In this document: piece after piece, positions 1 through 64,000 of the stretch
Numbering within the stretch: the stretch's first letter is position 1
Layout of the letters: the number at the start of each line of letters is the position of its first letter
Assembly (NCBI RefSeq): GCF_032362555.1
Contig: NC_083513.1
Location: 2,542,001-2,606,000 of the forward strand
Origin: Amyelois transitella
Lineage: Eukaryota > Arthropoda > Insecta > Lepidoptera > Pyralidae
Direction of reading: 5' to 3'
DNA length: 64,000 bases
Program-made: the position numbers and the translations under genes
Notes under the pieces: model-generated
Database searches by the model: none
Seen by the model: only the letters and a program-made list of their open reading frames with translations
What the model was told of the DNA's origin: nothing

Positions 1-9
1 TATTAGCAT

Positions 10-242
10 TTACAATCTAAATAAAATACCACGACGAATACTAAAATTAGGTGGTTCATGATTATGATCTATATTATTTTTTCTTATCACTTCCCGTCCA
101 TGATCTGTAGTGAGTCGACACTTGCATATCTTGTGTCTCGTGCACCTCCATACTGCAGTTTTCTTATACCGTCTGGCGAGACAAAACGTATAACCATTTT
201 CCACTACCACTTCTTTGCCGTATGGATTACGATAGAATTTAA
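10..242 (-). CDS. mod(mdg4): V1, FLYWCH alternative last exon, block A
   Basis: 76 complete codons after acceptor ...TCTTCCAG|TT. The peptide opens KFYRNPYGKEV, reaches W31-R-C33, C39 (C-x5-C) and H59-N-H61, then ends in the block A tail EPPNFSIRRGILFRL. An internal valine codon could be misread as a start, but the frame runs open to the acceptor. This is the leftmost unit and so the most distal from the promoter. More units could lie beyond the left edge. Confidence 0.82.
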
Positions 243-705
243 CTGGAAGAGAAACAAAATTAATTATTATTTGTATATTTCGACCTGGTGATGAACTAAA
301 ATTGGCAACTATATTAAGGAGTTATGAAAGATGCCCAAATATCCTACTTGCGAAATGAATATATTCGTTATTAGTCCGATTTCCATTCATCAAACGCTAT
401 GTTTTGTTTTCAAAAATGAGTCTTCAAATGAGTTTCATGAGTCAATAGAATAAAAAAGGTTCTTAGATCTATAAAACAATATTTTATCATTTTTATCCGT
501 AGTTTTGTAGACATAAAATATAATTATATGTGATCTCATCGTACGGACATTATTTTTATTGAACCAGTAGCTAACTAGTAATGAAAAAAGGAAAATATTA
601 GAGAGATTTAATCCGATAAGCATAACTTATCATCTCTCAAAAGCGATACTTGCACTTAAACTTTCTGGATTGCAGAAAGTGGAATTTTTCATGCAAATGT
701 CTTTA

Positions 706-942
706 TCATTTAATCTTGAATAATGTCCCCATATGAACAATAAATTTAGATGGGGGGTGAGTATGGTTTGTCTTTCTGTGGATTATTTCTCGATGGTCAG
801 AATTAGCGGTGGTAAAGCGCGCTCTACAGATGTCGCTTCGGGTACAAATCCACCTAATCGTAGTAAACGTTTGAATTTTTCGAGAGAAAGTAGTCTTCTA
901 GTACTGCAATCTCCTTTCCTGAAGTGTTTCGTAGGAATCTCA
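706..942 (-). pseudogene. psi1, frameshifted block A FLYWCH exon
   Basis: The acceptor (TTCTTACAG|TG) and the opening RFLRNTSGKEIAVLEDY are sound. The frame then runs into a TAG about 29 codons in. One frame over, the rest of a good finger follows: IRWICTRSDICRARFTT, H-T-H, and a PPSKFIVHMGTLFKIK tail. Compared with its neighbours, about two bases are missing between the aromatic YxF position and the SRK stretch, near 875-885. It could be a dead exon or an assembly slip; all other landmarks are kept. Confidence 0.72.
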
Positions 943-1282
943 CTGTAAGAATGAACATTAACGTACTAACAATATTTATCATTTCTAAGAAAAACAAAAT
1001 AAAACAGAAAACTCAGTTAGTCAGAAATTGACAAACATATATTTAATATATAAAATTCGTGTTACAATGTTCCTTCCCGTACTCCTCCGAAACGGTTTGA
1101 CCGATTCTCATGAAATTTTTCATACCCCTGAGTGATAAGAGTTGTCCACCCTTAACATTTTTATTTAACTAGAAATAACTTAAAAATTATTTATATGGCA
1201 AAACAACGTTTTCCGGGGACAGCTAGTAGTTACTATAAAAACTATGCATTACAAAAATTATTGAACAGGACATAAATGACAT

Positions 1283-1524
1283 CTATTTATGAGTTCTTAT
1301 CAACATTCCTTTGTAAATTGTAAAATTTGGAGGGGGATGAGTGTGACTAGTGTTTTGCTTTATAAATTGTCGTTCACCAGATTTGGTCGTCAAGATACGA
1401 GCCTTACAGACTCTATTATTGGAGCACCTCCAACGTAAAGTGCTTTGTTGATTGTGAGTTAGATTGAAAGTGAAGCCATTGTATATAGCCACCTCTTTTC
1501 CAAATTGGTTTCGAACAAAACTCA
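1283..1524 (-). CDS. mod(mdg4): V2, FLYWCH alternative last exon, block A
   Basis: 79 codons follow acceptor TTTTGCAG|TG. The start SFVRNQFGKEVAIYNGFTF is the classic block A entry. The finger is W-R-C-x5-C-K-A-R with H-T-H, and the tail is PPPNFTIYKGMLIRTHK, slightly longer than its siblings. A mariner copy lies on its promoter-proximal side and a SINE fragment begins about 75 bases upstream of the acceptor. Confidence 0.84.
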
Positions 1525-1599
1525 CTGCAAAACAAAATACTAACAAGATTAAATAAAGAAAAAAAAAATTTGAATCTTTTGTACAATGGAATATTAGTA

Positions 1600-1752
1600 C
1601 ATACACATATCATAACGTATATATCCTTTGCGGGGTAGCCAGAGCCAACAGTCTTGAAAAGACAGATATGCCACGATCAGCTGTTTGGCTTAATAATAGA
1701 ATTGAGATTCAAACAGTGACAGGTTGCAAGCCCATAGCCTAAAAGAAGAAAC
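1600..1752 (-). repeat. SINE family 1 fragment
   Basis: It carries the core shared with 4341-4599 and 60961-61216 (TATATCCYTTGCGGGGTAG, AACAGTCTTGAAAAGAC, TTGGCTTAATRATAGAATTGAG), read on the minus strand. It is truncated before the GTGCCGTGTGGTT head. Confidence 0.75.
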
Positions 1753-1923
1753 TCGTGTTTTAGAAGAAAAATAGATGATATCGCAAATCAGAGGCAACAA
1801 CAAGAAAAAGAACATGACTGTCTGTCTGAACTGACTGTCATTCTTAACCTTTCGTAACACACTCCATGATGTAGAACATACTTTTTGTGAATATCCACCA
1901 TGGTTACAGCTGCTATGCACATA

Positions 1924-3246
1924 CATTCAGTCAGAAAAGTATCGGGAATGGATTATTTATTTATGGTTCCAAATTCAAATTTTTGTTTTTTTTTTGTTGT
2001 TGTTAAATTGGCACAACTGTTTTCCATTTTGGCGCGGAGTTTGAGTTGCATCTGTTGTTTACATTAAATACAGTGCTATTTTTAGTTATATCATATCTAG
2101 TGTGTATTGCTAATTTCATAATGGATAAAAACATCGAACAAAGAGTTTGTCTTAAATTTTGCATTGCCAATGGAATATCGTGTTCGGAGTCACTGAAAAT
2201 GTTACAGAAGGCTTACGGTGAATCGACTTTATCAAAAACTCGTGCTTATGAGTGGTACAAAGCGTTCAAAAGCGGTCGAGATGTGATGGAAGATTTGCCT
2301 CGCTCTGGTAGGCCATCAACGTCTGCAACTGAAGTTAACATCGCAAAAGTGAAGGAAATAGTGACTGAAAATCCTCATTCAACTTTGAGAGAGATAGCCA
2401 CCGAACTTTCTGTATCTCACGAGTCGATCCGTACCATTTTAACTAATAATTTGGGTATGAAACATGTTGCCGCTCGGCTAGTCCCAAAAGACCTGAATTT
2501 TTTTCAAAAACTCAATCGCATGAGAGTCGCTGAGGACATGCTAGAACGAGTCAATTCCGACCCAACATTCATGAAACGCATTGTTACTGGTGACGAGACG
2601 TGGGTTTACGAGTTTGACATGCAAACTAGTCAACAAGCTTCGGAGTGGCGCCTTCCAACTGAACCGAAACCGAAAAAACCACGCCAAAGTCGTTCAAAAG
2701 TCAAAGTCATGTTGACTGTTTTCTTTGACTATCGCGGTGTTGTGCACTCGGAATTCTTGCCGGAAGGTCAAACGGTAAATAAGGAATATTATTTGAGTGT
2801 TATGCGGCGTTTAAGAGAGCAAATCCGACGAAAAAGGCCAGATTTGTGGAAAGAAAATTCTTGGATTTTGCACCATGATAATGCACCTTCGCACAAGGCC
2901 ATCATTGTGAACGAATTTTTAACCAAACACTCAACAAATACCATCGAGCAACCACCATATTCACCAGATATGGCTCCAGCCGACTTTTTTCTTTTTCCTA
3001 AACTCAAATTACCACTTCGTGGCACCCGTTTTCAATCGGTAGAAGACATAAAAGAGAATTCGCGGCGAGAACTGACCTCAATTCCGGAAACAGCGTTTAA
3101 AAAATGTTTTGATGATTGGATTATTCGTTGGCGTAAGTGTATCGTTTCTAAAGGAGCATATTTTGAAGGTGATAAAATAAATTTGGATGAATAACAAACA
3201 GTTTGTGTATTATTGATCTTTTCCTGCTACTTTCTTGACAGAGTAG
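1924..3246 (+). mobile_element. mariner transposon, copy 1, full length
   Basis: A 1323-base element flanked by TA on both sides (1922-1923, 3247-3248). The imperfect terminal inverted repeats begin CATTCAGTCAGAAAAGTAT on the left and, reverse-complemented, CTACTCTGTCAAGAAAGTAG on the right. It holds one uninterrupted transposase gene. It is nearly identical to 32645-33965, differing only at a poly-T length, a few untranslated bases and one silent change that I noticed. It lies antisense to the host exons, 124 bases beyond the stop position of psi2. Confidence 0.93.
2121..3194 (+). CDS. Mariner transposase, copy 1
   Basis: 357 residues from the ATG of MDKNIEQRVC. An upstream in-frame TTG extension is unlikely to be used. 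It catalyses cut-and-paste transposition. Order of parts: an N-terminal helix-turn-helix pair (about residues 1-110, including the YEWYKAFKSGR and GRPS linker region), the WVPKDL-like element ARLVPKDL, then the catalytic domain with VTGDETWVYEFD (first Asp), HHDNAPSH (second Asp) and YSPDMAPADFFLF (third Asp). The spacing of the last two Asp is 34, giving DD34D. Length and motifs match active mariners, and nothing is truncated or shifted. Confidence 0.95.
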   Translation: MDKNIEQRVCLKFCIANGISCSESLKMLQKAYGESTLSKTRAYEWYKAFKSGRDVMEDLPRSGRPSTSATEVNIAKVKEIVTENPHSTLREIATELSVSHESIRTILTNNLGMKHVAARLVPKDLNFFQKLNRMRVAEDMLERVNSDPTFMKRIVTGDETWVYEFDMQTSQQASEWRLPTEPKPKKPRQSRSKVKVMLTVFFDYRGVVHSEFLPEGQTVNKEYYLSVMRRLREQIRRKRPDLWKENSWILHHDNAPSHKAIIVNEFLTKHSTNTIEQPPYSPDMAPADFFLFPKLKLPLRGTRFQSVEDIKENSRRELTSIPETAFKKCFDDWIIRWRKCIVSKGAYFEGDKINLDE

Positions 3247-3369
3247 TATTGTTAATAAATGATTCATAATGTGAAAACTTTTCAATTTTTTATTTAACAA
3301 TTACAATATATAGAAACAGTTTATTATTTACATAATAAAAATATCATTTTTTTTTTATTTTACTGCTTA

Positions 3370-3596
3370 TCAATATTTCAGTATAACACCGTTGAAAATA
3401 GTAAACCTTGGAGGAGAATGACAGTGAATTGTGTGTCTTCTTGTAATTTCTCTTAGACTATTGTTGGTGGTGACGAAGTGAGCTTTGCAATTATTGCAGT
3501 AAGTGCAAGTCTAGCGTAGCGTGGCAATATGTCGGCTGGACAAGTTGAACGTAAACCCGCCCACGTCCTTGCCAGACGTATTTTTAACGAACGTCA
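3370..3596 (-). pseudogene. psi2, nonsense-mutated block A FLYWCH exon
   Basis: The acceptor TTTTTACAG|TG and opening TFVKNTSGKDV are good, but two or three residues before GGFTFNLSSRH are missing. The diagnostic Trp codon is TAG, where the sister V4 has TGG. The following CTYCNNCKAHFVTT, H-C-H and tail PPRFTIFNGVILKY are still readable. The closest relatives are V3 and V4. A mariner copy lies 124 bases past its stop. Confidence 0.8.
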
Positions 3597-4340
3597 CTGT
3601 AAAAAGATGTTATTCAATTTGTCATTTAAAATTTAATGCACTTCAAATAATTTACCTACTACGTACCCCAATGGGCGTGAATGTATGTATGATTGTGAAA
3701 TAAGTGGACTTCATGCCATAAGGTATTATTTACCTTTTGAGCCTTAAGACCAAACTGAAATTTATTGGGTGGTTAAAAATAAAAATAATTTGGGATAATT
3801 ATTTAACATTCTAAAAAAAAATAATAATATACATACGAGTACGTAAAAATAATCTACATGTATCTATGTATAAGTGTTGCGTAATACATATTTCATAATT
3901 AATACACGTACATAACCAAACTTTATGAACGTCATTTATAAATGAAACAGTTATTAAACGAGCACGTAGCGTACCTTTATTTTATCTCAAACGTTCCTAA
4001 TCATGTTACAATGATTCATGGTCTACTTACTAAAACTACGACGAGCTACAAGTACTGCTCTGTCTGCACGACAGAATGTTGATTTGAAACGTCCGAAACA
4101 AAATATAAAGGTAAAATATTATAATGCAACGCGAAAGTTTAAAATTAGTTATTTATGTCGTAAGGAGGAGGAATAATTTGGTTGGACAAAAACTTAATGT
4201 TTTGTTTTCAGCATAAGAAAATTACTAATACACAATAATTTATTTTTATTTTTATTAATTTACAGTCACAATCACAAAACATAAAAATGAAACAGTAAAT
4301 ATAACATATTTTTTCTATAGATTATCTTTAATAATTATTA
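3597..4340. other. Spacer without a gene
   Basis: AT-rich sequence between psi2 and V3. I see no finger motif or long frame here. Confidence 0.6.
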
Positions 4341-4599
4341 CATACACACATATGGTCACGTCTATATCCCTTGTAGGGTAGACAGAGCCAACAGTCTTGA
4401 AAAGACTGATAGGCCACGCTCAGCTATTTGGCTTAATGATAGAATTGAGATGCAATTTTAGACAGTTTGCTAGCCCATCGCCTAAAAAAAGATTCCCAAG
4501 TTTGTAAGCCTATCCCTTAGTCGCCTTTTACAACATCCATAGGAAAGAGATGGAGTGGTCCTATTCTTTTTGTACTGGTGCCGGGAACCACACGGCACC
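4341..4599 (-). repeat. SINE family 1, near-complete copy
   Basis: Read on the minus strand it starts GTGCCGTGTGGTTCCCGGCACC, passes CATCTCTTTCC and TTAAGCCAAATAGCTGA, and ends GGATATAGACGTGACC followed by TATG/TGTA repeats. The same order occurs at 6261-6524, 30842-31112 and 60961-61216. Confidence 0.85.
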
Positions 4600-4886
4600 T
4601 TAATAATTATATTCACATTATTATAATTTTATCTACGTTCATAGCTTATTGACTTGTCTAATCTAACTATAATGTACTAATACTGATCAGATAATTTAAA
4701 TAGCACTTAAATATTTAACAATCTTTGGAAAAAGTAACGTATAATCATTTTTGAATATTTTTTCTCTCCTTTCAGCCAGGTTCGAAATATGTTAAAGTTC
4801 AAACTAAATAACCTTAATTATTTACTTATTACTTAAAGACTCTATTTTCATTGTAAACATTTTTCATAAATATTTTACCGTTAAGT

Positions 4887-5137
4887 TTAAGATCTAAACC
4901 TCAAAATAATGCCATTATGAATCGAAAAATCAGGTGGTGGATGATTATGCGCCGTGGTGTCATTCAGTTGAGGTACAATTTGACGGCGTCCAGTGTTGGT
5001 GGTGATGATTCTGGCCTTGCACATTTTGTTCCTGGTGCATCTCCAGCGAAGCGTCTTCTGGTGCCGGCTGCTGAGGTTGTAAGTAAAACCTTTGAGGATT
5101 GCCACTTCCCTTCCCCACGAGTTCTGAACGAATGTCA
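4887..5137 (-). CDS. mod(mdg4): V3, FLYWCH alternative last exon, block A
   Basis: 82 codons follow TTGCAG|TG. It opens TFVQNSWGREVAILKGFTY. The finger is RWRC-x5-CKAR, with a longer loop (TNTGRRQIVPQLND) before H-N-H and the tail PPPDFSIHNGIILRFRS. An upstream ATG in the same frame lies in the intron and is ignored. It is closest to V4 and psi2, suggesting local tandem duplication. Confidence 0.84.
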
Positions 5138-5504
5138 CTGCAATAAATTTAAATGTCAATAAAGAAAACAGGAAAATTTAAATAATATAGAACCTGGTTA
5201 TTTGTAGACGGAATTAAATATTTTTTGCTGGGTGTTATCTATGTGTATTGTTTAAAATTTCAAAATATCATGGGACTAATAAAAACCCTCAACTGTGTAT
5301 AGTACTGTCCACAGATTAAGTAGACAATATATTTATAAAAAAATAAAAAGAATAGACGAGGCGCCCTTACATCACTAATGGTGAAATATAAAGTAACACT
5401 GATTAGTCTTTCTCCAATCAAAACGGGCATCGATTCTTATACACATTCGAAATCTTAAGGATGTTTGTCAAAGCATTTCTAACGGCAACTTACAACATTA
5501 ATAT

Positions 5505-5746
5505 TTACGATTTAAACCGTAATATAACACCATTATGGACGGTAAATTGAGGTCGTTCATGTGTGTGGCCTTTGATCTGTCGAATAATTTGCCGTTTTCT
5601 AGCATTCTCTGTGACGAACCTGGCCCTGCAGATGTTGTTACGGGTGCAAGTCCAATGCAGCGTGGTGAAGTGTCGGCTGGCCAAGTTGAAAGTAAACCCG
5701 TCCATAATTGCCACATCTTTGCCGGCTGCGTTTTTGACGAAGCTCA
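5505..5746 (-). CDS. mod(mdg4): V4, FLYWCH alternative last exon, block A
   Basis: 79 codons follow acceptor ATGTGCGCAG|TG. SFVKNAAGKDVAIMDGFTF leads into HWTC-x5-CRARFVT, H-T-H and the tail ERPQFTVHNGVILRFKS, where the usual second Pro is replaced. It shares NLxSRH with V3 and psi2. The small plus-strand frames here are shadows of this exon. Confidence 0.84.
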
Positions 5747-6260
5747 CTGCGCACATGGTTTATAATTAAAAACCAGGCGTCAAAATAAAATATCGTATTC
5801 TCAAAGATATATGCAAATATGATGAAGCACTACTTAGGAAGAAATCAAAAATTTAAAACATAATCTTTTTTTGGAATAAAAAAAAAAATACTGCAATTGT
5901 CAGGAGAAAAAATTGATGAATATATAAAAAAGAGTTGGCTTTAGAAATAGTCAGCGAACAACTTCAATCTCTTGATAATAAAAAGAGGAAAAGAAATAAA
6001 TTAAAACATACCAATTGCAGACGTTATTTTTATTTAGCAATAAGAAATTGTGCCAAACATACATATGTTTGAGGAGAGGAATGATAGCCCAAGATATCTC
6101 CGAAGAACCCAAAACAATTGATTTTGGATTTAGTCTCCTAGCGAAAGTTGCAGCTTTTTTTGTTTTAATATTTTTGATGGAATTTTTACCGTTGTTGCAT
6201 GTCTGTCACTTAAAAGCACACGTTTCGACCGTTAAACGAACTTTTTTAATGGTCTTATTT

Positions 6261-6524
6261 GTTCCGTGTGGTTCCCGGCACCAATGAAAAAAGAATAGGA
6301 CCACTCCATCTCTTTCCCATGGATGTCGTAAAAGGCGATTAAGAGATAGGCTTACAAACTTGGGATTCTTTTTTTTAGGCGATAGGCTAGCAACCTGTCA
6401 CTATTTGAATCTCAATTCTATCATTAAGCCGAAAAGCTGAACGTGGCCATTCAGTCTTTTCAGACTGTTGGCTCTGACTACCCCGCAAGGGATATAGACG
6501 TGACCATATGTATGTATGTTTGTT
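6261..6524 (+). repeat. SINE family 1, near-complete copy
   Basis: Plus-orientation copy from TTCCGTGTGGTTCCCGGCACC to the TATGTATGTATG tail. It has the same internal order as the copies at 4341-4599 and 30842-31112. Confidence 0.85.
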
Positions 6525-6628
6525 TATACAAATTACTGTATCGTTTTGTTGGTCACTCTCAAGACATTTCTTAAATTGACTTTCCGGCTAGTTCAATCTG
6601 TATTATTTGTTCTATAAACTGATTTATT

Positions 6629-6873
6629 CTATATTCTAAGTAATACACCATTCCGTATAAGAAAATGTGGAGGCGGATGACTGTGTTGCTTAGCTTTGGT
6701 TGTTTTCAATAATCTCAGATCTTTGGTGGTCGTGAACCTTGCTTTGCAACTTAAGGACAGTCCCCTGCTAATACACTGCCAGGAATTGGTACTTTTCCTG
6801 CGGCCGTCACAACTGAAAATGAACCCATTGAGTATTGCCATATCCTTCCCGGCAGCCGATTTGACGAAAAATG
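6629..6873 (-). CDS. mod(mdg4): V5, FLYWCH alternative last exon, block A
   Basis: 80 codons follow TTTTTTTCTAG|CA. The opening FFVKSAAGKDMAILNGFIF means the first ATG is an internal Met. The finger has the widest Cys spacing of block A (WQC-x8-CKARFTT), H-S-H and the tail PPPHFLIRNGVLLRI. A SINE ends about 100 bases past its stop. Confidence 0.82.
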
Positions 6874-7035
6874 CTAGAAAAAAATAAGACTTATTTTAAA
6901 GTATATTTTATTATGTTAAATTTTTCCCAGACATAGGATCCAGCTAGATTGATTTTGGCTCCCATGTGCACCTGTATTTAAAATTTCAACGAAATCGTTT
7001 GAACTGTTTTCACAAAAGCCAGAATAACATTACTT

Positions 7036-7057
7036 GTTGTAGTAGTAGTAGTAGTAG
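7036..7057. repeat. GTA/TAG microsatellite
   Basis: Six or seven tandem GTA units in the spacer between V5 and V6. Confidence 0.8.
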
Positions 7058-7202
7058 GGTGTATCCGTATACATGTATGCGGAGGATGCAGGTAATTTGT
7101 ACATTTTATTCATCATCTGACAAATCAAGCAAGTAATCAACGTAAATTGTAATAAATAAAAAAAAATATATATATAATAATTTAGAAATTTAATCTAGCA
7201 TT

Positions 7203-7432
7203 TTACACTTTTATGAACATCCCGTCATGAATGACAAATTTAGGTGGTGGATGAGTGTGGTTCAAAGTAGATCTGATAACTTGATGGTTTTTATTGGTTG
7301 TAAGGCACGACTTGCATACGCCGTGGTTGGTGCAGAGCCAACCTGTTGTGTTCTTGCAAACTCTGCTACGGTAGAAAGTATAGCCTTTATAGATAACTAT
7401 CTCCTTTCCGCAGCGTTTGCGAACGAATTGCA
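7203..7432 (-). CDS. mod(mdg4): V6, FLYWCH alternative last exon, block A
   Basis: 75 codons follow GCTTTTCAG|TG. QFVRKRCGKEIVIYKGYTF, GWLC-x5-C, H-T-H and the tail PPPKFVIHDGMFIKV. After the second Cys it reads KSCLTT where the block has KARFTT, adding a third nearby Cys. Confidence 0.83.
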
Positions 7433-8310
7433 CTGAAAAGCAAAACTTTAAAATTAATTTTACTACCTATGACATAAAAAAATTATCTTCTTTGCAAAAC
7501 TATTTTGATACTGTATAGTATACAACGAACTTAGCTCACTCATTTAAAAAAAAGTTAAAGGATAATACCGTATCCTTGAATGTTTGATTCAATTTAAATT
7601 GGACTTTTTTAAATATTTAGTACTTCAGTAAATAGTTTTGTGGCTGGCCGTCAGAGGATAAAAAAAACAGAACTTTAAAAATAAAAAAAGTATTTTATTT
7701 AGTTTTAAATTTATGTAAAAGGTTTTTGTGCGTCTAATGTTATGTATTGATGTGACAGAGATCGTAAATATTTTATAAATAAATTTATATAACTTCTGAA
7801 ATACTAGACAGAGGTCGGGTGGTTAACTCCGAATATGATTTTATATTTTCTAAACTTTTAAACTCTCTTAATCTTTCAATTAGAAACAAATTTCAACAAC
7901 CTCAATATCACAGTTTGATAACGTTATTTTAAACTTTTTCTACCTAACGTAAAATATTAATTTATGTATGTACCAAATTACACTTATTACAACTAGTCAA
8001 CAATATAGATATTACAATCAACATATGATTGACAAAGTTTTTGGCAAAATTTTACTCTTCCTGACTTCTTACTTGTTGCACATAAATAAGTGCTTTGTCA
8101 AGTCGCATACTGTGTGTTTTATTTTTACAACCCTCAATTGGCTCATGAGGTGCATTGTCTTTAATATATAGTATTTTATAACTCAAAAAAATTATGTTCT
8201 ATCGTCTAAGCTTCAAATCACAATTTCGCTTAGATTAATGGAAACACTGTTTTCTCCACCAATTCCGCTTGGATAAAAATGCAGCCTAATGAGCACGTGC
8301 ACGTATTCTT
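7433..8310. other. Spacer without a gene
   Basis: AT-rich sequence between V6 and V7. The small plus-strand frame near 7968-8171 has no recognisable domain. Confidence 0.55.
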
Positions 8311-8543
8311 CTATACTATTGTTATTATTCCATCGCGTAGAACAAATAAAGGCGGAAGATGTCTATGACGATTTTTGACTTTCAAAACAGTTTTTTTCTT
8401 ATCACAGATAAATTGTGCGTTACAATGCCCAGGTCCCCTGGTGCAAACCCATCTGTTTGTGGTCGTATTCCTCATATTACAGTAGTAAGTGTATCCGTTC
8501 AAGATGGCTACAAATTTTCCAGAGGGATTCTTAACTATTGTCA
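8311..8543 (-). CDS. mod(mdg4): V7, FLYWCH alternative last exon, block A
   Basis: 76 codons follow TATTTACAG|TG. TIVKNPSGKFVAILNGYTYYC leads into RWVC-x6-CNAQF, H-R-H and the tail LPPLFVLRDGIITIV. It pairs with V9 in the YYCNMR stretch and the six-residue Cys spacing, so these two are likely sisters. Confidence 0.82.
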
Positions 8544-9658
8544 CTGTAAATAACAATAAGTGAAAAATATCGTTTTTCAAGAACGAAGATATAAAAGGTC
8601 TGCATAATTGAAGTACAAATATTTAAAGAATATCATTTGTAGGAAAGGTTGTTCAGTTTACTTGATAAAACATACTCTTAGAATATTTGTACCCACATAA
8701 TTAGGACAGATCATATATAAAATAAGAAAAACAGTGATAACAAGCAAGCATGAGATGGCGGCAGTGGATGTATTAGGATGATAGCGAAAGAAGACAAAAA
8801 AACAGATTGCAAATGAAAATGAGTCAGGCAAACGTTCTTCATAGCTGTTTTGTGCGAAGCTTTCAAAGTCGGATATGGTGCAAGGTGACTGGAGCATGAA
8901 AACAAGGACAGATGTACTTACTATCACAGGCTGATAAACTTTAAGCGCTGGATACACTGAAAAGGCGCAATAAGGGCGAGGTCACGAGTACCTAGCGGAC
9001 GTGACGGTTCGTGATAAAACTGCGCACGAGTTCCAACCGTCACGCCACAAACCGAATGCACCCTTCCCGTTGCCTCTCTTTTCTCGACCGCTGGGGCCCG
9101 AGCCCTGTCTTCCGCCGTGAGGTCCGTTTAATAGGGTTCACGAACGTTGACAAGACGTATGTATCTTCTTGCTCTTTCTATCACTTATACATAAAGTGGA
9201 TAAGATATTATCTTATCCAGCGTCGTTATATCGTTATTGTCGTATTGACAAGTAAAAACATAATTTATGTTATACCCCACTCTACAATTTATTGCATTAA
9301 AAAGAAAACACATATATATATTTAAAAGACGAAAGAAATAATGTTAAAAATGTTGGCCACAAAAAATCTTTGATAACAACAAATAAAATAATTATTACGT
9401 ATATACATAAAATTGTGTGAATATTTACAATAACTAATTAACGTACCTATACGTTTACATCACCATCTGTCTTCCAAATTTTAGAGAAATTTGTTTAGAA
9501 GTTAGGGATGCGCATTGATACTTTATATTTATACAATATGTTTTCGACTACTTAATAAAAAAATAACCTTTCTTATATGTCTAAATTATTATGTCTAAAA
9601 CTTCATTTAATCTAAAATGTACAGCGTAACTTTAAAACAAATAAATAAATCCATACTA
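8544..9658. other. Spacer with a GC-richer patch of unknown origin
   Basis: No finger is seen. Roughly 8960-9150 is clearly less AT-rich than its surroundings, as if inserted, but I recognise no protein or repeat family there. The rest is AT-rich. Confidence 0.5.
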
Positions 9659-10018
9659 TACATACATAAAATCACGCCTTTTTCCCGGAGGGGTAGGCAG
9701 ACACTACATCTTACCATAATACAATCTGTATATTTTGCGGTGCTGATTGACATACAACCGCCCAAACCGGAAGGTCTAGATTTTTGAAATTCATTCTTTA
9801 TATGGACTAGGCGTGTACTAAGAGAGGTTTCCCATAATTTCAGTGGGATCGGAAATTACTAGGATTGTTACAAGCGGATTCTTAACATATTCAATATTCT
9901 TAATAGATTCAATGAATGTAGATAAAGTGAAGGAAATATGCAGAGATCGTGGCAAGTGGAAAGAGGTAGTCTCTGCCTACCCCTCCGGGAAAGAGGCATG
10001 ATTTTATGTATGTATGTA
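9659..10018. repeat. Inverted pair of SINE family 2 ends
   Basis: The left end (from 9659) reads CATACATAAAATCACGCC then CCCGGAGGGGTAGGCAGA. The right end (to 10018) is its inverted counterpart CTACCCCTCCGGGAAAGAGG...GATTTTATGTATGTATG. The right half extends to about 9910 with the family 2 body (GATCGTGGCAAGTGGAAAGA) seen also at 48523-48659. Confidence 0.7.
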
Positions 10019-10044
10019 CGGGCAGGGCCTCTAACTTGCTAATA

Positions 10045-10274
10045 TTATATTTTAACAAAGATCCCATTGCGTATAATAAATCTGGGAGGACGATGGTTAT
10101 GTACAAAGTTCGATCTTATTATGATCTGGTCTTTGGTCGTGGTGAACCTCGCTTTGCATATTCCGTTGTTGGTGCACTGCCAAGCGTTCGTTGTCTTCTT
10201 ACGACCGTCACAGTAGAAGCTGTAGCCGTCCACGAGAGCGATCTCCCTCCCAGACGTGTTGCGAACAATGGTCA
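10045..10274 (-). CDS. mod(mdg4): V8, FLYWCH alternative last exon, block A
   Basis: 75 codons follow AAATTTCAG|TG. TIVRNTSGREIALVDGYSFYC, AWQC-x5-CKARFTT, H-N-H and the tail RPPRFIIRNGIFVKI. A family 2 SINE tail stops about 27 bases past its stop codon, so its 3' end must run into that repeat. Confidence 0.84.
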
Positions 10275-10391
10275 CTGAAATTTTATATAAATCAATTATT
10301 GAAATTGAAATTTTTTATAAAGAAATGGTATACACGAAAATACATAAAACCCCGCATTTTTGTATTAGAACGTCGATGTCTACTTGTAGAA

Positions 10392-10484
10392 ATACATACA
10401 TATAGTCATGTCTTTGTCCCTTGCGGGGTAGACAAAGCCAACGGTTTTAAGAATATTGAAAGGCCACGTTCAGCTGCATCTGTA
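10392..10484 (-). repeat. SINE family 1 fragment
   Basis: It keeps the ATATAGTCATGTC...CTTGCGGGGTAGAC and GGCCACGTTCAGCT segments, read on the minus strand, and is broken before the middle of the element. Confidence 0.65.
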
Positions 10485-10859
10485 CCCGTAGAAATATCAA
10501 TAGTTATATTAAGGAGATAAGGCCATGTCGGTTTTATTCATTTATTTATCAATATCGATACTAATATAACTTATTGTAATAAAGACAAAAAATTGCACAT
10601 TTTTTTTTATAGAAATTTCTTAAAATATTTAAGATACAAATATTTATTACTCAAGATCAAAACTTATAACGCCTACAAGAAATAGAAGCTACCACAAAGA
10701 TGTAATATTTGCCTACCCCTACAATATACATATTTGATTCAGGTAATATTCTAAGAAAATTAACAACTCTGAAAGTGAATTGGTCCGATCTTAGTTTTCA
10801 GTTGTAACGAACATTTAGATGTTACATAATGATTTATTGAAAAAATAAGAACTTTCAAC

Positions 10860-11095
10860 TTAGATTCTTATAAGTACTCCACCGCGTATAATATACCTAG
10901 GAGGTTCATGAGAATGAAGATTCTTCATCTTTAAAACTCTCTGGCCACTCTTATCGGCGGTGAATCTTGCGTTACACATACCCGTCCCTCTCGTGCATAC
11001 CCAACCGTTGGTACTCTTACTCCTCATGTTGCAATAGTAGGTAAACCCATCGATGATAGCTATCTCTTTCCCGGCCACATTCCTGACTATTTCCA
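10860..11095 (-). CDS. mod(mdg4): V9, FLYWCH alternative last exon, block A
   Basis: 77 codons follow TATTGCAG|TG. EIVRNVAGKEIAIIDGFTYYC, GWVC-x6-CNARFT, H-S-H and the tail EPPRYIIRGGVLIRI. This is the right boundary of block A. The next unit to the right (V10) lacks the PPxFxI tail. Confidence 0.84.
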
Positions 11096-12422
11096 CTGCA
11101 ATATTAAGAAAAAATACACATTAATATCCATGTCTAGAAGTACCTAACAGTATTTAACCGGGATTTTGCCAAGAGGAGGAATATGAAATAGATTTATAAT
11201 AAATGATTGAAGAGCAAAATGTAATGTAATAATTAATATAAGCATGATCCATGTATATGTACATGTGTATCAAAATGGAATAACACAAAAACATTAAGTG
11301 TTCATTTAAAATTAAACTCAACATTTATTTGTTCTTTCTTTAGTACCTATAAATATACTAAAGTAAAAGTTGTGGTCTTTTTAGATCAGGACCTTCCTCC
11401 CACTCTGGTGATAAACGAAGTGAATGTCTGAAATCAGCTTTGAGAAAAATTTATAGTGATGTATACTTATATAATAACACATAGACCTATTAATTTATAA
11501 GCAAGAAGATACTAGTTCACTGTTTACTGCCTCAATTTTGTATGCGATTCTCTTGTCAGATTGGCTGGAAGAGATCCCACTGAGGGATAAGCCCGCCTTT
11601 GTAATTACTTCTTACTTGTTTTAAATTTGTAATGTACTCCTTTATTGCACAATTAAGCATTTACCTTCTTACAAGTATAGTGTACTTACAAGTTAAGAAC
11701 ACTATACTTGTTGTCTTAACAAGAAAACTATTACTTCAGCACGATAATTTAACATAACCTTTAACCTGAATAATTAAGTTTGTGAATTAGTAATAATAAA
11801 AACTCAGAATAAAAAATAATTTAATTAAAAACATAAATTACTTATAATATGAAACTATACAACATATCACGAATTTGGATAATGGTGTAATATAATGACT
11901 TATATATAAAAGTCTAACAAGATTGATTGTAAGAAACAGGTCTACCTGTCATTTCATTAAGATTCATCGATAACACTTAACTCTCTTTTGTTATAGTACA
12001 TATACATTTTTATTCTTCTTTATCAATACTAAAGTATCGACTTCCAACTTATTAGTTAATTAAATTAGCACGTTTTTTTTTCATATAAAAATATACATAT
12101 AAATTTTAACTCCTTTTGTTTCCGAAACACTCTAAAATTTTATGATTTTGATCAAATTACATCTGTCAAAATTCTCGTTTTAATTTATTTTTCAAATAAA
12201 AAAAAAGATTAAAAAGCCAGCTCTCATGAGTGAAGAACTTACAGTCCACTCCCAACCTTCGATTCTTTCTATCGAACTTTTGGCGTAGGTAATTAATTTC
12301 AAACTTTTTCTTTATTATGTGTGGATCTCTATGGATACGAGAGAGGTGTAGGTCACAGCACGACATCCGGCCGCTGCCTTTATTATTTTCTGCTGTTGTA
12401 TTAACGACAATTTTGAATCACT
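11096..12422. other. Spacer holding a LINE 3' tail
   Basis: No finger is seen. About 11565-11655 on the plus strand matches the 3' end of an insect LINE (GGAAGAGATCCCACTGAGGGATAAG...CCGCCTTTGTA...TTTATTGCACA). Related minus-strand tails lie at 17790-17885 and 38028-38140. The rest is AT-rich. Confidence 0.6.
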
Positions 12423-12634
12423 CTACAGATGTGAATGTTGTCCGCTCGTTGAAACGATGATGCCATCCACTGTGACAGCGGTAGCTTTACATTTGTGCTT
12501 GTGTTTCTTAGAACAGGTCCATCTGATGCGATCCCCGACCAAAGACCTGGAATGCCTGCAGAACTTGTGGCCCCCAACGTAAATGTTGTTCGGCTCTGGC
12601 GCAAAGCGGGCTCTTAATATTGCAGCCATGATCG
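12423..12634 (-). CDS. mod(mdg4): V10, FLYWCH alternative last exon, block B
   Basis: 69 codons follow TTTCTTTCAG|CG. The opening IMAAILRARFAPEPN is unlike the usual TTSxxGKP start. The finger YVGGHKFCRH...IRWTC-x7-CKATAVTVDGIIV, H-S-H is normal and the peptide ends one Leu later. The in-frame Met near the acceptor is internal. Confidence 0.8.
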
Positions 12635-13158
12635 CTGAAAGAAAATTGAAAAGTCTCAGAATCGCTTTGTAGTTTGACGATGAGAACTTGTGATCAATGG
12701 TTAAGTTATTAATATAATTTACATATAGGCAGATACGAGTAAATTATACTGCAGTTTGTTCCGTTTTGATTAGTTTGTTCCGCCGCTTCTTCGACACCTG
12801 CGCTTTGGGAGTGACATTAAATATAATTAAGTTGTATTTTATTTATACATTTCTATAGATATCATCACGCCATGGTGGCCCGACATAGGTACCTATCACA
12901 CACGGATTGAATGATTCTCAAAGAAGTTAAAGACATGTTTAGGGATACTAACTCAACTAAATTTTATTATTAATCATATAATTATATAAGTAAATAAACA
13001 TCCAAGCTCAAGGCTAATCAGAAAAAAACATGTTTCAGAAAAAGAGAGCTAATTTAATGAATTTCAGAGTAATGTCTCATGGTCTTTATAAAAAACCTTT
13101 TTACATTATACATTCGGAAAAACACTATAAATGTCTGGTTTCTTCTTCGTGTCTCTTA
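12635..13158. other. Spacer with SINE remnants
   Basis: 12772-12820 (GTTCCGCCGCTTCTTCGACA...GCGCTTTGG) recurs in variant form at 27739-27790. 12935-13032 matches the body of the tRNA-headed SINE at 43398-43640 (ATACTAACTCAAC...AACATCCAAG...AATCAGAAAAA). No gene is seen. Confidence 0.6.
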
Positions 13159-13415
13159 CTAAAACTTAATGTAACGTCGGTCGGAAGGCACATAGTACTT
13201 CGGTGGCGCGGTTTTTTGTGGCTTTTGTCCGAAAATTTCAGAAAATTTCAGCTCGTGGAGTCCGTCCGCGCTTAAGCCAGACACGCCTTTTTTTTTTTTT
13301 TCAGGCTTGATTCTCCTTCGTACAATACCAATAGTTGGGACATTGATATAATATTGCGGACAGTACTTTGTGAAGGTGAATACGTTGATCATCATCGGGG
13401 TTCTTGATCGTGTTT
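13159..13415 (-). pseudogene. psi3, decayed block C FLYWCH exon (candidate)
   Basis: An 84-codon open frame enters in the array phase at a weak acceptor ATGTATGAG|AA. It keeps the block C ends (TPMMINVFTFTK and TAPPKYYVPSDRRYIKF) but has lost the W-x-C, the second Cys and the H-x-H. Without metal ligands it cannot be a working FLYWCH finger. A perfect hairpin sits directly upstream. It could also be chance similarity, but the neighbours V12 and V13 are of the same block. Confidence 0.42.
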
Positions 13416-13419
13416 CTCA

Positions 13420-13454
13420 TACATTTGTGATGATACCATATCATCACAAATGTA
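13420..13454. repeat. Perfect 16-bp inverted repeat, 3-base loop
   Basis: The arms TACATTTGTGATGATA and TATCATCACAAATGTA are exact reverse complements around CCA. Confidence 0.9.
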
Positions 13455-14092
13455 ATGCAATTCGTAATATAAATAATTGGGTGTTTCTTGAGGGTCGCAA
13501 AAAATGTAGATAAGTCATTTATTAGAAATTTATATCTTTAACAATTGAAAAGAACATATTTTATTAAACAAAAATAGAAAAATCAACGTAGGTATTCATT
13601 TACTTGATTAGCTAAACACACCAAATACATTGTACAAAAAAAAAACAAAATCATAAATTTACTGGTGTGTTGCAGCTAGACAAAAGAGATATTCTGAAAT
13701 ACTGAATAAGCGTGATTTAGACGTTACAATTTTCTTGTACATTCAAGTGCAATTTTATTTGACACACATTTATTCCCCATAATGATATTTCATTTTTTTT
13801 AACAGATAACTTTATTTGCAATAACAACGTGGCTCACCTTTTAACCATAAACATTCTAAGCCAGGAAACACATTAACTTAGGTATTTAATTTTCACCAGG
13901 TAACAAAAATATATGTAAATTATATTTATATCCCCACATAAATTGTCAAAATTATATTGAATTTATCTAAGTTATATAATTCTGTTAAATATCCACCGGA
14001 CATTTAAAAATTCGAACAAAACGGAACACACCAATATGCACGAGTCTTTCAAAGGCACAGAGCATCAAACGCCGCGCCGGACGGAGCAGACA
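13455..14092. other. Spacer without a gene
   Basis: AT-rich sequence; no motif recognised. Confidence 0.55.
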
Positions 14093-14292
14093 TCACTGCT
14101 CTGTGGTCCCATGGTTGTGTTCACTTACGCTGATAATGTCATCATCTATCGTGACGGCCGCAGACCGACATCCCGTGTTCCTCTTAATACACCGCCATCT
14201 TGTTTTACCGTTCCTCTCATATTCTTTACTGAACCGCTGTCCGTCGACGAGCAACATAGTATTACCTTTGCGGTTCACTGTGAAATATACTC
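14093..14292 (-). CDS. mod(mdg4): V11, FLYWCH alternative last exon, block B
   Basis: 65 codons follow ATTTTATTTCAG|GA. VYFTVNRKGNTMLLVDGQRF opens the finger, then TRWRC-x6-CRSAAVTIDDDII, H-N-H and a short GTTEQ end. The first two bases GA would make a stop if the shared upstream exon ended in T, which helps fix that exon's last base. Confidence 0.83.
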
Positions 14293-14796
14293 CTGAAATA
14301 AAATAAATAATATAGGTATATAATTATACAGTAAAATCAGACAAATGACATCAATTGTGCCAAAATAGTGATTGGTTATTGTATATAATTGTTTTTGAAC
14401 TATTATAAAACTATGTACCCAAGTCTAATTAAAACAATAATCGTAATAAACAAAATTAATTTTGCTATTCATTGTTCACATTCACATTATAAATATAACA
14501 TTAATATTTTTAAAGAAATTATTTAGGTATACATAGACTTTTTTATTAATTTTTTTTACTGGCCAGTTATAAATAGTAAACGAACTTTTTTAAATTCCAT
14601 TCTTTGGTATCACTGCCTGCTGCCTGGATGACTGATAGATTGAATTGAGATTCTGAAATAGAGATGGGTAGCCAGCTCATCGAGTAAAAGTTTATCAGCA
14701 TTTCCCTTTATTAACTTTTACAATCTGCACGGGAAGAGAGAGTAGAGAGAAGTAGCTGGCTACACACACACTACGTTTAGTTCACCAGTACGGATC
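14293..14796. other. Spacer with a faint SINE trace
   Basis: About 14600-14720 carries scattered family 1 words (TTGAATTGAGATTC, GTAGCCAGCTCATCG). No gene is seen. Confidence 0.45.
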
Positions 14797-15032
14797 TTAA
14801 TCGCATATTTTTACATATTCTCCAGCTCTCGTGACTTTATATGTTGGAGGACCGTGATTGTGGTCTTCACTCAGGAACGCCAGAGCTCCTTGGCCATCGA
14901 AGGTAGCCCTGGCAAGACAATGCATGGTTTTCCTCTTTGAACAGTACCAGTTCCGTGGCTTCTTCTTGGAGTACGTGAATCCATTTATCATTAGTAACTC
15001 CCTATTAGCGTGTCTAAACACGACCATTTCGA
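14797..15032 (-). CDS. mod(mdg4): V12, FLYWCH alternative last exon, block C
   Basis: 77 codons follow TTTATTTTCAG|TC. EMVVFRHANRELLMINGFTYSKKK, then NWYC-x7-CLARATFDGQGAL, H-N-H and the tail GPPTYKVTRAGEYVKICD. The LLMINGFTY start and YxVK end are the block C hallmarks shared with V40-V43 about 30 kb away. Sequence upstream of the acceptor is open but intronic. Confidence 0.82.
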
Positions 15033-15202
15033 CTGAAAATAAAAATTTAATGATGCAAAATGTTATTTGTTTATTCCGTAATAAATAAAAATAATTAAAT
15101 AAAGCATACTTTGAAAAAGACCGAGATATTGTGACTTTGGGAGGCATATATAAAGAAAAAGACGCCTCCTCTAAAAACTATTAGCGAAAATGATTTTCAT
15201 GT

Positions 15203-15330
15203 TGAGCGTCGGTGGTCGAATCGGTAAGGTGCCCGGTATTAATGCGTTTGGCACAAAAAGGCACAGGTTCGAATCCCACCCCGGCCATGTACCAATGGCA
15301 ATTTTCAAAGTTATGTGCATTATTTTCAAG
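15203..15330 (+). repeat. tRNA-derived SINE head
   Basis: A polymerase III A box (TGGTCGAATCGG, about 15213) and B box (GGTTCGAATCC, 15266-15276) lie at tRNA-like spacing, followed by CCACCCCGGCCATGTACCAATG. The tRNA arms are not complete enough for a working tRNA, so a SINE head is the better reading. Confidence 0.75.
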
Positions 15331-15541
15331 AAGAAAGGAGGACGAGAATAAGGAAGCATAGTGACGGAAGAAAATAATAATCAATTATGAGTAGATATAT
15401 TTCTCATTAAATTTAAGATCTAACTCGCATATTGACATACTCTAAATAAGTATATAAGTATTAATGAATATTCTTTGTTTAGAAAAGTGTCGAAAATTGG
15501 CCTTTGATTTCGAAGCATTGGGTGACGAAACACTGACACCC

Positions 15542-15771
15542 TCACACCTTAGTATAACTCCCTTCTTTAGTAATATGATACGACGGTGGTGGGTGATTAT
15601 GGTTTTCATACAAAAATATCAGGTGTCCTTCACCATCAGTTCGAGCTTTCGATGGACATCTTCCGCGGGTCTTTTTTGAGCAGTAAAAGTACCGAGGGGT
15701 CCACTCGGAGAAGGTGTACTGGTTTATCATCATCAAACTTCTTCTTTTTCTTTTGCTTGGTAGCATGACGA
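15542..15771 (-). CDS. mod(mdg4): V13, FLYWCH alternative last exon, block C
   Basis: 75 codons follow CTCAATTGCAG|TC. It opens VMLPSKRKRRSLMMINQYTF with a basic run. The position usually held by Trp is Phe (RYFYC), then x7-C, DGEGHLIF, H-N-H and the tail PPPSYHITKEGSYTKV. The Trp-to-Phe change keeps an aromatic core but is rare in this array. Confidence 0.78.
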
Positions 15772-16521
15772 CTGCAATTGAGATTATCATGATTAGATCT
15801 TGAACAAGAATAAGTTAAGCGCCAGATTTAGGTCGCACGTTGTACATAGGTATAAATATATATAAAGTAAAGGTTAATAGTATTTATAGTACACTAAGAA
15901 TTTTTATTATCACCCACACATAGGTTCTTTGCTTAGCCCAATGAAAGAATGATATAAACAATAAGTCCGCCTTTTGTACTTTACAAATTGTTAATTTTAT
16001 TATAAAGTATAATTAAATAAATAAGGATACAGTCGGATTGGAAAACTTCCTATTTTAAAATCGGTTAAATGTAAGGTAATGTTAAGCAAATCAAAAAAAG
16101 AAAACAAATTATTAACAGACATCTTCCTTTAATATAAAACTCCAGACTAAAAGATTAAAAAGCTCATTTTGTAACAAAAAAAAAAACATATAACATAAAC
16201 TTGAAAAACACTTTGAATTATCACTTGCCAGTAATCATTTTGAAAATAATTTAAGGACCTCACTTTTCATTGGCACTGTAGCGGGAGCGATGATTCGGCT
16301 CGACCGCCACCAAAGGGAAGATCTTCCACCAAGCTAGGTGTTATGCTTGGGGAACCGACGATGTTGAGTCGGAGGTTGTATTTATGCTCCAATCAGTGAA
16401 ATCTTTGTATTTGGGTGAAATTTGGATTCTTCGCTGCTATTGGCTGAGCGCGTCAATTTCTTCGCTATGATTGACTAAAGGCGTGTGACGTAAGTGACGT
16501 CGCCACAGCACTATTTGCGTT
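15772..16521. other. Spacer with a GC-richer patch near 16260-16520
   Basis: No finger is seen. The right part (CACTGTAGCGGGAGCGATG onward) is less AT-rich than its flanks and may be an inserted repeat of unrecognised family. Confidence 0.45.
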
Positions 16522-16733
16522 TCAACATGGTATATCCTCTAAATTATATTCATGAACATGACTGTTCCTGATTCTAACTATCCTGTCGTTTACAGTCCAA
16601 ACTCTGCATCTACATCCTTTGTTCCTCTGATTGCACAACCATATAATCTTTCCGTGACACTGGCTTTGCTGACTAAATCGTTCTCCATCTAACACCAACA
16701 ACTTAGCTCCTTTCCTAGACTTGACAAAACAAG
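16522..16733 (-). CDS. mod(mdg4): V14, FLYWCH alternative last exon, block B
   Basis: 69 codons follow TTTTTATTGCAG|CT. CFVKSRKGAKLLVLDGERF, IWLC-x6-CRCRVWTVNDRIV, H-V-H, and an acidic tail EYNLEDIPC. The second Cys is part of CRC, so there are three nearby Cys. Confidence 0.82.
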
Positions 16734-17564
16734 CTGCAATAAAAAAAACGTACTTGAAACTACTTGTACATCTGTACGCGTAAAATAAAAAACAAATAAT
16801 TTCAGTTCCATTCATGAATAAATACGGGAAAGATTGAGCTAACCTCTAAAATCCTAGGTTATTTCTGAAGGTCTATTCTATCTCTGCGCGAAATTACCTT
16901 AAAATCGGTCCAGTACTTTTGAGTTTTTTGGTAATATAAATAAAAATACTTTCCCTTTCTATCATTAGTATGGATAGAGAATTATCTGAAAAACAGTGTA
17001 ACTATCACTATCCCGTTTTACGTCATAATGAAAAGCGAAACAATGATAGTTTTTCGCGCGATAATGATCCTACACGGCTGGAAAATTTGTAATCCATCAA
17101 AAAATAGCTTGTCACTAATAACTAAATACCTTTTTCAATTAAAGATAAAGTTAACAAGCAATTGGAATTTACGAATGAGAATGAAACAATACGTATATAT
17201 ACATTTGAAAAGTTAGGCCATATCATATAGCAACATTATTATGTCGGTAACTTTATTTTAAAAAGCTAAAGGCACTAAAACTGGTTGGTTATTTTACTTA
17301 AATTTAAAAAAATATAAAAATATTACGGGAACTTTTGTAAAAGAAAGAAACTACCTGAGAATTCTCTACTTCCGTGCAAGGGTTATTAAAAAATTAAAAC
17401 AAATACTAATTAACTAAAAATGTTATTCATGATAAGGGACTAGAAGCAATCTTAACAAACAACCTAAGATTGAACAAACAAGAAGTCAGATTTGAAGTAT
17501 TTCAAATTTGTTACAATAATGTCACACAATTATTGATACTATTGTAATCACTCACAAAGTAACT
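16734..17564. other. Spacer without a gene
   Basis: AT-rich sequence; no motif or repeat recognised. Confidence 0.5.
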
Positions 17565-17767
17565 TTACGGATGTGTGTGTACATCATTGTATGTAATTAT
17601 AATGTCATTAACAGTAATTAAAGATGATCTGCAGCCTTTAGCTCTCCTCATGTGACACCGCCAAATAGACTTGGCTCCGTCCATACTTTGATGATGGTCT
17701 TCATGAAACCTCTGATAAGCATAATGCATCAGTCTTCGACCACGAGATGTGTAACCTATCATGGGCT
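17565..17767 (-). CDS. mod(mdg4): V15, FLYWCH alternative last exon, block B
   Basis: 66 codons follow TTTCTTTTACAG|AG. PMIGYTSRGRRLMHYAYQRF is followed by a His-rich loop (HEDHHQSMDG), IWRC-x7-CRSSLITVNDIII, H-T-H and a final Pro. Its entry dinucleotide AG would give TAG after an upstream T. Confidence 0.82.
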
Positions 17768-17789
17768 CTGTAAAAGAAATTAGATAGAT

Positions 17790-17885
17790 AAAATACCCTT
17801 TATTGCACATTTATAAAATTATAACAACAAATTTATCCTAAGCTTATGTTATGGTAATGTACAAAGGCGGCCTTATCACACTATG
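17790..17885 (-). repeat. LINE 3' tail fragment
   Basis: Read on the minus strand: TGTGATAAGGCCGCCTTTGTACATT...TTATAAATGTGCAATAAAGGG. It is of the same type as 11565-11655 and lies just upstream of the V15 acceptor. Confidence 0.6.
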
Positions 17886-18313
17886 CAATCTTTTCCAGGC
17901 AACCACAAATTATGAAATAATAAAAAAATATATAAGTTTGAATTTGGCAACTATTTAAACACACTAAATTCGCGACATTAATCAGTTACTGTCCTTTGTT
18001 TTTTTTTCCATTGTTCAAAGTACTGTTGACCAAGGCAGCTTTATTACAAAAGTCCTTGATCAATCAATACATATAAAAATTACTTTAAGTAAGATTTACA
18101 TTACTAAATAATATAAAACTTACCTATTAACAGTAAATAAAATTCTGTACATTGAAATATCTTTATAAAGTAAGCCTTGTTTCAGGCGATAAATTAAAAA
18201 AAATGTAACAAAAATAGTTTTTAATGTAGTAGTAATAACAAGTACATTTCCTAATTATGACATATCCCGTATGTTTTTAATTTTTCCATCAAAATATTTG
18301 TATAGGTGATCAG

Positions 18314-18486
18314 TCAGTCGTGGTTATGATTATTCTGTACTCTTACGATGAGTCCATCAATAGTGATGATGTTGGCTTTGCATTTAAGACGCCTTCTCTT
18401 CTGACATCTCCACTCAGTTTTTAACCCACACTGCCTTTCCTTATAGAACTTATGATTGTTCACCACTAGCTGTCGCTCAGATAAAT
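18314..18486 (-). CDS. mod(mdg4): V16, FLYWCH alternative last exon, block B, shortest intact
   Basis: 56 codons follow CTATCCCCCCAG|AT. It starts LSERQLVVNNHKFYKE, so the usual TTSxxG lead is trimmed. EWRC-x7-CKANIITIDGLIV and H-N-H-D complete the finger. The acceptor was chosen because it has a C/T tract and the array phase. Confidence 0.78.
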
Positions 18487-19363
18487 CTGGGGGGATAGAA
18501 TTTAAATTATTTTCTATGGCACACATCTTATTTATTTAAGGACAAAAAAAAAGTTTATTGATAACATCAACCTTAAGTAGAATTCACATTGCAAAAATGT
18601 TCTCTCGTAGAGATATCCCACATCAAAAAACGAAAACACAAAAAAATAACTTTGGTCTTATAACGGGAATACGTGCGCCGATTATGACGAAGGAAACATG
18701 TACACTGATGTAATCTTAACATTGACAATACAACGGACCTAACCCAACCCAGGTTCCCCTGCAAAGGTTGCGGAGGTCAGATGGGAGTTGCTTGTGTAAA
18801 AACCTGACTCACCCAATCAAGATCCATGGTCAAAGGCATACCCCGGGCAGGAGCCCGGGGTATGCCTTCCTTTGGAGAGGACTCCAGAGACGTGTGGATG
18901 CAACTGTGACTTAAACCAGGAGGGAAAAAGACTGACACTTTTATAACGAAATTGTTTTAAATTTTTAACTAAGTTTTAGGGACAAAAGGGTACTAAATGC
19001 TAATAAAGACAAATTATTTTTGTTACTAGTTTAATAATGCCAGCAAATAAATTATCTTTAATTTTATTTAATAATTTATGACTAATAAGTTACAATTTTG
19101 GTAACTTTCTTCATAACTAGTCATTTTGGGTACCTATTTGAAGAGATTTTTATATTTAACAGCGCCGCAGCATATTGACTTTGACGCTTACGTTCTGGTC
19201 ACCGACGGTTACCAACCCCATTATTCACGATCATTGACAAGGCATAAGTCTTAACCTTTCCCCTCTCTCTCTGCTTTTGACATAAACTTCAACAGAGTAA
19301 GAAACTAAGGAGTCCAACTGACGTACTTGAATCGATCCCCTGGAACGCAAGGAGAATGATGGC
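18487..19363. other. Spacer with repeat and hairpin
   Basis: About 18750-18870 is a repeat found in other moth sequences (CAAAGGTTGCGGAGGTCAG and on), ending in the perfect hairpin at 18833-18868. No gene is seen. Confidence 0.5.
18833..18868. repeat. Perfect 16-bp GC-rich inverted repeat, 4-base loop
   Basis: The arms AAGGCATACCCCGGGC and GCCCGGGGTATGCCTT are exact reverse complements around AGGA. Confidence 0.92.
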
Positions 19364-19548
19364 TCAATGGTTATGCGTCTCCCGTATCCTAATAATAACA
19401 TTGTCTACTGTAAGGACGAAGGCTTGACATCCAGCGGTTTTCTTCACGCACCGCCACCTGATCTTCATACCCTCGTGCTGGTGGATTGTGAACTTGAATT
19501 CTCCGATATGCAAACAACGCTTGCCGGTCGGTGTGAAGCCGAAGAAAG
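19364..19548 (-). CDS. mod(mdg4): V17, FLYWCH alternative last exon, block B
   Basis: 60 codons follow AATTAACTTGCAG|CT. FFGFTPTGKRCLHIGEFKF, then IRWRC-x6-CQAFVLTVDNVII and H-N-H at the end. It has no early start codon, so start-based gene finding misses it; phase and acceptor reveal it. The overlapping plus-strand frame is a shadow. Confidence 0.82.
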
Positions 19549-20117
19549 CTGCAAGTTAATTAAGTACACTTGGTTATGTTTCTTTTCTTGGCTGCAAGTC
19601 TATTGAGATACACAACACAGATTGAGGAAGCGTCATATAAATTTGGACAGCTAGAAAGGAAGAACACAGTCTTGAAAAATAATTATTACAAGATGACGCA
19701 GCCCGAAAGGATGGGTGAATCAAGTCTATTCTACACTGGACACTCATGTTGTTATCATGGAATGTTATCGCACTCCATGGCACCAAAAAAAAGGAATAGA
19801 AGGAAAGACATCGATCTGATCTTCAACAGTCTTATAACTTTATATCTTTATTAATGACAATTTAACTGCAAAATACCTAGACAAGGACAGACTTTTGTCT
19901 GTCAAATAAAAAGCAATTTCAACAGGTGTTAGTAAATCAAGAATTTAAATAGATAAATAAAAACGAGGTCAAGCCACGATTACCACCGTACCCGGCGAGG
20001 CGACATAACCTGAATTTTTTCCCAGGTAGGCTTCAGCAAAGCAGTTTAGTCATTCAATATGGCAAACAAAGTGTCGTTGATTCAAAAATAAGATAGATAG
20101 TAATTACGAATTATATA
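19549..20117. other. Spacer without a gene
   Basis: No finger is seen. Short SINE-like words occur near 19775-19800. Otherwise unremarkable. Confidence 0.45.
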
Positions 20118-20239
20118 TTATTCATGATTATGTGATCCATATATACTATACACGCACAAATTATATAATAACACAACAATAATAATCTTGACACACGGCC
20201 GTCTGATCTTCTGTCCATTTTGCCAGTTCTCTCAGTACC
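20118..20239 (-). pseudogene. psi4, 3' half of a decayed FLYWCH exon related to V18
   Basis: It aligns with the second half of V18 (AGAAGATCAGA, GTGTGTCAAGA, then ...GGA-TCA-CAT-AAT-CAT-GAA-stop). The Trp codon is CGG, the region between the Cys positions and the strand is scrambled, and no acceptor or N-terminal half is recognisable beyond 20240. The final H-N-H-E and stop survive. It looks like a truncated duplicate of V18. Confidence 0.65.
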
Positions 20240-20490
20240 TTTTTTTTTCATCTTAAATGTATCCAGTTGCTCGACATGTATCTTTCGCTTTGTCTGATCT
20301 ACAGTGTCCTCAGTTTTGACACCATTGTCACGCATATAAACCTTCGCGACAAGCAAAGATTTCTCCAGCATGCCTTTTCTACATTGACCTGGCGGAGGCG
20401 GCATAGCCAGCCATTAGTTCTTCAGATAGTCTGCAGGCTTCCGCAAGATAGGTTAGTAATTCAAGGAGAAGACTCATGAGTTGATAAAAT

Positions 20491-20690
20491 TTACTCATGA
20501 TTGTGTGTTCCATACATACTGACTATAACGCCATCTAGCGTCATCAAGGCGGCGGGGCAAGCGCATATTCTCTTCTTGACGCACGCCCATCTGATCTTCT
20601 GGCCACTATGCTGGTCCTTGCAGTACCGGTACCTTCCGATAATGACGATAGGGTTTCCTCTAGGCGATACGCCAAATGCTGGTATAATGC
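20491..20690 (-). CDS. mod(mdg4): V18, FLYWCH alternative last exon, block B
   Basis: 65 codons follow TTTTTCCTTTTAG|GC. IIPAFGVSPRGNPIVIIGRYRY, IRWACVKKRICACPAALMT with three Cys after the Trp (C-x5-C-x-C), H-N-H-E. Which of the last two Cys binds zinc is unclear. Psi4 is its broken neighbour. Confidence 0.83.
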
Positions 20691-21590
20691 CTAAAAGGAA
20701 AAAAAATAACATAAAGACTTTAATAGACAATAAAGTAAAAAATTAAAAATAAATATAAAGTAAGTACGTATTTTAATTTAGTGAAAAAACTGAAGGTGAC
20801 GCCAGATAAAGTTAAAGATCGATATAACCTTAATATAGTTGTTTTATTTAACCTTCCTCCTCTTGTTTTGAAGTCGGTTAAAAATATTACAAAGAGTGCG
20901 GGGCACGTAAATTGCGTTTACCAAGCAACTTTGAACAGCTATTTCAAAAATAAACATTAGAAAAAAGTTAACACAGATAAGTGTGAACATGGTGAATCCT
21001 CCTCCTCCGACATCAACGGACCACAGGTGTCTAAAGCATAGTGACGAAAGATACAACTAAAAAACACAAATATAAGAAGACTCTCTTCTTCTTTCTAGCT
21101 TTAATCGCGGTTAAATACTTACCTCTAAAGAGAGGAGTCTGGGGAGCGCCTATTGACCTTGATCCTGGTTTGGGTAAGTCAGGTTTTCACATGAAGCGAA
21201 TCCCGTCTAACCTTCACAACCTTTGCAGGGGAGCCTAACCCATATTGGATCATTGTAAAATCTGCACTTGATGATTCGAATAAGCCCATTCCCGAAGCCG
21301 TCTCTTACGATATGAAAGAAATCCATAGGAAAGATATGGAGCGATCATAATCTATTAAAGTGCTGGAAACCACACGGCACAACGAGTAGAAACTCTGTGT
21401 CGTGTAGAACAATTAGCTAATCGATAAAGTGAGCTATTAGTGGCCGCTGCAACATTTAAAATCATAATTCTGCGTTCATATTTTGTTGTAGTGTATTCAT
21501 CTCTTAATGATCTATCGAATTCAATTTGTATCATTGATTTCTGTCCAATAAATTTATTAATGATAAGGAGAGAGATGTAGTCATTTCAAT
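20691..21590. other. Spacer with repeat fragments
   Basis: About 21190-21390 carries moth-type repeat words (AACCTTTGCAGGGGAGCC, CCCATATTGGATCAT, GAAACCACACGGCAC); part of it resembles 45740-45835. No gene is seen. Confidence 0.5.
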
Positions 21591-21778
21591 CTAGTGATTA
21601 TGCTCATTCTTGACAGTTATGATGACGTCATCGATGGTAACAACGACAACCCTGCATCCCTTCCGCGCCTGCCCGCAACTCCAGTTCATCTTCCTTCCAA
21701 GGTTGTGCTTCAAGTAGTATTTATTGTTTGCTATTTTTAACATCGGCTTCCCGGTATACGTTTGCAAAAATATGGGTT
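21591..21778 (-). CDS. mod(mdg4): V19, FLYWCH alternative last exon, block B
   Basis: 61 codons follow AATGTGTTTTCAG|AA. PIFLQTYTGKPMLKIANNKYY, NWSC-x6-CRVVVVTIDDVII and H-N-H at the stop. An upstream in-frame ATG is intronic. Entry AA excludes T as the upstream exon's last base. Confidence 0.82.
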
Positions 21779-22434
21779 CTGAAAACACATTTTTTTATAA
21801 AGGTGTGTACATATTCATACCACATTTGATATTATGTATGATTACATAATATTTTTAATTATTATATTAGGATCATTAAAGTGGTAACGCTAATATAAGT
21901 ACGAGGAAACGCTAATTTCATATGTAGATACGTCACAAGACTGCAAACAGCGTGTACCAATTCTTGAGCAAATTTCTCCTTTCAAACATATACATAATAA
22001 CTACGTAATAAATATGTTGTAATTTATGTATTTGTCTGTAATCTTAAAATAATTTAAAATAAGCAACGAGTTACAATTACTTTTTATACAGCTTAATATT
22101 AAAAATAAAGAGACAATGTTATACTTTTATATTGGCAACACTGTCTGATGACAGATGATGATGACATTCTTTTTTTTGTAATTTCCGGTAGCTTCATCGC
22201 TTTGTTTTGTCTCTGCGTTACGTGCGTTTTGTTTGTGTAATTAATAATTAAAGTTTTGTGTCAATAAAAGGATTTAAACAAGAATAGTTTATTCAATATA
22301 CATTAAAAAATACGAAGCACACATGTATTTTAAATTTTTGACATATAAAAGTTACACTAAAAATTAAAAGAAAGTATAAAAAAAATGACAGAAAAAAAAA
22401 TTAAAAATCAAAAGTACGTCAAACAAAATTGTTG
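21779..22434. other. Spacer without a gene
   Basis: AT-rich sequence; nothing recognised. Confidence 0.5.
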
Positions 22435-22625
22435 CTATGTATGGCTATGTTCATTCCTGAATTTGATGATTTCCCTGTCGAAGGTGACCAGGGAGGCGCG
22501 GCAGCCCTTGTTGTACTTGTTGCAGGCCCAGTAGACCCGGGGCCCGGTGGAGTGGATGAAGTTGTATCGGAAATTGTTCAATACTAATAGCGGCTTTCCT
22601 TTCTTGGTACTGGTAAAAAACAGGC
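22435..22625 (-). CDS. mod(mdg4): V20, FLYWCH alternative last exon, block B
   Basis: 62 codons follow TTCGACATTTTTCAG|GC. LFFTSTKKGKPLLVLNNFRY, YWAC-x6-CRASLVTFDREII, H-S-H-T. The exon is notably GC-richer than its flanks through its middle. The 5' extension of the frame lies in a repeat and is not coding. Confidence 0.83.
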
Positions 22626-23433
22626 CTGAAAAATGTCGAATAAAATATTTTTTAACATGCCTTGGGCCGGGTGGTGCCGGCAGAGTAGAATAGCACCACC
22701 CCAAATCTTCCCGTGGGTAACTTGATTGGGGTTATTGAGGCATTATGCGAGAGGTGGACAGCAGAGCCTTATACGCTGATATGACGACATCGTCCAGAAT
22801 CAATAAAAACTGCGGTCACCACACTATTTGCATTATCCCCACTAGATTCAGCATCTTTCAGTACGTGTTCACGTCGACAGTCACTATACTAAGAGGAAGT
22901 GCGGGGGGTGGAGAGCGTTAGCTAGTGATGTGACATTAATTGAAAATACCAAAATTGTATCGATGTTTCTTAATCTCGAATTATGAAACACGCAATATTA
23001 TTAATAATAGCATATATTTATAACCGACTTCTAAAAGAAGAGGTTCTCAACTCAATCGTATGTTTGTTATCACATAACTCCGAAAAGTCCAAATGGTTCT
23101 GTGATTATCGTAAAGTTTGAAATTTTACCACAATTCTTTTGGCAATTTAATGTTAAGCTCGGTGTATGTTGAGAATATATAATATGATTATAATACAAAT
23201 GGACAAATATATAAAAAAATGAACTATATTTTATAAATAAAACCATTTATTAATAAAAAAAAATTAAAATGAACAAACATACAAATATACATACAGGTCA
23301 AACTAAGAAACCTCATTTTTAATTCGGTTGATTCCCCTCCGGGAAAGAGGCGTGATTTTATGTATGTATGTATGTATGTTGATTACATAATTAAAATCCT
23401 CAATTTAAATTTACCATCATTTAAATATAAAAG
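22626..23433. other. Spacer with SINE family 2 tail
   Basis: About 22650-22790 holds a repeat-like GC patch. 23328-23379 (CCCCTCCGGGAAAGAGGCG...TATG repeats) is a family 2 tail on the plus strand. No gene is seen. Confidence 0.55.
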
Positions 23434-23657
23434 TCATTTAATTGGAAAAATACCAGGATGATTGTGGCTGTTATTGACCCATAACACGATGTCATTGCGC
23501 GTCCTCAAAGTCACTCTACATTTGTTTGAACTCCACTTGACACACCTCCAAAAGTTTACCCCGAAAGCATTCTTCTTATGGGCATTGTATCTGTGATCAA
23601 CAAATATCACGCCCTGATTACCAGATTTGTTTATTATATATTGCACCACCGAACCAA
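23434..23657 (-). CDS. mod(mdg4): V21, FLYWCH alternative last exon, block B
   Basis: 73 codons follow GACCTTTGCTTTCAG|TT. GSVVQYIINKSGNQGVIFVDHRY, FWRC-x7-CRVTLRTRNDIVL, H-N-H and a PGIFPIK tail. The lead is longer than usual and lacks the TTSxRG signature. Confidence 0.8.
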
Positions 23658-24343
23658 CTGAAAGCAAAGGTCAAGAGCGACATTAATAATAATAAATATA
23701 TACCTAAAGGACAAATCACACGTGTATGCGCAGTGAAATTCCTCATAAATTCCTCTTACATTTTGAGGAAGCGATAGCGGAAGTTCCGTATTACCTATGA
23801 GGAAGCGGAAGAGGAATCCTCAGCAACCCTACTACTTTGGACGGGGTTTTTGTGTATTAGTAAAGATTTGAAAATGATAATTTATGTAAAAATATTTTAT
23901 TTTCCTAAAGTTTTTACACCCAAATAATGTTTTGTTATTAAGTACAAATTGCAAAAAAATCACGTATTAAAAAATTATACCCTTTTTGAGTATTAAGGCA
24001 CAAAAACTGAGATCACAACTAAACAAAAAGAAAGATAGTTTTATTTTACACTTTAATCTTAATTCAGTAAAAGTAATCTGTGTATTAACTTGACGCAATA
24101 GATTTAAAAAAAAAGAAACAAACAAAAAGGTCATACCTACTACCACAGTTTGTACTTAACATCTTTTAGCGAAGAATTGTAAATACATTTCAGAGTTAAC
24201 TCTTAGCGACTTGTTGGAACAACTATAGTAGCCGATATTTCTCCAAAAGCGTCAATAATTCTATTTTTTTGGTTGTCGTATGTAAATACAACGTGTCAGT
24301 AAAAATTTGAAATATAGTTTAAAGTACCAATTACCATATTATG
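23658..24343. other. Spacer without a gene
   Basis: AT-rich. 23740-23820 has several GAGGAAGCG-type words on both strands but no clear element. Confidence 0.45.
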
Positions 24344-24582
24344 TCAAATAAATAAAGATTTTTTTTCATTTGAACTAGTATATACCCTTACGTCATGATT
24401 ATGATTGTCATTAACTCTGACTATAGAATTATTTATTGTTGTGACGGTGGCTGGACAATGGTAGGTTGTTCTTGATCGACAGCACCACGCGACCTTGGAT
24501 CCTAGGAGTCGATGATTGGTGACGTAATGGTATGGACCAATCACGAGAACTGGCCCCCCTCGTTGGGTCGTAGCGAACCTCA
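24344..24582 (-). CDS. mod(mdg4): V22, FLYWCH alternative last exon, block B
   Basis: 78 codons follow TGTTTTATCTTCTAG|TG. RFATTQRGGPVLVIGPYHY, AWCC-x7-CPATVTTINNSIV, H-N-H, then an unusually long basic/serine tail DVRVYTSSNEKKSLFI. The Trp is followed directly by two Cys. Confidence 0.82.
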
Positions 24583-25177
24583 CTAGAAGATAAAACATTT
24601 TAATTCATACTGGCGTTCGCTGCGTTGTTTCTATTATTGACGTTTATAAGCTACTAACATAAAGTTCATAAGAGCAATAAATTTTCATACACAAAATACA
24701 AATTAATTGCTCCGCTCGGTCGTTCAGGTACTAAATCACTAAAGTGACAGTGACTTGTTCAAACACAGTTTTACTTTCGAAAAAAATATTACTACAAAGA
24801 GATAGAAAATTGTGCGTTATCAATAATGGTCAATGCTCGTTTTGTGAAAGTAAAATTAACGAAATGATTATGTTCATTACTCAAACTTTCCACTTATTTA
24901 TTAAACTACATCCTGGCGAAAGGCAAGGCAACAGTACCTTAAATGAACGAGCTTGCTTGAAGTATCGAAGAGAAATGAATGTCTTAAGTATTGAGTCCAA
25001 GGAATTGGGCAGTTCCTACGGGTTTGCGTTTAAAGGTACATTATTTAAAGAAATGAGGATATCCATTTTATAAATAAAGAACATCAACTTTAATAATGCA
25101 GTAATAGATAAATTGCGGGGAATTGGTAGGTAATAATGAACACAGCGTATTTTTTCAATTTTATTTGTGAAGTCCCA
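24583..25177. other. Spacer without a recognised gene
   Basis: A 109-codon plus-strand frame at 24744-25073 has no domain I recognise and no homology cue. It is not called. Confidence 0.45.
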
Positions 25178-25317
25178 TCAAATATGGTTGTGTTGGTTCA
25201 TAATTTTGGTGACATGCCCATCAACAGTAGTGACAGTAGTTCTGCAACTGTGGTGTTGAAACCGGTGTTGACCAATCACTAATACCGGAAAACCTCGACG
25301 AGATATCGTGTAGGATA
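25178..25317 (-). pseudogene. psi5, internally deleted FLYWCH exon
   Basis: The acceptor (AAATTTCAG|TA), phase and stop are intact and 45 codons are open. The block between HRFQHH and the second Cys is gone, so Trp and the first zinc Cys are missing: it reads QHRFQHHSCRTTVTTVDG, then H-N-H-I. About 15-20 residues are lost in frame. It could still be spliced to give a short C-terminus without a finger. Two tracts (CAACAGTAGTGACAGTAGT) are near-repeated at the deletion, hinting at slippage. Confidence 0.7.
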
Positions 25318-25399
25318 CTGAAATTTGAATATAAAGTTGAACCGTAATGAAAACATAAAGGTACAGGCATTTATTTTTAATTGTAATAAGTAAATAATG

Positions 25400-25836
25400 C
25401 ACCCGGAGACAGCGATTGCTTCGTTAAGGCCTGCATAACAGCGGCCTGGGCAAAGTAGCGTGAGGTGGCCGGTATCATCTGTGACCCCAAATTGCCGGTT
25501 AGGCTAAAAGGGCGGGTCTGTGAAGAACTCCCATATCCCCGGCAGCCTTTATGTCCGTGACATAACAGACAACATTTTATGCAGGAGAGCCGCCAGCGTA
25601 GGCGGTCCTGCGGTCACATCTTGCGGATTCACTACATGGGGAACAGATGCCTGGCCATTCAACCTCCGCCGGACCAGGTAGATAGGGCCGAAGAGATTAT
25701 GGCTGGATGACACAAAAGATGATATGCGAGCCAATGGACTGAAATCCGAGGACGTCGACAACCGGACTAGGTGGAGAGAGAAAAGTCGGAAGGCGGACCC
25801 CGGATCCCAAAACACTTCTGTGAAGAGTGCAACCGC
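25400..25836 (+). mobile_element. Non-LTR retrotransposon 3' fragment
   Basis: A plus-strand frame reads GPKRLWLDDTKDDMRANGL, then SEDVDNRTRWREKSRKADPGS. This matches the conserved C-terminal end of reverse-transcriptase ORFs of insect LINEs. Upstream codons continue the match loosely. Only the 3' end is present and no catalytic domain is left. Confidence 0.7.
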
Positions 25837-25871
25837 AGAGATGAGAGAGAGTACTACTCTCTCTCATCTCT
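25837..25871. repeat. Perfect 16-bp GA/CT inverted repeat
   Basis: AGAGATGAGAGAGAGT and ACTCTCTCTCATCTCT are reverse complements around ACT. It sits at the 3' end of the LINE fragment. Confidence 0.9.
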
Positions 25872-26100
25872 CCCAAATAATGTTTTCTCCGATTTTATAA
25901 ACTGATGGTGAGGATAAATAAAATAAAACAACGTGTTTAGTGGCTGAATTTTGATTTTTATTTATGTTGGCAAACTTAATATAATAATATATAAAAATTT
26001 TTATACAGGAGCATTTAATTGTAGTACAAAGGTGCTACTTATTAATATTATTTCTTACGTAACTTTATAAATAAAAAAAAGTTAAAATATAATCCTTTCT

Positions 26101-26297
26101 TTAGTGGTTATGTGCTTTCTTTAAGGCCACGATCTCCCCGTCAATGGTTATAAGAGCAGCTCTGCAATTAGTCCGCGTCCATTGGCTACACGGCCAAGTT
26201 GTTTTGCTACCTCCGACACGATTGCCCCGGTAATATCGGTAAGCCCCTATTTGGATTACTGGTTTACCAAATTTCGATGTTGTATACACCGGAGCCT
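26101..26297 (-). CDS. mod(mdg4): V23, FLYWCH alternative last exon, block B
   Basis: 64 codons follow GTAACTGTTTCAG|AG. APVYTTSKFGKPVIQIGAYRYY, TWPC-x7-CRAALITIDGEIV and H-N-H at the stop. It closely resembles V24, V25, V31 and V32 (YTTSxxGKPxIQxGxYRF). A possible AATAAA lies about 140 bases past the stop. Confidence 0.85.
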
Positions 26298-26933
26298 CTG
26301 AAACAGTTACAATTGGATGGGTAAATGCAACATCACAACAACAAAAATAATACTATATTAAATGCTCCTGTACATAATTTTGTGTACATAAATCAATAAA
26401 TAATGTACGCTTCGTCAATTATGATTATTATCTTTGCTATAATATTCAATGGTTTCTTCAAAGGTCCAGATTGAGATTCAACCTTTCTCAGGAATCATTT
26501 GTAAAAACATAACTAAAATAAAAATGTTTTAGACAATTAAACAAAGTGTTACCCATTTTTTTATTTGCAAACATATCAAACCCAAATAAATATATTTGTA
26601 CACGAAAAATAAACTAAAACCCATATTAAAAAATAAATTAGTCATAGTCATTTAGCATAGCATTTCAACGTGGCAATGCAACCAGCCTTCTGGGCACGTT
26701 ACCGTGAGCAAACGATTTACAGGGACTACATAATTTATAAATTATAAAGAATTTTTCAATTCTCTTTTTATTATTGTTTCAAATTCCTTTTTCGTGGTTA
26801 CTTTTCAAATTCATTTCACTAGAACACAATTCAATTATGATCATGATCAAAAATATATTATTTTTGTAAAATCAAAACAAATATCATTAGATAGTTAAAA
26901 TGCCACAAAAAAATGCAACACGCATTGACTAAT
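26298..26933. other. Spacer without a gene
   Basis: AT-rich. A TTTATT (AATAAA on minus) at 26767-26772 belongs to the 3' flank of V24. Confidence 0.5.
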
Positions 26934-27136
26934 TCAATGATTATGTGCGTTTTTGTAAAACGCTATGGTTTCTTCCACAGTCCAGACCGAGGCTCTGCAG
27001 CCAGTCTTACTCCAGCTGTTGCAGCACCATTGAACCTTAGAGCCTCTTGATGTACTCGTTCGTTGACTGAATCTGTACTTGCCTATCTGAATTACGGGTC
27101 GGCCGAATTTAGATTTCGATAAATATGGTTCACTAC
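26934..27136 (-). CDS. mod(mdg4): V24, FLYWCH alternative last exon, block B
   Basis: 66 codons follow CGTAATAATTTTCAG|GT. SEPYLSKSKFGRPVIQIGKYRF, QWCC-x7-CRASVWTVEETIA and H-N-H at the stop. No usable start codon exists near its beginning, so it shows only when read from the acceptor. Serine/threonine-rich loop (SQRTSTSRGS) before the Trp. Confidence 0.84.
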
Positions 27137-27967
27137 CTGAAAATTATTACGGGCTTAGCGGGTATGCACTAACAACTATTGCTTACATGTGTAAAATAGG
27201 AAACTATCTGACTGATTGGCTGACATATAAATGCACTTTAGCTTAGAGCTTTAGAGCTTTAACCACTGGATATAGATGGTTGAAATTTGTCATGTAGCTT
27301 TTGTATGTGGTCAGGAAGAGAGAAATACCCGCATGAATGACGATAAACGGGATTTTTCTTTTCACGCGAGCAGAGCCGCGGATAAATATATACAATATTA
27401 GTCAACATAAATACATACATGTCGACAAAGCCCAAGGTCTCGAAAAAACTGAAAGGGCACATTTAATATTGGATAATATTGGTACGTATTTATGGTCGAA
27501 TTAACAAATGATCATTTAGATAATTAAGACATTTTATTCTAAATTTAAATGCAGTTATTAATTTAAAATGTCGAGTGCAACTGGGAAAACGCAAAGATGA
27601 AACAATTGTCAAAAGATATTTAATTTATCATTTCTCTTTCGATTTAAATATCGTATAAACCAATTTATCATCATAACAATATATTTTCTTGTCCATATTT
27701 CTATTCTAAGTTTAAGTAATTGTGATGTTGACTTTATTGAGTTTGTTACCGCTTCTTCTGCACTGACGCTTTGGAAGCGGCAGTAAACTTTTGAATAATT
27801 TTTTTCACGTCAACCTATTTTGTGAAAAACCAAAAGATATGACAATTATTAAGTGACATTAAAATGTCATAAAGTCATAATAAGAAACAAAACTTTTGAA
27901 TTGGAGTCGTAACTACCTAATTATTCTACTGTATGTGATGCTTTACAAAGCTATTTAATTTTTCCAT
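27137..27967. other. Spacer with repeat fragments
   Basis: 27399-27470 carries family 1 SINE words and 27739-27790 repeats 12772-12820. TTTATT at 27733-27738 could be a poly(A) signal for V25. No gene is seen. Confidence 0.5.
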
Positions 27968-28161
27968 TCAATGATTATGTTCAGTGTTAGAACGAACAAC
28001 TGTATCATCTATAGTCCATATGCACGCTCGGCATCGTGTGTTACTCTGGTTGACGCAAGGCCAGCTTTGCTTCGGCCCCTTGCAGCTATTTTTGCGGAAA
28101 AATCTATATTTCCCCATCTGTATAAGAGGTTTTCCGAACTTTGATGTAGTGTAAACTAGAC
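27968..28161 (-). CDS. mod(mdg4): V25, FLYWCH alternative last exon, block B
   Basis: 63 codons follow AAAATCTTATCTTATTTTCAG|GT. LVYTTSKFGKPLIQMGKYRFF, SWPC-x7-CRACIWTIDDTVV and H-N-H at the stop. It has an extra Cys in the loop (NSCKG) and one after CRA. It also lacks a start codon early on and is defined by acceptor and phase. Confidence 0.84.
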
Positions 28162-29037
28162 CTGAAAATAAGATAAGATTTTAACAGATTTTTAAATGGA
28201 TATATCATCGTTTTCTTATTACTCTTATTTTATGTAACAGAACATGTGTAAACCTTAGTCTTGACTATTTGGTGTACTGAGAAAAATATTTGCTTTACGG
28301 TTGTTGTTCATTTAATAATAACTTTGGAATAAATTGCTTATAAATGAAGTGTAAAAATAACTCTTATAAATATTACAAAGTAATGTATAATGTGAATTTG
28401 TATATATTTTAATTGGTAATAAAATCATTTAGGTATTCATATATTTTTTAATCCAGTAAGTTTATTATTTGTGCCAACGAAATCATACATTAATGCAATT
28501 ACATAAATAAATTTCTAGTTGTTAATAAAATATTTAATTAATTTTCTTTGGCATTCACTTCTAAGTTATGTAATAGTCTACCGATAATACATAGTAAAAT
28601 AAAAAAATGAATAAAATTAAATGAAATAGTTGAAACAAATACAGTCATTACGTTATTAAGGCAGTAAAGTGGTTATTACCGTACCTTCATGTAAATTAAA
28701 ATCGTGAAATAAATTATTTTTATTTTACTTGTGTGTATTAATTATTACTTTCTCGTGCTTACCAATGAATGTAATCTGATGAAACTGTACTGTCACACAG
28801 CTAAACTGGACTTTAACTATTATACAACGGCTCGTTTAAAAACGTACACAAAGTTCCTATCAAACGTTCCTTAGGAGGTGTATTTTTCTATGCGACCTAC
28901 TACACAAAAGGCAGAAAACGAAAAATAAATATCAATATACTTGTATTGTATAAAATTGAAAAAATATTTCTACTTCCAACCATAGAACTGTTATCACTTG
29001 CGTATAGAATTGACGTTGCGATCTCTATATAGTAAGG
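28162..29037. other. Spacer without a gene
   Basis: AT-rich sequence; no repeat or motif recognised. Confidence 0.5.
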
Positions 29038-29231
29038 CTAATGTGAGTGTCGATTAATGACCCTGACGATTTTATCATCAACGGTGATGAGTGAGCAAGG
29101 GCAGCCGGCGGAGGTGCGGGTGCAGCGCCACCACACGGCGTTGTACTTGTTGACGCCGTGTCTGCTGTAGTGGTAGCCCGCCACCGACAGCACGTCGCCG
29201 GGAGGCTGCCGGGGCTTTGTGGATGAGGACA
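29038..29231 (-). CDS. mod(mdg4): V26, FLYWCH alternative last exon, block B, GC-rich
   Basis: 63 codons follow ATATTTCTTTGATATTTCAG|TG. SSSTKPRQPPGDVLSVAGYHY, WWRC-x6-CPCSLITVDDKIV and H-S-H at the stop. The exon body is strikingly GC-rich against AT-rich flanks, unlike most siblings. The RQPPGD lead replaces the common SxRGxP. Confidence 0.83.
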
Positions 29232-29311
29232 CTGAAATATCAAAGAAATATATTATTCTTGGAACAGAATTACGCGTTCATAAGGTTTACTTAACATCAG
29301 CAATTGAAAAT

Positions 29312-29401
29312 CAGCTGAATGTGGCCTATCAGTATGTTTAAGACTGTTGTCTCTGTCTACCCCTCAAGGGATATAGACGAGAAAATATATATGTATGTAA
29401 G
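29312..29401 (+). repeat. SINE family 1 3' fragment
   Basis: It keeps CAGCTGAATGTGGCCTATCAG, CTGTCTACCCCTCAAGGGATA and a TATGTATG tail. Confidence 0.75.
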
Positions 29402-29471
29402 TGAAAATCTCGATGTCTAATTATTTTGTAATTTGTACCACATATGTTTATTTACATATAAAAACGACCAC

Positions 29472-29665
29472 TTAATGATTATGAACGTTCCTGTAATATA
29501 CAATACAATTATCTACAGTCGAGACGGTCGAGCGACATCCTCTGTCCCACTTGATGCACCGCCATCTTTTTCTGGGGTTATTCTTCCTGTGTTTTTCTAG
29601 ACTGAAACGGTAACCACCAAATTGGATCATGATATTGCCTTGGCGCGATGTCGTGAAGATTGACA
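29472..29665 (-). CDS. mod(mdg4): V27, FLYWCH alternative last exon, block B
   Basis: 63 codons follow AAATATAATGTTTCAG|TG. SIFTTSRQGNIMIQFGGYRF, KRWRC-x6-CRSTVSTVDNCIV and H-N-H at the stop. A basic loop (EKHRKNNPRKR) precedes the Trp. Confidence 0.84.
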
Positions 29666-30416
29666 CTGAAACATTATATTTGCTCATTAGGATCTATACT
29701 CCGTAAATACGTACCTACCTTGATCAAATCGGGTATCTGTCTGCCCCGCAAGGAACATAAACTTGATTCAAAAATTCAAATTCAAAATTTTTATACATCA
29801 TTATAGGATTGTATGAAATAAACTCAATTACTTTCTTAATTTATTATTATTCATGAATGTAATACATGTAAAATACAGAAAGAAATATTTCCAAATAATA
29901 AATTGTAAATTCATGTAGGGGGAAGTCCCGTAACGCCGGACGGCACCTAGCGCCGGACACTCGTACTATTCAAGCGAGTACAAATCAGTTCGTTTCAAAA
30001 TACAAGTGAAAGGGGTGCTGGGGCATACAGGAGGTACAAGATCACGCGCCGTGCCTCTCCAGTGACGCACACGGCCGCGGCAGGAGTAACAATTTGCTGT
30101 TTTAGGCTCGAAATCACGGCGTCACCTAAATATCAATGTAAGTAATTCTAATATATTTATGCATTTACATTTGAGTGGTAAAGATAAAATCAGTACTCAA
30201 TTGTTATCCGTAAAATGGTAGAATATTATTACATCTTTTAAACAATTTAAGTAGGTACCATCTAATGAACGAAAATGTGTGTCCCTTAGCACCGGACACT
30301 AAGTCGTCTCTTAGTGCCGGACAGTAAACATATTGATATTTTTTGTAAGAAATTACGTATTTTATTCTAATTATTTAATTTTGTTTAAGAGTATAGAAGA
30401 AAGAAGATAGTTAAAA

Positions 30417-30778
30417 TGGAAGAGAAGAAAAAGAAAGGATCCTGGGATCCACAGAGCTTACAAACTGCTATAGATAAGGTTATGTCAAAAGAACTGAGTG
30501 TAAGACAAGCTGCAATGCGATACAATATTCCTAAAAGCACTATACATTAAATAAAAGCCCTAAATCGAGAAGAAGTAACAATGAAACCAAAGTTAGGTAG
30601 ATTCACTAACACCTTCTCAGCAGAGTATGAAGAAGTCTTGGTGGACCACATTAAAGATTTATCGAATAGATGCATGCCGCTCATGAAAAAGAAGTTTCTT
30701 AAATTAGCATACGACTTAGCTGAAGTCATGAAGATTCCTCATTGATTTAATAAAGAAAAGGGCAGTGCTGATAAATAA
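30417..30778 (+). pseudogene. Broken pogo-type transposase, N-terminal part
   Basis: From the ATG it reads EEKKKKGSWDPQSLQTAI, then KELSVRQAAMRYNIPKSTIH, the Psq/CENP-B type helix-turn-helix. A TAA then cuts the frame. Past it the same frame continues (PKLGRFTNTFSAEYEEVLV, DLSNRCMPLMKKKFLKLAYDL) to a second stop. Further pieces (RIFNKPRVDLFYDNLEKLM, CDETGVS) lie in shifted frames at 31150-31260 after the SINE. The catalytic domain is mostly deleted. Confidence 0.8.
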
Positions 30779-30841
30779 AAAATAAAAGTCGCAATAAAAA
30801 ATTACGACTTCATGAAAAGGCATTTTGACATTTCGTTGAGA

Positions 30842-31112
30842 GTGCCGTGTGGTTCCCGGCACTATTACAAAAAAGAATAGGACCACTCCATCTCTTTCCC
30901 ATGGATGTCGTAAAAGGCGACTAAGGGATAGGCTTATAAACTTAGGATTCCTCTTTTAGGCGATGGGCTAGCAACCTGTCACTATTTGAATCTCGGTTCT
31001 ATCATTAAGCCAAATAGCTGAACGTGGCCATTCAGTCTTTTCAAGACTGTTGGCTCTGTCTACCCCGCAAGGGATATAGACGTGATCATATGTATGTATG
31101 TATGTATGTATG
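30842..31112 (+). repeat. SINE family 1 copy inside the pogo element
   Basis: It runs from GTGCCGTGTGGTTCCCGGCAC to the TATGTATG tail, near complete. It separates the two transposase remnants, so the SINE came in after the DNA transposon. Confidence 0.88.
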
Positions 31113-31451
31113 TTGAGAACACCGGAATCGACAAGCATGATGCGCCCCGTAGGATTTAACAAACCACGAGTGGATCTCTTCTACGACAACCTTGAAAAGC
31201 TGATGAAACAGCACAACATTCACACCCTCAAGAATTTATAACTGTGATGAAACTGGTGTCAGTTGCGTGCACAAATATTCGTCCGGTACTAGGTGCCACT
31301 TTTTAAAATTATGTTTTTTGTTACCAAAGTTTGTTTGATAGTATTAATTATTTTTTAGCAGAGGTTGCATTTTTGTTAAATTAATTTGATTTCTAACTTT
31401 GTTATCTAATATAAGTCATAATTTTATAAACATTCCTTAAATATTTTATGT

Positions 31452-31457
31452 TTTATT
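31452..31457 (-). promoter_or_regulatory. Possible poly(A) signal for V28, transposon-derived
   Basis: AATAAA on the minus strand, 68 bases past the V28 stop and inside the pogo-like element's right end. Confidence 0.4.
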
Positions 31458-31524
31458 TTGAAATAACCTTAGGTGTCCGCCACTGGGGGACTTCCCCCTA
31501 AGTAGTAGTAAGAAGTATAAATAT

Positions 31525-31721
31525 TCAATGATTATGTTCATTTATAGTTTTGACAATGACAGTTCCGTGTGAGGTGAGGGCCACGCGGCAGCCCTTGGAC
31601 CATTTGATGCACCTCCAGTGTCTCCTGTAACCAGCTTCCTTGGACAAAGAATATCGGACACCGTCATACTCCAACACTGGATTACCTCGAGACGATCGCT
31701 TTAAGACAGCGGTGTGAGATC
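31525..31721 (-). CDS. mod(mdg4): V28, FLYWCH alternative last exon, block B
   Basis: 64 codons follow CATACAATTCCACAG|GA. SHTAVLKRSSRGNPVLEYDGVRY, HWRC-x6-CRVALTSHGTVIV and H-N-H at the stop. The pogo-like element begins only about 25 bases past the stop, so its whole 3' end should be transposon sequence. It has no early start codon. Confidence 0.84.
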
Positions 31722-32644
31722 CTGTGGAATTGTATGAAACTGTTTATTTTTGCAAATTTAAAACAATTTTGTAAAACACAGACTTAGATCGAAATAAATA
31801 CTCCGAAGATGTGTACAGTCAACAGCACATCAGCATACTCAAATTTACTGCAAATTTGCCTCTACTACCGCGTTATAAATTCATGTAGGGTAACTTAATA
31901 TGCAGTTGACTTTATATCATCAACCGAAGTATAAACTAAATTTATAAAAAAATACGGTCGAATTGAGAACCTCCTCCTTGTTTGAAGTCAGTTAAAAAGA
32001 GGACATATCTACGCACAGCCCAAACCTCATCATGAGATTTGAAATTTGGCATGTATGTGGTCTAGGGATGCATTAAGGATTAATTTTCCAGAATTACCAC
32101 GCGAAGGGTAATTTTAATTTTCTTACAGGAATAAGGCTTACTCACAAGAATATACAAAATATTTGCAGCATATTGCTCAATATAAATAAAAGTTATCATA
32201 AAGTTAATCGCAAATTATAATAGGATGGTTCTATTAATAAAGTTATAGGTACTTACATTCAAAATAAACATATGTAAGTTCTAAATTTCGATCTATTTCT
32301 GTGGACTACGAATGCAAATTTCAATTTACCTGGCAGCGCTGACTGTATGGTCGCCGCCATGAAGTGAAATCCTGGAAAGAAAACATATTTTTATAGTACT
32401 TAAGAAATTTATAATTATTTTTTTATAATATATATAGGTATATCAATTAATAGTTGAAATTAATTGTTCTGAATATTTGTGACTAAATAAATCAGTAATA
32501 AATTATTCAAAATAATAAATATCGATTTTATTTTAAATAAATTTTACATAAATGTAGGAATAAGTTCAATAGACATAATGACTAATTTTGGTTTTTATTA
32601 AGTTTCCCAACAAAACATTTTGTGAGACTGAAGTGATATATGTA
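31722..32644. other. Spacer with a possible micro-exon
   Basis: AT-rich. The only coding-like feature is the 42-base candidate at 32330-32371, listed separately. Confidence 0.45.
32330..32371 (-). other. Candidate 42-base phase-symmetric micro-exon
   Basis: On the minus strand it is bounded by ATGTTTTCTTTCCAG| and |GTAAATTG. It enters and leaves in the same phase as the array and reads FHFMAATIQSALP. It could be included between the shared exons and V28 without breaking frame. The match is short and may be chance. Confidence 0.3.
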
Positions 32645-33965
32645 CATTCAGTCAGAAAAGTATCGGGAATGGATTATTTATTTATGGTTCCAAATTCAAA
32701 TTTTTGTTTTTTTTGTTGTTGTTAGATTGGCACAACTGTTTTCCATTTTGGCGCGGAGTTTGAGTTGCATCTGTTGTTTACATTAAATACAGTGCTATTT
32801 TTAGTTATATCATATCTAGTGTGTATTGCTAATTTCATAATGGATAAAAACATCGAACAAAGAGTTTGTCTTAAATTTTGCATTGCCAATGGAATATCGT
32901 GTTCGGAGTCACTGAAAATGTTACAGAAGGCTTACGGTGAATCGACTTTATCAAAAACTCGTGCTTATGAGTGGTACAAAGCGTTCAAAAGCGGTCGAGA
33001 TGTGATGGAAGATTTGCCTCGCTCTGGTAGGCCATCAACGTCTGCAACTGAAGTTAACATCGCAAAAGTGAAGGAAATAGTGACTGAAAATCCTCATTCA
33101 ACTTTGAGAGAGATAGCCACCGAACTTTCTGTATCTCACGAGTCGATCCGTACCATTTTAACTAATAATTTGGGTATGAAACATGTTGCCGCTCGGCTAG
33201 TCCCAAAAGACCTGAATTTTTTTCAAAAACTCAATCGCATGAGAGTCGCTGAGGACATGCTAGAACGAGTCAATTCCGACCCAACATTCATGAAACGCAT
33301 TGTTACTGGTGACGAGACGTGGGTTTACGAGTTTGACATGCAAACTAGTCAACAAGCTTCGGAGTGGCGCCTTCCAACTGAACCGAAACCGAAAAAACCA
33401 CGCCAAAGTCGTTCAAAAGTCAAAGTCATGTTGACTGTTTTCTTTGACTATCGCGGTGTTGTGCACTCGGAATTCTTGCCGGAAGGTCAAACGGTAAATA
33501 AGGAATATTATTTGAGTGTTATGCGGCGTTTAAGAGAGCAAATCCGACGAAAAAGGCCAGATTTGTGGAAAGAAAATTCTTGGATTTTGCACCATGATAA
33601 TGCACCTTCGCACAAGGCCATCATTGTGAACGAATTTTTAACCAAACACTCAACAAATACCATCGAGCAACCACCATATTCACCAGATATGGCTCCAGCC
33701 GACTTTTTTCTTTTTCCTAAACTCAAATTACCACTTCGTGGCACCCGTTTTCAATCGGTAGAAGACATAAAAGAGAATTCGCGGCGAGAACTGACCTCAA
33801 TTCCGGAAACAGCGTTTAAAAAATGTTTTGATGATTGGATTATTCGTTGGCGTAAGTGTATCGTTTCTAAAGGAGCATATTTTGAAGGCGATAAAATAAA
33901 TTTGGATGAATAACAAACAGTTTGTGTATTATTGAACTTTTCCTGCTACTTTCTTGACAGAGTAG
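32645..33965 (+). mobile_element. mariner transposon, copy 2, full length
   Basis: A 1321-base element between TA duplications (32643-32644, 33966-33967), with the same terminal repeats as copy 1 and two fewer T in the poly-T before the gene. It lies antisense to the exons and ends 135 bases past the V29 stop. Near identity to copy 1 implies recent insertion of one or both. Confidence 0.93.
32840..33913 (+). CDS. Mariner transposase, copy 2
   Basis: 357 residues, with a protein identical to copy 1 and the same DD34D set (TGDETW, HHDNAPSH, MAPADFF). The only coding difference I noticed is a silent Gly codon near the end (GGC here, GGT in copy 1). The frame is intact, so it could be functional. 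Confidence 0.95.
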   Translation: MDKNIEQRVCLKFCIANGISCSESLKMLQKAYGESTLSKTRAYEWYKAFKSGRDVMEDLPRSGRPSTSATEVNIAKVKEIVTENPHSTLREIATELSVSHESIRTILTNNLGMKHVAARLVPKDLNFFQKLNRMRVAEDMLERVNSDPTFMKRIVTGDETWVYEFDMQTSQQASEWRLPTEPKPKKPRQSRSKVKVMLTVFFDYRGVVHSEFLPEGQTVNKEYYLSVMRRLREQIRRKRPDLWKENSWILHHDNAPSHKAIIVNEFLTKHSTNTIEQPPYSPDMAPADFFLFPKLKLPLRGTRFQSVEDIKENSRRELTSIPETAFKKCFDDWIIRWRKCIVSKGAYFEGDKINLDE

Positions 33966-34099
33966 TATATAAGAAGAACATAAGACATTACTTGGGTGAG
34001 TCCAAAACGCCTCTTACAAAACGCTACTTAAGTATGACGTAACCCTGGTTTTCTTGTTAGTTAAGTATAATATAATTCAAGAAACTGTTTGTCCAATTG

Positions 34100-34299
34100 T
34101 TATACATGAATATGATCATCATTAACACCGACTATTTCATCTTCGACCGTGATCACGTTCGCTTTACAGCCCCTTGATGATTTGGTACAATTCCACCTGA
34201 CTTTGGCACCTTTACATCTGTGGTATTTGTTGTATCTGCGACTTCCATACTGCAATACAGGGTTGCCATACCTCGTTATTGTGAATATAGGGGCGATTC
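34100..34299 (-). CDS. mod(mdg4): V29, FLYWCH alternative last exon, block B
   Basis: 65 codons follow CAATTATTTTCTCAG|GA. IAPIFTITRYGNPVLQYGSRRY, VRWNC-x6-CKANVITVEDEIV, H-I-H-V. No AATAAA is seen in the 135 bases between its stop and mariner copy 2, so polyadenylation may fall within the transposon. No early start codon. Confidence 0.83.
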
Positions 34300-34909
34300 C
34301 TGAGAAAATAATTGTGGATCAGTTCCGTAGCATGGCACGCGCGTAGCATTTTTTATCGCGCGTAAAACCGTCGTGATAAAAACGGCATCGCGCGTGTCTT
34401 ACGGAGGCAGGAGAGTGTAAAAGGAAAAGTTGGAATGTGACCTAAATGAACTGAATTAAATTAATACTCAATGAATGAACATCTATTTATTTGTATGTAA
34501 TTAATTCAAATATTAATTGTTTTTTCTAATATCATATGGTGAAAATTGTAGTTTCTAATTTTAATCATAGATTTAACGATCACGTATTATACTGTAACGT
34601 GCATTCAATACAGACAAAGAGACAAATAGTGCATAAGTATATGGTAATTTCCTAAGTTTTCTAAAACACTACACACACAAAGTCTTAAGATCAAATCTGG
34701 TTCTAATTATCAAACATCAATTTTCTTACCCTATGAAAAATATTTCAACACGTACAGACAAATATAATGTGACACTGAACGACCGGATAAGGAACAGTGA
34801 GGTAAGGGAATGTATTGATGTCAAAGAACTAATCTGTCTTGGTATAGACAAATAGAGTATCTACGATATAATTTTAAAAATTTTCCTAATATAAACAACA
34901 ATCAGAATC
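34300..34909. other. Spacer without a gene
   Basis: AT-rich. A short GCGCG-bearing palindromic patch occurs near 34330-34400 (GCGCGTAGCATTTTTTATCGCGCGT). Otherwise nothing. Confidence 0.45.
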
Positions 34910-34912
34910 TAA

Positions 34913-35241
34913 TGCCCGTTTTCACCGACGATTCCTTCGTTTTAAGTGACACTAAGCAGCATATAGGATGTCCCTTAGTAAAAATGTGTTTTCACCGCTG
35001 CTTAAGTGTCACCTAACAACTAAGGCGAGCACTTAAATTTGCCCTTATACTCTGTTTTAAACATTATTTATCATTTTGAAAGATACAACTCTTTACAAAA
35101 CGTCTCTTAAATAGGGAGACCCCAACAGGAACACCTAGCGTGTTAAAAAGGAAGTTAGGTAAGTATTTGATTTTAGGAGGCCCCTAGCTTCGGTAATACT
35201 TAGTTAGGGGTGAGTTAGAGACTCGTTGGTGAAAACGGGCA
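34913..35241. mobile_element. MITE, PIF/Harbinger-like
   Basis: A 329-base non-coding element with terminal inverted repeats TGCCCGTTTTCACC and GGTGAAAACGGGCA, flanked by a three-base TAA duplication (34910-34912, 35242-35244). Three-base TAA/TTA duplications are typical of PIF/Harbinger. No transposase is inside. Confidence 0.8.
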
Positions 35242-35300
35242 TAAGTGTTGCTGCTCCTAAACATGATTTTGTATCAATCAATAATGTCTACGCGCTGGTT

Positions 35301-35506
35301 TTAAGGATGGTTGTGATAGTTGGAAATACAAACGATTTCATCGTATATAGTGAAAACTTTCGCCAAGCAGCCGTGCGTCTTCTTAACACACCTCCATTTT
35401 ATTTTCGGCCCAATGTTATCACAGCTAACCGAATTGAAGCGATGTCCGTGTAACAGAAGCACTTTTCCACCGCGCTGTGACTTTATAAAGGTCGCCTTTA
35501 TTGACA
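35301..35506 (-). CDS. mod(mdg4): V30, FLYWCH alternative last exon, block B
   Basis: 67 codons follow GACTTTATTTCTCCAG|TG. SIKATFIKSQRGGKVLLLHGHRF, IKWRC-x6-CLAKVFTIYDEIV, H-N-H-P. The MITE ends about 60 bases past its stop. Confidence 0.84.
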
Positions 35507-36035
35507 CTGGAGAAATAAAGTCACATTTTAGATGTGAACAATTGCTTATAAGATCAAACTCCATTTAAAACAATAAAAAATCACAACAGCTATCTAATGT
35601 TAATGGGCCCTTAGAGGATTTAATTAAAAATATGAATAGAGACAGCTAGAAAAAGAAAATAGTTATTAGTATTTAAAGACATGTTTTTACTGTGATTTTT
35701 TTATTCAGGAGCGTCCATATAGCCTTATTTTTAAAGTTACGAACATGTCCATGAGAAAAATAACTGAGTTTAAATTAAAATTGATGATCTGTGTATACTC
35801 GTAAAATGAAGGAAATTTGACTTGTTTAGAGATGGTGTGAGTGAGTACATCTAAACAATGATTAAAAAAAATCCAATTCGCGCAATTCAAGAAATAAATA
35901 TAATAATAATTATCAATAAAACAAACAAGAACAAAATTGACACTGAATAGTCCCCGTTTTGATACAGGAATAATAAATATCATGTCTGAAACTGTACCTA
36001 ATATTTGCAACGGAAATACCTAAAATCTGCTAAGG

Positions 36036-36229
36036 TCACTGGTGGTTGTGTAACGCGTTGATTTCTATAATCTCATCATCTTTGGTCACTATTTTAGCTT
36101 TGCATTTCATGCAGGCCTTAACGCAGTACCAGTGGGTCTTCCAACCGGTATTCCCAGATTTATTGAACCGGTACCTGCCCATCTGGATAACCGGCTTACC
36201 ATAACGGGACGTTGTAAACACGGGTGCAT
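36036..36229 (-). CDS. mod(mdg4): V31, FLYWCH alternative last exon, block B
   Basis: 63 codons follow AATTTTATTTCTCGGCAG|AT. APVFTTSRYGKPVIQMGRYRF, HWYC-x6-CKAKIVTKDDEII, H-N-H-Q. One extra Cys lies between the zinc Cys (VKACMK). It is the sister of V32. Confidence 0.85.
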
Positions 36230-37200
36230 CTGCCGAGAAATAAAATTGTTACTGTTAATATCTGAAAATAAAATCTAGTCTTAGAATTTGTTGAGAAAAA
36301 AATGATAAAATTTTAATAAAAAATGAATAAATAAAAAGAATTTGTTAATTTAATACAATAAATATACGCAAGATTAAAAGACTGCTTACCTTCTAAGCTC
36401 TATATTTCTAAAATATACGCCTGAGATAGTGCATTCTGCACTTAAATAAGAGAATAAATAAACTCTCGTTATGGGGTATCATCGAAGTCTGAAAGGCAAT
36501 GAGCCGCCACCACCACGATGAAGACACTTTACTTACAACTGCGAAGAATTCTATGAGGTGTTTGGCTTTCAGCACTTGATAATGACATTACTCTTGAAGA
36601 CTCTTCTCTTCTTGAAGAGCTGCAGACTTTCTAAATCCACAGAGACATTTGAGTACAAAAGGACAGCTTCCCCAATCAATGGAGTCACAGAGAACGGAGG
36701 ACAGTGGCGTCTTCGTTTTTATTTGACCTTTCCTCTTCTGGCTCCAGGTAACAGGCAACCAGGTCACCAAGGAGGGCTGCAACCAACAAATGAATTTGCA
36801 AAATGCTGGAATTACAGACAAAAAAGAGTTGACAGAGAAACGTCCATTGAAGGCTTTTAAAATTTATTCCAAAATTTCACACAGCACACGTAGCACAAAT
36901 ATTACAGAATTTGTATTGCCATACTGTTATTTGTATTGATTATTTGTCCCCAAGTTAGAAACAGATCCGTTTTTAGGGAAGAATTAATTTAATAAGATTC
37001 TTCAATTCATTTTTGTAACTCAACAAAGTCATGGAAAAGAACATTAAAATACTCCATTTAATTAAAAATAAAAAGTCTAAAATGAAATTACCTACTAATT
37101 AAAAAAACATAAAGTACTATTAATTGCGACAAACTATACAAATTGTATAACAAATCTTACAGCTCGTTTTCACTACTATCTACAATACTTTATTCATGTA
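36230..37200. other. Spacer with unidentified sequence at 36450-36860
   Basis: No finger is seen. 36450-36860 has balanced composition and short frames on both strands but no domain I recognise. It may be an old repeat. Confidence 0.4.
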
Positions 37201-37331
37201 ACATACATACAAAAAATCACGCCCACTTCCCGGGGGGTAGGCAGAGACTATCTCTTTCCACTTGCGGCATACTTCTTCCGCTTCATCTATATTCATATCA
37301 CTCTTCATGCAAGCTCGGTGTTTTCGGGTAC
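37201..37331 (-). repeat. SINE family 2 copy
   Basis: It is the reverse complement of the 48523-48659 body: ACATACATAC tail side, CACGCCCACTTCCCGGGGGG, TATCTCTTTCCACTTG, ACTCTTCATGCAAGCTCGG. Confidence 0.75.
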
Positions 37332-37353
37332 TCTTATAAGGGTTCTTCTATAA

Positions 37354-37547
37354 TTAATGATTATGATCAGGATTCATGTGGATTATCTCGTCTTCCATGG
37401 TGATAATTTTGGCCTTACATTTCTGCGCGGCTCTGACACAAGGCCACCGCGCTTTGGGTCCCTTGCTACCAACCCACTTGTTGAACCGATAGCGGCCAAT
37501 TTGAATCACTGGCTTGCCACAACGCGAGGTGGTGTACACTGGAGTAT
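37354..37547 (-). CDS. mod(mdg4): V32, FLYWCH alternative last exon, block B
   Basis: 63 codons follow AAAGTTCTTTATAACTTCACAG|AT. TPVYTTSRCGKPVIQIGRYRF, RWPC-x6-CKAKIITMEDEII and H-N-H at the stop. It is close to V31 across the whole exon. A family 2 SINE ends 23 bases past the stop. Confidence 0.85.
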
Positions 37548-38027
37548 CTGTGAAGTTATAAAGAACTTTATAAACAATCTGAAGGCACAAGTTGTTAAAG
37601 ATATTATAAATCTGATGAGATGTTATAAATCTTTTATCTCAATTAACATATCAAAGGAGCTATAAAAACAAATAGGTACTCGTGCTAAATAATCGTGTAA
37701 ATATATTGCGAATATTGTCAATTGTTTTAATTATCATCTTTTAGACCACTTTCATACAAATGTGTTGTAATTTTAGATTGATAATAATAAATACGTAAAA
37801 TTTAATTTAATTGAGTAATTAACTCAAAAATTATAGCTATGTATTTTATTTACCCAAACAAATTGTACAGATACAATATTACGAAGCGCAACGTAACTGA
37901 GACAATCTATCAGCAGACAGCCGGAACAACTGACTCAAACACAACTCAAAAATTAAACATGTAAGTACATAATTTTAACAGAAGGATGTATTTTGCAAAA
38001 TTCTCAGCTACTTATTGTTTGTGTGTG

Positions 38028-38140
38028 TACTTTATTGTACATAACAATTTTTTAATAATACATAATAAGACAGTAAAAAATAAAAATACACAATGGCGGA
38101 CTTATCCCTATGAGTGATTTCTTCCAGTCAACCAGGTAAC
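38028..38140 (-). repeat. LINE 3' tail fragment
   Basis: Read on the minus strand: GACTGGAAGAAATCACTCATAGGGATAAGTCCGCCATTGTG...ACAATAAAGTAC. It is the same type as 11565-11655, and lies just past the V33 stop. Confidence 0.65.
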
Positions 38141-38169
38141 AAAGAAACATATAACGGTAAAACAAATTT

Positions 38170-38375
38170 CTAGTGTTCTTCTCGTTCATGATTATGGTCA
38201 TCGTTATACCTGACGATGTCATCATGAAGCATAGTGACGGTTGCTTTGCAGCCAATATTCTTGCTACGGACGCAAGTCCATCTGCTTTTGGGGCCTTTTT
38301 CGCTGTGTTTGTTGAAACGGAACCCGCTATAGCAGAGAGCTGGAAATCCTCGAATGGTCGTTACAAAATACGGGC
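38170..38375 (-). CDS. mod(mdg4): V33, FLYWCH alternative last exon, block B
   Basis: 67 codons follow TTTTTTTTGCTTAAG|GC. PYFVTTIRGFPALCYSGFRF, SRWTC-x7-CKATVTMLHDDIV, H-N-H and a charged EREEH end. A plus-strand frame over the same bases is a shadow. It has no early start codon. Confidence 0.83.
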
Positions 38376-38967
38376 CTTAAGCAAAAAAAAAAGAAAATAT
38401 AATTTTAACAATTAATTCGACCAATTAGCTCAGTTTAGTAAAAATAAAATAAAGACAGGAAAGAAAACATAAACTTTATTCATTTAATATTCGTTCATTC
38501 ATACATAAGCAATAAATAAAAAGAAAATATAACTGGCACATTTACCTACTGGCGACAGGACAAGTCTAATGATAGGTGCCTTCTAAACAGTATCCAAATT
38601 TTATATACTATTCTTATTGCTTACTACTAAAAAAACCGACAAGAGGTGAATGACCATGATGGAAACCATAAGTAGGAAAGGATTGCCTATTGAGATGGCA
38701 GGTGACAAAATTAATTGGAAGAAAATAACATATGTATTATACCAATTCCACGCACATCTTAATTTTGTAATCCAAACTTTATTTCCCGACACTGATAAAC
38801 ACTCAACAAATGTAAAGTGATGAACAAGTCAAGCGATGAACTGATTAGATTTTGTAGTAAACATTAGGACGCCGTCGGGACTAACCCCGGACGCATCCTG
38901 GGCTCCTCTTCAGAGACAAGTCAAAGTTACTGTGATGAACTAGGAGGAAGAAGAACAAGATGTCGAT

Positions 38968-39164
38968 CTAATTAGGATGGTTATGCTTACACCCCATGAC
39001 CAATATTTCATCGCTGAAAGTGGTGACGGTGGCTTTACACCCATGATTACGACGGATGCAGCGCCACCTGCTTTTTCCAGGGGTCCGCGGCAGTTGTTCA
39101 TTGAACCGGAACCGATCCACTACTAGGACGCGGTTCCCTTGCTTCGTCTGGAGAAAATGGTAAT
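38968..39164 (-). CDS. mod(mdg4): V34, FLYWCH alternative last exon, block B
   Basis: 64 codons follow CTTGTGATCTTTCAG|AT. YHFLQTKQGNRVLVVDRFRF, SRWRC-x6-CKATVTTFSDEIL, H-N-H-P-N. It is not visible as a start-to-stop frame; the acceptor and array phase define it. Confidence 0.84.
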
Positions 39165-39477
39165 CTGAAAGATCACAAGAGGAACTGTTAATATATGAAC
39201 CTAATTATTGAGTGCTCCTAATGCACCCGTTGAGTTCAGGATGACAAATATTTAAGAAAATTTATGGGGAAAAAAATACAAAAATATTTTTATCAACATT
39301 TTTCAAATTATATTTTTAAATACATATGTCTGTGGACTGAATAATAAAGAAAAGACCTAAAAAGGCAACAGAAAAGTACATTTATGTAAACATTAGTTAG
39401 TCGTCGACGAACTGTTACTGGGCGGGCAATATAAACTAAACGGTCATAGCTTATAATTAAACATACAAAATAAAGAC

Positions 39478-39671
39478 TCATAAAGGATGATTATGAGCAA
39501 GATTGCTTCGCACAATAGTTCTTGCAATGCTGACGAGGAATGCGTTGCATTTAGTTCTACTTTTAGTGGTGCACTGCCAGCGGATCTTCCCCCCCGTAGC
39601 ATAGGACTTGGAGAACCGGTATCCACTCGCCACCAGCATTTCTGTTCCTCTGGGAGTCACCACAATATTAA
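39478..39671 (-). CDS. mod(mdg4): V35, FLYWCH alternative last exon, block B
   Basis: 63 codons follow GTTACAAAATCAATTGCAG|TT. NIVVTPRGTEMLVASGYRF, IRWQC-x7-CNAFLVSIARTIV, H-N-H-P-L. It is related to V36 (Q-C-x-T-x-x-x-R-T-K-C spacing). Confidence 0.84.
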
Positions 39672-39900
39672 CTGCAATTGATTTTGTAACGTTAATTTGT
39701 TTTACATTGAGTATCACCATAGCCTTCGTTAAATTTGACTGTAGTGATAACAATAACAGTGACAATATAGTTTGAACAATTTTTAAATGGTGCGTCACAA
39801 ATAAACAATGGAACCAAGTCAAGTGCAATTCATAAGTAGATAAGAGCTAGCTAAGTAGATGAAGAGAGTGCTCCAATTGAAGCCAAAATATCCAGACCTT

Positions 39901-40097
39901 TCACAGCCTATAATGGCAATGCTGTAAGAAGCTCTTCACAATATCTCCTTCGACGGTAGTCACGAACGCTCTGCACTTGGTCCGATACCTGGTGGCACAT
40001 TGCCATCTCTCCTTGCCATGCCTGCAGTACTCCCTTGAAAATCTATAGCCATCAATAAGTAGCATCATCTTGTTCCTTGATGACCAAATTGGTGTTA
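39901..40097 (-). CDS. mod(mdg4): V36, FLYWCH alternative last exon, block B
   Basis: 64 codons follow TGTTTGTACATTCCAG|TA. TPIWSSRNKMMLLIDGYRF, ERWQC-x7-CRAFVTTVEGDIV, H-C-H then YRL. A Cys between the two zinc His is unusual. It lies only about 230 bases from V35. Confidence 0.83.
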
Positions 40098-40163
40098 CTG
40101 GAATGTACAAACATCCATTGTATATCTATAAACAATGCTAAATTTACAATTAAAGAAATTTAA

Positions 40164-40350
40164 AATAGAATTGAGATTCAAATAGCGACAGGTTGTTAGC
40201 CCATCGCTTAAAAGAATAAACCCCAGTTTACACGCCTATCCCACAGTCACAATATTACATTAATAGTCACAAATTTTACGCCTTTTACGACATCCATGGG
40301 AAAAATGGAGTGGTCCTATTCTTTTTTATATTGGTACCGTGAACCACACC
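40164..40350 (-). repeat. SINE family 1, truncated copy
   Basis: Reverse orientation. It has the GTG(A/G)TTCACGGTACC head side and the AATAGAATTGAGATTCAAATAG middle, with a short insertion near 40235-40275. Confidence 0.75.
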
Positions 40351-41980
40351 TCTGTATATAATATAAATCCTAATGTTACTCATTATATATACAGAGTAGA
40401 TACAATGGTTCATTATTACTTTCTTTTATAAATTAACTGGAAACTATGCCTATTAAAACACATTGTACAAAAAACGTTTAAAAATAGCAAGACAAAAAAA
40501 AAACAAACGTTGAACTATTATAAAGGCGTGTAATTATTAAGAATGTGTGTGTTAATACGAGTATAAAACATTATTACATTACTTAAATCAGAACAAAAGC
40601 AGCTTAAACACTAGATTTATCCACCACCAAGACTTACTTAGTATTTTCATACGAGAATGTGTTGAGGATGTAAGATATGTTTTTAAACTACCTACATTGA
40701 TTCTTACTCAGATAAGCAGTTATGTTCAGACCACAACGTAAGTTGGTATATTGTGAGTGAGAATTTTGTCTATTATCAAAAGCTACTAAGTATTTTAATT
40801 AATTAAAATTTTTAGCTTTAATATAATTTTAACTGACATTATTTAAAATATAGCATGTGACAAAAAAGTCAGGATAATCATAAGCAACAATTTTTACGTT
40901 GTGATGAGGAAATAAATATTTGTTTGGAAAATATTTCGGGATTTTATTTTTATATATTTAAATTCAAACTAAAACAAGCCGGCAGCCAGCTGTCGACTGT
41001 TTTAATTGATGCGATAATCAAAAAGCCTTAGAAATATGTATTTTATTAATGTATTGAGTTACTGTCGCCCGCATCTTCGATCAATACAATAAAGCTGATT
41101 GCCCTTTCGAGGGGCGAGGGAAAATACAGACATCGGTCAGTTATTTTTTTTTATATACATGGATGACAAAACTAGAAAAACAAATGTTATTTTTTATTTT
41201 CTTAGCTTTTTATACTTCGCGGTGGTTGATGTTTTATAAGTTAACCTAACCTACTCTTTTGTCACACATACATAAAATTAATTCCAGGTCAAGCTTCACT
41301 TTTAATTAAAACTAAGCAACACCATAAAAAGCACCTTTTTTAAGATTTCATATATTTTCGAAAGATAATTATGGAATCACTTATTTTAATGCTAAATCTC
41401 TATTTTACATAGTTTACAAAATAGTTTCATGATAGTCAAATTAATAAAAAAATACATCAAAACTATGATTACAAAAATAATAAAAACATAACATGTTAGT
41501 CTGTAAAATGAATGTATCTATGGGTCTTTGATGCCCGAGAATAAAAAAGTAAAAAAAAAAAAAATATTGATGAAGAGCTTTTCTAAGTCCATATTTATTA
41601 CAAGTGCGATCGTAAAAGCCCACAAGCAAGATACATTTGTAAATCTTAAAATAGTAATTATCTAAAAAATAAAAAATATTTATGTATAAATTTTCAGCCC
41701 AAATTAGATATTTAATTGGAAATATAAATAACTATAGAATGTTTAAAACTACGCCATTTTTTGTTTTGGATATCGCCTGAAGACCCAAACGGACATTTAA
41801 GTGAAAATTAAAATGAGTTTTAATTCATCAATTAATGAAAAAGAAAATGGTTCCATATTGCTTGTAATTCAGTTTAATGGCATAAACATCGTTTTATTAT
41901 AAAGTTTTAGTATCGAAATTTATATGAAACCATGATTACGCCAAAAATATTAAGGACCCGTAGAAAACGACACGAATGTA
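40351..41980. other. Long spacer without a gene
   Basis: 1.6 kb of AT-rich sequence. I see no finger, no transposase and no clear repeat. Confidence 0.5.
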
Positions 41981-42201
41981 CTAAAACCGGTTAGCGCTAG
42001 TATGAGCCGTTGGATTGTGGAATCCCCAAACACGAACGATAGCGTTGTCCAGGGTGTGGAGAGAAGCCCTGCAGCCAGCCTTGGCTTTGACGCACACCCA
42101 TCTGATTCTGTTCCCATACTTGTTGACGCGGTTGAAGCGGTATCGTCCAATCATGATCACAGGATTGCCTCGTTGGGATTTCGCGAATACCGGATTCAAA
42201 T
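41981..42201 (-). CDS. mod(mdg4): V37, FLYWCH exon lacking the second zinc His
   Basis: 72 codons follow AGTGTATGTTTCAG|AT. LNPVFAKSQRGNPVIMIGRYRF, IRWVC-x6-CRASLHTLDNAIV. The end reads GFHNPTAHTSANRF, so the expected H-N-H is H-N-P. A His five residues on might substitute, or zinc binding may be weakened. Otherwise intact and near V38 in sequence. Confidence 0.78.
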
Positions 42202-42808
42202 CTGAAACATACACTTTGCCGTTAGTACCCTTTAAGTAGTTTTTTGATATACATACAACATAAATTAAATGAATGTTTACATCAAGATGAAGCAGTCTAG
42301 CACAGCACGGGTAGTTGTTGATATAAGAAACACAACTTATAATAATAAATTTACTATCAAAACCAGCAGTGATATAAAGTCTTTCTGCACATAATTAACC
42401 TTAAGTGTTAGTTGATATATATGCTACATGTTAATGTAATTTTTTATTCTTAAATCTTACAAAAAATATGGAATGAGCTGATATAATTTGGAATAATAGA
42501 CAATTCTATGTAAAGCTACATAACTTTAAAAGGAACTTTTTCTATATAAGCACAGTCTTATTATGGTAAAATTAAAAACTAACAAATATTGGCATATTCT
42601 AATTATATGTACTTCAAAAGCTGATTAAACTAAGTTAGGTACTTAAAAATTTTAAGTTTCATAGGACGAAACAAATCTTACAAACACAAGATAGTAATTA
42701 TAATGTCGATTAAAAATTATTCTTAAGGTACTCTTATTGAAAACACTTAAAAAATACGTGAAATAAATCATATCTCCCGTTTTCCTTATCAAAGTTGTTA
42801 CTTCTTTA

Positions 42809-42996
42809 TCAATGATTATGGCTTCCCAAAGTCTTGACGATAATATTGTCCACAGTAGTGAGGGCGGCGTTACACCCATTCTTCTTCTTGATGCAGGTCC
42901 AGCGCACCTTGGAGCCCCAGCTCGCGTGTTTGTTGAAGCGCCACTCACCAATCTGAACCACTAAATTACCGCGTTGCGATAAACCAAACTTTGGTT
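42809..42996 (-). CDS. mod(mdg4): V38, FLYWCH alternative last exon, block B
   Basis: 61 codons follow CAGTTTAATTTTATTCCAG|AA. PKFGLSQRGNLVVQIGEWRF, VRWTC-x6-CNAALTTVDNIIV and H-N-H at the stop. It is the closest relative of V37 (SQRGN start), with the His pair intact. Confidence 0.84.
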
Positions 42997-43337
42997 CTGG
43001 AATAAAATTAAACTGTTGATAAATAACGAAATTGAGACAATGTAAGAATTCAAGAAAATCGTTTACCATCTAAAAGAAATATTATAAGGGTAAAACACGT
43101 GAAATATGTAAAGACGTATGTATGAGTTTGAAATAGAAAGTCAAAGGTAATTTACAGACATTAATTTTGGACTTAATCACTTACATTACATATCATATCT
43201 CTCACATGAGTTGAAAAGTCGTAAATGATAAATGAATTTAATAAGAACAAGTAAACCAGAAGCAGTCTTTTTCTGTACTGCATTACAGCGACACTTTGTA
43301 CAACTTCCAGGGACCAACTATTGGTATTTTTTTTAAA

Positions 43338-43341
<4 letters not shown>

Positions 43342-43399
<58 letters not shown>

Positions 43400-43640
43400 C
43401 GGGACAAATTACACTGATTGAGTTAGCCTCGAAGTAAGTTCTAAACTTGTGTTACGAGATACTAACTCAACGATACTATATTTTATAATAAATACTTATA
43501 AATACTTATATAGATAAACATCCAAGACCCAGGACAATCAGAAAAAGTTCTTTTCTCATCATGCCCTGACCGGGATTCGAACCCGGGACCTCCGGTGTCA
43601 CAGACAAGCGTAGTACCGCTGAGCCACAGAGGCCGTCAAA
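43342..43640 (-). repeat. tRNA-headed SINE with a 55-T poly(A) tail
   Basis: Read on the minus strand, a tRNA-like head (43563-43636; GGCTCAGCGGTA A box, GGTTCGAATCC B box) is followed by a body (GAACTTTTTCTGATTG, GATGTTTATCTATATAAG, GAGTTAGTATCTCG) and ends in an uninterrupted A run (T at 43342-43396). The long pure tail suggests a recent insertion. Confidence 0.85.
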
Positions 43641-43698
43641 TTATTGTTTGCGTAACAGATTTATCACGAGGTAGTTTCTAGTTATTAAAAACTAATTT

Positions 43699-43892
43699 TT
43701 AATTATCTTCTTCATGATTATGCTCATTTTTAGAATGTACCAGCAGCTCCCCAAAGGTGATCACTCGCGCGATGCAACCCATTTTATTACACTTCCATGA
43801 TATCTTGTGGCCATTCTGGTAGTTTCTGGAGAATCTCATGCCGCGATATAAAAGCATGGTGGTCCCTTTGTTCGTTTGTATGAAGCGAAGAT
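43699..43892 (-). CDS. mod(mdg4): V39, FLYWCH alternative last exon, block B
   Basis: 63 codons follow AAATATGTTTTATTTCAG|AT. LRFIQTNKGTTMLLYRGMRF, SWKC-x4-CIARVITFGELLV, H-N-H then EEDN. The four-residue Cys spacing is the tightest in the array. It resembles V44 (IIQTKRGTHMLIMDGFRY). The tRNA-headed SINE starts 58 bases past its stop. Confidence 0.82.
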
Positions 43893-44107
43893 CTGAAATA
43901 AAACATATTTATCAAAATCTGACGATAAGCCTTAAATTGTTTGATTGTAGAAATTCCTGCTGTTGACATTTCAGACGGCAAATAAACTTTTTTTACCGTA
44001 CAAAACCGTTTTTACCGTAAAAAAAGCATTTGTTACTTTAACATGGTTTAATTCAACATAGTTTCAAAGTAACCTTTTTTAAAAATATATTTTAAACTAT
44101 CACCAAA

Positions 44108-44310
44108 TCACAGCTGGTGCTGAAAGCTTGAGCTGTCTCTCTGATGATTATGATGAGTGGAAAGTTGATTAGATTGGAGATGATGAGATTTTACTTTGGA
44201 GTTTTAATTAGACGAAAGCGCCGTTGCCATATCATACGTAGGTCGGAAGTACATGGTTATGCATATCTCATGAGACAACTAACTTTCCAGATGTCATTCA
44301 TACCTTGGCC
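44108..44310 (-). pseudogene. psi6, frameshifted FLYWCH exon remnant
   Basis: In one frame RMIWQRRFRLIK recalls the W-x-C region with the first Cys lost. In another, THHNHQRDSSSF keeps the final H-N-H and runs to a stop at 44108. Frames are broken between, and no acceptor is clear. It fits a decayed unit between V39 and V40. Confidence 0.45.
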
Positions 44311-44330
44311 TTGCAGCTTGTTTTAAAACG

Positions 44331-44742
44331 AACAGTCAAACCTCTTGCCTACTTGGGAATATTTTATTAACTAGTTTCTATGTTAGTATAATTATATAAT
44401 ACCTCCAATTTTATAAATAGGTCAAATGTTGAGGCTAATTTCTGAAGTAAGCAATTTCAGAATACCAGCTTTACCCATTTGGTACACACAAAGGTACATG
44501 GGTGAAACTACTTAGTATTGTATTCAGAAGCAAGTCCAGTTACAGGATCAAAAGTCTCATTTAGCAAAGAAGCTTGTTTTATTACATTACAGTTCTAAGC
44601 TATAAGGATAAATTGTTCGTTAACAATACTTGCTTAATATTATAAAGATATGAGATGATTTTAACTACTAAGTAAACATCGAACAGACCTTCCCTTGTAT
44701 AGACTAAAAAACAATGATCAGAATGAATCAAACGGTAATGAC
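44331..44742. other. Spacer without a gene
   Basis: AT-rich sequence; nothing recognised. Confidence 0.5.
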
Positions 44743-44987
44743 CTACAATTTAATATATTCACCACCTTTCCCACGAAAATATTTGGGCGGCTCGTGGTTG
44801 TGTTCACGATTTGTGTGCATTATTGCTCCATCAGAGTACCTCCGAAGCTTTGCTGGGCAACCTTTGGATTTGGACGAGCAAACCCAATGCGCAGAGAAAT
44901 TAATCTGGTAGTATGTGTATTTCCCGATCATCAGAAGATGTTTTTTACCACTTCGAGTTGGGATCATCTCCACCTCTCCATCTACTT
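44743..44987 (-). CDS. mod(mdg4): V40, FLYWCH alternative last exon, block C
   Basis: 80 codons follow TAAACCACGAATCCACAG|AA. VDGEVEMIPTRSGKKHLLMIGKYTY, HWVC-x6-CPAKLRRYSDGAI, H-N-H and the tail EPPKYFRGKGGEYIKL. It begins the tandem of four block C units. The acidic VDGEVE lead is shared in kind with V42. Confidence 0.84.
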
Positions 44988-45271
44988 CTGTGGATTCGTG
45001 GTTTAACGTTAGTCATCATATTAGTCAATATCAATTTAAATTTAGTCTTTTTTTCCTTTATTATTGCAATGCTAAAGGTAGATTTCCTAAATTTGTATAA
45101 ATTAAAAGACAAATTTTATAAAAAAATGTAATATATGCTTTTATTTTTTTAGGCCGAACCTACGTCATATGAGTCAAACTCTATAGATCAGCTCAAACTA
45201 AATTTTATAAACAAACGTGCAAAAAAATATAAATACGTTGGTCTTGGCCTAAGCCTACTTTCAATCTACAT

Positions 45272-45513
45272 CTACAGCTTAATATAAACACCGTTTCGAC
45301 AAATATATTTGGGTGGAGGATGATTATGCTGTGTGTTGACTCTGACTATTTCTCCGCTGGGGTAATACCGCAGGCGCGCCTCGCACCCTTGGGCCTTCGA
45401 TGAGCAAACCCACCGCACCGAGTAGTTTATCTGGGAGTATGTGAATGAATCCAACATGAGAAGAAATTTCTTGCCACTGCGTGTCGGTATCATCTTTACG
45501 TTTTCCTTTTTTC
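45272..45513 (-). CDS. mod(mdg4): V41, FLYWCH alternative last exon, block C
   Basis: 79 codons follow CATTTTTGCACACAG|GA. KKENVKMIPTRSGKKFLLMLDSFTY, RWVC-x6-CEARLRYYPSGEI, H-N-H and the tail PPPKYICRNGVYIKL. Longer open frame upstream is intron. It is the close sister of V42 and V43. Confidence 0.84.
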
Positions 45514-45870
45514 CTGTGTGCAAAAATGTTATGTTTGACGGGATCTTTCTTGAAATCATCAAATTGGTTATTATTTTGGGACATTTTAAAATCAATGTAA
45601 TAATATAAGCGATCACTGTGTACCTTCAAATAACAGAAAACTGAGCATATTAAAGTTTAATTATCTTCTACAAATTAATGATACTCGTACAATAGTTTCT
45701 TGCAAACAAATGAAAAATGTGCCCGGCATTTTTCATGACCTAGACTGTCTAAGTCTGACTTGTAGGGGAACCTAGCCCATGTTGGATCATAGTTAGACAT
45801 TCAGCCTGAATGTGCAGGTTTCCCTACGATGTTTTCTAATGTTAATATTTTTATTACATATTTTGTGCAA

Positions 45871-46112
45871 CTATATCTTCAAATAACTACCATCATGGCA
45901 CACAACGTAATTGGGAGGTGGATGATTATGTACTGTGTTCACTCGCAGGATCTTTCCGTCAGGCAACCTTCGTATCCTGGCCAGGCAGCCTGCCATCTTG
46001 GATGAGCAAAACCAGTGCACTGTGTAGTTGATCTGGGAGTAGGTATACCCGTTCAGCATCAGAAGAAACTTTTTCCCGCGTCGCGACGGAATTATCTTCA
46101 CTTCGTCGTCGT
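45871..46112 (-). CDS. mod(mdg4): V42, FLYWCH alternative last exon, block C
   Basis: 79 codons follow CCTTTTTGTATATCAG|AC. It opens with an acidic DDEVKIIPSRRGKKFLLMLNGYTY, then HWFC-x6-CLARIRRLPDGKI, H-N-H and the tail PPPNYVVCHDGSYLKI. Moth-type repeat words sit at 45740-45835, past the stop. Confidence 0.84.
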
Positions 46113-46336
46113 CTGATATACAAAAAGGTTATATATTTTATGATAGTCAATGGTAAATTTTGACAAAGTTGTAAAAGTTAATAAGTTTAGGTTAATGTTT
46201 TTCAGGTTCTCACGTTTTGATACGAACTTTGACTGGCAGATACTGACATAACTCTTAATGATTTAAAGCAATATAATAAATAATTAAAGATTTGTAAGTA
46301 AATACTTTTATTTGAAAAGCTATCGTTATAAAAATA

Positions 46337-46575
46337 TTATACTTTAATATAGTCGCCATTCAAACAAACATAATTAGGCGGTAGATGATTATGTTGCGAT
46401 TCTATATGTTCTATGATACCATCTAGATGCCTTCGTAATCTGGCCGCGCAACCCTGCGCCTTAGACGAGCAAATCCAGCGGGTAGAGTTATCTTTCTGGG
46501 AGTAAGTATAACCATCTATCATAAGCAGAAACTTCTTCCCGCTGCGAGTGGGTATCATTTTCACATCACTTTGTC
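46337..46575 (-). CDS. mod(mdg4): V43, FLYWCH alternative last exon, block C
   Basis: 78 codons follow CTTTGTATTTTACAG|GA. QSDVKMIPTRSGKKFLLMIDGYTY, RWIC-x6-CAARLRRHLDGII, H-N-H and the tail LPPNYVCLNGDYIKV. It shares SGKKFLLM with V41 and V42, a sign of recent tandem duplication. Confidence 0.84.
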
Positions 46576-47688
46576 CTGTAAAATACAAAGAGTTATAATA
46601 TAAAACCAAAACTAACAAACGCATGAATATACAATGAGTTCGTTAAAAAAATAGAAAAAGAAAGAAAAAACTCTCTCATACTAATTGATTGGTCAGCTGA
46701 ACGTTTTTAGTATAGGGTAAAAAATAGCTTTTTGCAATAAGTTTTTTTGGAAACCGACTCAGTTACAGCTTTCTTCTTTCTTCCTTTACGCATAAAATGG
46801 TAATTGATTGGGCTTTTGGCTTGGTGGTATATACCGTTGGGTGACATTTAAAAGTATCGATGAAGTTCTAATTTAATGCAATACCATCCGCTCCCGTAGA
46901 TAATGAAATGAAAATTTTATGAAAGTTGCATTACAACAAATGTATGATCAAGTATACAAACAAAATATCTCCTTTGAATATTTATTTAACTAAAATTCTA
47001 TTCTTCTAATGACTTGATAAGGAACATCTTAAAAGCTTCTAGTAAACATTATTGCTTAGACACAACCGTATTTATAATATTTAAGGCCTAACACTGGAAG
47101 CGATCCGTAAAGTATCACAATGTATTATTGTCTATAAGCACAACTTTAGAAATAGCTATATATCGTACTATATATACATAATAATCTAATAAATAATGTG
47201 ACTAGTAGGTATTCGGCAGATACTGGAAAACTATATAGTTAATACTGGAGAAAGTGCCCATCCAAATGTAAGTAAACTTTTGCACGCTTAGACATGAGCA
47301 AACTGAATAAATAGGTTCTTCTGTTTTTTATTCATCTTTAAAGCTACTTATAAGAACATATTCTCATTTTTATTATATTCTCATAATGATAAAAAGCTAA
47401 ACGCTTAATAACATTTGTTTTTATAGAGACTTTATCTTCATTATCCTAATCTTCACTAATGAATTGGTTTGGCTCTTATTTAGTTTATGTATCGATAGTT
47501 GAAGATATGTTTTCTAAAACGCAAATAGATTATTGAGCTAGAGCCATAGAAAAATACTTTAGAAATAGAAGCGCTGAATACAGGTCAATGTAACGTCACA
47601 GTGGATGAGTGTCAGCTTTACAACTTCGTAGAAAACTGCTACTAAGGAGGTGTAAATATTTATCCCATAACTGCGGCTGGAGTTCTAT
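46576..47688. other. Long spacer without a gene
   Basis: AT-rich sequence; no motif or repeat recognised. Confidence 0.5.
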
Positions 47689-47768
47689 TTAGTCGTTGGA
47701 GCAGTGATGCAGAGCGATCTGAAGGTCGTTAAAAGAATAAAGTCTGCCTCGTGGATGAAACTTAACGA
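47689..47768 (-). pseudogene. psi7, truncated FLYWCH exon start (candidate)
   Basis: An in-phase acceptor (TACTTTTTGTTTCAG|TC) leads into VKFHPRGRLYSFNDL, which resembles the FxTSxRGxP entry of normal units. After 25 codons it stops, with no Trp or Cys pair. It may be a truncated duplicate or a chance frame. Confidence 0.33.
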
Positions 47769-48194
47769 CTGAAACAAAAAGTATTTCGAAGATTAGATCG
47801 TTTTCTTTGGTCGATTCCTGAATTTGATTTCTAGTTGAATAATAAAATATATAAAACAAATTATTTACTATCTCTTTCATAGTACCTGGGCGGCCGAGTT
47901 CCGCTTGGTGTTAGCTGTTTAACCACAAAAACCATATTTGTTTCTAGATTGACAGAAACAGCAAAAACAGTTATGAGAATGAGTAAAAGTTTGACTAAAA
48001 TAAAAATCAAAGTAGCTTAGAAAACAAGTATGTTCGCCAATCAAATTTTATTAAATTTGACTATTACGTAGTATATAAGTAGTACAAAATGTAAAAAATG
48101 TCAACATCTTAATGAACGTAACAAAGCAGATGAATACAACAACTAAATGTAAGAAATCTTTGATAAAGACACGCCCAACGAAAATATTGATGAG

Positions 48195-48433
48195 TCAACT
48201 GAACTTGTCAAACAATAATCCGATAGTTCTATCACCATTGCCACTCTCATGGTTATGTTCTTTAACGGTGATGACCTCATTTTCTATAATCCTAACCACA
48301 GACTTGCATGCCTTGGTGTGCCTCACACATCTCCACCAGGACGTGCTTCCGTTCTGCCGACGAAGCCCGTACCTAAATCCGTCCATAATAAGCATATGAG
48401 TCCCTCGTTTCGTCTGTATTATTTGCGGCGATC
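48195..48433 (-). CDS. mod(mdg4): V44, FLYWCH alternative last exon
   Basis: 78 codons follow TCTGAATTCATTTTATAG|GA. GSPQIIQTKRGTHMLIMDGFRY, WWRC-x6-CKSVVRIIENEVI, H-N-H, then a 17-residue tail ESGNGDRTIGLLFDKFS. The tail is not that of block A or C. Nearest in sequence is V39. Confidence 0.82.
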
Positions 48434-48522
48434 CTATAAAATGAATTCAGAAATAAATTTTTATAATACACATAAAATACGAAATAATAGACAGTAAAGG
48501 GTCAGGTCAAAAGTACCCGAAA

Positions 48523-48659
48523 CCGCCGAGCTTGCATGAAGAGAGTTATGAATGTGGATGAAGCAAAGGAAGTATGCAGGGATCGTGGCAAGTGGAAAGA
48601 GGTAGTCTCTGCCTACCCCTCCGGGAAAGAGGCGTGATTTTATGTATGTATGTATGTAT
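48523..48659 (+). repeat. SINE family 2, fullest copy
   Basis: GCATGAAGAGAGTTATGAAT, GGATGAAGCAAAGGAAGTAT, GATCGTGGCAAGTGGAAAGA, CTACCCCTCCGGGAAAGAGG and a GTATGTATG tail. Related pieces lie at 9659-10018, 23328-23379 and 37201-37331. Confidence 0.82.
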
Positions 48660-48660
48660 A

Positions 48661-49742
48661 GACAGTAAAATATATGCTGTTTCATAGACTAAAAACTAAA
48701 TGCAAACATGGCTGTCTGATTGGTTGGAATTTTTTCCTCAGAAACCAGTGCCATCTGGAATTGAATAATGAAACACTTTTAGATATTTTGTTATTCTGTT
48801 TTATATTCTATATTATGCAAGTAGTTTTTCAAAACTTTGACACAGTGGTCACCACATATTTCTGTAGATTATATTTTATTTAATAATTCGTAGATCAATT
48901 TATATAAGGAGAAAATCTTATTGTGAAGCTCTACATAGTACAAAACAAGTTCACGTATCTGTCCGTTTATCCTCTATGAAAGTGTTCTTGGAAAATTATT
49001 TTGAAATGGTAATCATATGATAAAGGTGTTACAGTTAGTTACAGTTAGAAGAGATAAAATGGGTCGTAAAGAAAACACCAAGACAATATTGACATGTGAC
49101 TAAATTAATATTATGTGTGAATATATTAACATGATACACCTATATCCTTATACGTCATGATCAAAACACTTAAACGATAGACGAACAGACAGACAGAGAG
49201 ACGGGTAGAAAACCAATAGTTAAAGATTAAACATAGTCATAAATCTCGAATATACTTTCATCGTTAAACAAAAAATTTAATCAAATTTCTCACAGCCGGC
49301 TGAAATATCGACTTTATATACAAAAAGTATACATACAGAAAATTAACTCTTATATAAGAGGAAAGGCAGCTAAAATATCTATTAATGTGAAGGATGAGCA
49401 AGAAAATCGAACTAATATTATTGAAAATTGGCATACAGATATTAAGGAAACATTCGTTATGAAAGGATTTATGGAAATTACAAACGATTCAAATTCAGGC
49501 AAATGTTACATGGCATGACACAATTCCGCAATTGCCTGTATCACAATTCGAGAAACATTTTACTAGTTTGAGTAACACCCATTAGGAACACTTAATATAA
49601 AGTTTATTGATTCAAAATTCGTGAACGTAAATTTACAATAAGTTTGTCTTAAATATAGTACGAGTACTCTACAATGTCTGAATTTGACTGATTACAATAT
49701 ACTTATACAAATTTTAATTTTCTAACATAATTTGAGAGAATA
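48661..49742. other. Long spacer without a gene
   Basis: AT-rich sequence; nothing recognised. Confidence 0.5.
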
Positions 49743-49963
49743 CTAATGTTTATTAATCAAATCATTAGGAGGGTGTATATGTTTGTTATGTCGGTCGACT
49801 ATAGTGCAGCCGATGGTGACCACCATGGCGTGGCAGTTCCTGGGCCTGCTGTCAGCGCAGAGCCACTTGACCCTGGAGGAGCAGACCGAGTGCCTGGTGT
49901 ACTGGTACCCACGGAGCTTCATGATACGACCACCCATTTTAGACGTGAAAAATGTAGGACGAT
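49743..49963 (-). CDS. mod(mdg4): V45, FLYWCH alternative last exon
   Basis: 72 codons follow GTTGTCTTTTCAACGCAG|AT. RPTFFTSKMGGRIMKLRGYQY, KWLC-x7-CHAMVVTIGCTIV, H-I-H, then PPNDLINKH. The exon is GC-richer than its flanks. Shadows occur on the plus strand. Confidence 0.82.
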
Positions 49964-50719
49964 CTGCGTTGAAAAGACAACAATTATATTAGGCACCAGT
50001 TTTATATTGTTTTTTCTTAATGTGCTTATTAAATAGACTTAGGTATAATTAAATCATAACAACGAACCGTGGTCAACAACAACCGATAGAAATCAAAAAT
50101 AATAAGACCAAGAACAAATGTATGACAAAGACAATTCAAGATGGCAGCAGACCCTAACATGTGTGGCAAAAAGAGAGAATCTTACGTTTTAATAAATAAA
50201 TAAGAATCTCTTTTGCTTCTCGTCAAAGATATGTATATTACAAAAATGGACAAGAGAAATAGAAAAAACACACAATTTTATGATTAAATTATAATTACTT
50301 AATCAACAAGTAAAATTCGCATACAGCTTTTTTTATTTAACTAAATCGGTCGAAATTCAAATAAAAAAATGTTGTTTCTACAATTATTAGTTACCATTTT
50401 ATTTTCAAACAATTATTGATGATGTTTTATTTATTCTAATCATTTTGTAAACCAAAAAAAAAAAATTCAATTCGAATAAATGACACCTCTTTTACACTTG
50501 TAGGTAGGATAGGATGTGTTCATAAGCTGACCATGCATTTCTGCGTCGTAGCGTAAAAAGAAAAAGACTCAAGTACACATGCTAGTAAATCACGGATAAT
50601 ATAATTAGACGGAGTAACTCTAGTAAGGCATTACATAGCAAACGACTAAAGAGTAAAGTTTCCTAAGCTCTGCGGAAAAGAGCCTGAGTTGCGCCTTTTG
50701 ATAAACAAGTTTAGGATCG
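49964..50719. other. Spacer without a gene
   Basis: AT-rich sequence; nothing recognised. Confidence 0.5.
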
Positions 50720-50931
50720 TTAAAGTGTATTAGGTGGCGGATGATTATGCAAATTGTTGCACTTCACAATTTGGTTGCCGACGGTAAATATGACTGCTCG
50801 GCACTCCCTGTTGTTGAAGCTGCACCACCATCTGATCTTCGTGCCGTCTCTGGAAGTGGAGTGCTTTAGAAATTTGTGACCCATATAGTATATCATTTGC
50901 GCTCCGCGGGAAGATCGGGTGAACATTGGCC
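50720..50931 (-). CDS. mod(mdg4): V46, FLYWCH alternative last exon, entry to block D
   Basis: 69 codons follow AGTGTCATTACAATTTCTCAG|GG. PMFTRSSRGAQMIYYMGHKF, IRWWC-x6-CRAVIFTVGNQIV, H-N-H, PPPNTL. It has the SSRG start of block D but lacks the C-x-x-H of V47 onward. Confidence 0.84.
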
Positions 50932-52899
50932 CTGAGAAATTGTAATGACACTTTATTCAGAAGCTACGGATCATTTATGTAATAAATATCAACGAACACA
51001 TTTTTAATAAGAAATTACAGGTTGACGACTGATCGATTTCGAACGATCAAAACAAATTTCGTGAAATCAGAACATTGATCTACCTAATTAAGTGAATTTC
51101 GGTAAATCTTCCCTTAGTGCACCCTTAGACTACATAAGGGACTTACATGCCATACAATGCTTATGTCAACATGTCGTTATGCGAACTTTAAGCCATTAAA
51201 TTTAATGAGCACTATAAGACAAATCCATCGCTTTTCCGCGTTTGATTAAAAATACGGTTAAAGTCGTGTGTTTCTTTTCTTTAAAATAAAAGTGTAAGTG
51301 GCTAACACTTGTGTCAGATTTTCCAGGACATCTAACATAGCTTTTCGTCTGTCATCTACAATCTGATGGAAGCCAAGACCAACAACTTTACGAGAAAATT
51401 ACAGTGCCACCCATGCAAGTATGCGCCTGGGCTGGCTAACATGCGTAAGCGCTTCTAAGTTTTTCTAACCTGGATATTTTCTAAAGTTACACTGCTTCAG
51501 TTAATTATGAAGATTTTCATTCTGAAATATTTTTTTAGTGAGGTTATCTTAGCAGATCATTGCTTTAAGTAAGTGTTTTGTCATCGTTAATTAACACATT
51601 AATTCCAAACTATTAATTAAAAAAAATTATTTACAACTAGTTATTAAGTAAGGTTTTTTTCTTCTTACTTATGAATTACCATGGGCAACTTTTATTCCCA
51701 CAGAAGCGAAGAAAAACCAAAAAATAGTAATTCAAGACGTTCAGTGCATATTTTCTCTTACCCATGATTTTTTCCGAACCAGCAATTCCATTTCATCTGG
51801 AAATAAAACAAAACACAAATTATAAAAATAATAATAATTACCTTCGACTTTTTTTAAGTTTCAACAACGCTAAACTACAAAAACTAGGTTAATTCGGTCA
51901 ACATAAAAATCGGAAGAGTTAGTGCTATATTATTCCGATTTTTATGAGGTCAGCATAAAAAGCACACAAAAATTATTGTTTTATTTAACATTCCAATTAT
52001 AATTATTGACTAATTTGTCGAATACTAATCTATAAACCATGACACCATAACTCAGGGGAGGCTAAGTTTTTACTAACGGTTTTAACGTAAAGGTGGAACG
52101 CACTATATTTGAGCAAAAATGATAACTGCCGCGGGTGAGGAGCAACCCTTATCTACATTTACTTTAATTGTCCTGGGGGCTTATCCATAGCCCAAAAAAT
52201 TATATGCGTTTATGATATTACCGCTTTCTCTATTTTTTAGATAATCAAACATTTTAACGAGAGAAGTCTATGTTAAAGTTAAACCGATACACCCTCGGTT
52301 TAACTTTAACATAGAATCAATACATCCATCAATAAATATTAAATGTCACTTCATACTTCTTTCGCTCATCTACAATCATAACTGTCTTCTTGCGAACTTC
52401 TCGGTTTACGGTACTTTAGACCTGACCTTTTGGCAGACTCACGGAGTATGACACTGCTCCGCAATCTTCTGTACTTTAAAACGGAGCTATTTCCTTCTAT
52501 TGCTTTTTCTTCCAATATTGCAGTTTTTTATAATCAGCATATTTTGGGCTAATTTTCTAACTTGTCCCTGTATCTTTTATCTCTTTCAGCTGCTGGAAGT
52601 GGAGTCCTTGCTGCAAATAAAAAGTAAATTATATAGAAATATATTTTTTTACACTTACAGAAGGACAGACAGGTTTTCGGATTTAAAATTTTATTATTAA
52701 GTACGAGTATGTATTGATTGTTTTTATAGCAATTTTGCACAGTATTGTAAAATATCGTTATAAAGAAAAACATTCCATAAATAATATCTTAACTATAACA
52801 AAGATATAAATGGAAAAATAAATCTTTGATTGGACATGTTTTAATTACACAAATATAAGTATTTTTTTCTTACGGGGTAGACAACGTTTTCACCTGTAT
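50932..52899. other. Longest exon-free spacer, with hairpin and weak in-phase frames
   Basis: Almost 2 kb without a finger. It contains the 21-bp hairpin at 52267-52315 and two very short in-phase terminal frames after plausible acceptors (51741-51796 and 52549-52610). The second reads RTPLPAAERDKRYRDKLEN. Neither has a domain. Confidence 0.5.
52267..52315. repeat. Perfect 21-bp inverted repeat, 7-base loop
   Basis: TCTATGTTAAAGTTAAACCG plus A pairs exactly with its reverse complement starting at 52295, around TACACCC. Confidence 0.93.
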
Positions 52900-53147
52900 T
52901 TAATTCACAGGAAAATATGTGAACGGTGGCAGATGATCCAGGCCGAAACCATTCGGGTGATTGTGTTCGTTATTCACTTTGACAAACTCTTCATTGACGG
53001 TATACACGAAGGCCTTGCAGCTTCTCTTGCAGTGAGTTGCGCAGTTCCAACGTATTTTTCTCCCACCCGTTGTATACTGCTTCAAAAACCTATATCCGTT
53101 GACATAAACCGCCCGAGCGCCCCGGCTAGTTGTTACGAATTTCGGTT
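52900..53147 (-). CDS. mod(mdg4): V47, FLYWCH alternative last exon, block D
   Basis: 81 codons follow CAAATTGATCTTGTTTTACAG|AA. PKFVTTSRGARAVYVNGYRF, IRWNC-A-T-H-C-x-x-x-C (C-x7-C with His and a Cys inside), H-N-H, then a hydrophobic tail PNGFGLDHLPPFTYFPVN. First unit with C-x-x-H. Confidence 0.84.
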
Positions 53148-53903
53148 CTGTAAAACAAGATCAATTTGGATGGTGAATGATAAAAATCTAATTTTCAAAG
53201 TATATACATATATTGAAGTTGATTTATTTTTACACTAGAAGACGAAGAAGACAGGGGACAGATTCTATCGGATATTAATTAGCATGGAGTGTTATTATAC
53301 ATTTAATTATGTCTGTAGTTTATATGAATAATTCAGGTCGAACTATGTGATCGTTATCGGTTTTTTATTTATTTCTGTTAAAGTTCTTGTATTTGCTTTA
53401 CTTTAGAAATATTTTTTTATGAATGGTAATTCATTTTATTGGCTACTAACTTGGCCTCTATAATTAGGAAGAAAGTTTATTTATTTGTTATCTCTTCACG
53501 CGTAATCTACTGAAGCAATCTTCTTGAAATTTTGCACATATATAATTTAGATCCAGAAGGACATATGGTACTTAGGGGCATCCCGGTAAAAACTATAGTT
53601 CCCATTAGATTTGCCAAAAACCTGTATTATTTTGTAGGTGGTACTAATTCGCACGCGCGAAGCTGTGTACAAATTCGACTCTAGAGAAGAAGAAGAACAA
53701 AATTCTATTTGCAGTCCACCTTATTTATTTATTTAATTTAATAAATAGAAACATATTTACACACGTTAAACTTAGACTAAAGAATACTTTGTACAGAGGC
53801 ACGGCTTATTTACAAAGAAATTTCATTCAGCAGGGCCACATCATGAAAATGCATAGAATTCCTTTACGATGCCCAAATTGCCCGCAACGCTTTTTAAACT
53901 ATT
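53148..53903. other. Spacer without a gene
   Basis: AT-rich sequence; nothing recognised. Confidence 0.5.
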
Positions 53904-54178
53904 TCATATATACTCGTACTGATGGCTACTTCCCAAATTATTAGCATTTGTATGGCTTAATTGATTGTATTGATTAAATGGTGGATGATTGTGCTCATTC
54001 TGACATCGCAGGATATCCTTGCCCGCTGTGAAAACCACGGCTCGGCACCCCTGGTTGTAGTGGGTACCGCATCGCCAACGAGTTTTTATTCCCAGTTGAC
54101 AATGTCTAGATAATTTGTATCCAGATAAGTACAAATTAGGTACTCGATTGTTTCTTGATAGACGACCACGAGATGCGA
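53904..54178 (-). CDS. mod(mdg4): V48, FLYWCH alternative last exon, block D, longest
   Basis: 90 codons follow CTTTATAATGCGTTTTCAG|TC. ASRGRLSRNNRVPNLYLSGYKL, RWRCGTHYNQGC, H-N-H, then a 25-residue polar tail rich in Asn, Gln and Tyr (NQYNQLSHTNANN...). The low-complexity tail is unlike any sibling. Confidence 0.82.
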
Positions 54179-54658
54179 CTGAAAACGCATTATAAAGAAG
54201 AACCATAAATTAAATCTATTCAAGCATTTACAGAGTACTTCCGTCGATTAGATTCTTTAAAAATGTCAATTATTATCTAGCTAAGGGTTCATTCATAATA
54301 CAGCAAACATTTCAAAATAAGTTCTCATAGTTTAATTAAAACTTTTTTTATAATCCATTTAGAGTCAAGAGAGAAATTTTTCAAAATTTTTATTAAGCGA
54401 AATAATTACTTCATAAGGGTTATTGATCACATAATGCGTGTAAGTTGTTTCAATTATAACCAAGAAAGATCGAAGTAAACATAGCTTTTCGAAAATTATG
54501 TACCATAACTTAATCGTTATGCGGTCGACTTTGAAATTAATTATAAGAAACTACACAATGGCTTTATGGGCTCTGATTGTAGTACTAATGATTATAGTCG
54601 ATTTTTATTTTTATGTCACAATATGATAAAAATCTGTATCATTTAAATTATTAGCATG

Positions 54659-54855
54659 TTAATGGTTATGGTCTTTTCGGCAAATAAGGATCTCCAAATC
54701 CTGGTTTGTGATCAGGCTGGCTCGACATCCTTGCTTCTGGCGCGTGGCACAAAACCACCTTACTCTGTTCCCACTCAGTAAGCATTGGCGACTAAATCTA
54801 TACCCATGGATTTGAATCACACTACCTCCTCGTGAGCTCTTGGTAAGGAATATGT
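54659..54855 (-). CDS. mod(mdg4): V49, FLYWCH alternative last exon, block D
   Basis: 64 codons follow ATCTTTCAATAATTTTAG|AC. IFLTKSSRGGSVIQIHGYRFSRQ, VRWFCATRQKQGC, H-N-H at the stop. Arg replaces the block D His. The TTNQDLEIL strand is one residue longer than usual. Confidence 0.83.
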
Positions 54856-55173
54856 CTAAAATTATTGAAAGATCCTTATTTAACAATGAATTTAAATCAG
54901 GTTTGCGCAAAAGCATTTGTTCATTTGTATATTTTTATTGCACAGAAATTTACATAGTTACGAGAAATAAATAGTACCTACATAAATAAAAATTTTAAAC
55001 TGCTGTTGATTTTATTAAATAAATAACTTAGTACAAATTTATTTTATATACAGAGGGTTGCATTCGGGGCTGCGAATCAAAACCCTAAGCCTCTTCATCA
55101 TTCCTTAAAATGGCGACATATTCTCTACAATACAAGTTTCTGTTAGAATAGCTTGTCTTCAAAATAAAACAAA

Positions 55174-55424
55174 TTAACATAACAAGGGACTTAAATAAGG
55201 GATTTCTTGATCATAATTTTTTACGATGACTGGCGGATGAGTGTGATGATTATTGGCTTTCACGATGCTGTTGGCGACCGTGGTGATAGCAGCTTTGCAG
55301 CCTCTGTTGTGATGAGTCGAACAGTACCATCTTATTTTCATACCGAAGATCTTTTGTCGACTGAACCTATACTGTGCCAAAATGATAATTGGAGTCCCAC
55401 GGGCAGACCTCGTGAATGTTATAT
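55174..55424 (-). CDS. mod(mdg4): V50, FLYWCH alternative last exon, block D
   Basis: 82 codons follow GATAGTTATTTTTTCAG|AT. ITFTRSARGTPIIILAQYRFSRQ, IRWYCSTHHNRGC, H-T-H, then a 20-residue tail PPVIVKNYDQEIPYLSPLLC. The frame upstream of the acceptor is intron. Confidence 0.84.
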
Positions 55425-55821
55425 CTGAAAAAATAACTATCATATAACGAACATGTGAGACTCTTGAAATAATCCTTATGGTAGTTCGCATTAAGCATTA
55501 GCTCTGAAAATTAAACGCCATGGAATTACTACATGCCAAATTTTACAATAATCAAATTGAATACTGATAACAAGAAATATGTATACGTATGCGTTTATTA
55601 TGATGTCAGTAATATTTTACAATTTGAATGATTATAATAATAACAAAGGAAAAGCAGAAAATTTTAGAAGAAATGAAGATGAATGCATTGTGATGTCCAG
55701 GTAACGAAGGTTATTCATATATAAAGAAGTTTCGAAACAGACAAATCGAATTAATTAGGCACTAGGAAAGTGTTGATACAAACTTATAATTTCTGAGGAA
55801 AGACTGTCCATATAACGAGTA

Positions 55822-56015
55822 TCAGAAATGTGAATGATCATTGTTGATTTTTACGACTACTTTATCTATAGTGGTGACCGAGGCCTTGCAGCCTTTGCTA
55901 TGATGACTGGAACAGTACCATCTGCTTTTACCGCTCACAGTACGTTGGCAGCTGAACCGGAAATTAGACACGATGAGAAGAGGTCGTCCTCGATTAGATG
56001 TTGTAAATATAACCT
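55822..56015 (-). CDS. mod(mdg4): V51, FLYWCH alternative last exon, block D
   Basis: 63 codons follow AGCAACAAACTTGTTGCAG|AG. VIFTTSNRGRPLLIVSNFRFSCQ, SRWYCSSHHSKGC, KASVTTIDKVVV, H-S-H-F. It has no early start codon and was found by acceptor and phase. The plus-strand frame on top is a shadow. Confidence 0.84.
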
Positions 56016-56327
56016 CTGCAACAAGTTTGTTGCTCTTATTGTGTGTTATATAAGTAACTAACTTTATATTTGTAAAAGCAGTATTCTCGTACTAATAACT
56101 ATTGTTTGGCAGGGATAAGAAAAAAATATTAACAATATTTTCCTTTGCAATCAATAAATTATTTATTTCGTTATTATTAAAATTAATATAAAATTGTAAA
56201 TAAAAACATAAGGAATATAACCAATTCTCTCTCGCTCTCTCTCTTCTAAAATTCTGCAAAATCTTTAAGAAAATACATTGATATTGCTTTTTTTATACAT
56301 GTAAATGAACTTAGTTCAGCTTTATTT

Positions 56328-56554
56328 TTATCTATAATTTCCAGTAACATGATTCTGTTCATGATTGTGTTCATTGTTGTATTTGTAGACGACGTTATCA
56401 CAATTGGTCAAGGCGAATGCCCTACATCTCTTGTGGTGGTGAGAAGCGCAGAACCACCTGGTCGTTCCCCCGATGTTTCTGTGTTGTCGACTGAATCTAT
56501 AACCCCCTAATAACAAGATGGGTCCACCACGACTTGACGTGGTAAATTCTAATC
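56328..56554 (-). CDS. mod(mdg4): V52, FLYWCH alternative last exon, block D
   Basis: 74 codons follow GACTGAACCATTAAATTTTACAG|GA. LEFTTSSRGGPILLLGGYRFSRQ, TRWFCASHHHKRC, ALTNCDNVVY, H-N-H, then EQNHVTGNYR. Three successive His follow the first Cys. Confidence 0.84.
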
Positions 56555-56776
56555 CTGTAAAATTTAATGGTTCAGTCAAAAATTTGGTGTTAATCGAAAC
56601 TTTAAGTTACATAAAATACGAACACATGACAGAACTTTGAATCTGTTAACTTTTTGATGTCATGACAATTTAAGTTAAAAATAATTGTGATAATAACTTG
56701 CTTGCCCTACGTAATAAGCGTCAGTTCAGAATTGCAAAGATTACGATTTTGAAACGAAATTTATTCATTTAATGAC

Positions 56777-56988
56777 TTACAAATTTTTTGAAGGAACATG
56801 ATTGTGATCATTTTTGCATTTGTAGATGATATAATCTATGGTAGTGTAAGCACTCGCCCGGCATCCCTTGTGATGATGAGAAGCGCAACGCCACCTTATT
56901 TTCGAATTGTCCGTCATGTGCCGGCTAAACCTGTAGTCCCCTATTGACATTATGGATCCACCCCATTTAGATTTGCTAAATGAAACTC
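56777..56988 (-). CDS. mod(mdg4): V53, FLYWCH alternative last exon, block D
   Basis: 69 codons follow AATATATTTCCTATTATTTGCAG|GA. VSFSKSKWGGSIMSIGDYRFSRH, IRWRCASHHHKGC, AYTTIDYIIY, H-N-H, then VPSKNL. It is the sister of V52, 220 bases away. Confidence 0.84.
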
Positions 56989-57084
56989 CTGCAAATAATA
57001 GGAAATATATTTATGCATACTCGTATACACATAAGTTCTTATCCGTTATAAGCAAGACGGACACACGTTTAGTTGGATGGCGAT

Positions 57085-57160
57085 GGAATCGATATCCTTA
57101 AATATCGACAGGTTGCTAGCTCATCGCAAAAATATCCCAGGTTTTATTCCCTTTTAGTTG
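57085..57160 (-). repeat. SINE family 1 fragment
   Basis: ATCGACAGGTTGCTAGCTCATCGC and AATATCCCAGG match the middle of family 1 in reverse orientation. Confidence 0.55.
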
Positions 57161-57559
57161 CGTTAATTCTGGTTTAGTAGGAAAAGAAACCTCTAGATTT
57201 CATAAACCTACCAAAAGGTACGTCTGAAGTCCTTTCTGAATACCATTCTTAATTGTGTTTGTTTGTAGGTATAATCATCTACGTCTTAATTTAAAGGTTG
57301 TAAAATTTAAGAGTAAAATAGATAAGAAGATAAACATATATAGTGTAAATGAATTTAAAAAATGGACAATGCAAACCGGAACGGATGAAACTTGTATTAA
57401 GTCACTATAAACAGCAATGTAAGTAATATGAATACTGTAAGAAACTGAAAAAATACTAAAAATAAAACATATCCTAGTTCAATTGTTTTGTTAAAAATAC
57501 ATTATTTATTTGTAAAAACTATTCTCATTCGAATGTAACACACACCAGATTGCGAAAAG

Positions 57560-57753
57560 TCAATGGTTATGAGTTTTTGTAAACTTTAGGATTCTATTCC
57601 TTTCATTGTCCGTGAAAATCGCAGCCTTACATCCAAACTGATGTAGGGCGCAGTACCACCTCGTCTTCCAACGATTTACACGATGTCTGAAGAATTTTTG
57701 ACCACCAACTATAAGAAGACGGGTACCGCGATTTGATAACACAAACTGAAGAT
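57560..57753 (-). CDS. mod(mdg4): V54, FLYWCH alternative last exon, block D
   Basis: 63 codons follow ATCCGTTTATTTCTTTATAG|AT. LQFVLSNRGTRLLIVGGQKFFRH, TRWYCALHQFGC, AIFTDNERNRILK and H-N-H at the stop. The Cys spacing is six and the strand loop is longer and basic. Confidence 0.83.
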
Positions 57754-58583
57754 CTATAAAGAAATAAACGGATAAATTATACTAAAGAAAGAATAATTAA
57801 TAGTTTTATTATACTTAATCGATCATAAGTTGATCAATTGAATGTAGTTATCTAAAATAAATAATGTTAAATATTATGAAACTCACCCCAAAAGAAATGG
57901 GTTAGTAGGTGGGCAGTTAGACAAAGGAAGTGAGTCTGTCAAAAGTAAATTTTATTTGAATAAAGCACCTACAACTAATCCTAAAATTGAAACACTTTAT
58001 TCATTTAAAAATGTACTCGCCACACAATATTGTCGACATAAGCAAACAATTCAGATTTTTGAAAATTCAAGACCATTAATTTAATGGTCAACATTAAAAT
58101 AATGTATATGCACATATAAAACATCTGTAAAACTCATTTAGTAGATATGCTAATTCATATTTTAGATTTAGTAAGCTGTCTGACATCTATTCACTAAGAC
58201 TAGGCGGGACGATATTAAAATCTGCCTTCACAACTTGTTACGATACAGCGAAAGAAAAATCCTCTTGTAATTGGTTAGGTTCGTTCTGGATACGGCGTTT
58301 AAATTGGAATGCATCTTTAAAATGCTATGTTCTGTTTAAAACTGTACAATATTGTCTAAAAAGGTAGTATAAGATCGATTGAACAACAAGTTTAGCAACA
58401 ATGCGCCGGATATAAATGACCATAAACACTGACTACATTATCTTAAAAAATAATTGGAAGAAATTGTTCTATTTCTATCATAAGTATTGATAAGGTCTCG
58501 GTCGAATGTGACTAATTCTGCTACATCTGTCTGCATGTTTTTTAAGCTCTTGTTGGCATTTCTACACTCGCGATATCTTTAGT
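57754..58583. other. Spacer without a gene
   Basis: AT-rich sequence; nothing recognised. Confidence 0.5.
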
Positions 58584-58774
58584 TCAATGGGTATGATCAT
58601 TCTTATATCTGACAATTTCTCTATCGATCGTGTAGGCAACTGCACTGCAGCCTCGATGATGGTGTGTCGCGCAATACCACCTCGTCTTCAATCCAGCTGC
58701 CATCTGACGATAGAATTTGTAACCGTTCATGTAGAGAACTAGCGCACCACGGACTGATTTTGCGAAGAATATTT
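58584..58774 (-). CDS. mod(mdg4): V55, FLYWCH alternative last exon, block D
   Basis: 62 codons follow AATCTTTGTATGTACATTTCAG|AA. IFFAKSVRGALVLYMNGYKFYRQ, TRWYCATHHHRGC, AYTIDREIV and H-T-H at the stop. The upstream Met is in the intron. Confidence 0.84.
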
Positions 58775-58873
58775 CTGAAATGTACATACAAAGATTATCA
58801 TGTATTTGCCCTTTATAAAATTTCGTTAGTAACTGTTACATGTATAATGTACTTTTGTAATGTTTACGTCGAA

Positions 58874-58988
58874 GATCTGTCACTATTTGAATCTCAATTC
58901 TATGATTAAGCCTAAAAGCTGAACGTGGCCTATCTGTCTGTCTGTATCTACCCAGGAAGAGATATAGACGTGTTTATATGTATGTATG
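58874..58988 (+). repeat. SINE family 1 3' part
   Basis: CTGTCACTATTTGAATCTCAATTC, GCTGAACGTGGCC, GAGATATAGACGTG, TATGTATG tail. Confidence 0.75.
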
Positions 58989-59445
58989 ACGAAGAATAAA
59001 ATTAACTTCAAAGATCCCTCGGTTTTATGAAAATAAAATATGCTAAAAAAGTTGTTATGTGAAAAAAAATAAGGGGTAATAAACAAACATACTAACTTTA
59101 TTACATTATTTAGTGTATATCGCTTACAAAAGTATTGAATCGGTCAAAAAGTTGTGTATTGATTAAGACTCTAAACTCACTCATGTAGAGTGAGAATCTG
59201 TCACTGTCACACATCCTATTGAAAACGAAAGATGAAGCGACTAAATGATAATAGTAATATTTAAAATCTTTTTTATTAATGTCAAACCAACAATATATAA
59301 CATATAATCTTCCATACTTTAACATGTTTTAACAATAACATCGTTTATAATTTCTTTTAATTTATATATAATTAACAGTTTTTGGTCATTAATTTCGTAT
59401 TTTTTGTTATTTAAATATAACTTTTTTCACGTTTTTTTTTTCAAT

Positions 59446-59684
59446 TTATTTATGATAAAATCTTATGCTCGTTGTTTTTTCGTTGATGTGAGTAGGAGGA
59501 TGATTATGTTCAGGGTTATGTTTGGTGATGCCGTCTTCGAGGGTGAGGATAGAAGCCCTACAGGCTGACCAATGTTTGATGCATCGCCACCTTATCTTTT
59601 TACTGTTCGTCCATTTCTGAATGGTATACTTGTATCCACCTAAGATTATTTTACCTTGTTGCAACCAGTCAGTGCTGGTGAAAT
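59446..59684 (-). CDS. mod(mdg4): V56, FLYWCH alternative last exon, block D
   Basis: 78 codons follow ACGTAAAAACATTTTAATTTCAG|AT. FTSTDWLQQGKIILGGYKY, IRWRCIKHWSAC, ASILTLEDGIT, H-N-H, then a basic tail PPTHINEKTTSIRFYHK. The lead DWLQQGK departs from TSxRG. Confidence 0.82.
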
Positions 59685-60205
59685 CTGAAATTAAAATGTT
59701 TTTACGTAAAATAGTAATATTATCATTCAAATTGTTTCTTCGTGATATCATTTTAATAACCTTGAAAATTATGGTTTTACAGAGTAAAAATTGCAAGGTA
59801 CCAATAAAACGTAAAAAAACGTGTAAAAAAAAGTATAATAACCAAATTCTAGTTACGGTAAACTGATTCGCAACAATAAAACGAACAAAAATAATAATAA
59901 ACTAAACCGTGAACACTTAGTGCATTCAAATAAAATTAATAATTTGAGACCTCCAAAAATTATCTTACTGAGCCACTGTTATTGTATAAATGGATTTTCT
60001 ACTCGGTTACGGATATTTTTGTTCACTTCATAATTTCACTATATACCTACCAAAATTTTCTAACATTTCTTGTTTCTTACCACAAAATTAGAATCCATGT
60101 GCACAAAATATTCCAATATACCTATCGGTTGTAAATGTAAAAAAAAATTAACAATGTCAACAAAAAAAAAATAAAAAAAAATATATATACGCATGGTATA
60201 AAGTT

Positions 60206-60414
60206 TTATACAGGTGGATGATTGTGTTCGTTTTTTGTTTTGAAAAAATCGTCATAAACCGTGGTAAGAGTGGCCCGACATTTGAAGGAGCAGTGCTGGG
60301 AACAACGCCAAAGTCGTTTCACGCTCGTACTTTGCTGTTTTTTCATATGGTAAGTGTATCCTTTGTAAGCTAAGAGTCTTATACCTCGCCGGGACTCTAT
60401 AAAATAGAAAGAAT
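60206..60414 (-). CDS. mod(mdg4): V57, FLYWCH alternative last exon, block D
   Basis: 68 codons follow GACCGTACGTTATTTATTTGCAG|AT. SFYFIESRRGIRLLAYKGYTY, LWRCSQHCSFKC, ATLTTVYDDFF, H-N-H, PPV. Like V47 it has a Cys right after the extra His. Confidence 0.83.
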
Positions 60415-60960
60415 CTGCAAATAAATAACGTACGGTCAACTATTTATTTATCTATTAAAATATGATGCAATAGCAAAAAGAAGGACCAATGTTATATTCT
60501 GTACTATTAAAGTAAATTTCGCAAACAGTCTCTCTAAGCCGACGTCTGAAGCGGCTTGTGTTACTAAAAATTGTAAAAATAGCTGCAGAATAAGTGATAA
60601 GATAATAAAAACAGGATTAAAAAAATCACTTTAGTAGATTATGTTTTATTTTTTAAGTTGTTTCAATTCATGCTCATAGTTACAATACTTCGACATTAAT
60701 ATAATAACAGTAAAAATCGCACAAATTGAGCCAACTAAAGTTACAGACTTGTGTAATTTATAAATAGCGTACTAAATAAATCATGTGCGCATTTGGGTTT
60801 TGGCTTTAAAACTGGCCATTATCATGTTTGAATATTAACTTTTTTGTTAAACTGTTTTGTGCGCGTGCAAATTTCTTGAGTAAGTTACTACTAAATTTAA
60901 AAACAAATAAATAATCAACCATACATGAACAAATTATTTGGGAAAGTATACAATTCATTC

Positions 60961-61216
60961 ATTCATATAGTCACGTCTATATCCCTTGCGGGGTTGACTG
61001 AGCCAACAAACAGCCTTGAAAAGACTGATAGGCCACGTTCAGCTGTTTGGCTTAATGATAGAATTGAGATTCAAATAGTGACAGGTTGCTAGCCCATCGC
61101 CTAAAATAAGAATCCCAAGCTTAAAAGCCTATCCCTTAGTCGCATCTTACGACACCCATGGGAAATGAGATGGAGAGGTCCTATTCTTTTTTATTGGTGC
61201 CGGGAATCACACGGCA
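60961..61216 (-). repeat. SINE family 1, near-complete copy
   Basis: Reverse orientation, from the ATAGTCACGTCTATATCCC end to CCGGGAATCACACGGCA. It ends 36 bases from the V58 stop. Confidence 0.85.
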
Positions 61217-61251
61217 AAGTAGCAAGTATACAAACTAGCATAAAAATTGTT

Positions 61252-61496
61252 TTATTTATTTTTTGGGGGATGATTATGATCCGTATCGAGAAGAGCAATA
61301 CAATCTCCAATAAGATGAATCCTGGCAGTACAGCCTTTCCTTCCTTGATGGGTGGAACACCGCCATCTGCTTTTCAATCCTGTGTTAACTTCACCTTTCC
61401 TCAAATCTTCATAATAAGTGTACCCTTTCAAATATAACAATCTGTTTCCCTTATTTGACGTTACGAATTCTATTTCTTCTGTTTCTCCAGTTTCTT
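61252..61496 (-). CDS. mod(mdg4): V58, FLYWCH alternative last exon, block D
   Basis: About 80 codons after TATCTTTTTCCAAAATTAAAG|AA. A second in-phase AG three bases on is possible. The lead EETGETEEIEFVTSNKGNRLLY is strongly acidic and unlike its siblings. Then SRWRCSTHQGRKGC (x8), H-N-H and PPKNK. The loop YEDLRKGEVNTGLK is longer than usual. Confidence 0.8.
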
Positions 61497-62649
61497 CTTT
61501 AATTTTGGAAAAAGATAAAGGTTAGTTTATTTGGCCTTATATTCTAAATGTCTTGTTATTTAGTTCAGCGTTTCGTCATATGTTTAATGACATAAGTACT
61601 AATTTGGAAAACCGAAACCATCACAGAAAGTAAATTTTAATTCAGAGGAACTGTGACAGAAATAAAAATACAAATTATGTTAAGTTATGTGAAAATAAAC
61701 GTCAATCAATACATATTTTTCAAACGACTAAATTGTTGCGTGGCTTGCTTATAAAGCATATTGTAATTAAAAAATATCTTCGTAACGATCTCTTGAAAAC
61801 AGTAAAAAAATGAACAAATTACTTTGCGATTATTAAATTATAGATAAAGGTTATATGTTATGGCTAAAGCCTAAAGTGGAGCTACGCCCATTTGCTGGAG
61901 TTATTATCTTATAAAAATATTTAAATTAATTAAATAAACTTTTCAATTGATTTTTTTAATACTTTGAAATACAGAATTATATTCTTTAAAATTCTTTTTT
62001 TTTATGAGGAAATGAAAAATAATATAAACTAATAATTTTAGCCGATAACCTAGTTTTAGCCGATTACGTTAAGCTGCACCTGCCACTGCTGTACTTCTGC
62101 ACCCGGCTCTGGTCATTGTGACGTCAGATAAATAAACCTAGGTCGAGTCGGGGGTAAGATAGCTACAGCTAGGTGTAGCCGCCCTTCGGGCTCTAGCTGT
62201 AGCATATACACGTTTTTAATATGTATGTTGTGAATATTCCTATAACAACCTAAGCATATAGTCTTGTTTCATTTGGAACAAACTGTTCTAATTTTTTTCA
62301 CTCTATTAGAAGCAATGGAAGGGCCAAACAAAACTCTCAGTTTAGCATAACAACCAACACAACATCTCCTTTCTTTCGCACGTCTGAGAATATGCAGAGA
62401 ATCTAAGTAGAAAATTTCTAGAATACCTAAAACAAATAATCTATTTATATGAAAATGCGTATAAAGAGAGTACATTATTATTTGAAAGAAAATCAATTCA
62501 GTAACAAAAGACTAGCCCCAAACAAACTGTAAGGAATAAACTAAGAAGTAACGTAAGAAAAAAAGAAAAGAAAATTAATTAAGTTTATTTTATTTGTGCA
62601 CACATTTAACAACTTAGCAATACAAAGAAATGTATAAACGTAACCAGTT
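61497..62649. other. Spacer with a small stem-loop
   Basis: No finger is seen. 62162-62203 has 11-bp perfect arms (GCTACAGCTAG, CTAGCTGTAGC) around a GC-rich loop in a short GC-richer patch. The rest is AT-rich. Confidence 0.5.
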
Positions 62650-62851
62650 ACGTTTTAAGAGGAGGACGGATTTGCTTGTTTTTAACAAAACAATTTCGTC
62701 TTCAACAGTATAAATGTAGGTGACATTCTTTATAGTGATATAGTGATTGGTCGAGCAGAACCAACGAATCTTAAAACCGGCAGATGAAGTTTGTGTAACC
62801 TTTATACTGGAATGCGCCTGCCACGTTGAGATGTCACAAATGTAAATTTAT
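62650..62851 (-). pseudogene. psi8, frameshifted block D FLYWCH exon
   Basis: It enters in phase at ACAATTCTATTGTAG|AT-like sequence and reads KFTFVTSQRGRRIPV before a TAA. Shifted frames give YKGYTNF, then GFKIRWFCSTNHY. The second Cys (expected GCxA) and the final H-N-H are gone (LLKTSKS). It is clearly the decayed sister of V59, 160 bases to its right. Confidence 0.72.
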
Positions 62852-63010
62852 CTACAATAGAACCATTATTGTTTCATAGATGTAATTCAGTACTGTCCCA
62901 CTACTTTGAAATATTCTTAAACACTTTTGGACATATTCTATTGGCAAATTCCTCTACCAGAAAAGAGGAATTATTTCAATGCAGGTATTTAATTATTCAA
63001 TTAAATCATA

Positions 63011-63216
63011 TCAAACTGGTGGGGGATGGTTGTGTTCAAATTTAACATGAACGATATCACCGTCAATGGTGTAAATGGAGGCGCGACAATTTTTGGAGTG
63101 ATGTGTGGAGCACACCCAACGTGTTTTGAACCCTATCGAGCGTTTTGCGAAATAGCTGTAGTTCCTGTAGTGAATCAACGGCTTCCCCCTTTTTGATGTT
63201 GCAAACTTGAAACTGT
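63011..63216 (-). CDS. mod(mdg4): V59, FLYWCH alternative last exon, block D
   Basis: 67 codons follow GTAATTAAAATTAAACTTTCAG|AC. SFKFATSKRGKPLIHYRNYSYF, TRWVCSTHHSKNC, ASIYTIDGDIV, H-N-H, PPPV. It is the sister of V60 and of the broken psi8. Confidence 0.85.
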
Positions 63217-63533
63217 CTGAAAGTTTAATTTTAATTACAATAAAATTAAATGTTCTTGTGATAAGTATAGAAAAGATGATATTGGACATGGTATTAACTT
63301 AATAATCATCAATAAAGGTACCCTTTTTTTTAAACAGGCATTTAGTATGGTCTATGGCAAGTCGTCTCAAGTCGTGAAGGAGTTAAGGATTTTCTTCAAT
63401 TTCAAAGCATCGAATCGTGAAAGACATACATATCTTTAATTAAAAGAAAACCATAGGTATAAGTGTTACGATGTACTAACACAACGACATCACATACATT
63501 AAGAATTACAAAAATTACTAATTATTTTTACTA

Positions 63534-63730
63534 TTACGGATAATGATTATGTTCAGTTCTTATTTTAACGATTTCATTTTCGATGGTGCGAATGTAAGCC
63601 AAGCAACCTTTGTTATGATGTGTAGAACACAGCCATCTTGTTTTCGAACTGTTCACTCGTCTTGGAAAATAGCTGTAATTGTTGTGAAGTATCATTAAGT
63701 TCCCCTTTCGCGACGTCACAAATTTAAAAC
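63534..63730 (-). CDS. mod(mdg4): V60, FLYWCH alternative last exon, block D
   Basis: 64 codons follow AGTGAAATTTTGGATTTCAG|GT. FKFVTSRKGNLMILHNNYSYF, TRWLCSTHHNKGC, AYIRTIENEIV, H-N-H-Y-P. This is the unit nearest the right edge and so closest to the expected shared exons. Confidence 0.85.
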
Positions 63731-64000
63731 CTGAAATCCAAAATTTCACTTATTAATTTACCGCTCTCTTTATAAACAAAAAATCCATTTATTGGATGCA
63801 TTATGCACACAAACACGATAGTATTAGAACAAAACAGTTTAAGGATTAGTTTTGAAAGTGAGATCTATTACAGTACCTATAGGTATCTATTATATTATAG
63901 TTTCTATTATGGTAAAATAAACATACATGTAAAAGTATATGTATGTTAATTTTATTTTGAGTATATTTTTATAGCTAAACTTATGTATGTAAACTATTAT
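63731..64000. other. Right-edge spacer
   Basis: AT-rich sequence with no exon visible before the edge. Confidence 0.5.

Follow-up and report, generated by a model that had tools for sequence, protein, structure and literature searches.

To which gene, or genes, do the many FLYWCH fingers in this stretch of the Amyelois transitella genome belong? We analyzed the whole stretch of 64,000 nucleotides (the window). Its minus strand carries 60 FLYWCH exons that are intact, along with 8 copies that are decayed or candidates. By intact, we mean that an acceptor, a finger and a stop codon are all present. We propose that the array very probably holds acceptor exons of a mod(mdg4)-like locus of unusual size, which both edges of the window truncate. 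That is, the window would, with high probability, be the 3' part of one such locus with at least 60 alternative last exons. The features are listed below from right to left; the range of every intact exon runs from the acceptor through the stop.

1-63730, minus: whole visible acceptor array, with all of the intact (60) and decayed or candidate (8) FLYWCH last exons
63534-63730, minus: FLYWCH last exon 1, rightmost
63011-63216, minus: FLYWCH last exon 2; top-scoring AG in a different phase
62677-62849, minus: decayed FLYWCH copy; split between two frames, without Pfam match
61252-61496, minus: FLYWCH last exon 3
60206-60414, minus: FLYWCH last exon 4
59446-59684, minus: FLYWCH last exon 5; top-scoring AG in a different phase
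58584-58774, minus: FLYWCH last exon 6
57560-57753, minus: FLYWCH last exon 7
56777-56988, minus: FLYWCH last exon 8
56328-56554, minus: FLYWCH last exon 9
55822-56015, minus: FLYWCH last exon 10; structure model
55174-55424, minus: FLYWCH last exon 11
54659-54855, minus: FLYWCH last exon 12
53904-54178, minus: FLYWCH last exon 13
52900-53147, minus: FLYWCH last exon 14
50720-50931, minus: FLYWCH last exon 15
49743-49963, minus: FLYWCH last exon 16
48195-48433, minus: FLYWCH last exon 17
46337-46575, minus: FLYWCH last exon 18; tailed class
45871-46112, minus: FLYWCH last exon 19; tailed class
45272-45513, minus: FLYWCH last exon 20; tailed class
44743-44987, minus: FLYWCH last exon 21; tailed class
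44211-44357, minus: candidate decayed FLYWCH copy; weak (tblastn)
43699-43892, minus: FLYWCH last exon 22; short C-C loop
42809-42996, minus: FLYWCH last exon 23; top-scoring AG in a different phase
41981-42201, minus: FLYWCH last exon 24; HNPTAH end; weak acceptor
39901-40097, minus: FLYWCH last exon 25
39478-39671, minus: FLYWCH last exon 26; top-scoring AG in a different phase
38968-39164, minus: FLYWCH last exon 27
38170-38375, minus: FLYWCH last exon 28
37354-37547, minus: FLYWCH last exon 29
36036-36229, minus: FLYWCH last exon 30
35301-35506, minus: FLYWCH last exon 31
34100-34299, minus: FLYWCH last exon 32
31525-31721, minus: FLYWCH last exon 33
29472-29665, minus: FLYWCH last exon 34
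29038-29231, minus: FLYWCH last exon 35
27968-28161, minus: FLYWCH last exon 36
26934-27136, minus: FLYWCH last exon 37
26421-26474, minus: decayed FLYWCH fragment (tblastn)
26101-26297, minus: FLYWCH last exon 38
25136-25324, minus: decayed FLYWCH copy; finger partly missing; top sense-strand match 25184-25318
24344-24582, minus: FLYWCH last exon 39
23434-23657, minus: FLYWCH last exon 40
22435-22625, minus: FLYWCH last exon 41
21591-21778, minus: FLYWCH last exon 42
20491-20690, minus: FLYWCH last exon 43
20121-20240, minus: decayed FLYWCH copy (tblastn)
19364-19548, minus: FLYWCH last exon 44
18314-18513, minus: FLYWCH last exon 45; weak acceptor, stronger same-phase AG at 18486
17565-17767, minus: FLYWCH last exon 46
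16522-16733, minus: FLYWCH last exon 47
15542-15798, minus: FLYWCH last exon 48; tailed class; F replaces W before first Cys; second same-phase AG at 15771
14797-15032, minus: FLYWCH last exon 49; tailed class
14093-14292, minus: FLYWCH last exon 50
13165-13410, minus: decayed FLYWCH copy (tblastn)
12423-12634, minus: FLYWCH last exon 51
10860-11095, minus: FLYWCH last exon 52; tailed class
10045-10274, minus: FLYWCH last exon 53; tailed class
8311-8543, minus: FLYWCH last exon 54; tailed class
7203-7432, minus: FLYWCH last exon 55; tailed class
6629-6873, minus: FLYWCH last exon 56; tailed class
5505-5746, minus: FLYWCH last exon 57; tailed class
4887-5137, minus: FLYWCH last exon 58; tailed class
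3373-3597, minus: decayed FLYWCH copy; in-frame stop, few residues missing
1283-1524, minus: FLYWCH last exon 59; tailed class
709-934, minus: decayed FLYWCH copy; two frames
10-242, minus: FLYWCH last exon 60; tailed class; leftmost in window

A FLYWCH profile built from 52 fingers of the window itself had 63 matches of at least 15 bits, all of them on the minus strand; the best plus-strand score was 7.3. Twenty dinucleotide shuffles of the window gave no profile match at this threshold (best 13.9). As an independent test, we used Pfam PF04500 (FLYWCH), which matches all 60 intact exons at E ≤ 0.01; Pfam's own cut-off was passed by seven intact exons that we sampled and by exon 1. At the same threshold, one of the 60 exons also matched Zn_ribbon_recom, and no further Pfam family appeared. 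Strict C..C..HxH spacing fits 58 of the exons, and the other two have a shorter C-C loop (43699-43892) or end in HNPTAH instead of HxH (41981-42201). A fold model of the finger of exon 10 (pLDDT 95.7) had as its best PDB match the FLYWCH domain 2rpr (TM 0.82, Foldseek E = 4.9e-3), which is the fifth domain of human FLYWCH1; 2rpr is also matched by sequence profile (E = 2.3e-10). So, the window finger has the same fold as the human domain.

When we compared all 60 exons to the window with tblastn (E ≤ 1), we found 32 extra clusters. Seven of these, with a best match of E < 1e-3 on the minus strand, were counted as decayed or candidate copies, and 44211-44357 (E = 0.12) was counted as a candidate because 11 matches fell there. 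We discarded the remaining 24 clusters, which lie on both strands (best E = 0.014). These counts agree with a preliminary description of this DNA, which had reported 60 intact and 8 broken or candidate finger exons on a single strand. That description also held that the array is open at both edges, and indeed the outermost FLYWCH exons are no more than 10 bases (left) and 270 bases (right) from the edges, so the set is open on both sides. The median intact exon (acceptor to stop) is 210.5 bases and the median gap between intact exons is 723 bases; the density is near one exon per kilobase, all on the same strand. Besides the fingers, the window contains two mariner transposases, on the other strand, and several short repeats. 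A BTB exon or other common exon was not seen among the window's longest frames, which are the two mariners and finger frames.

The intact exons look like terminal exons, judging from their sequence. Every one has its own stop, as first described, and in 27 of 60 the stop is at most three codons past the last histidine. A donor-like site between the last histidine and the stop was found in just one exon, versus about 1.6 expected. We considered that the array might encode one very long protein, like a giant FLYWCH1, with about 60 FLYWCH repeats in internal exons. Such repeat exons would need acceptors in one phase, which is what we see (below). However, human FLYWCH1 has several FLYWCH domains per protein, while here each exon has one finger and is ended by a stop. 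Together with the near absence of donors in the tails, this makes a giant protein extremely unlikely; for the intact exons, the sequence refutes a multi-FLYWCH protein, barring stop readthrough or removal.

Of the 60 intact exons, 56 have their best-scoring AG acceptor in one common phase, as do 57 of the 63 profile matches. The remaining four exons have their best AG in another phase and a lower-scoring AG in the common phase. (The acceptor coordinates were chosen in the common phase; the phase test used the best-scoring AGs separately.) Among all AGs within 60 bases upstream, the counts by phase are 100/47/33, and for pyrimidine-rich YAGs they are 49/10/6. TT[ACGT]CAG is present at 39 of the 60 chosen acceptors. 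Several chosen acceptors have poor scores, with splice-site weights that were typed from general knowledge and not trained on this species. We did not find a clear shared intron motif upstream of the acceptors.

Could the exons instead be some 60 separate small genes in tandem, each having its own promoter and start, and maybe a private 5' exon? In-frame ATGs between the upstream stop and the finger are present in 23 of 60 frames but absent from the other 37, and an ATG lies between the acceptor and the finger in only 8. If there were private 5' exons, the minus strand should hold some 60 more donors. However, outside of exons and mariners we found 44 donor-like sites (score > 3, with the same untrained weights) on the minus strand versus 47 on the plus strand, and at four higher cut-offs the minus strand never had more than the plus strand. 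If the genes were intronless, then a common acceptor phase would be useless. In Drosophila, mod(mdg4) acceptor exons with their own promoters do exist, yet they are trans-spliced to the common exons (PMC12692577). Overall, independent genes seem unlikely.

A row of acceptors without donors implies that the exons must borrow their beginning from elsewhere, as in mod(mdg4). Given their terminal appearance, the single acceptor phase, the lack of donors, and the 37 exons without a start, one donor outside the window could serve all of them. These features favor the earlier idea of interchangeable last exons joined to a common exon, although poly(A) signals gave it no clear support: they were not enriched within 250 bases past the stop (40 of 63, versus 1337 of 2132 for random minus-strand positions). 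AATAAA within 200 bases showed a weak sense-strand bias (32 sense versus 21 antisense; n = 59).

We propose that every last exon, with its single FLYWCH finger and its stop, would be spliced to an upstream donor exon shared by all. This donor would be beyond the window, and with cis-splicing it would be on the right side. The choice of splice site would determine which finger is attached to the common N-terminal body, probably a BTB oligomerization domain, and the finger may help to set the chromatin site or the partner of the protein. The BTB body, a single donor for all, the use of all of the exons, and targeting by the finger are the parts that we infer. Either one long pre-mRNA is spliced in cis, or separately transcribed acceptor RNAs are trans-spliced. 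With all of the variable exons on the minus strand, we lean slightly towards cis. Trans-spliced loci of some species have variable exons on both strands, but a donor and acceptors on the same strand are also reported for Anopheles gambiae (PMC4667647), so strand by itself does not decide for or against trans-splicing.

The architecture might be right while the shared body is another BTB protein or a non-BTB protein. The upstream exon is outside the window, and insects have further FLYWCH proteins, Su(Kpn) among them (PMC5094011), so FLYWCH alone is no proof of mod(mdg4). But among the BTB proteins of the arthropods that one study examined, Arachnida apart, FLYWCH is reported only with TTK-type BTB (PMC11426971), and honey bee and flour beetle are listed with one BTB-FLYWCH gene each (PMC4033408, Table 2). 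We consider another body quite unlikely.

The plan of a mod(mdg4)-like locus is already known; its size here is exceptional. Drosophila mod(mdg4) is described as having 4 common and 31 variant exons, 27 of them with FLYWCH (PMC9723646); another paper gives 26 FLYWCH variants (PMC4667647). Our array is similar in its large number of alternative last exons (in Drosophila, the majority carry a single FLYWCH finger), which here too would serve one common N-terminal body. It differs in that at least 60 intact exons, all with FLYWCH, lie on one strand within 64 kb, while Drosophila's exons are on both strands and are trans-spliced (PMC12692577). The preliminary estimate of about twice the Drosophila set is borne out (60 versus 31). 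Expanded FLYWCH acceptor exons are also reported for mod(mdg4)-like loci of Danaus (40 isoforms), Plutella (41), Anopheles (35), and Aedes (34) (PMC4667647). Our set is about 1.5 times Plutella's, the largest published count that we found, but those 34-41 are transcript isoforms and our 60 or more are genomic exons. According to the same paper, Danaus has 24 acceptor genes spread over 550 kb on both strands, in contrast to roughly one exon per kilobase on one strand here; in Anopheles gambiae, the donor and acceptors are on the same strand; and FLYWCH domains grouped on the same branch frequently come from tandem exons within a single acceptor locus (PMC4667647).

MULE transposases carry FLYWCH-like domains, so we also considered that the array might be a graveyard of FLYWCH-bearing transposons (such as MULE-type elements) or of pseudogenes. 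A paper on a Mutator-type nematode element mentions FLYWCH nine times (PMC3169594), and mariners and short repeats are present in the window. However, the mariners are on the other strand, and aside from them the longest frame outside the intact exons is 112 amino acids, so by frame length no finger has a MULE transposase frame beside it. The copies are not recent, as the rows of a blastn self-comparison (E ≤ 1e-5), by our reading, pair mariners and dispersed repeats and never two intact exons. End branches are about one change per site. And the 60 frames are intact despite near-saturated synonymous divergence, with pN < pS in 1,762 of 1,770 exon pairs. Among the 14 pairs with the lowest pN, dN/dS was 0.12-0.26 for the six with finite dS; the other eight were saturated. 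We conclude that the intact exons are old and are held by purifying selection, and that a graveyard is very improbable. The array grew by local duplication, as read from the exons' own relationships: the nearest relative is the adjacent exon in 26 of 60 cases versus 2.0 expected (Mantel r = 0.28; 0 of 5,000 permutations). Duplicates of one exon would inherit its phase and acceptor position, which makes a single donor possible but does not prove it.

If we are correct about the locus, then one chromatin protein could probably receive any of at least 60 different tails, and the coding plan would have grown well past the published 31 to 41. It is possible, at somewhat less than an even chance, that no larger set of alternative last exons is known for any single chromatin protein, with over 60 here and perhaps near 100 with the flanks, and that the array is ancient, its exons being so diverged that one-to-one partners of many would be expected in related species. 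Individual Drosophila mod(mdg4) variants are described as differing in function (the gypsy insulator, homologue conjunction in male meiosis, and repression of a telomeric retrotransposon; PMC9723646 among sources), and variants N and T have distinct genomic sites and motifs (PMC9723646). On this reading, the array would provide a repertoire of chromatin addresses, and transposons may exert pressure on it, as mod(mdg4)-N represses HeT-A in Drosophila. The dense, one-strand row of acceptors is also a clean setting for how splicing picks one of sixty last exons, whether in cis or in trans, and for what drives exon number up. Drosophila lola, like our proposed locus, combines one BTB body (inferred here) with many alternative C-termini. 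But lola is reported to have C2H2 fingers in 17 of its 20 isoforms (PMC11426971), while all 60 exons in the window have FLYWCH.

A preliminary description of this stretch had counted 60 intact FLYWCH exons, each with its own stop, along with 8 broken or candidate exons, and had placed them all on one strand. Pfam, a search profile and tblastn clusters all bear out these counts. The profile, built from 52 fingers taken from the window itself, gave 63 minus-strand matches of at least 15 bits and no such match on the plus strand of the window, where the top score was 7.3 bits. Across 20 dinucleotide shuffles of the window, there were no matches of 15 bits (top score 13.9). Because the profile was derived from the window, the independent Pfam test weighs more: all 60 intact exons match PF04500 with E ≤ 0.01. 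The four zinc ligands are invariant across the finger alignment; one intact exon has a short C-C loop, and the exon at 41981-42201 reaches its last histidine via an unusual spacing. From the 32 further clusters that tblastn found, we took 8 as decayed or candidate FLYWCH copies (7 with E < 1e-3 and 1 weak) and dropped 24.

The AlphaFold2 model of one exon has a mean pLDDT of 95.7, and human FLYWCH1, through its fifth FLYWCH domain, is its top match in the PDB (TM 0.82, with a modest Foldseek E value of 4.9e-3). The next Foldseek matches are a few WRKY-type chains with E near 1, among unrelated folds. Columns 22 to 27 of the alignment, which we take to follow the strand that would face DNA by an analogy with WRKY that Foldseek backs weakly, include the most variable columns; columns 1 and 37, which lie elsewhere, are about equally variable.

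The exons had also been described as interchangeable last exons of one BTB protein like mod(mdg4), and that they are last exons is upheld by their acceptor phase, their early stops and the lack of any excess of donors past the finger. The best-scoring AG before the finger has the same frame relation in 56 of the 60 intact exons (57 of the 63 profile matches), and the remaining 4 intact exons have a lower-scoring AG in the common phase. Similarly, the pyrimidine-rich YAGs near the finger number 49, 10, and 6 by phase. Given this common phase, the upstream exon must give one base of a split codon. Phase is also inherited by duplicates, so the agreement implies that one donor could serve all of the exons, not that one does. 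Furthermore, 18 of the 60 exons start with AA, AG or GA, so a single donor for all of them could not end in T. On the other side of the finger, the stop lies within 3 codons in 27 of the 60 exons, and a donor-like site between the last histidine and the stop is found in just 1 of 60, versus about 1.6 expected. We also considered that these might be internal exons of one long protein with many fingers, but this is excluded by the stops and by the lack of a donor excess past the finger.

Outside the exons, 275 of 2219 minus-strand AGs score above 0 as acceptors, a somewhat higher share than the 216 of 2484 on the plus strand. This surplus could reflect decayed exons or strand composition.

Another explanation is that each exon belongs to an independent small FLYWCH gene. 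But 37 of the 60 frames lack any in-frame ATG from the upstream stop to the finger. And if each FLYWCH exon had a private 5' exon, about 60 extra donors would be expected on the minus strand, whereas donor-like sites outside of the exons and the mariner elements number 44 on the minus strand and 47 on the plus strand of the window. The balance between the strands is much alike at four higher cut-offs. (The splice-site weights are general ones, entered by hand and applied identically to the two strands, so their precise values matter little for this comparison.) Independent genes are thus a poor fit. The array is rich in acceptors without matching donors, and judging from its sequence, the FLYWCH exons depend on a donor that lies beyond the window.

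The exons are old and kept under selection. Their median pairwise protein identity is 29%, and the end branches of their tree are roughly one change per site long (median 1.02). Of the 14 closest pairs, 8 are saturated at synonymous sites; the other 6 approach saturation and give dN/dS values of 0.12 to 0.26. Among all 1770 pairs of exons, 1762 have a pN lower than their pS. When the window was compared to itself with blastn (E ≤ 1e-5), we read no pair of intact exons among its rows; the matches listed were mariners and dispersed repeats. Without selection, it would be surprising to find 60 frames still open after so much divergence. Debris from transposons or pseudogenes is a poor fit, since 60 frames are open despite near-saturated synonymous divergence.

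The nearest relative of an exon is the next exon in 26 of 60 cases, versus 2.0 in permutations, and similarity declines with distance (Mantel r = 0.28, reached in 0 of 5000 permutations), so the row expanded through local duplication. The tree was midpoint-rooted, rests on few alignment columns and leaves most of its forks unresolved; within it, a clade of 15 exons is split off with support of 91/85. These exons have tails of 15 to 18 residues past the last histidine, mostly with PP-x-F/Y, then G, and K/R near the end. In the window, they form three blocks amid the other class:

10-11095, minus strand: tailed exons
14797-15798, minus strand: pair of tailed exons
44743-46575, minus strand: four tailed exons

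We propose that one FLYWCH exon at a time would be spliced to a shared upstream part, most likely a BTB body like that of mod(mdg4), and that the chosen finger would help steer the protein. (In Drosophila mod(mdg4), common N-terminal exons are spliced to many alternative last exons.) The Drosophila variants N and T differ in the genomic sites that they bind and in their motifs, and repression of the telomeric element HeT-A is a function of variant N (PMC9723646). For Mod(mdg4)-67.2, the FLYWCH domain is reported to contribute to recruitment, yet a transgene lacking this domain was able to restore the mutant phenotype (PMC5666082), so steering need not fall to the finger alone.

The array probably belongs to the mod(mdg4) kind, with a putative join to a BTB body. 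Kong and others gave counts of acceptor combinations for six dipterans and lepidopterans, namely 31, 9, 40, 41, 35, and 34; for a beetle, two hymenopterans, and Daphnia, they described homologues with canonical cis-splicing (PMC4667647). The window holds 60 intact exons in 64 kb, with both edges open, which is above all six of those counts, although theirs are counts of transcripts and ours is a count of genomic exons. Our searches of an open-licence library on mod(mdg4) or FLYWCH turned up no larger set. The plan is already known; the size is exceptional.

We searched for a shared selector or docking motif, such as other large exon choices have, by counting 6- to 8-mers in two stretches past the stops and four ahead of the acceptors. 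Upstream of the acceptors, the exons showed no clear intron motif in common. The top upstream word, the pyrimidine-rich TTCTTTA (7 of 60; control mean 1.1, z = 4.7), owes its excess to the acceptor tract. Downstream, TACTAC was found in 9 of 53 (control mean 1.6, maximum 5; z = 5.1), but because very many words were tested, we give it no weight. Poly(A) signals within 250 bases past the stops were not enriched (40 of 63, versus 1337 of 2132 random positions), and their sense bias within 200 bases was weak (32 versus 21 of 59); with the window at 66% A+T, this test has little power. Rfam gave no match. This makes doubtful a tRNA that ARAGORN predicted between two exons:

43562-43633, minus strand: predicted tRNA-His (gtg), with no Rfam tRNA match at the cut-off

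Searches of viral and prokaryote collections for relatives of one exon, and of the prokaryote collection for relatives of the mariner, found none; these collections are not insect genomes and are silent on distribution. The FLYWCH array and the mariners together suggest an insect source for the window. The self-comparison of the window also revealed two families of dispersed repeats. The first is probably a short mobile element, with four longer copies that are 87 to 92% alike:

4339-4598, 6261-6523, 30842-31105 and 60948-61216, both orientations: repeat of about 260 bases
1598-1750: partial copy of this repeat
10392-10475, 29308-29400, 40165-40349 and 58877-58988: shorter pieces of this repeat
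9649-9716, 9912-10018, 23334-23384, 37201-37335 and 48509-48659: second family, about 45 to 150 bases

Two mariner elements run opposite to the exons:

1922-3249, plus strand: mariner
32643-33968, plus strand: mariner

The first element's transposase, read from 2127-3194, is a relative of Mos1. The two elements are 99.6% identical over about 1.33 kb, including an identical stretch of 1163 bases, and each has an open frame of 395 codons, which looks like recent movement.
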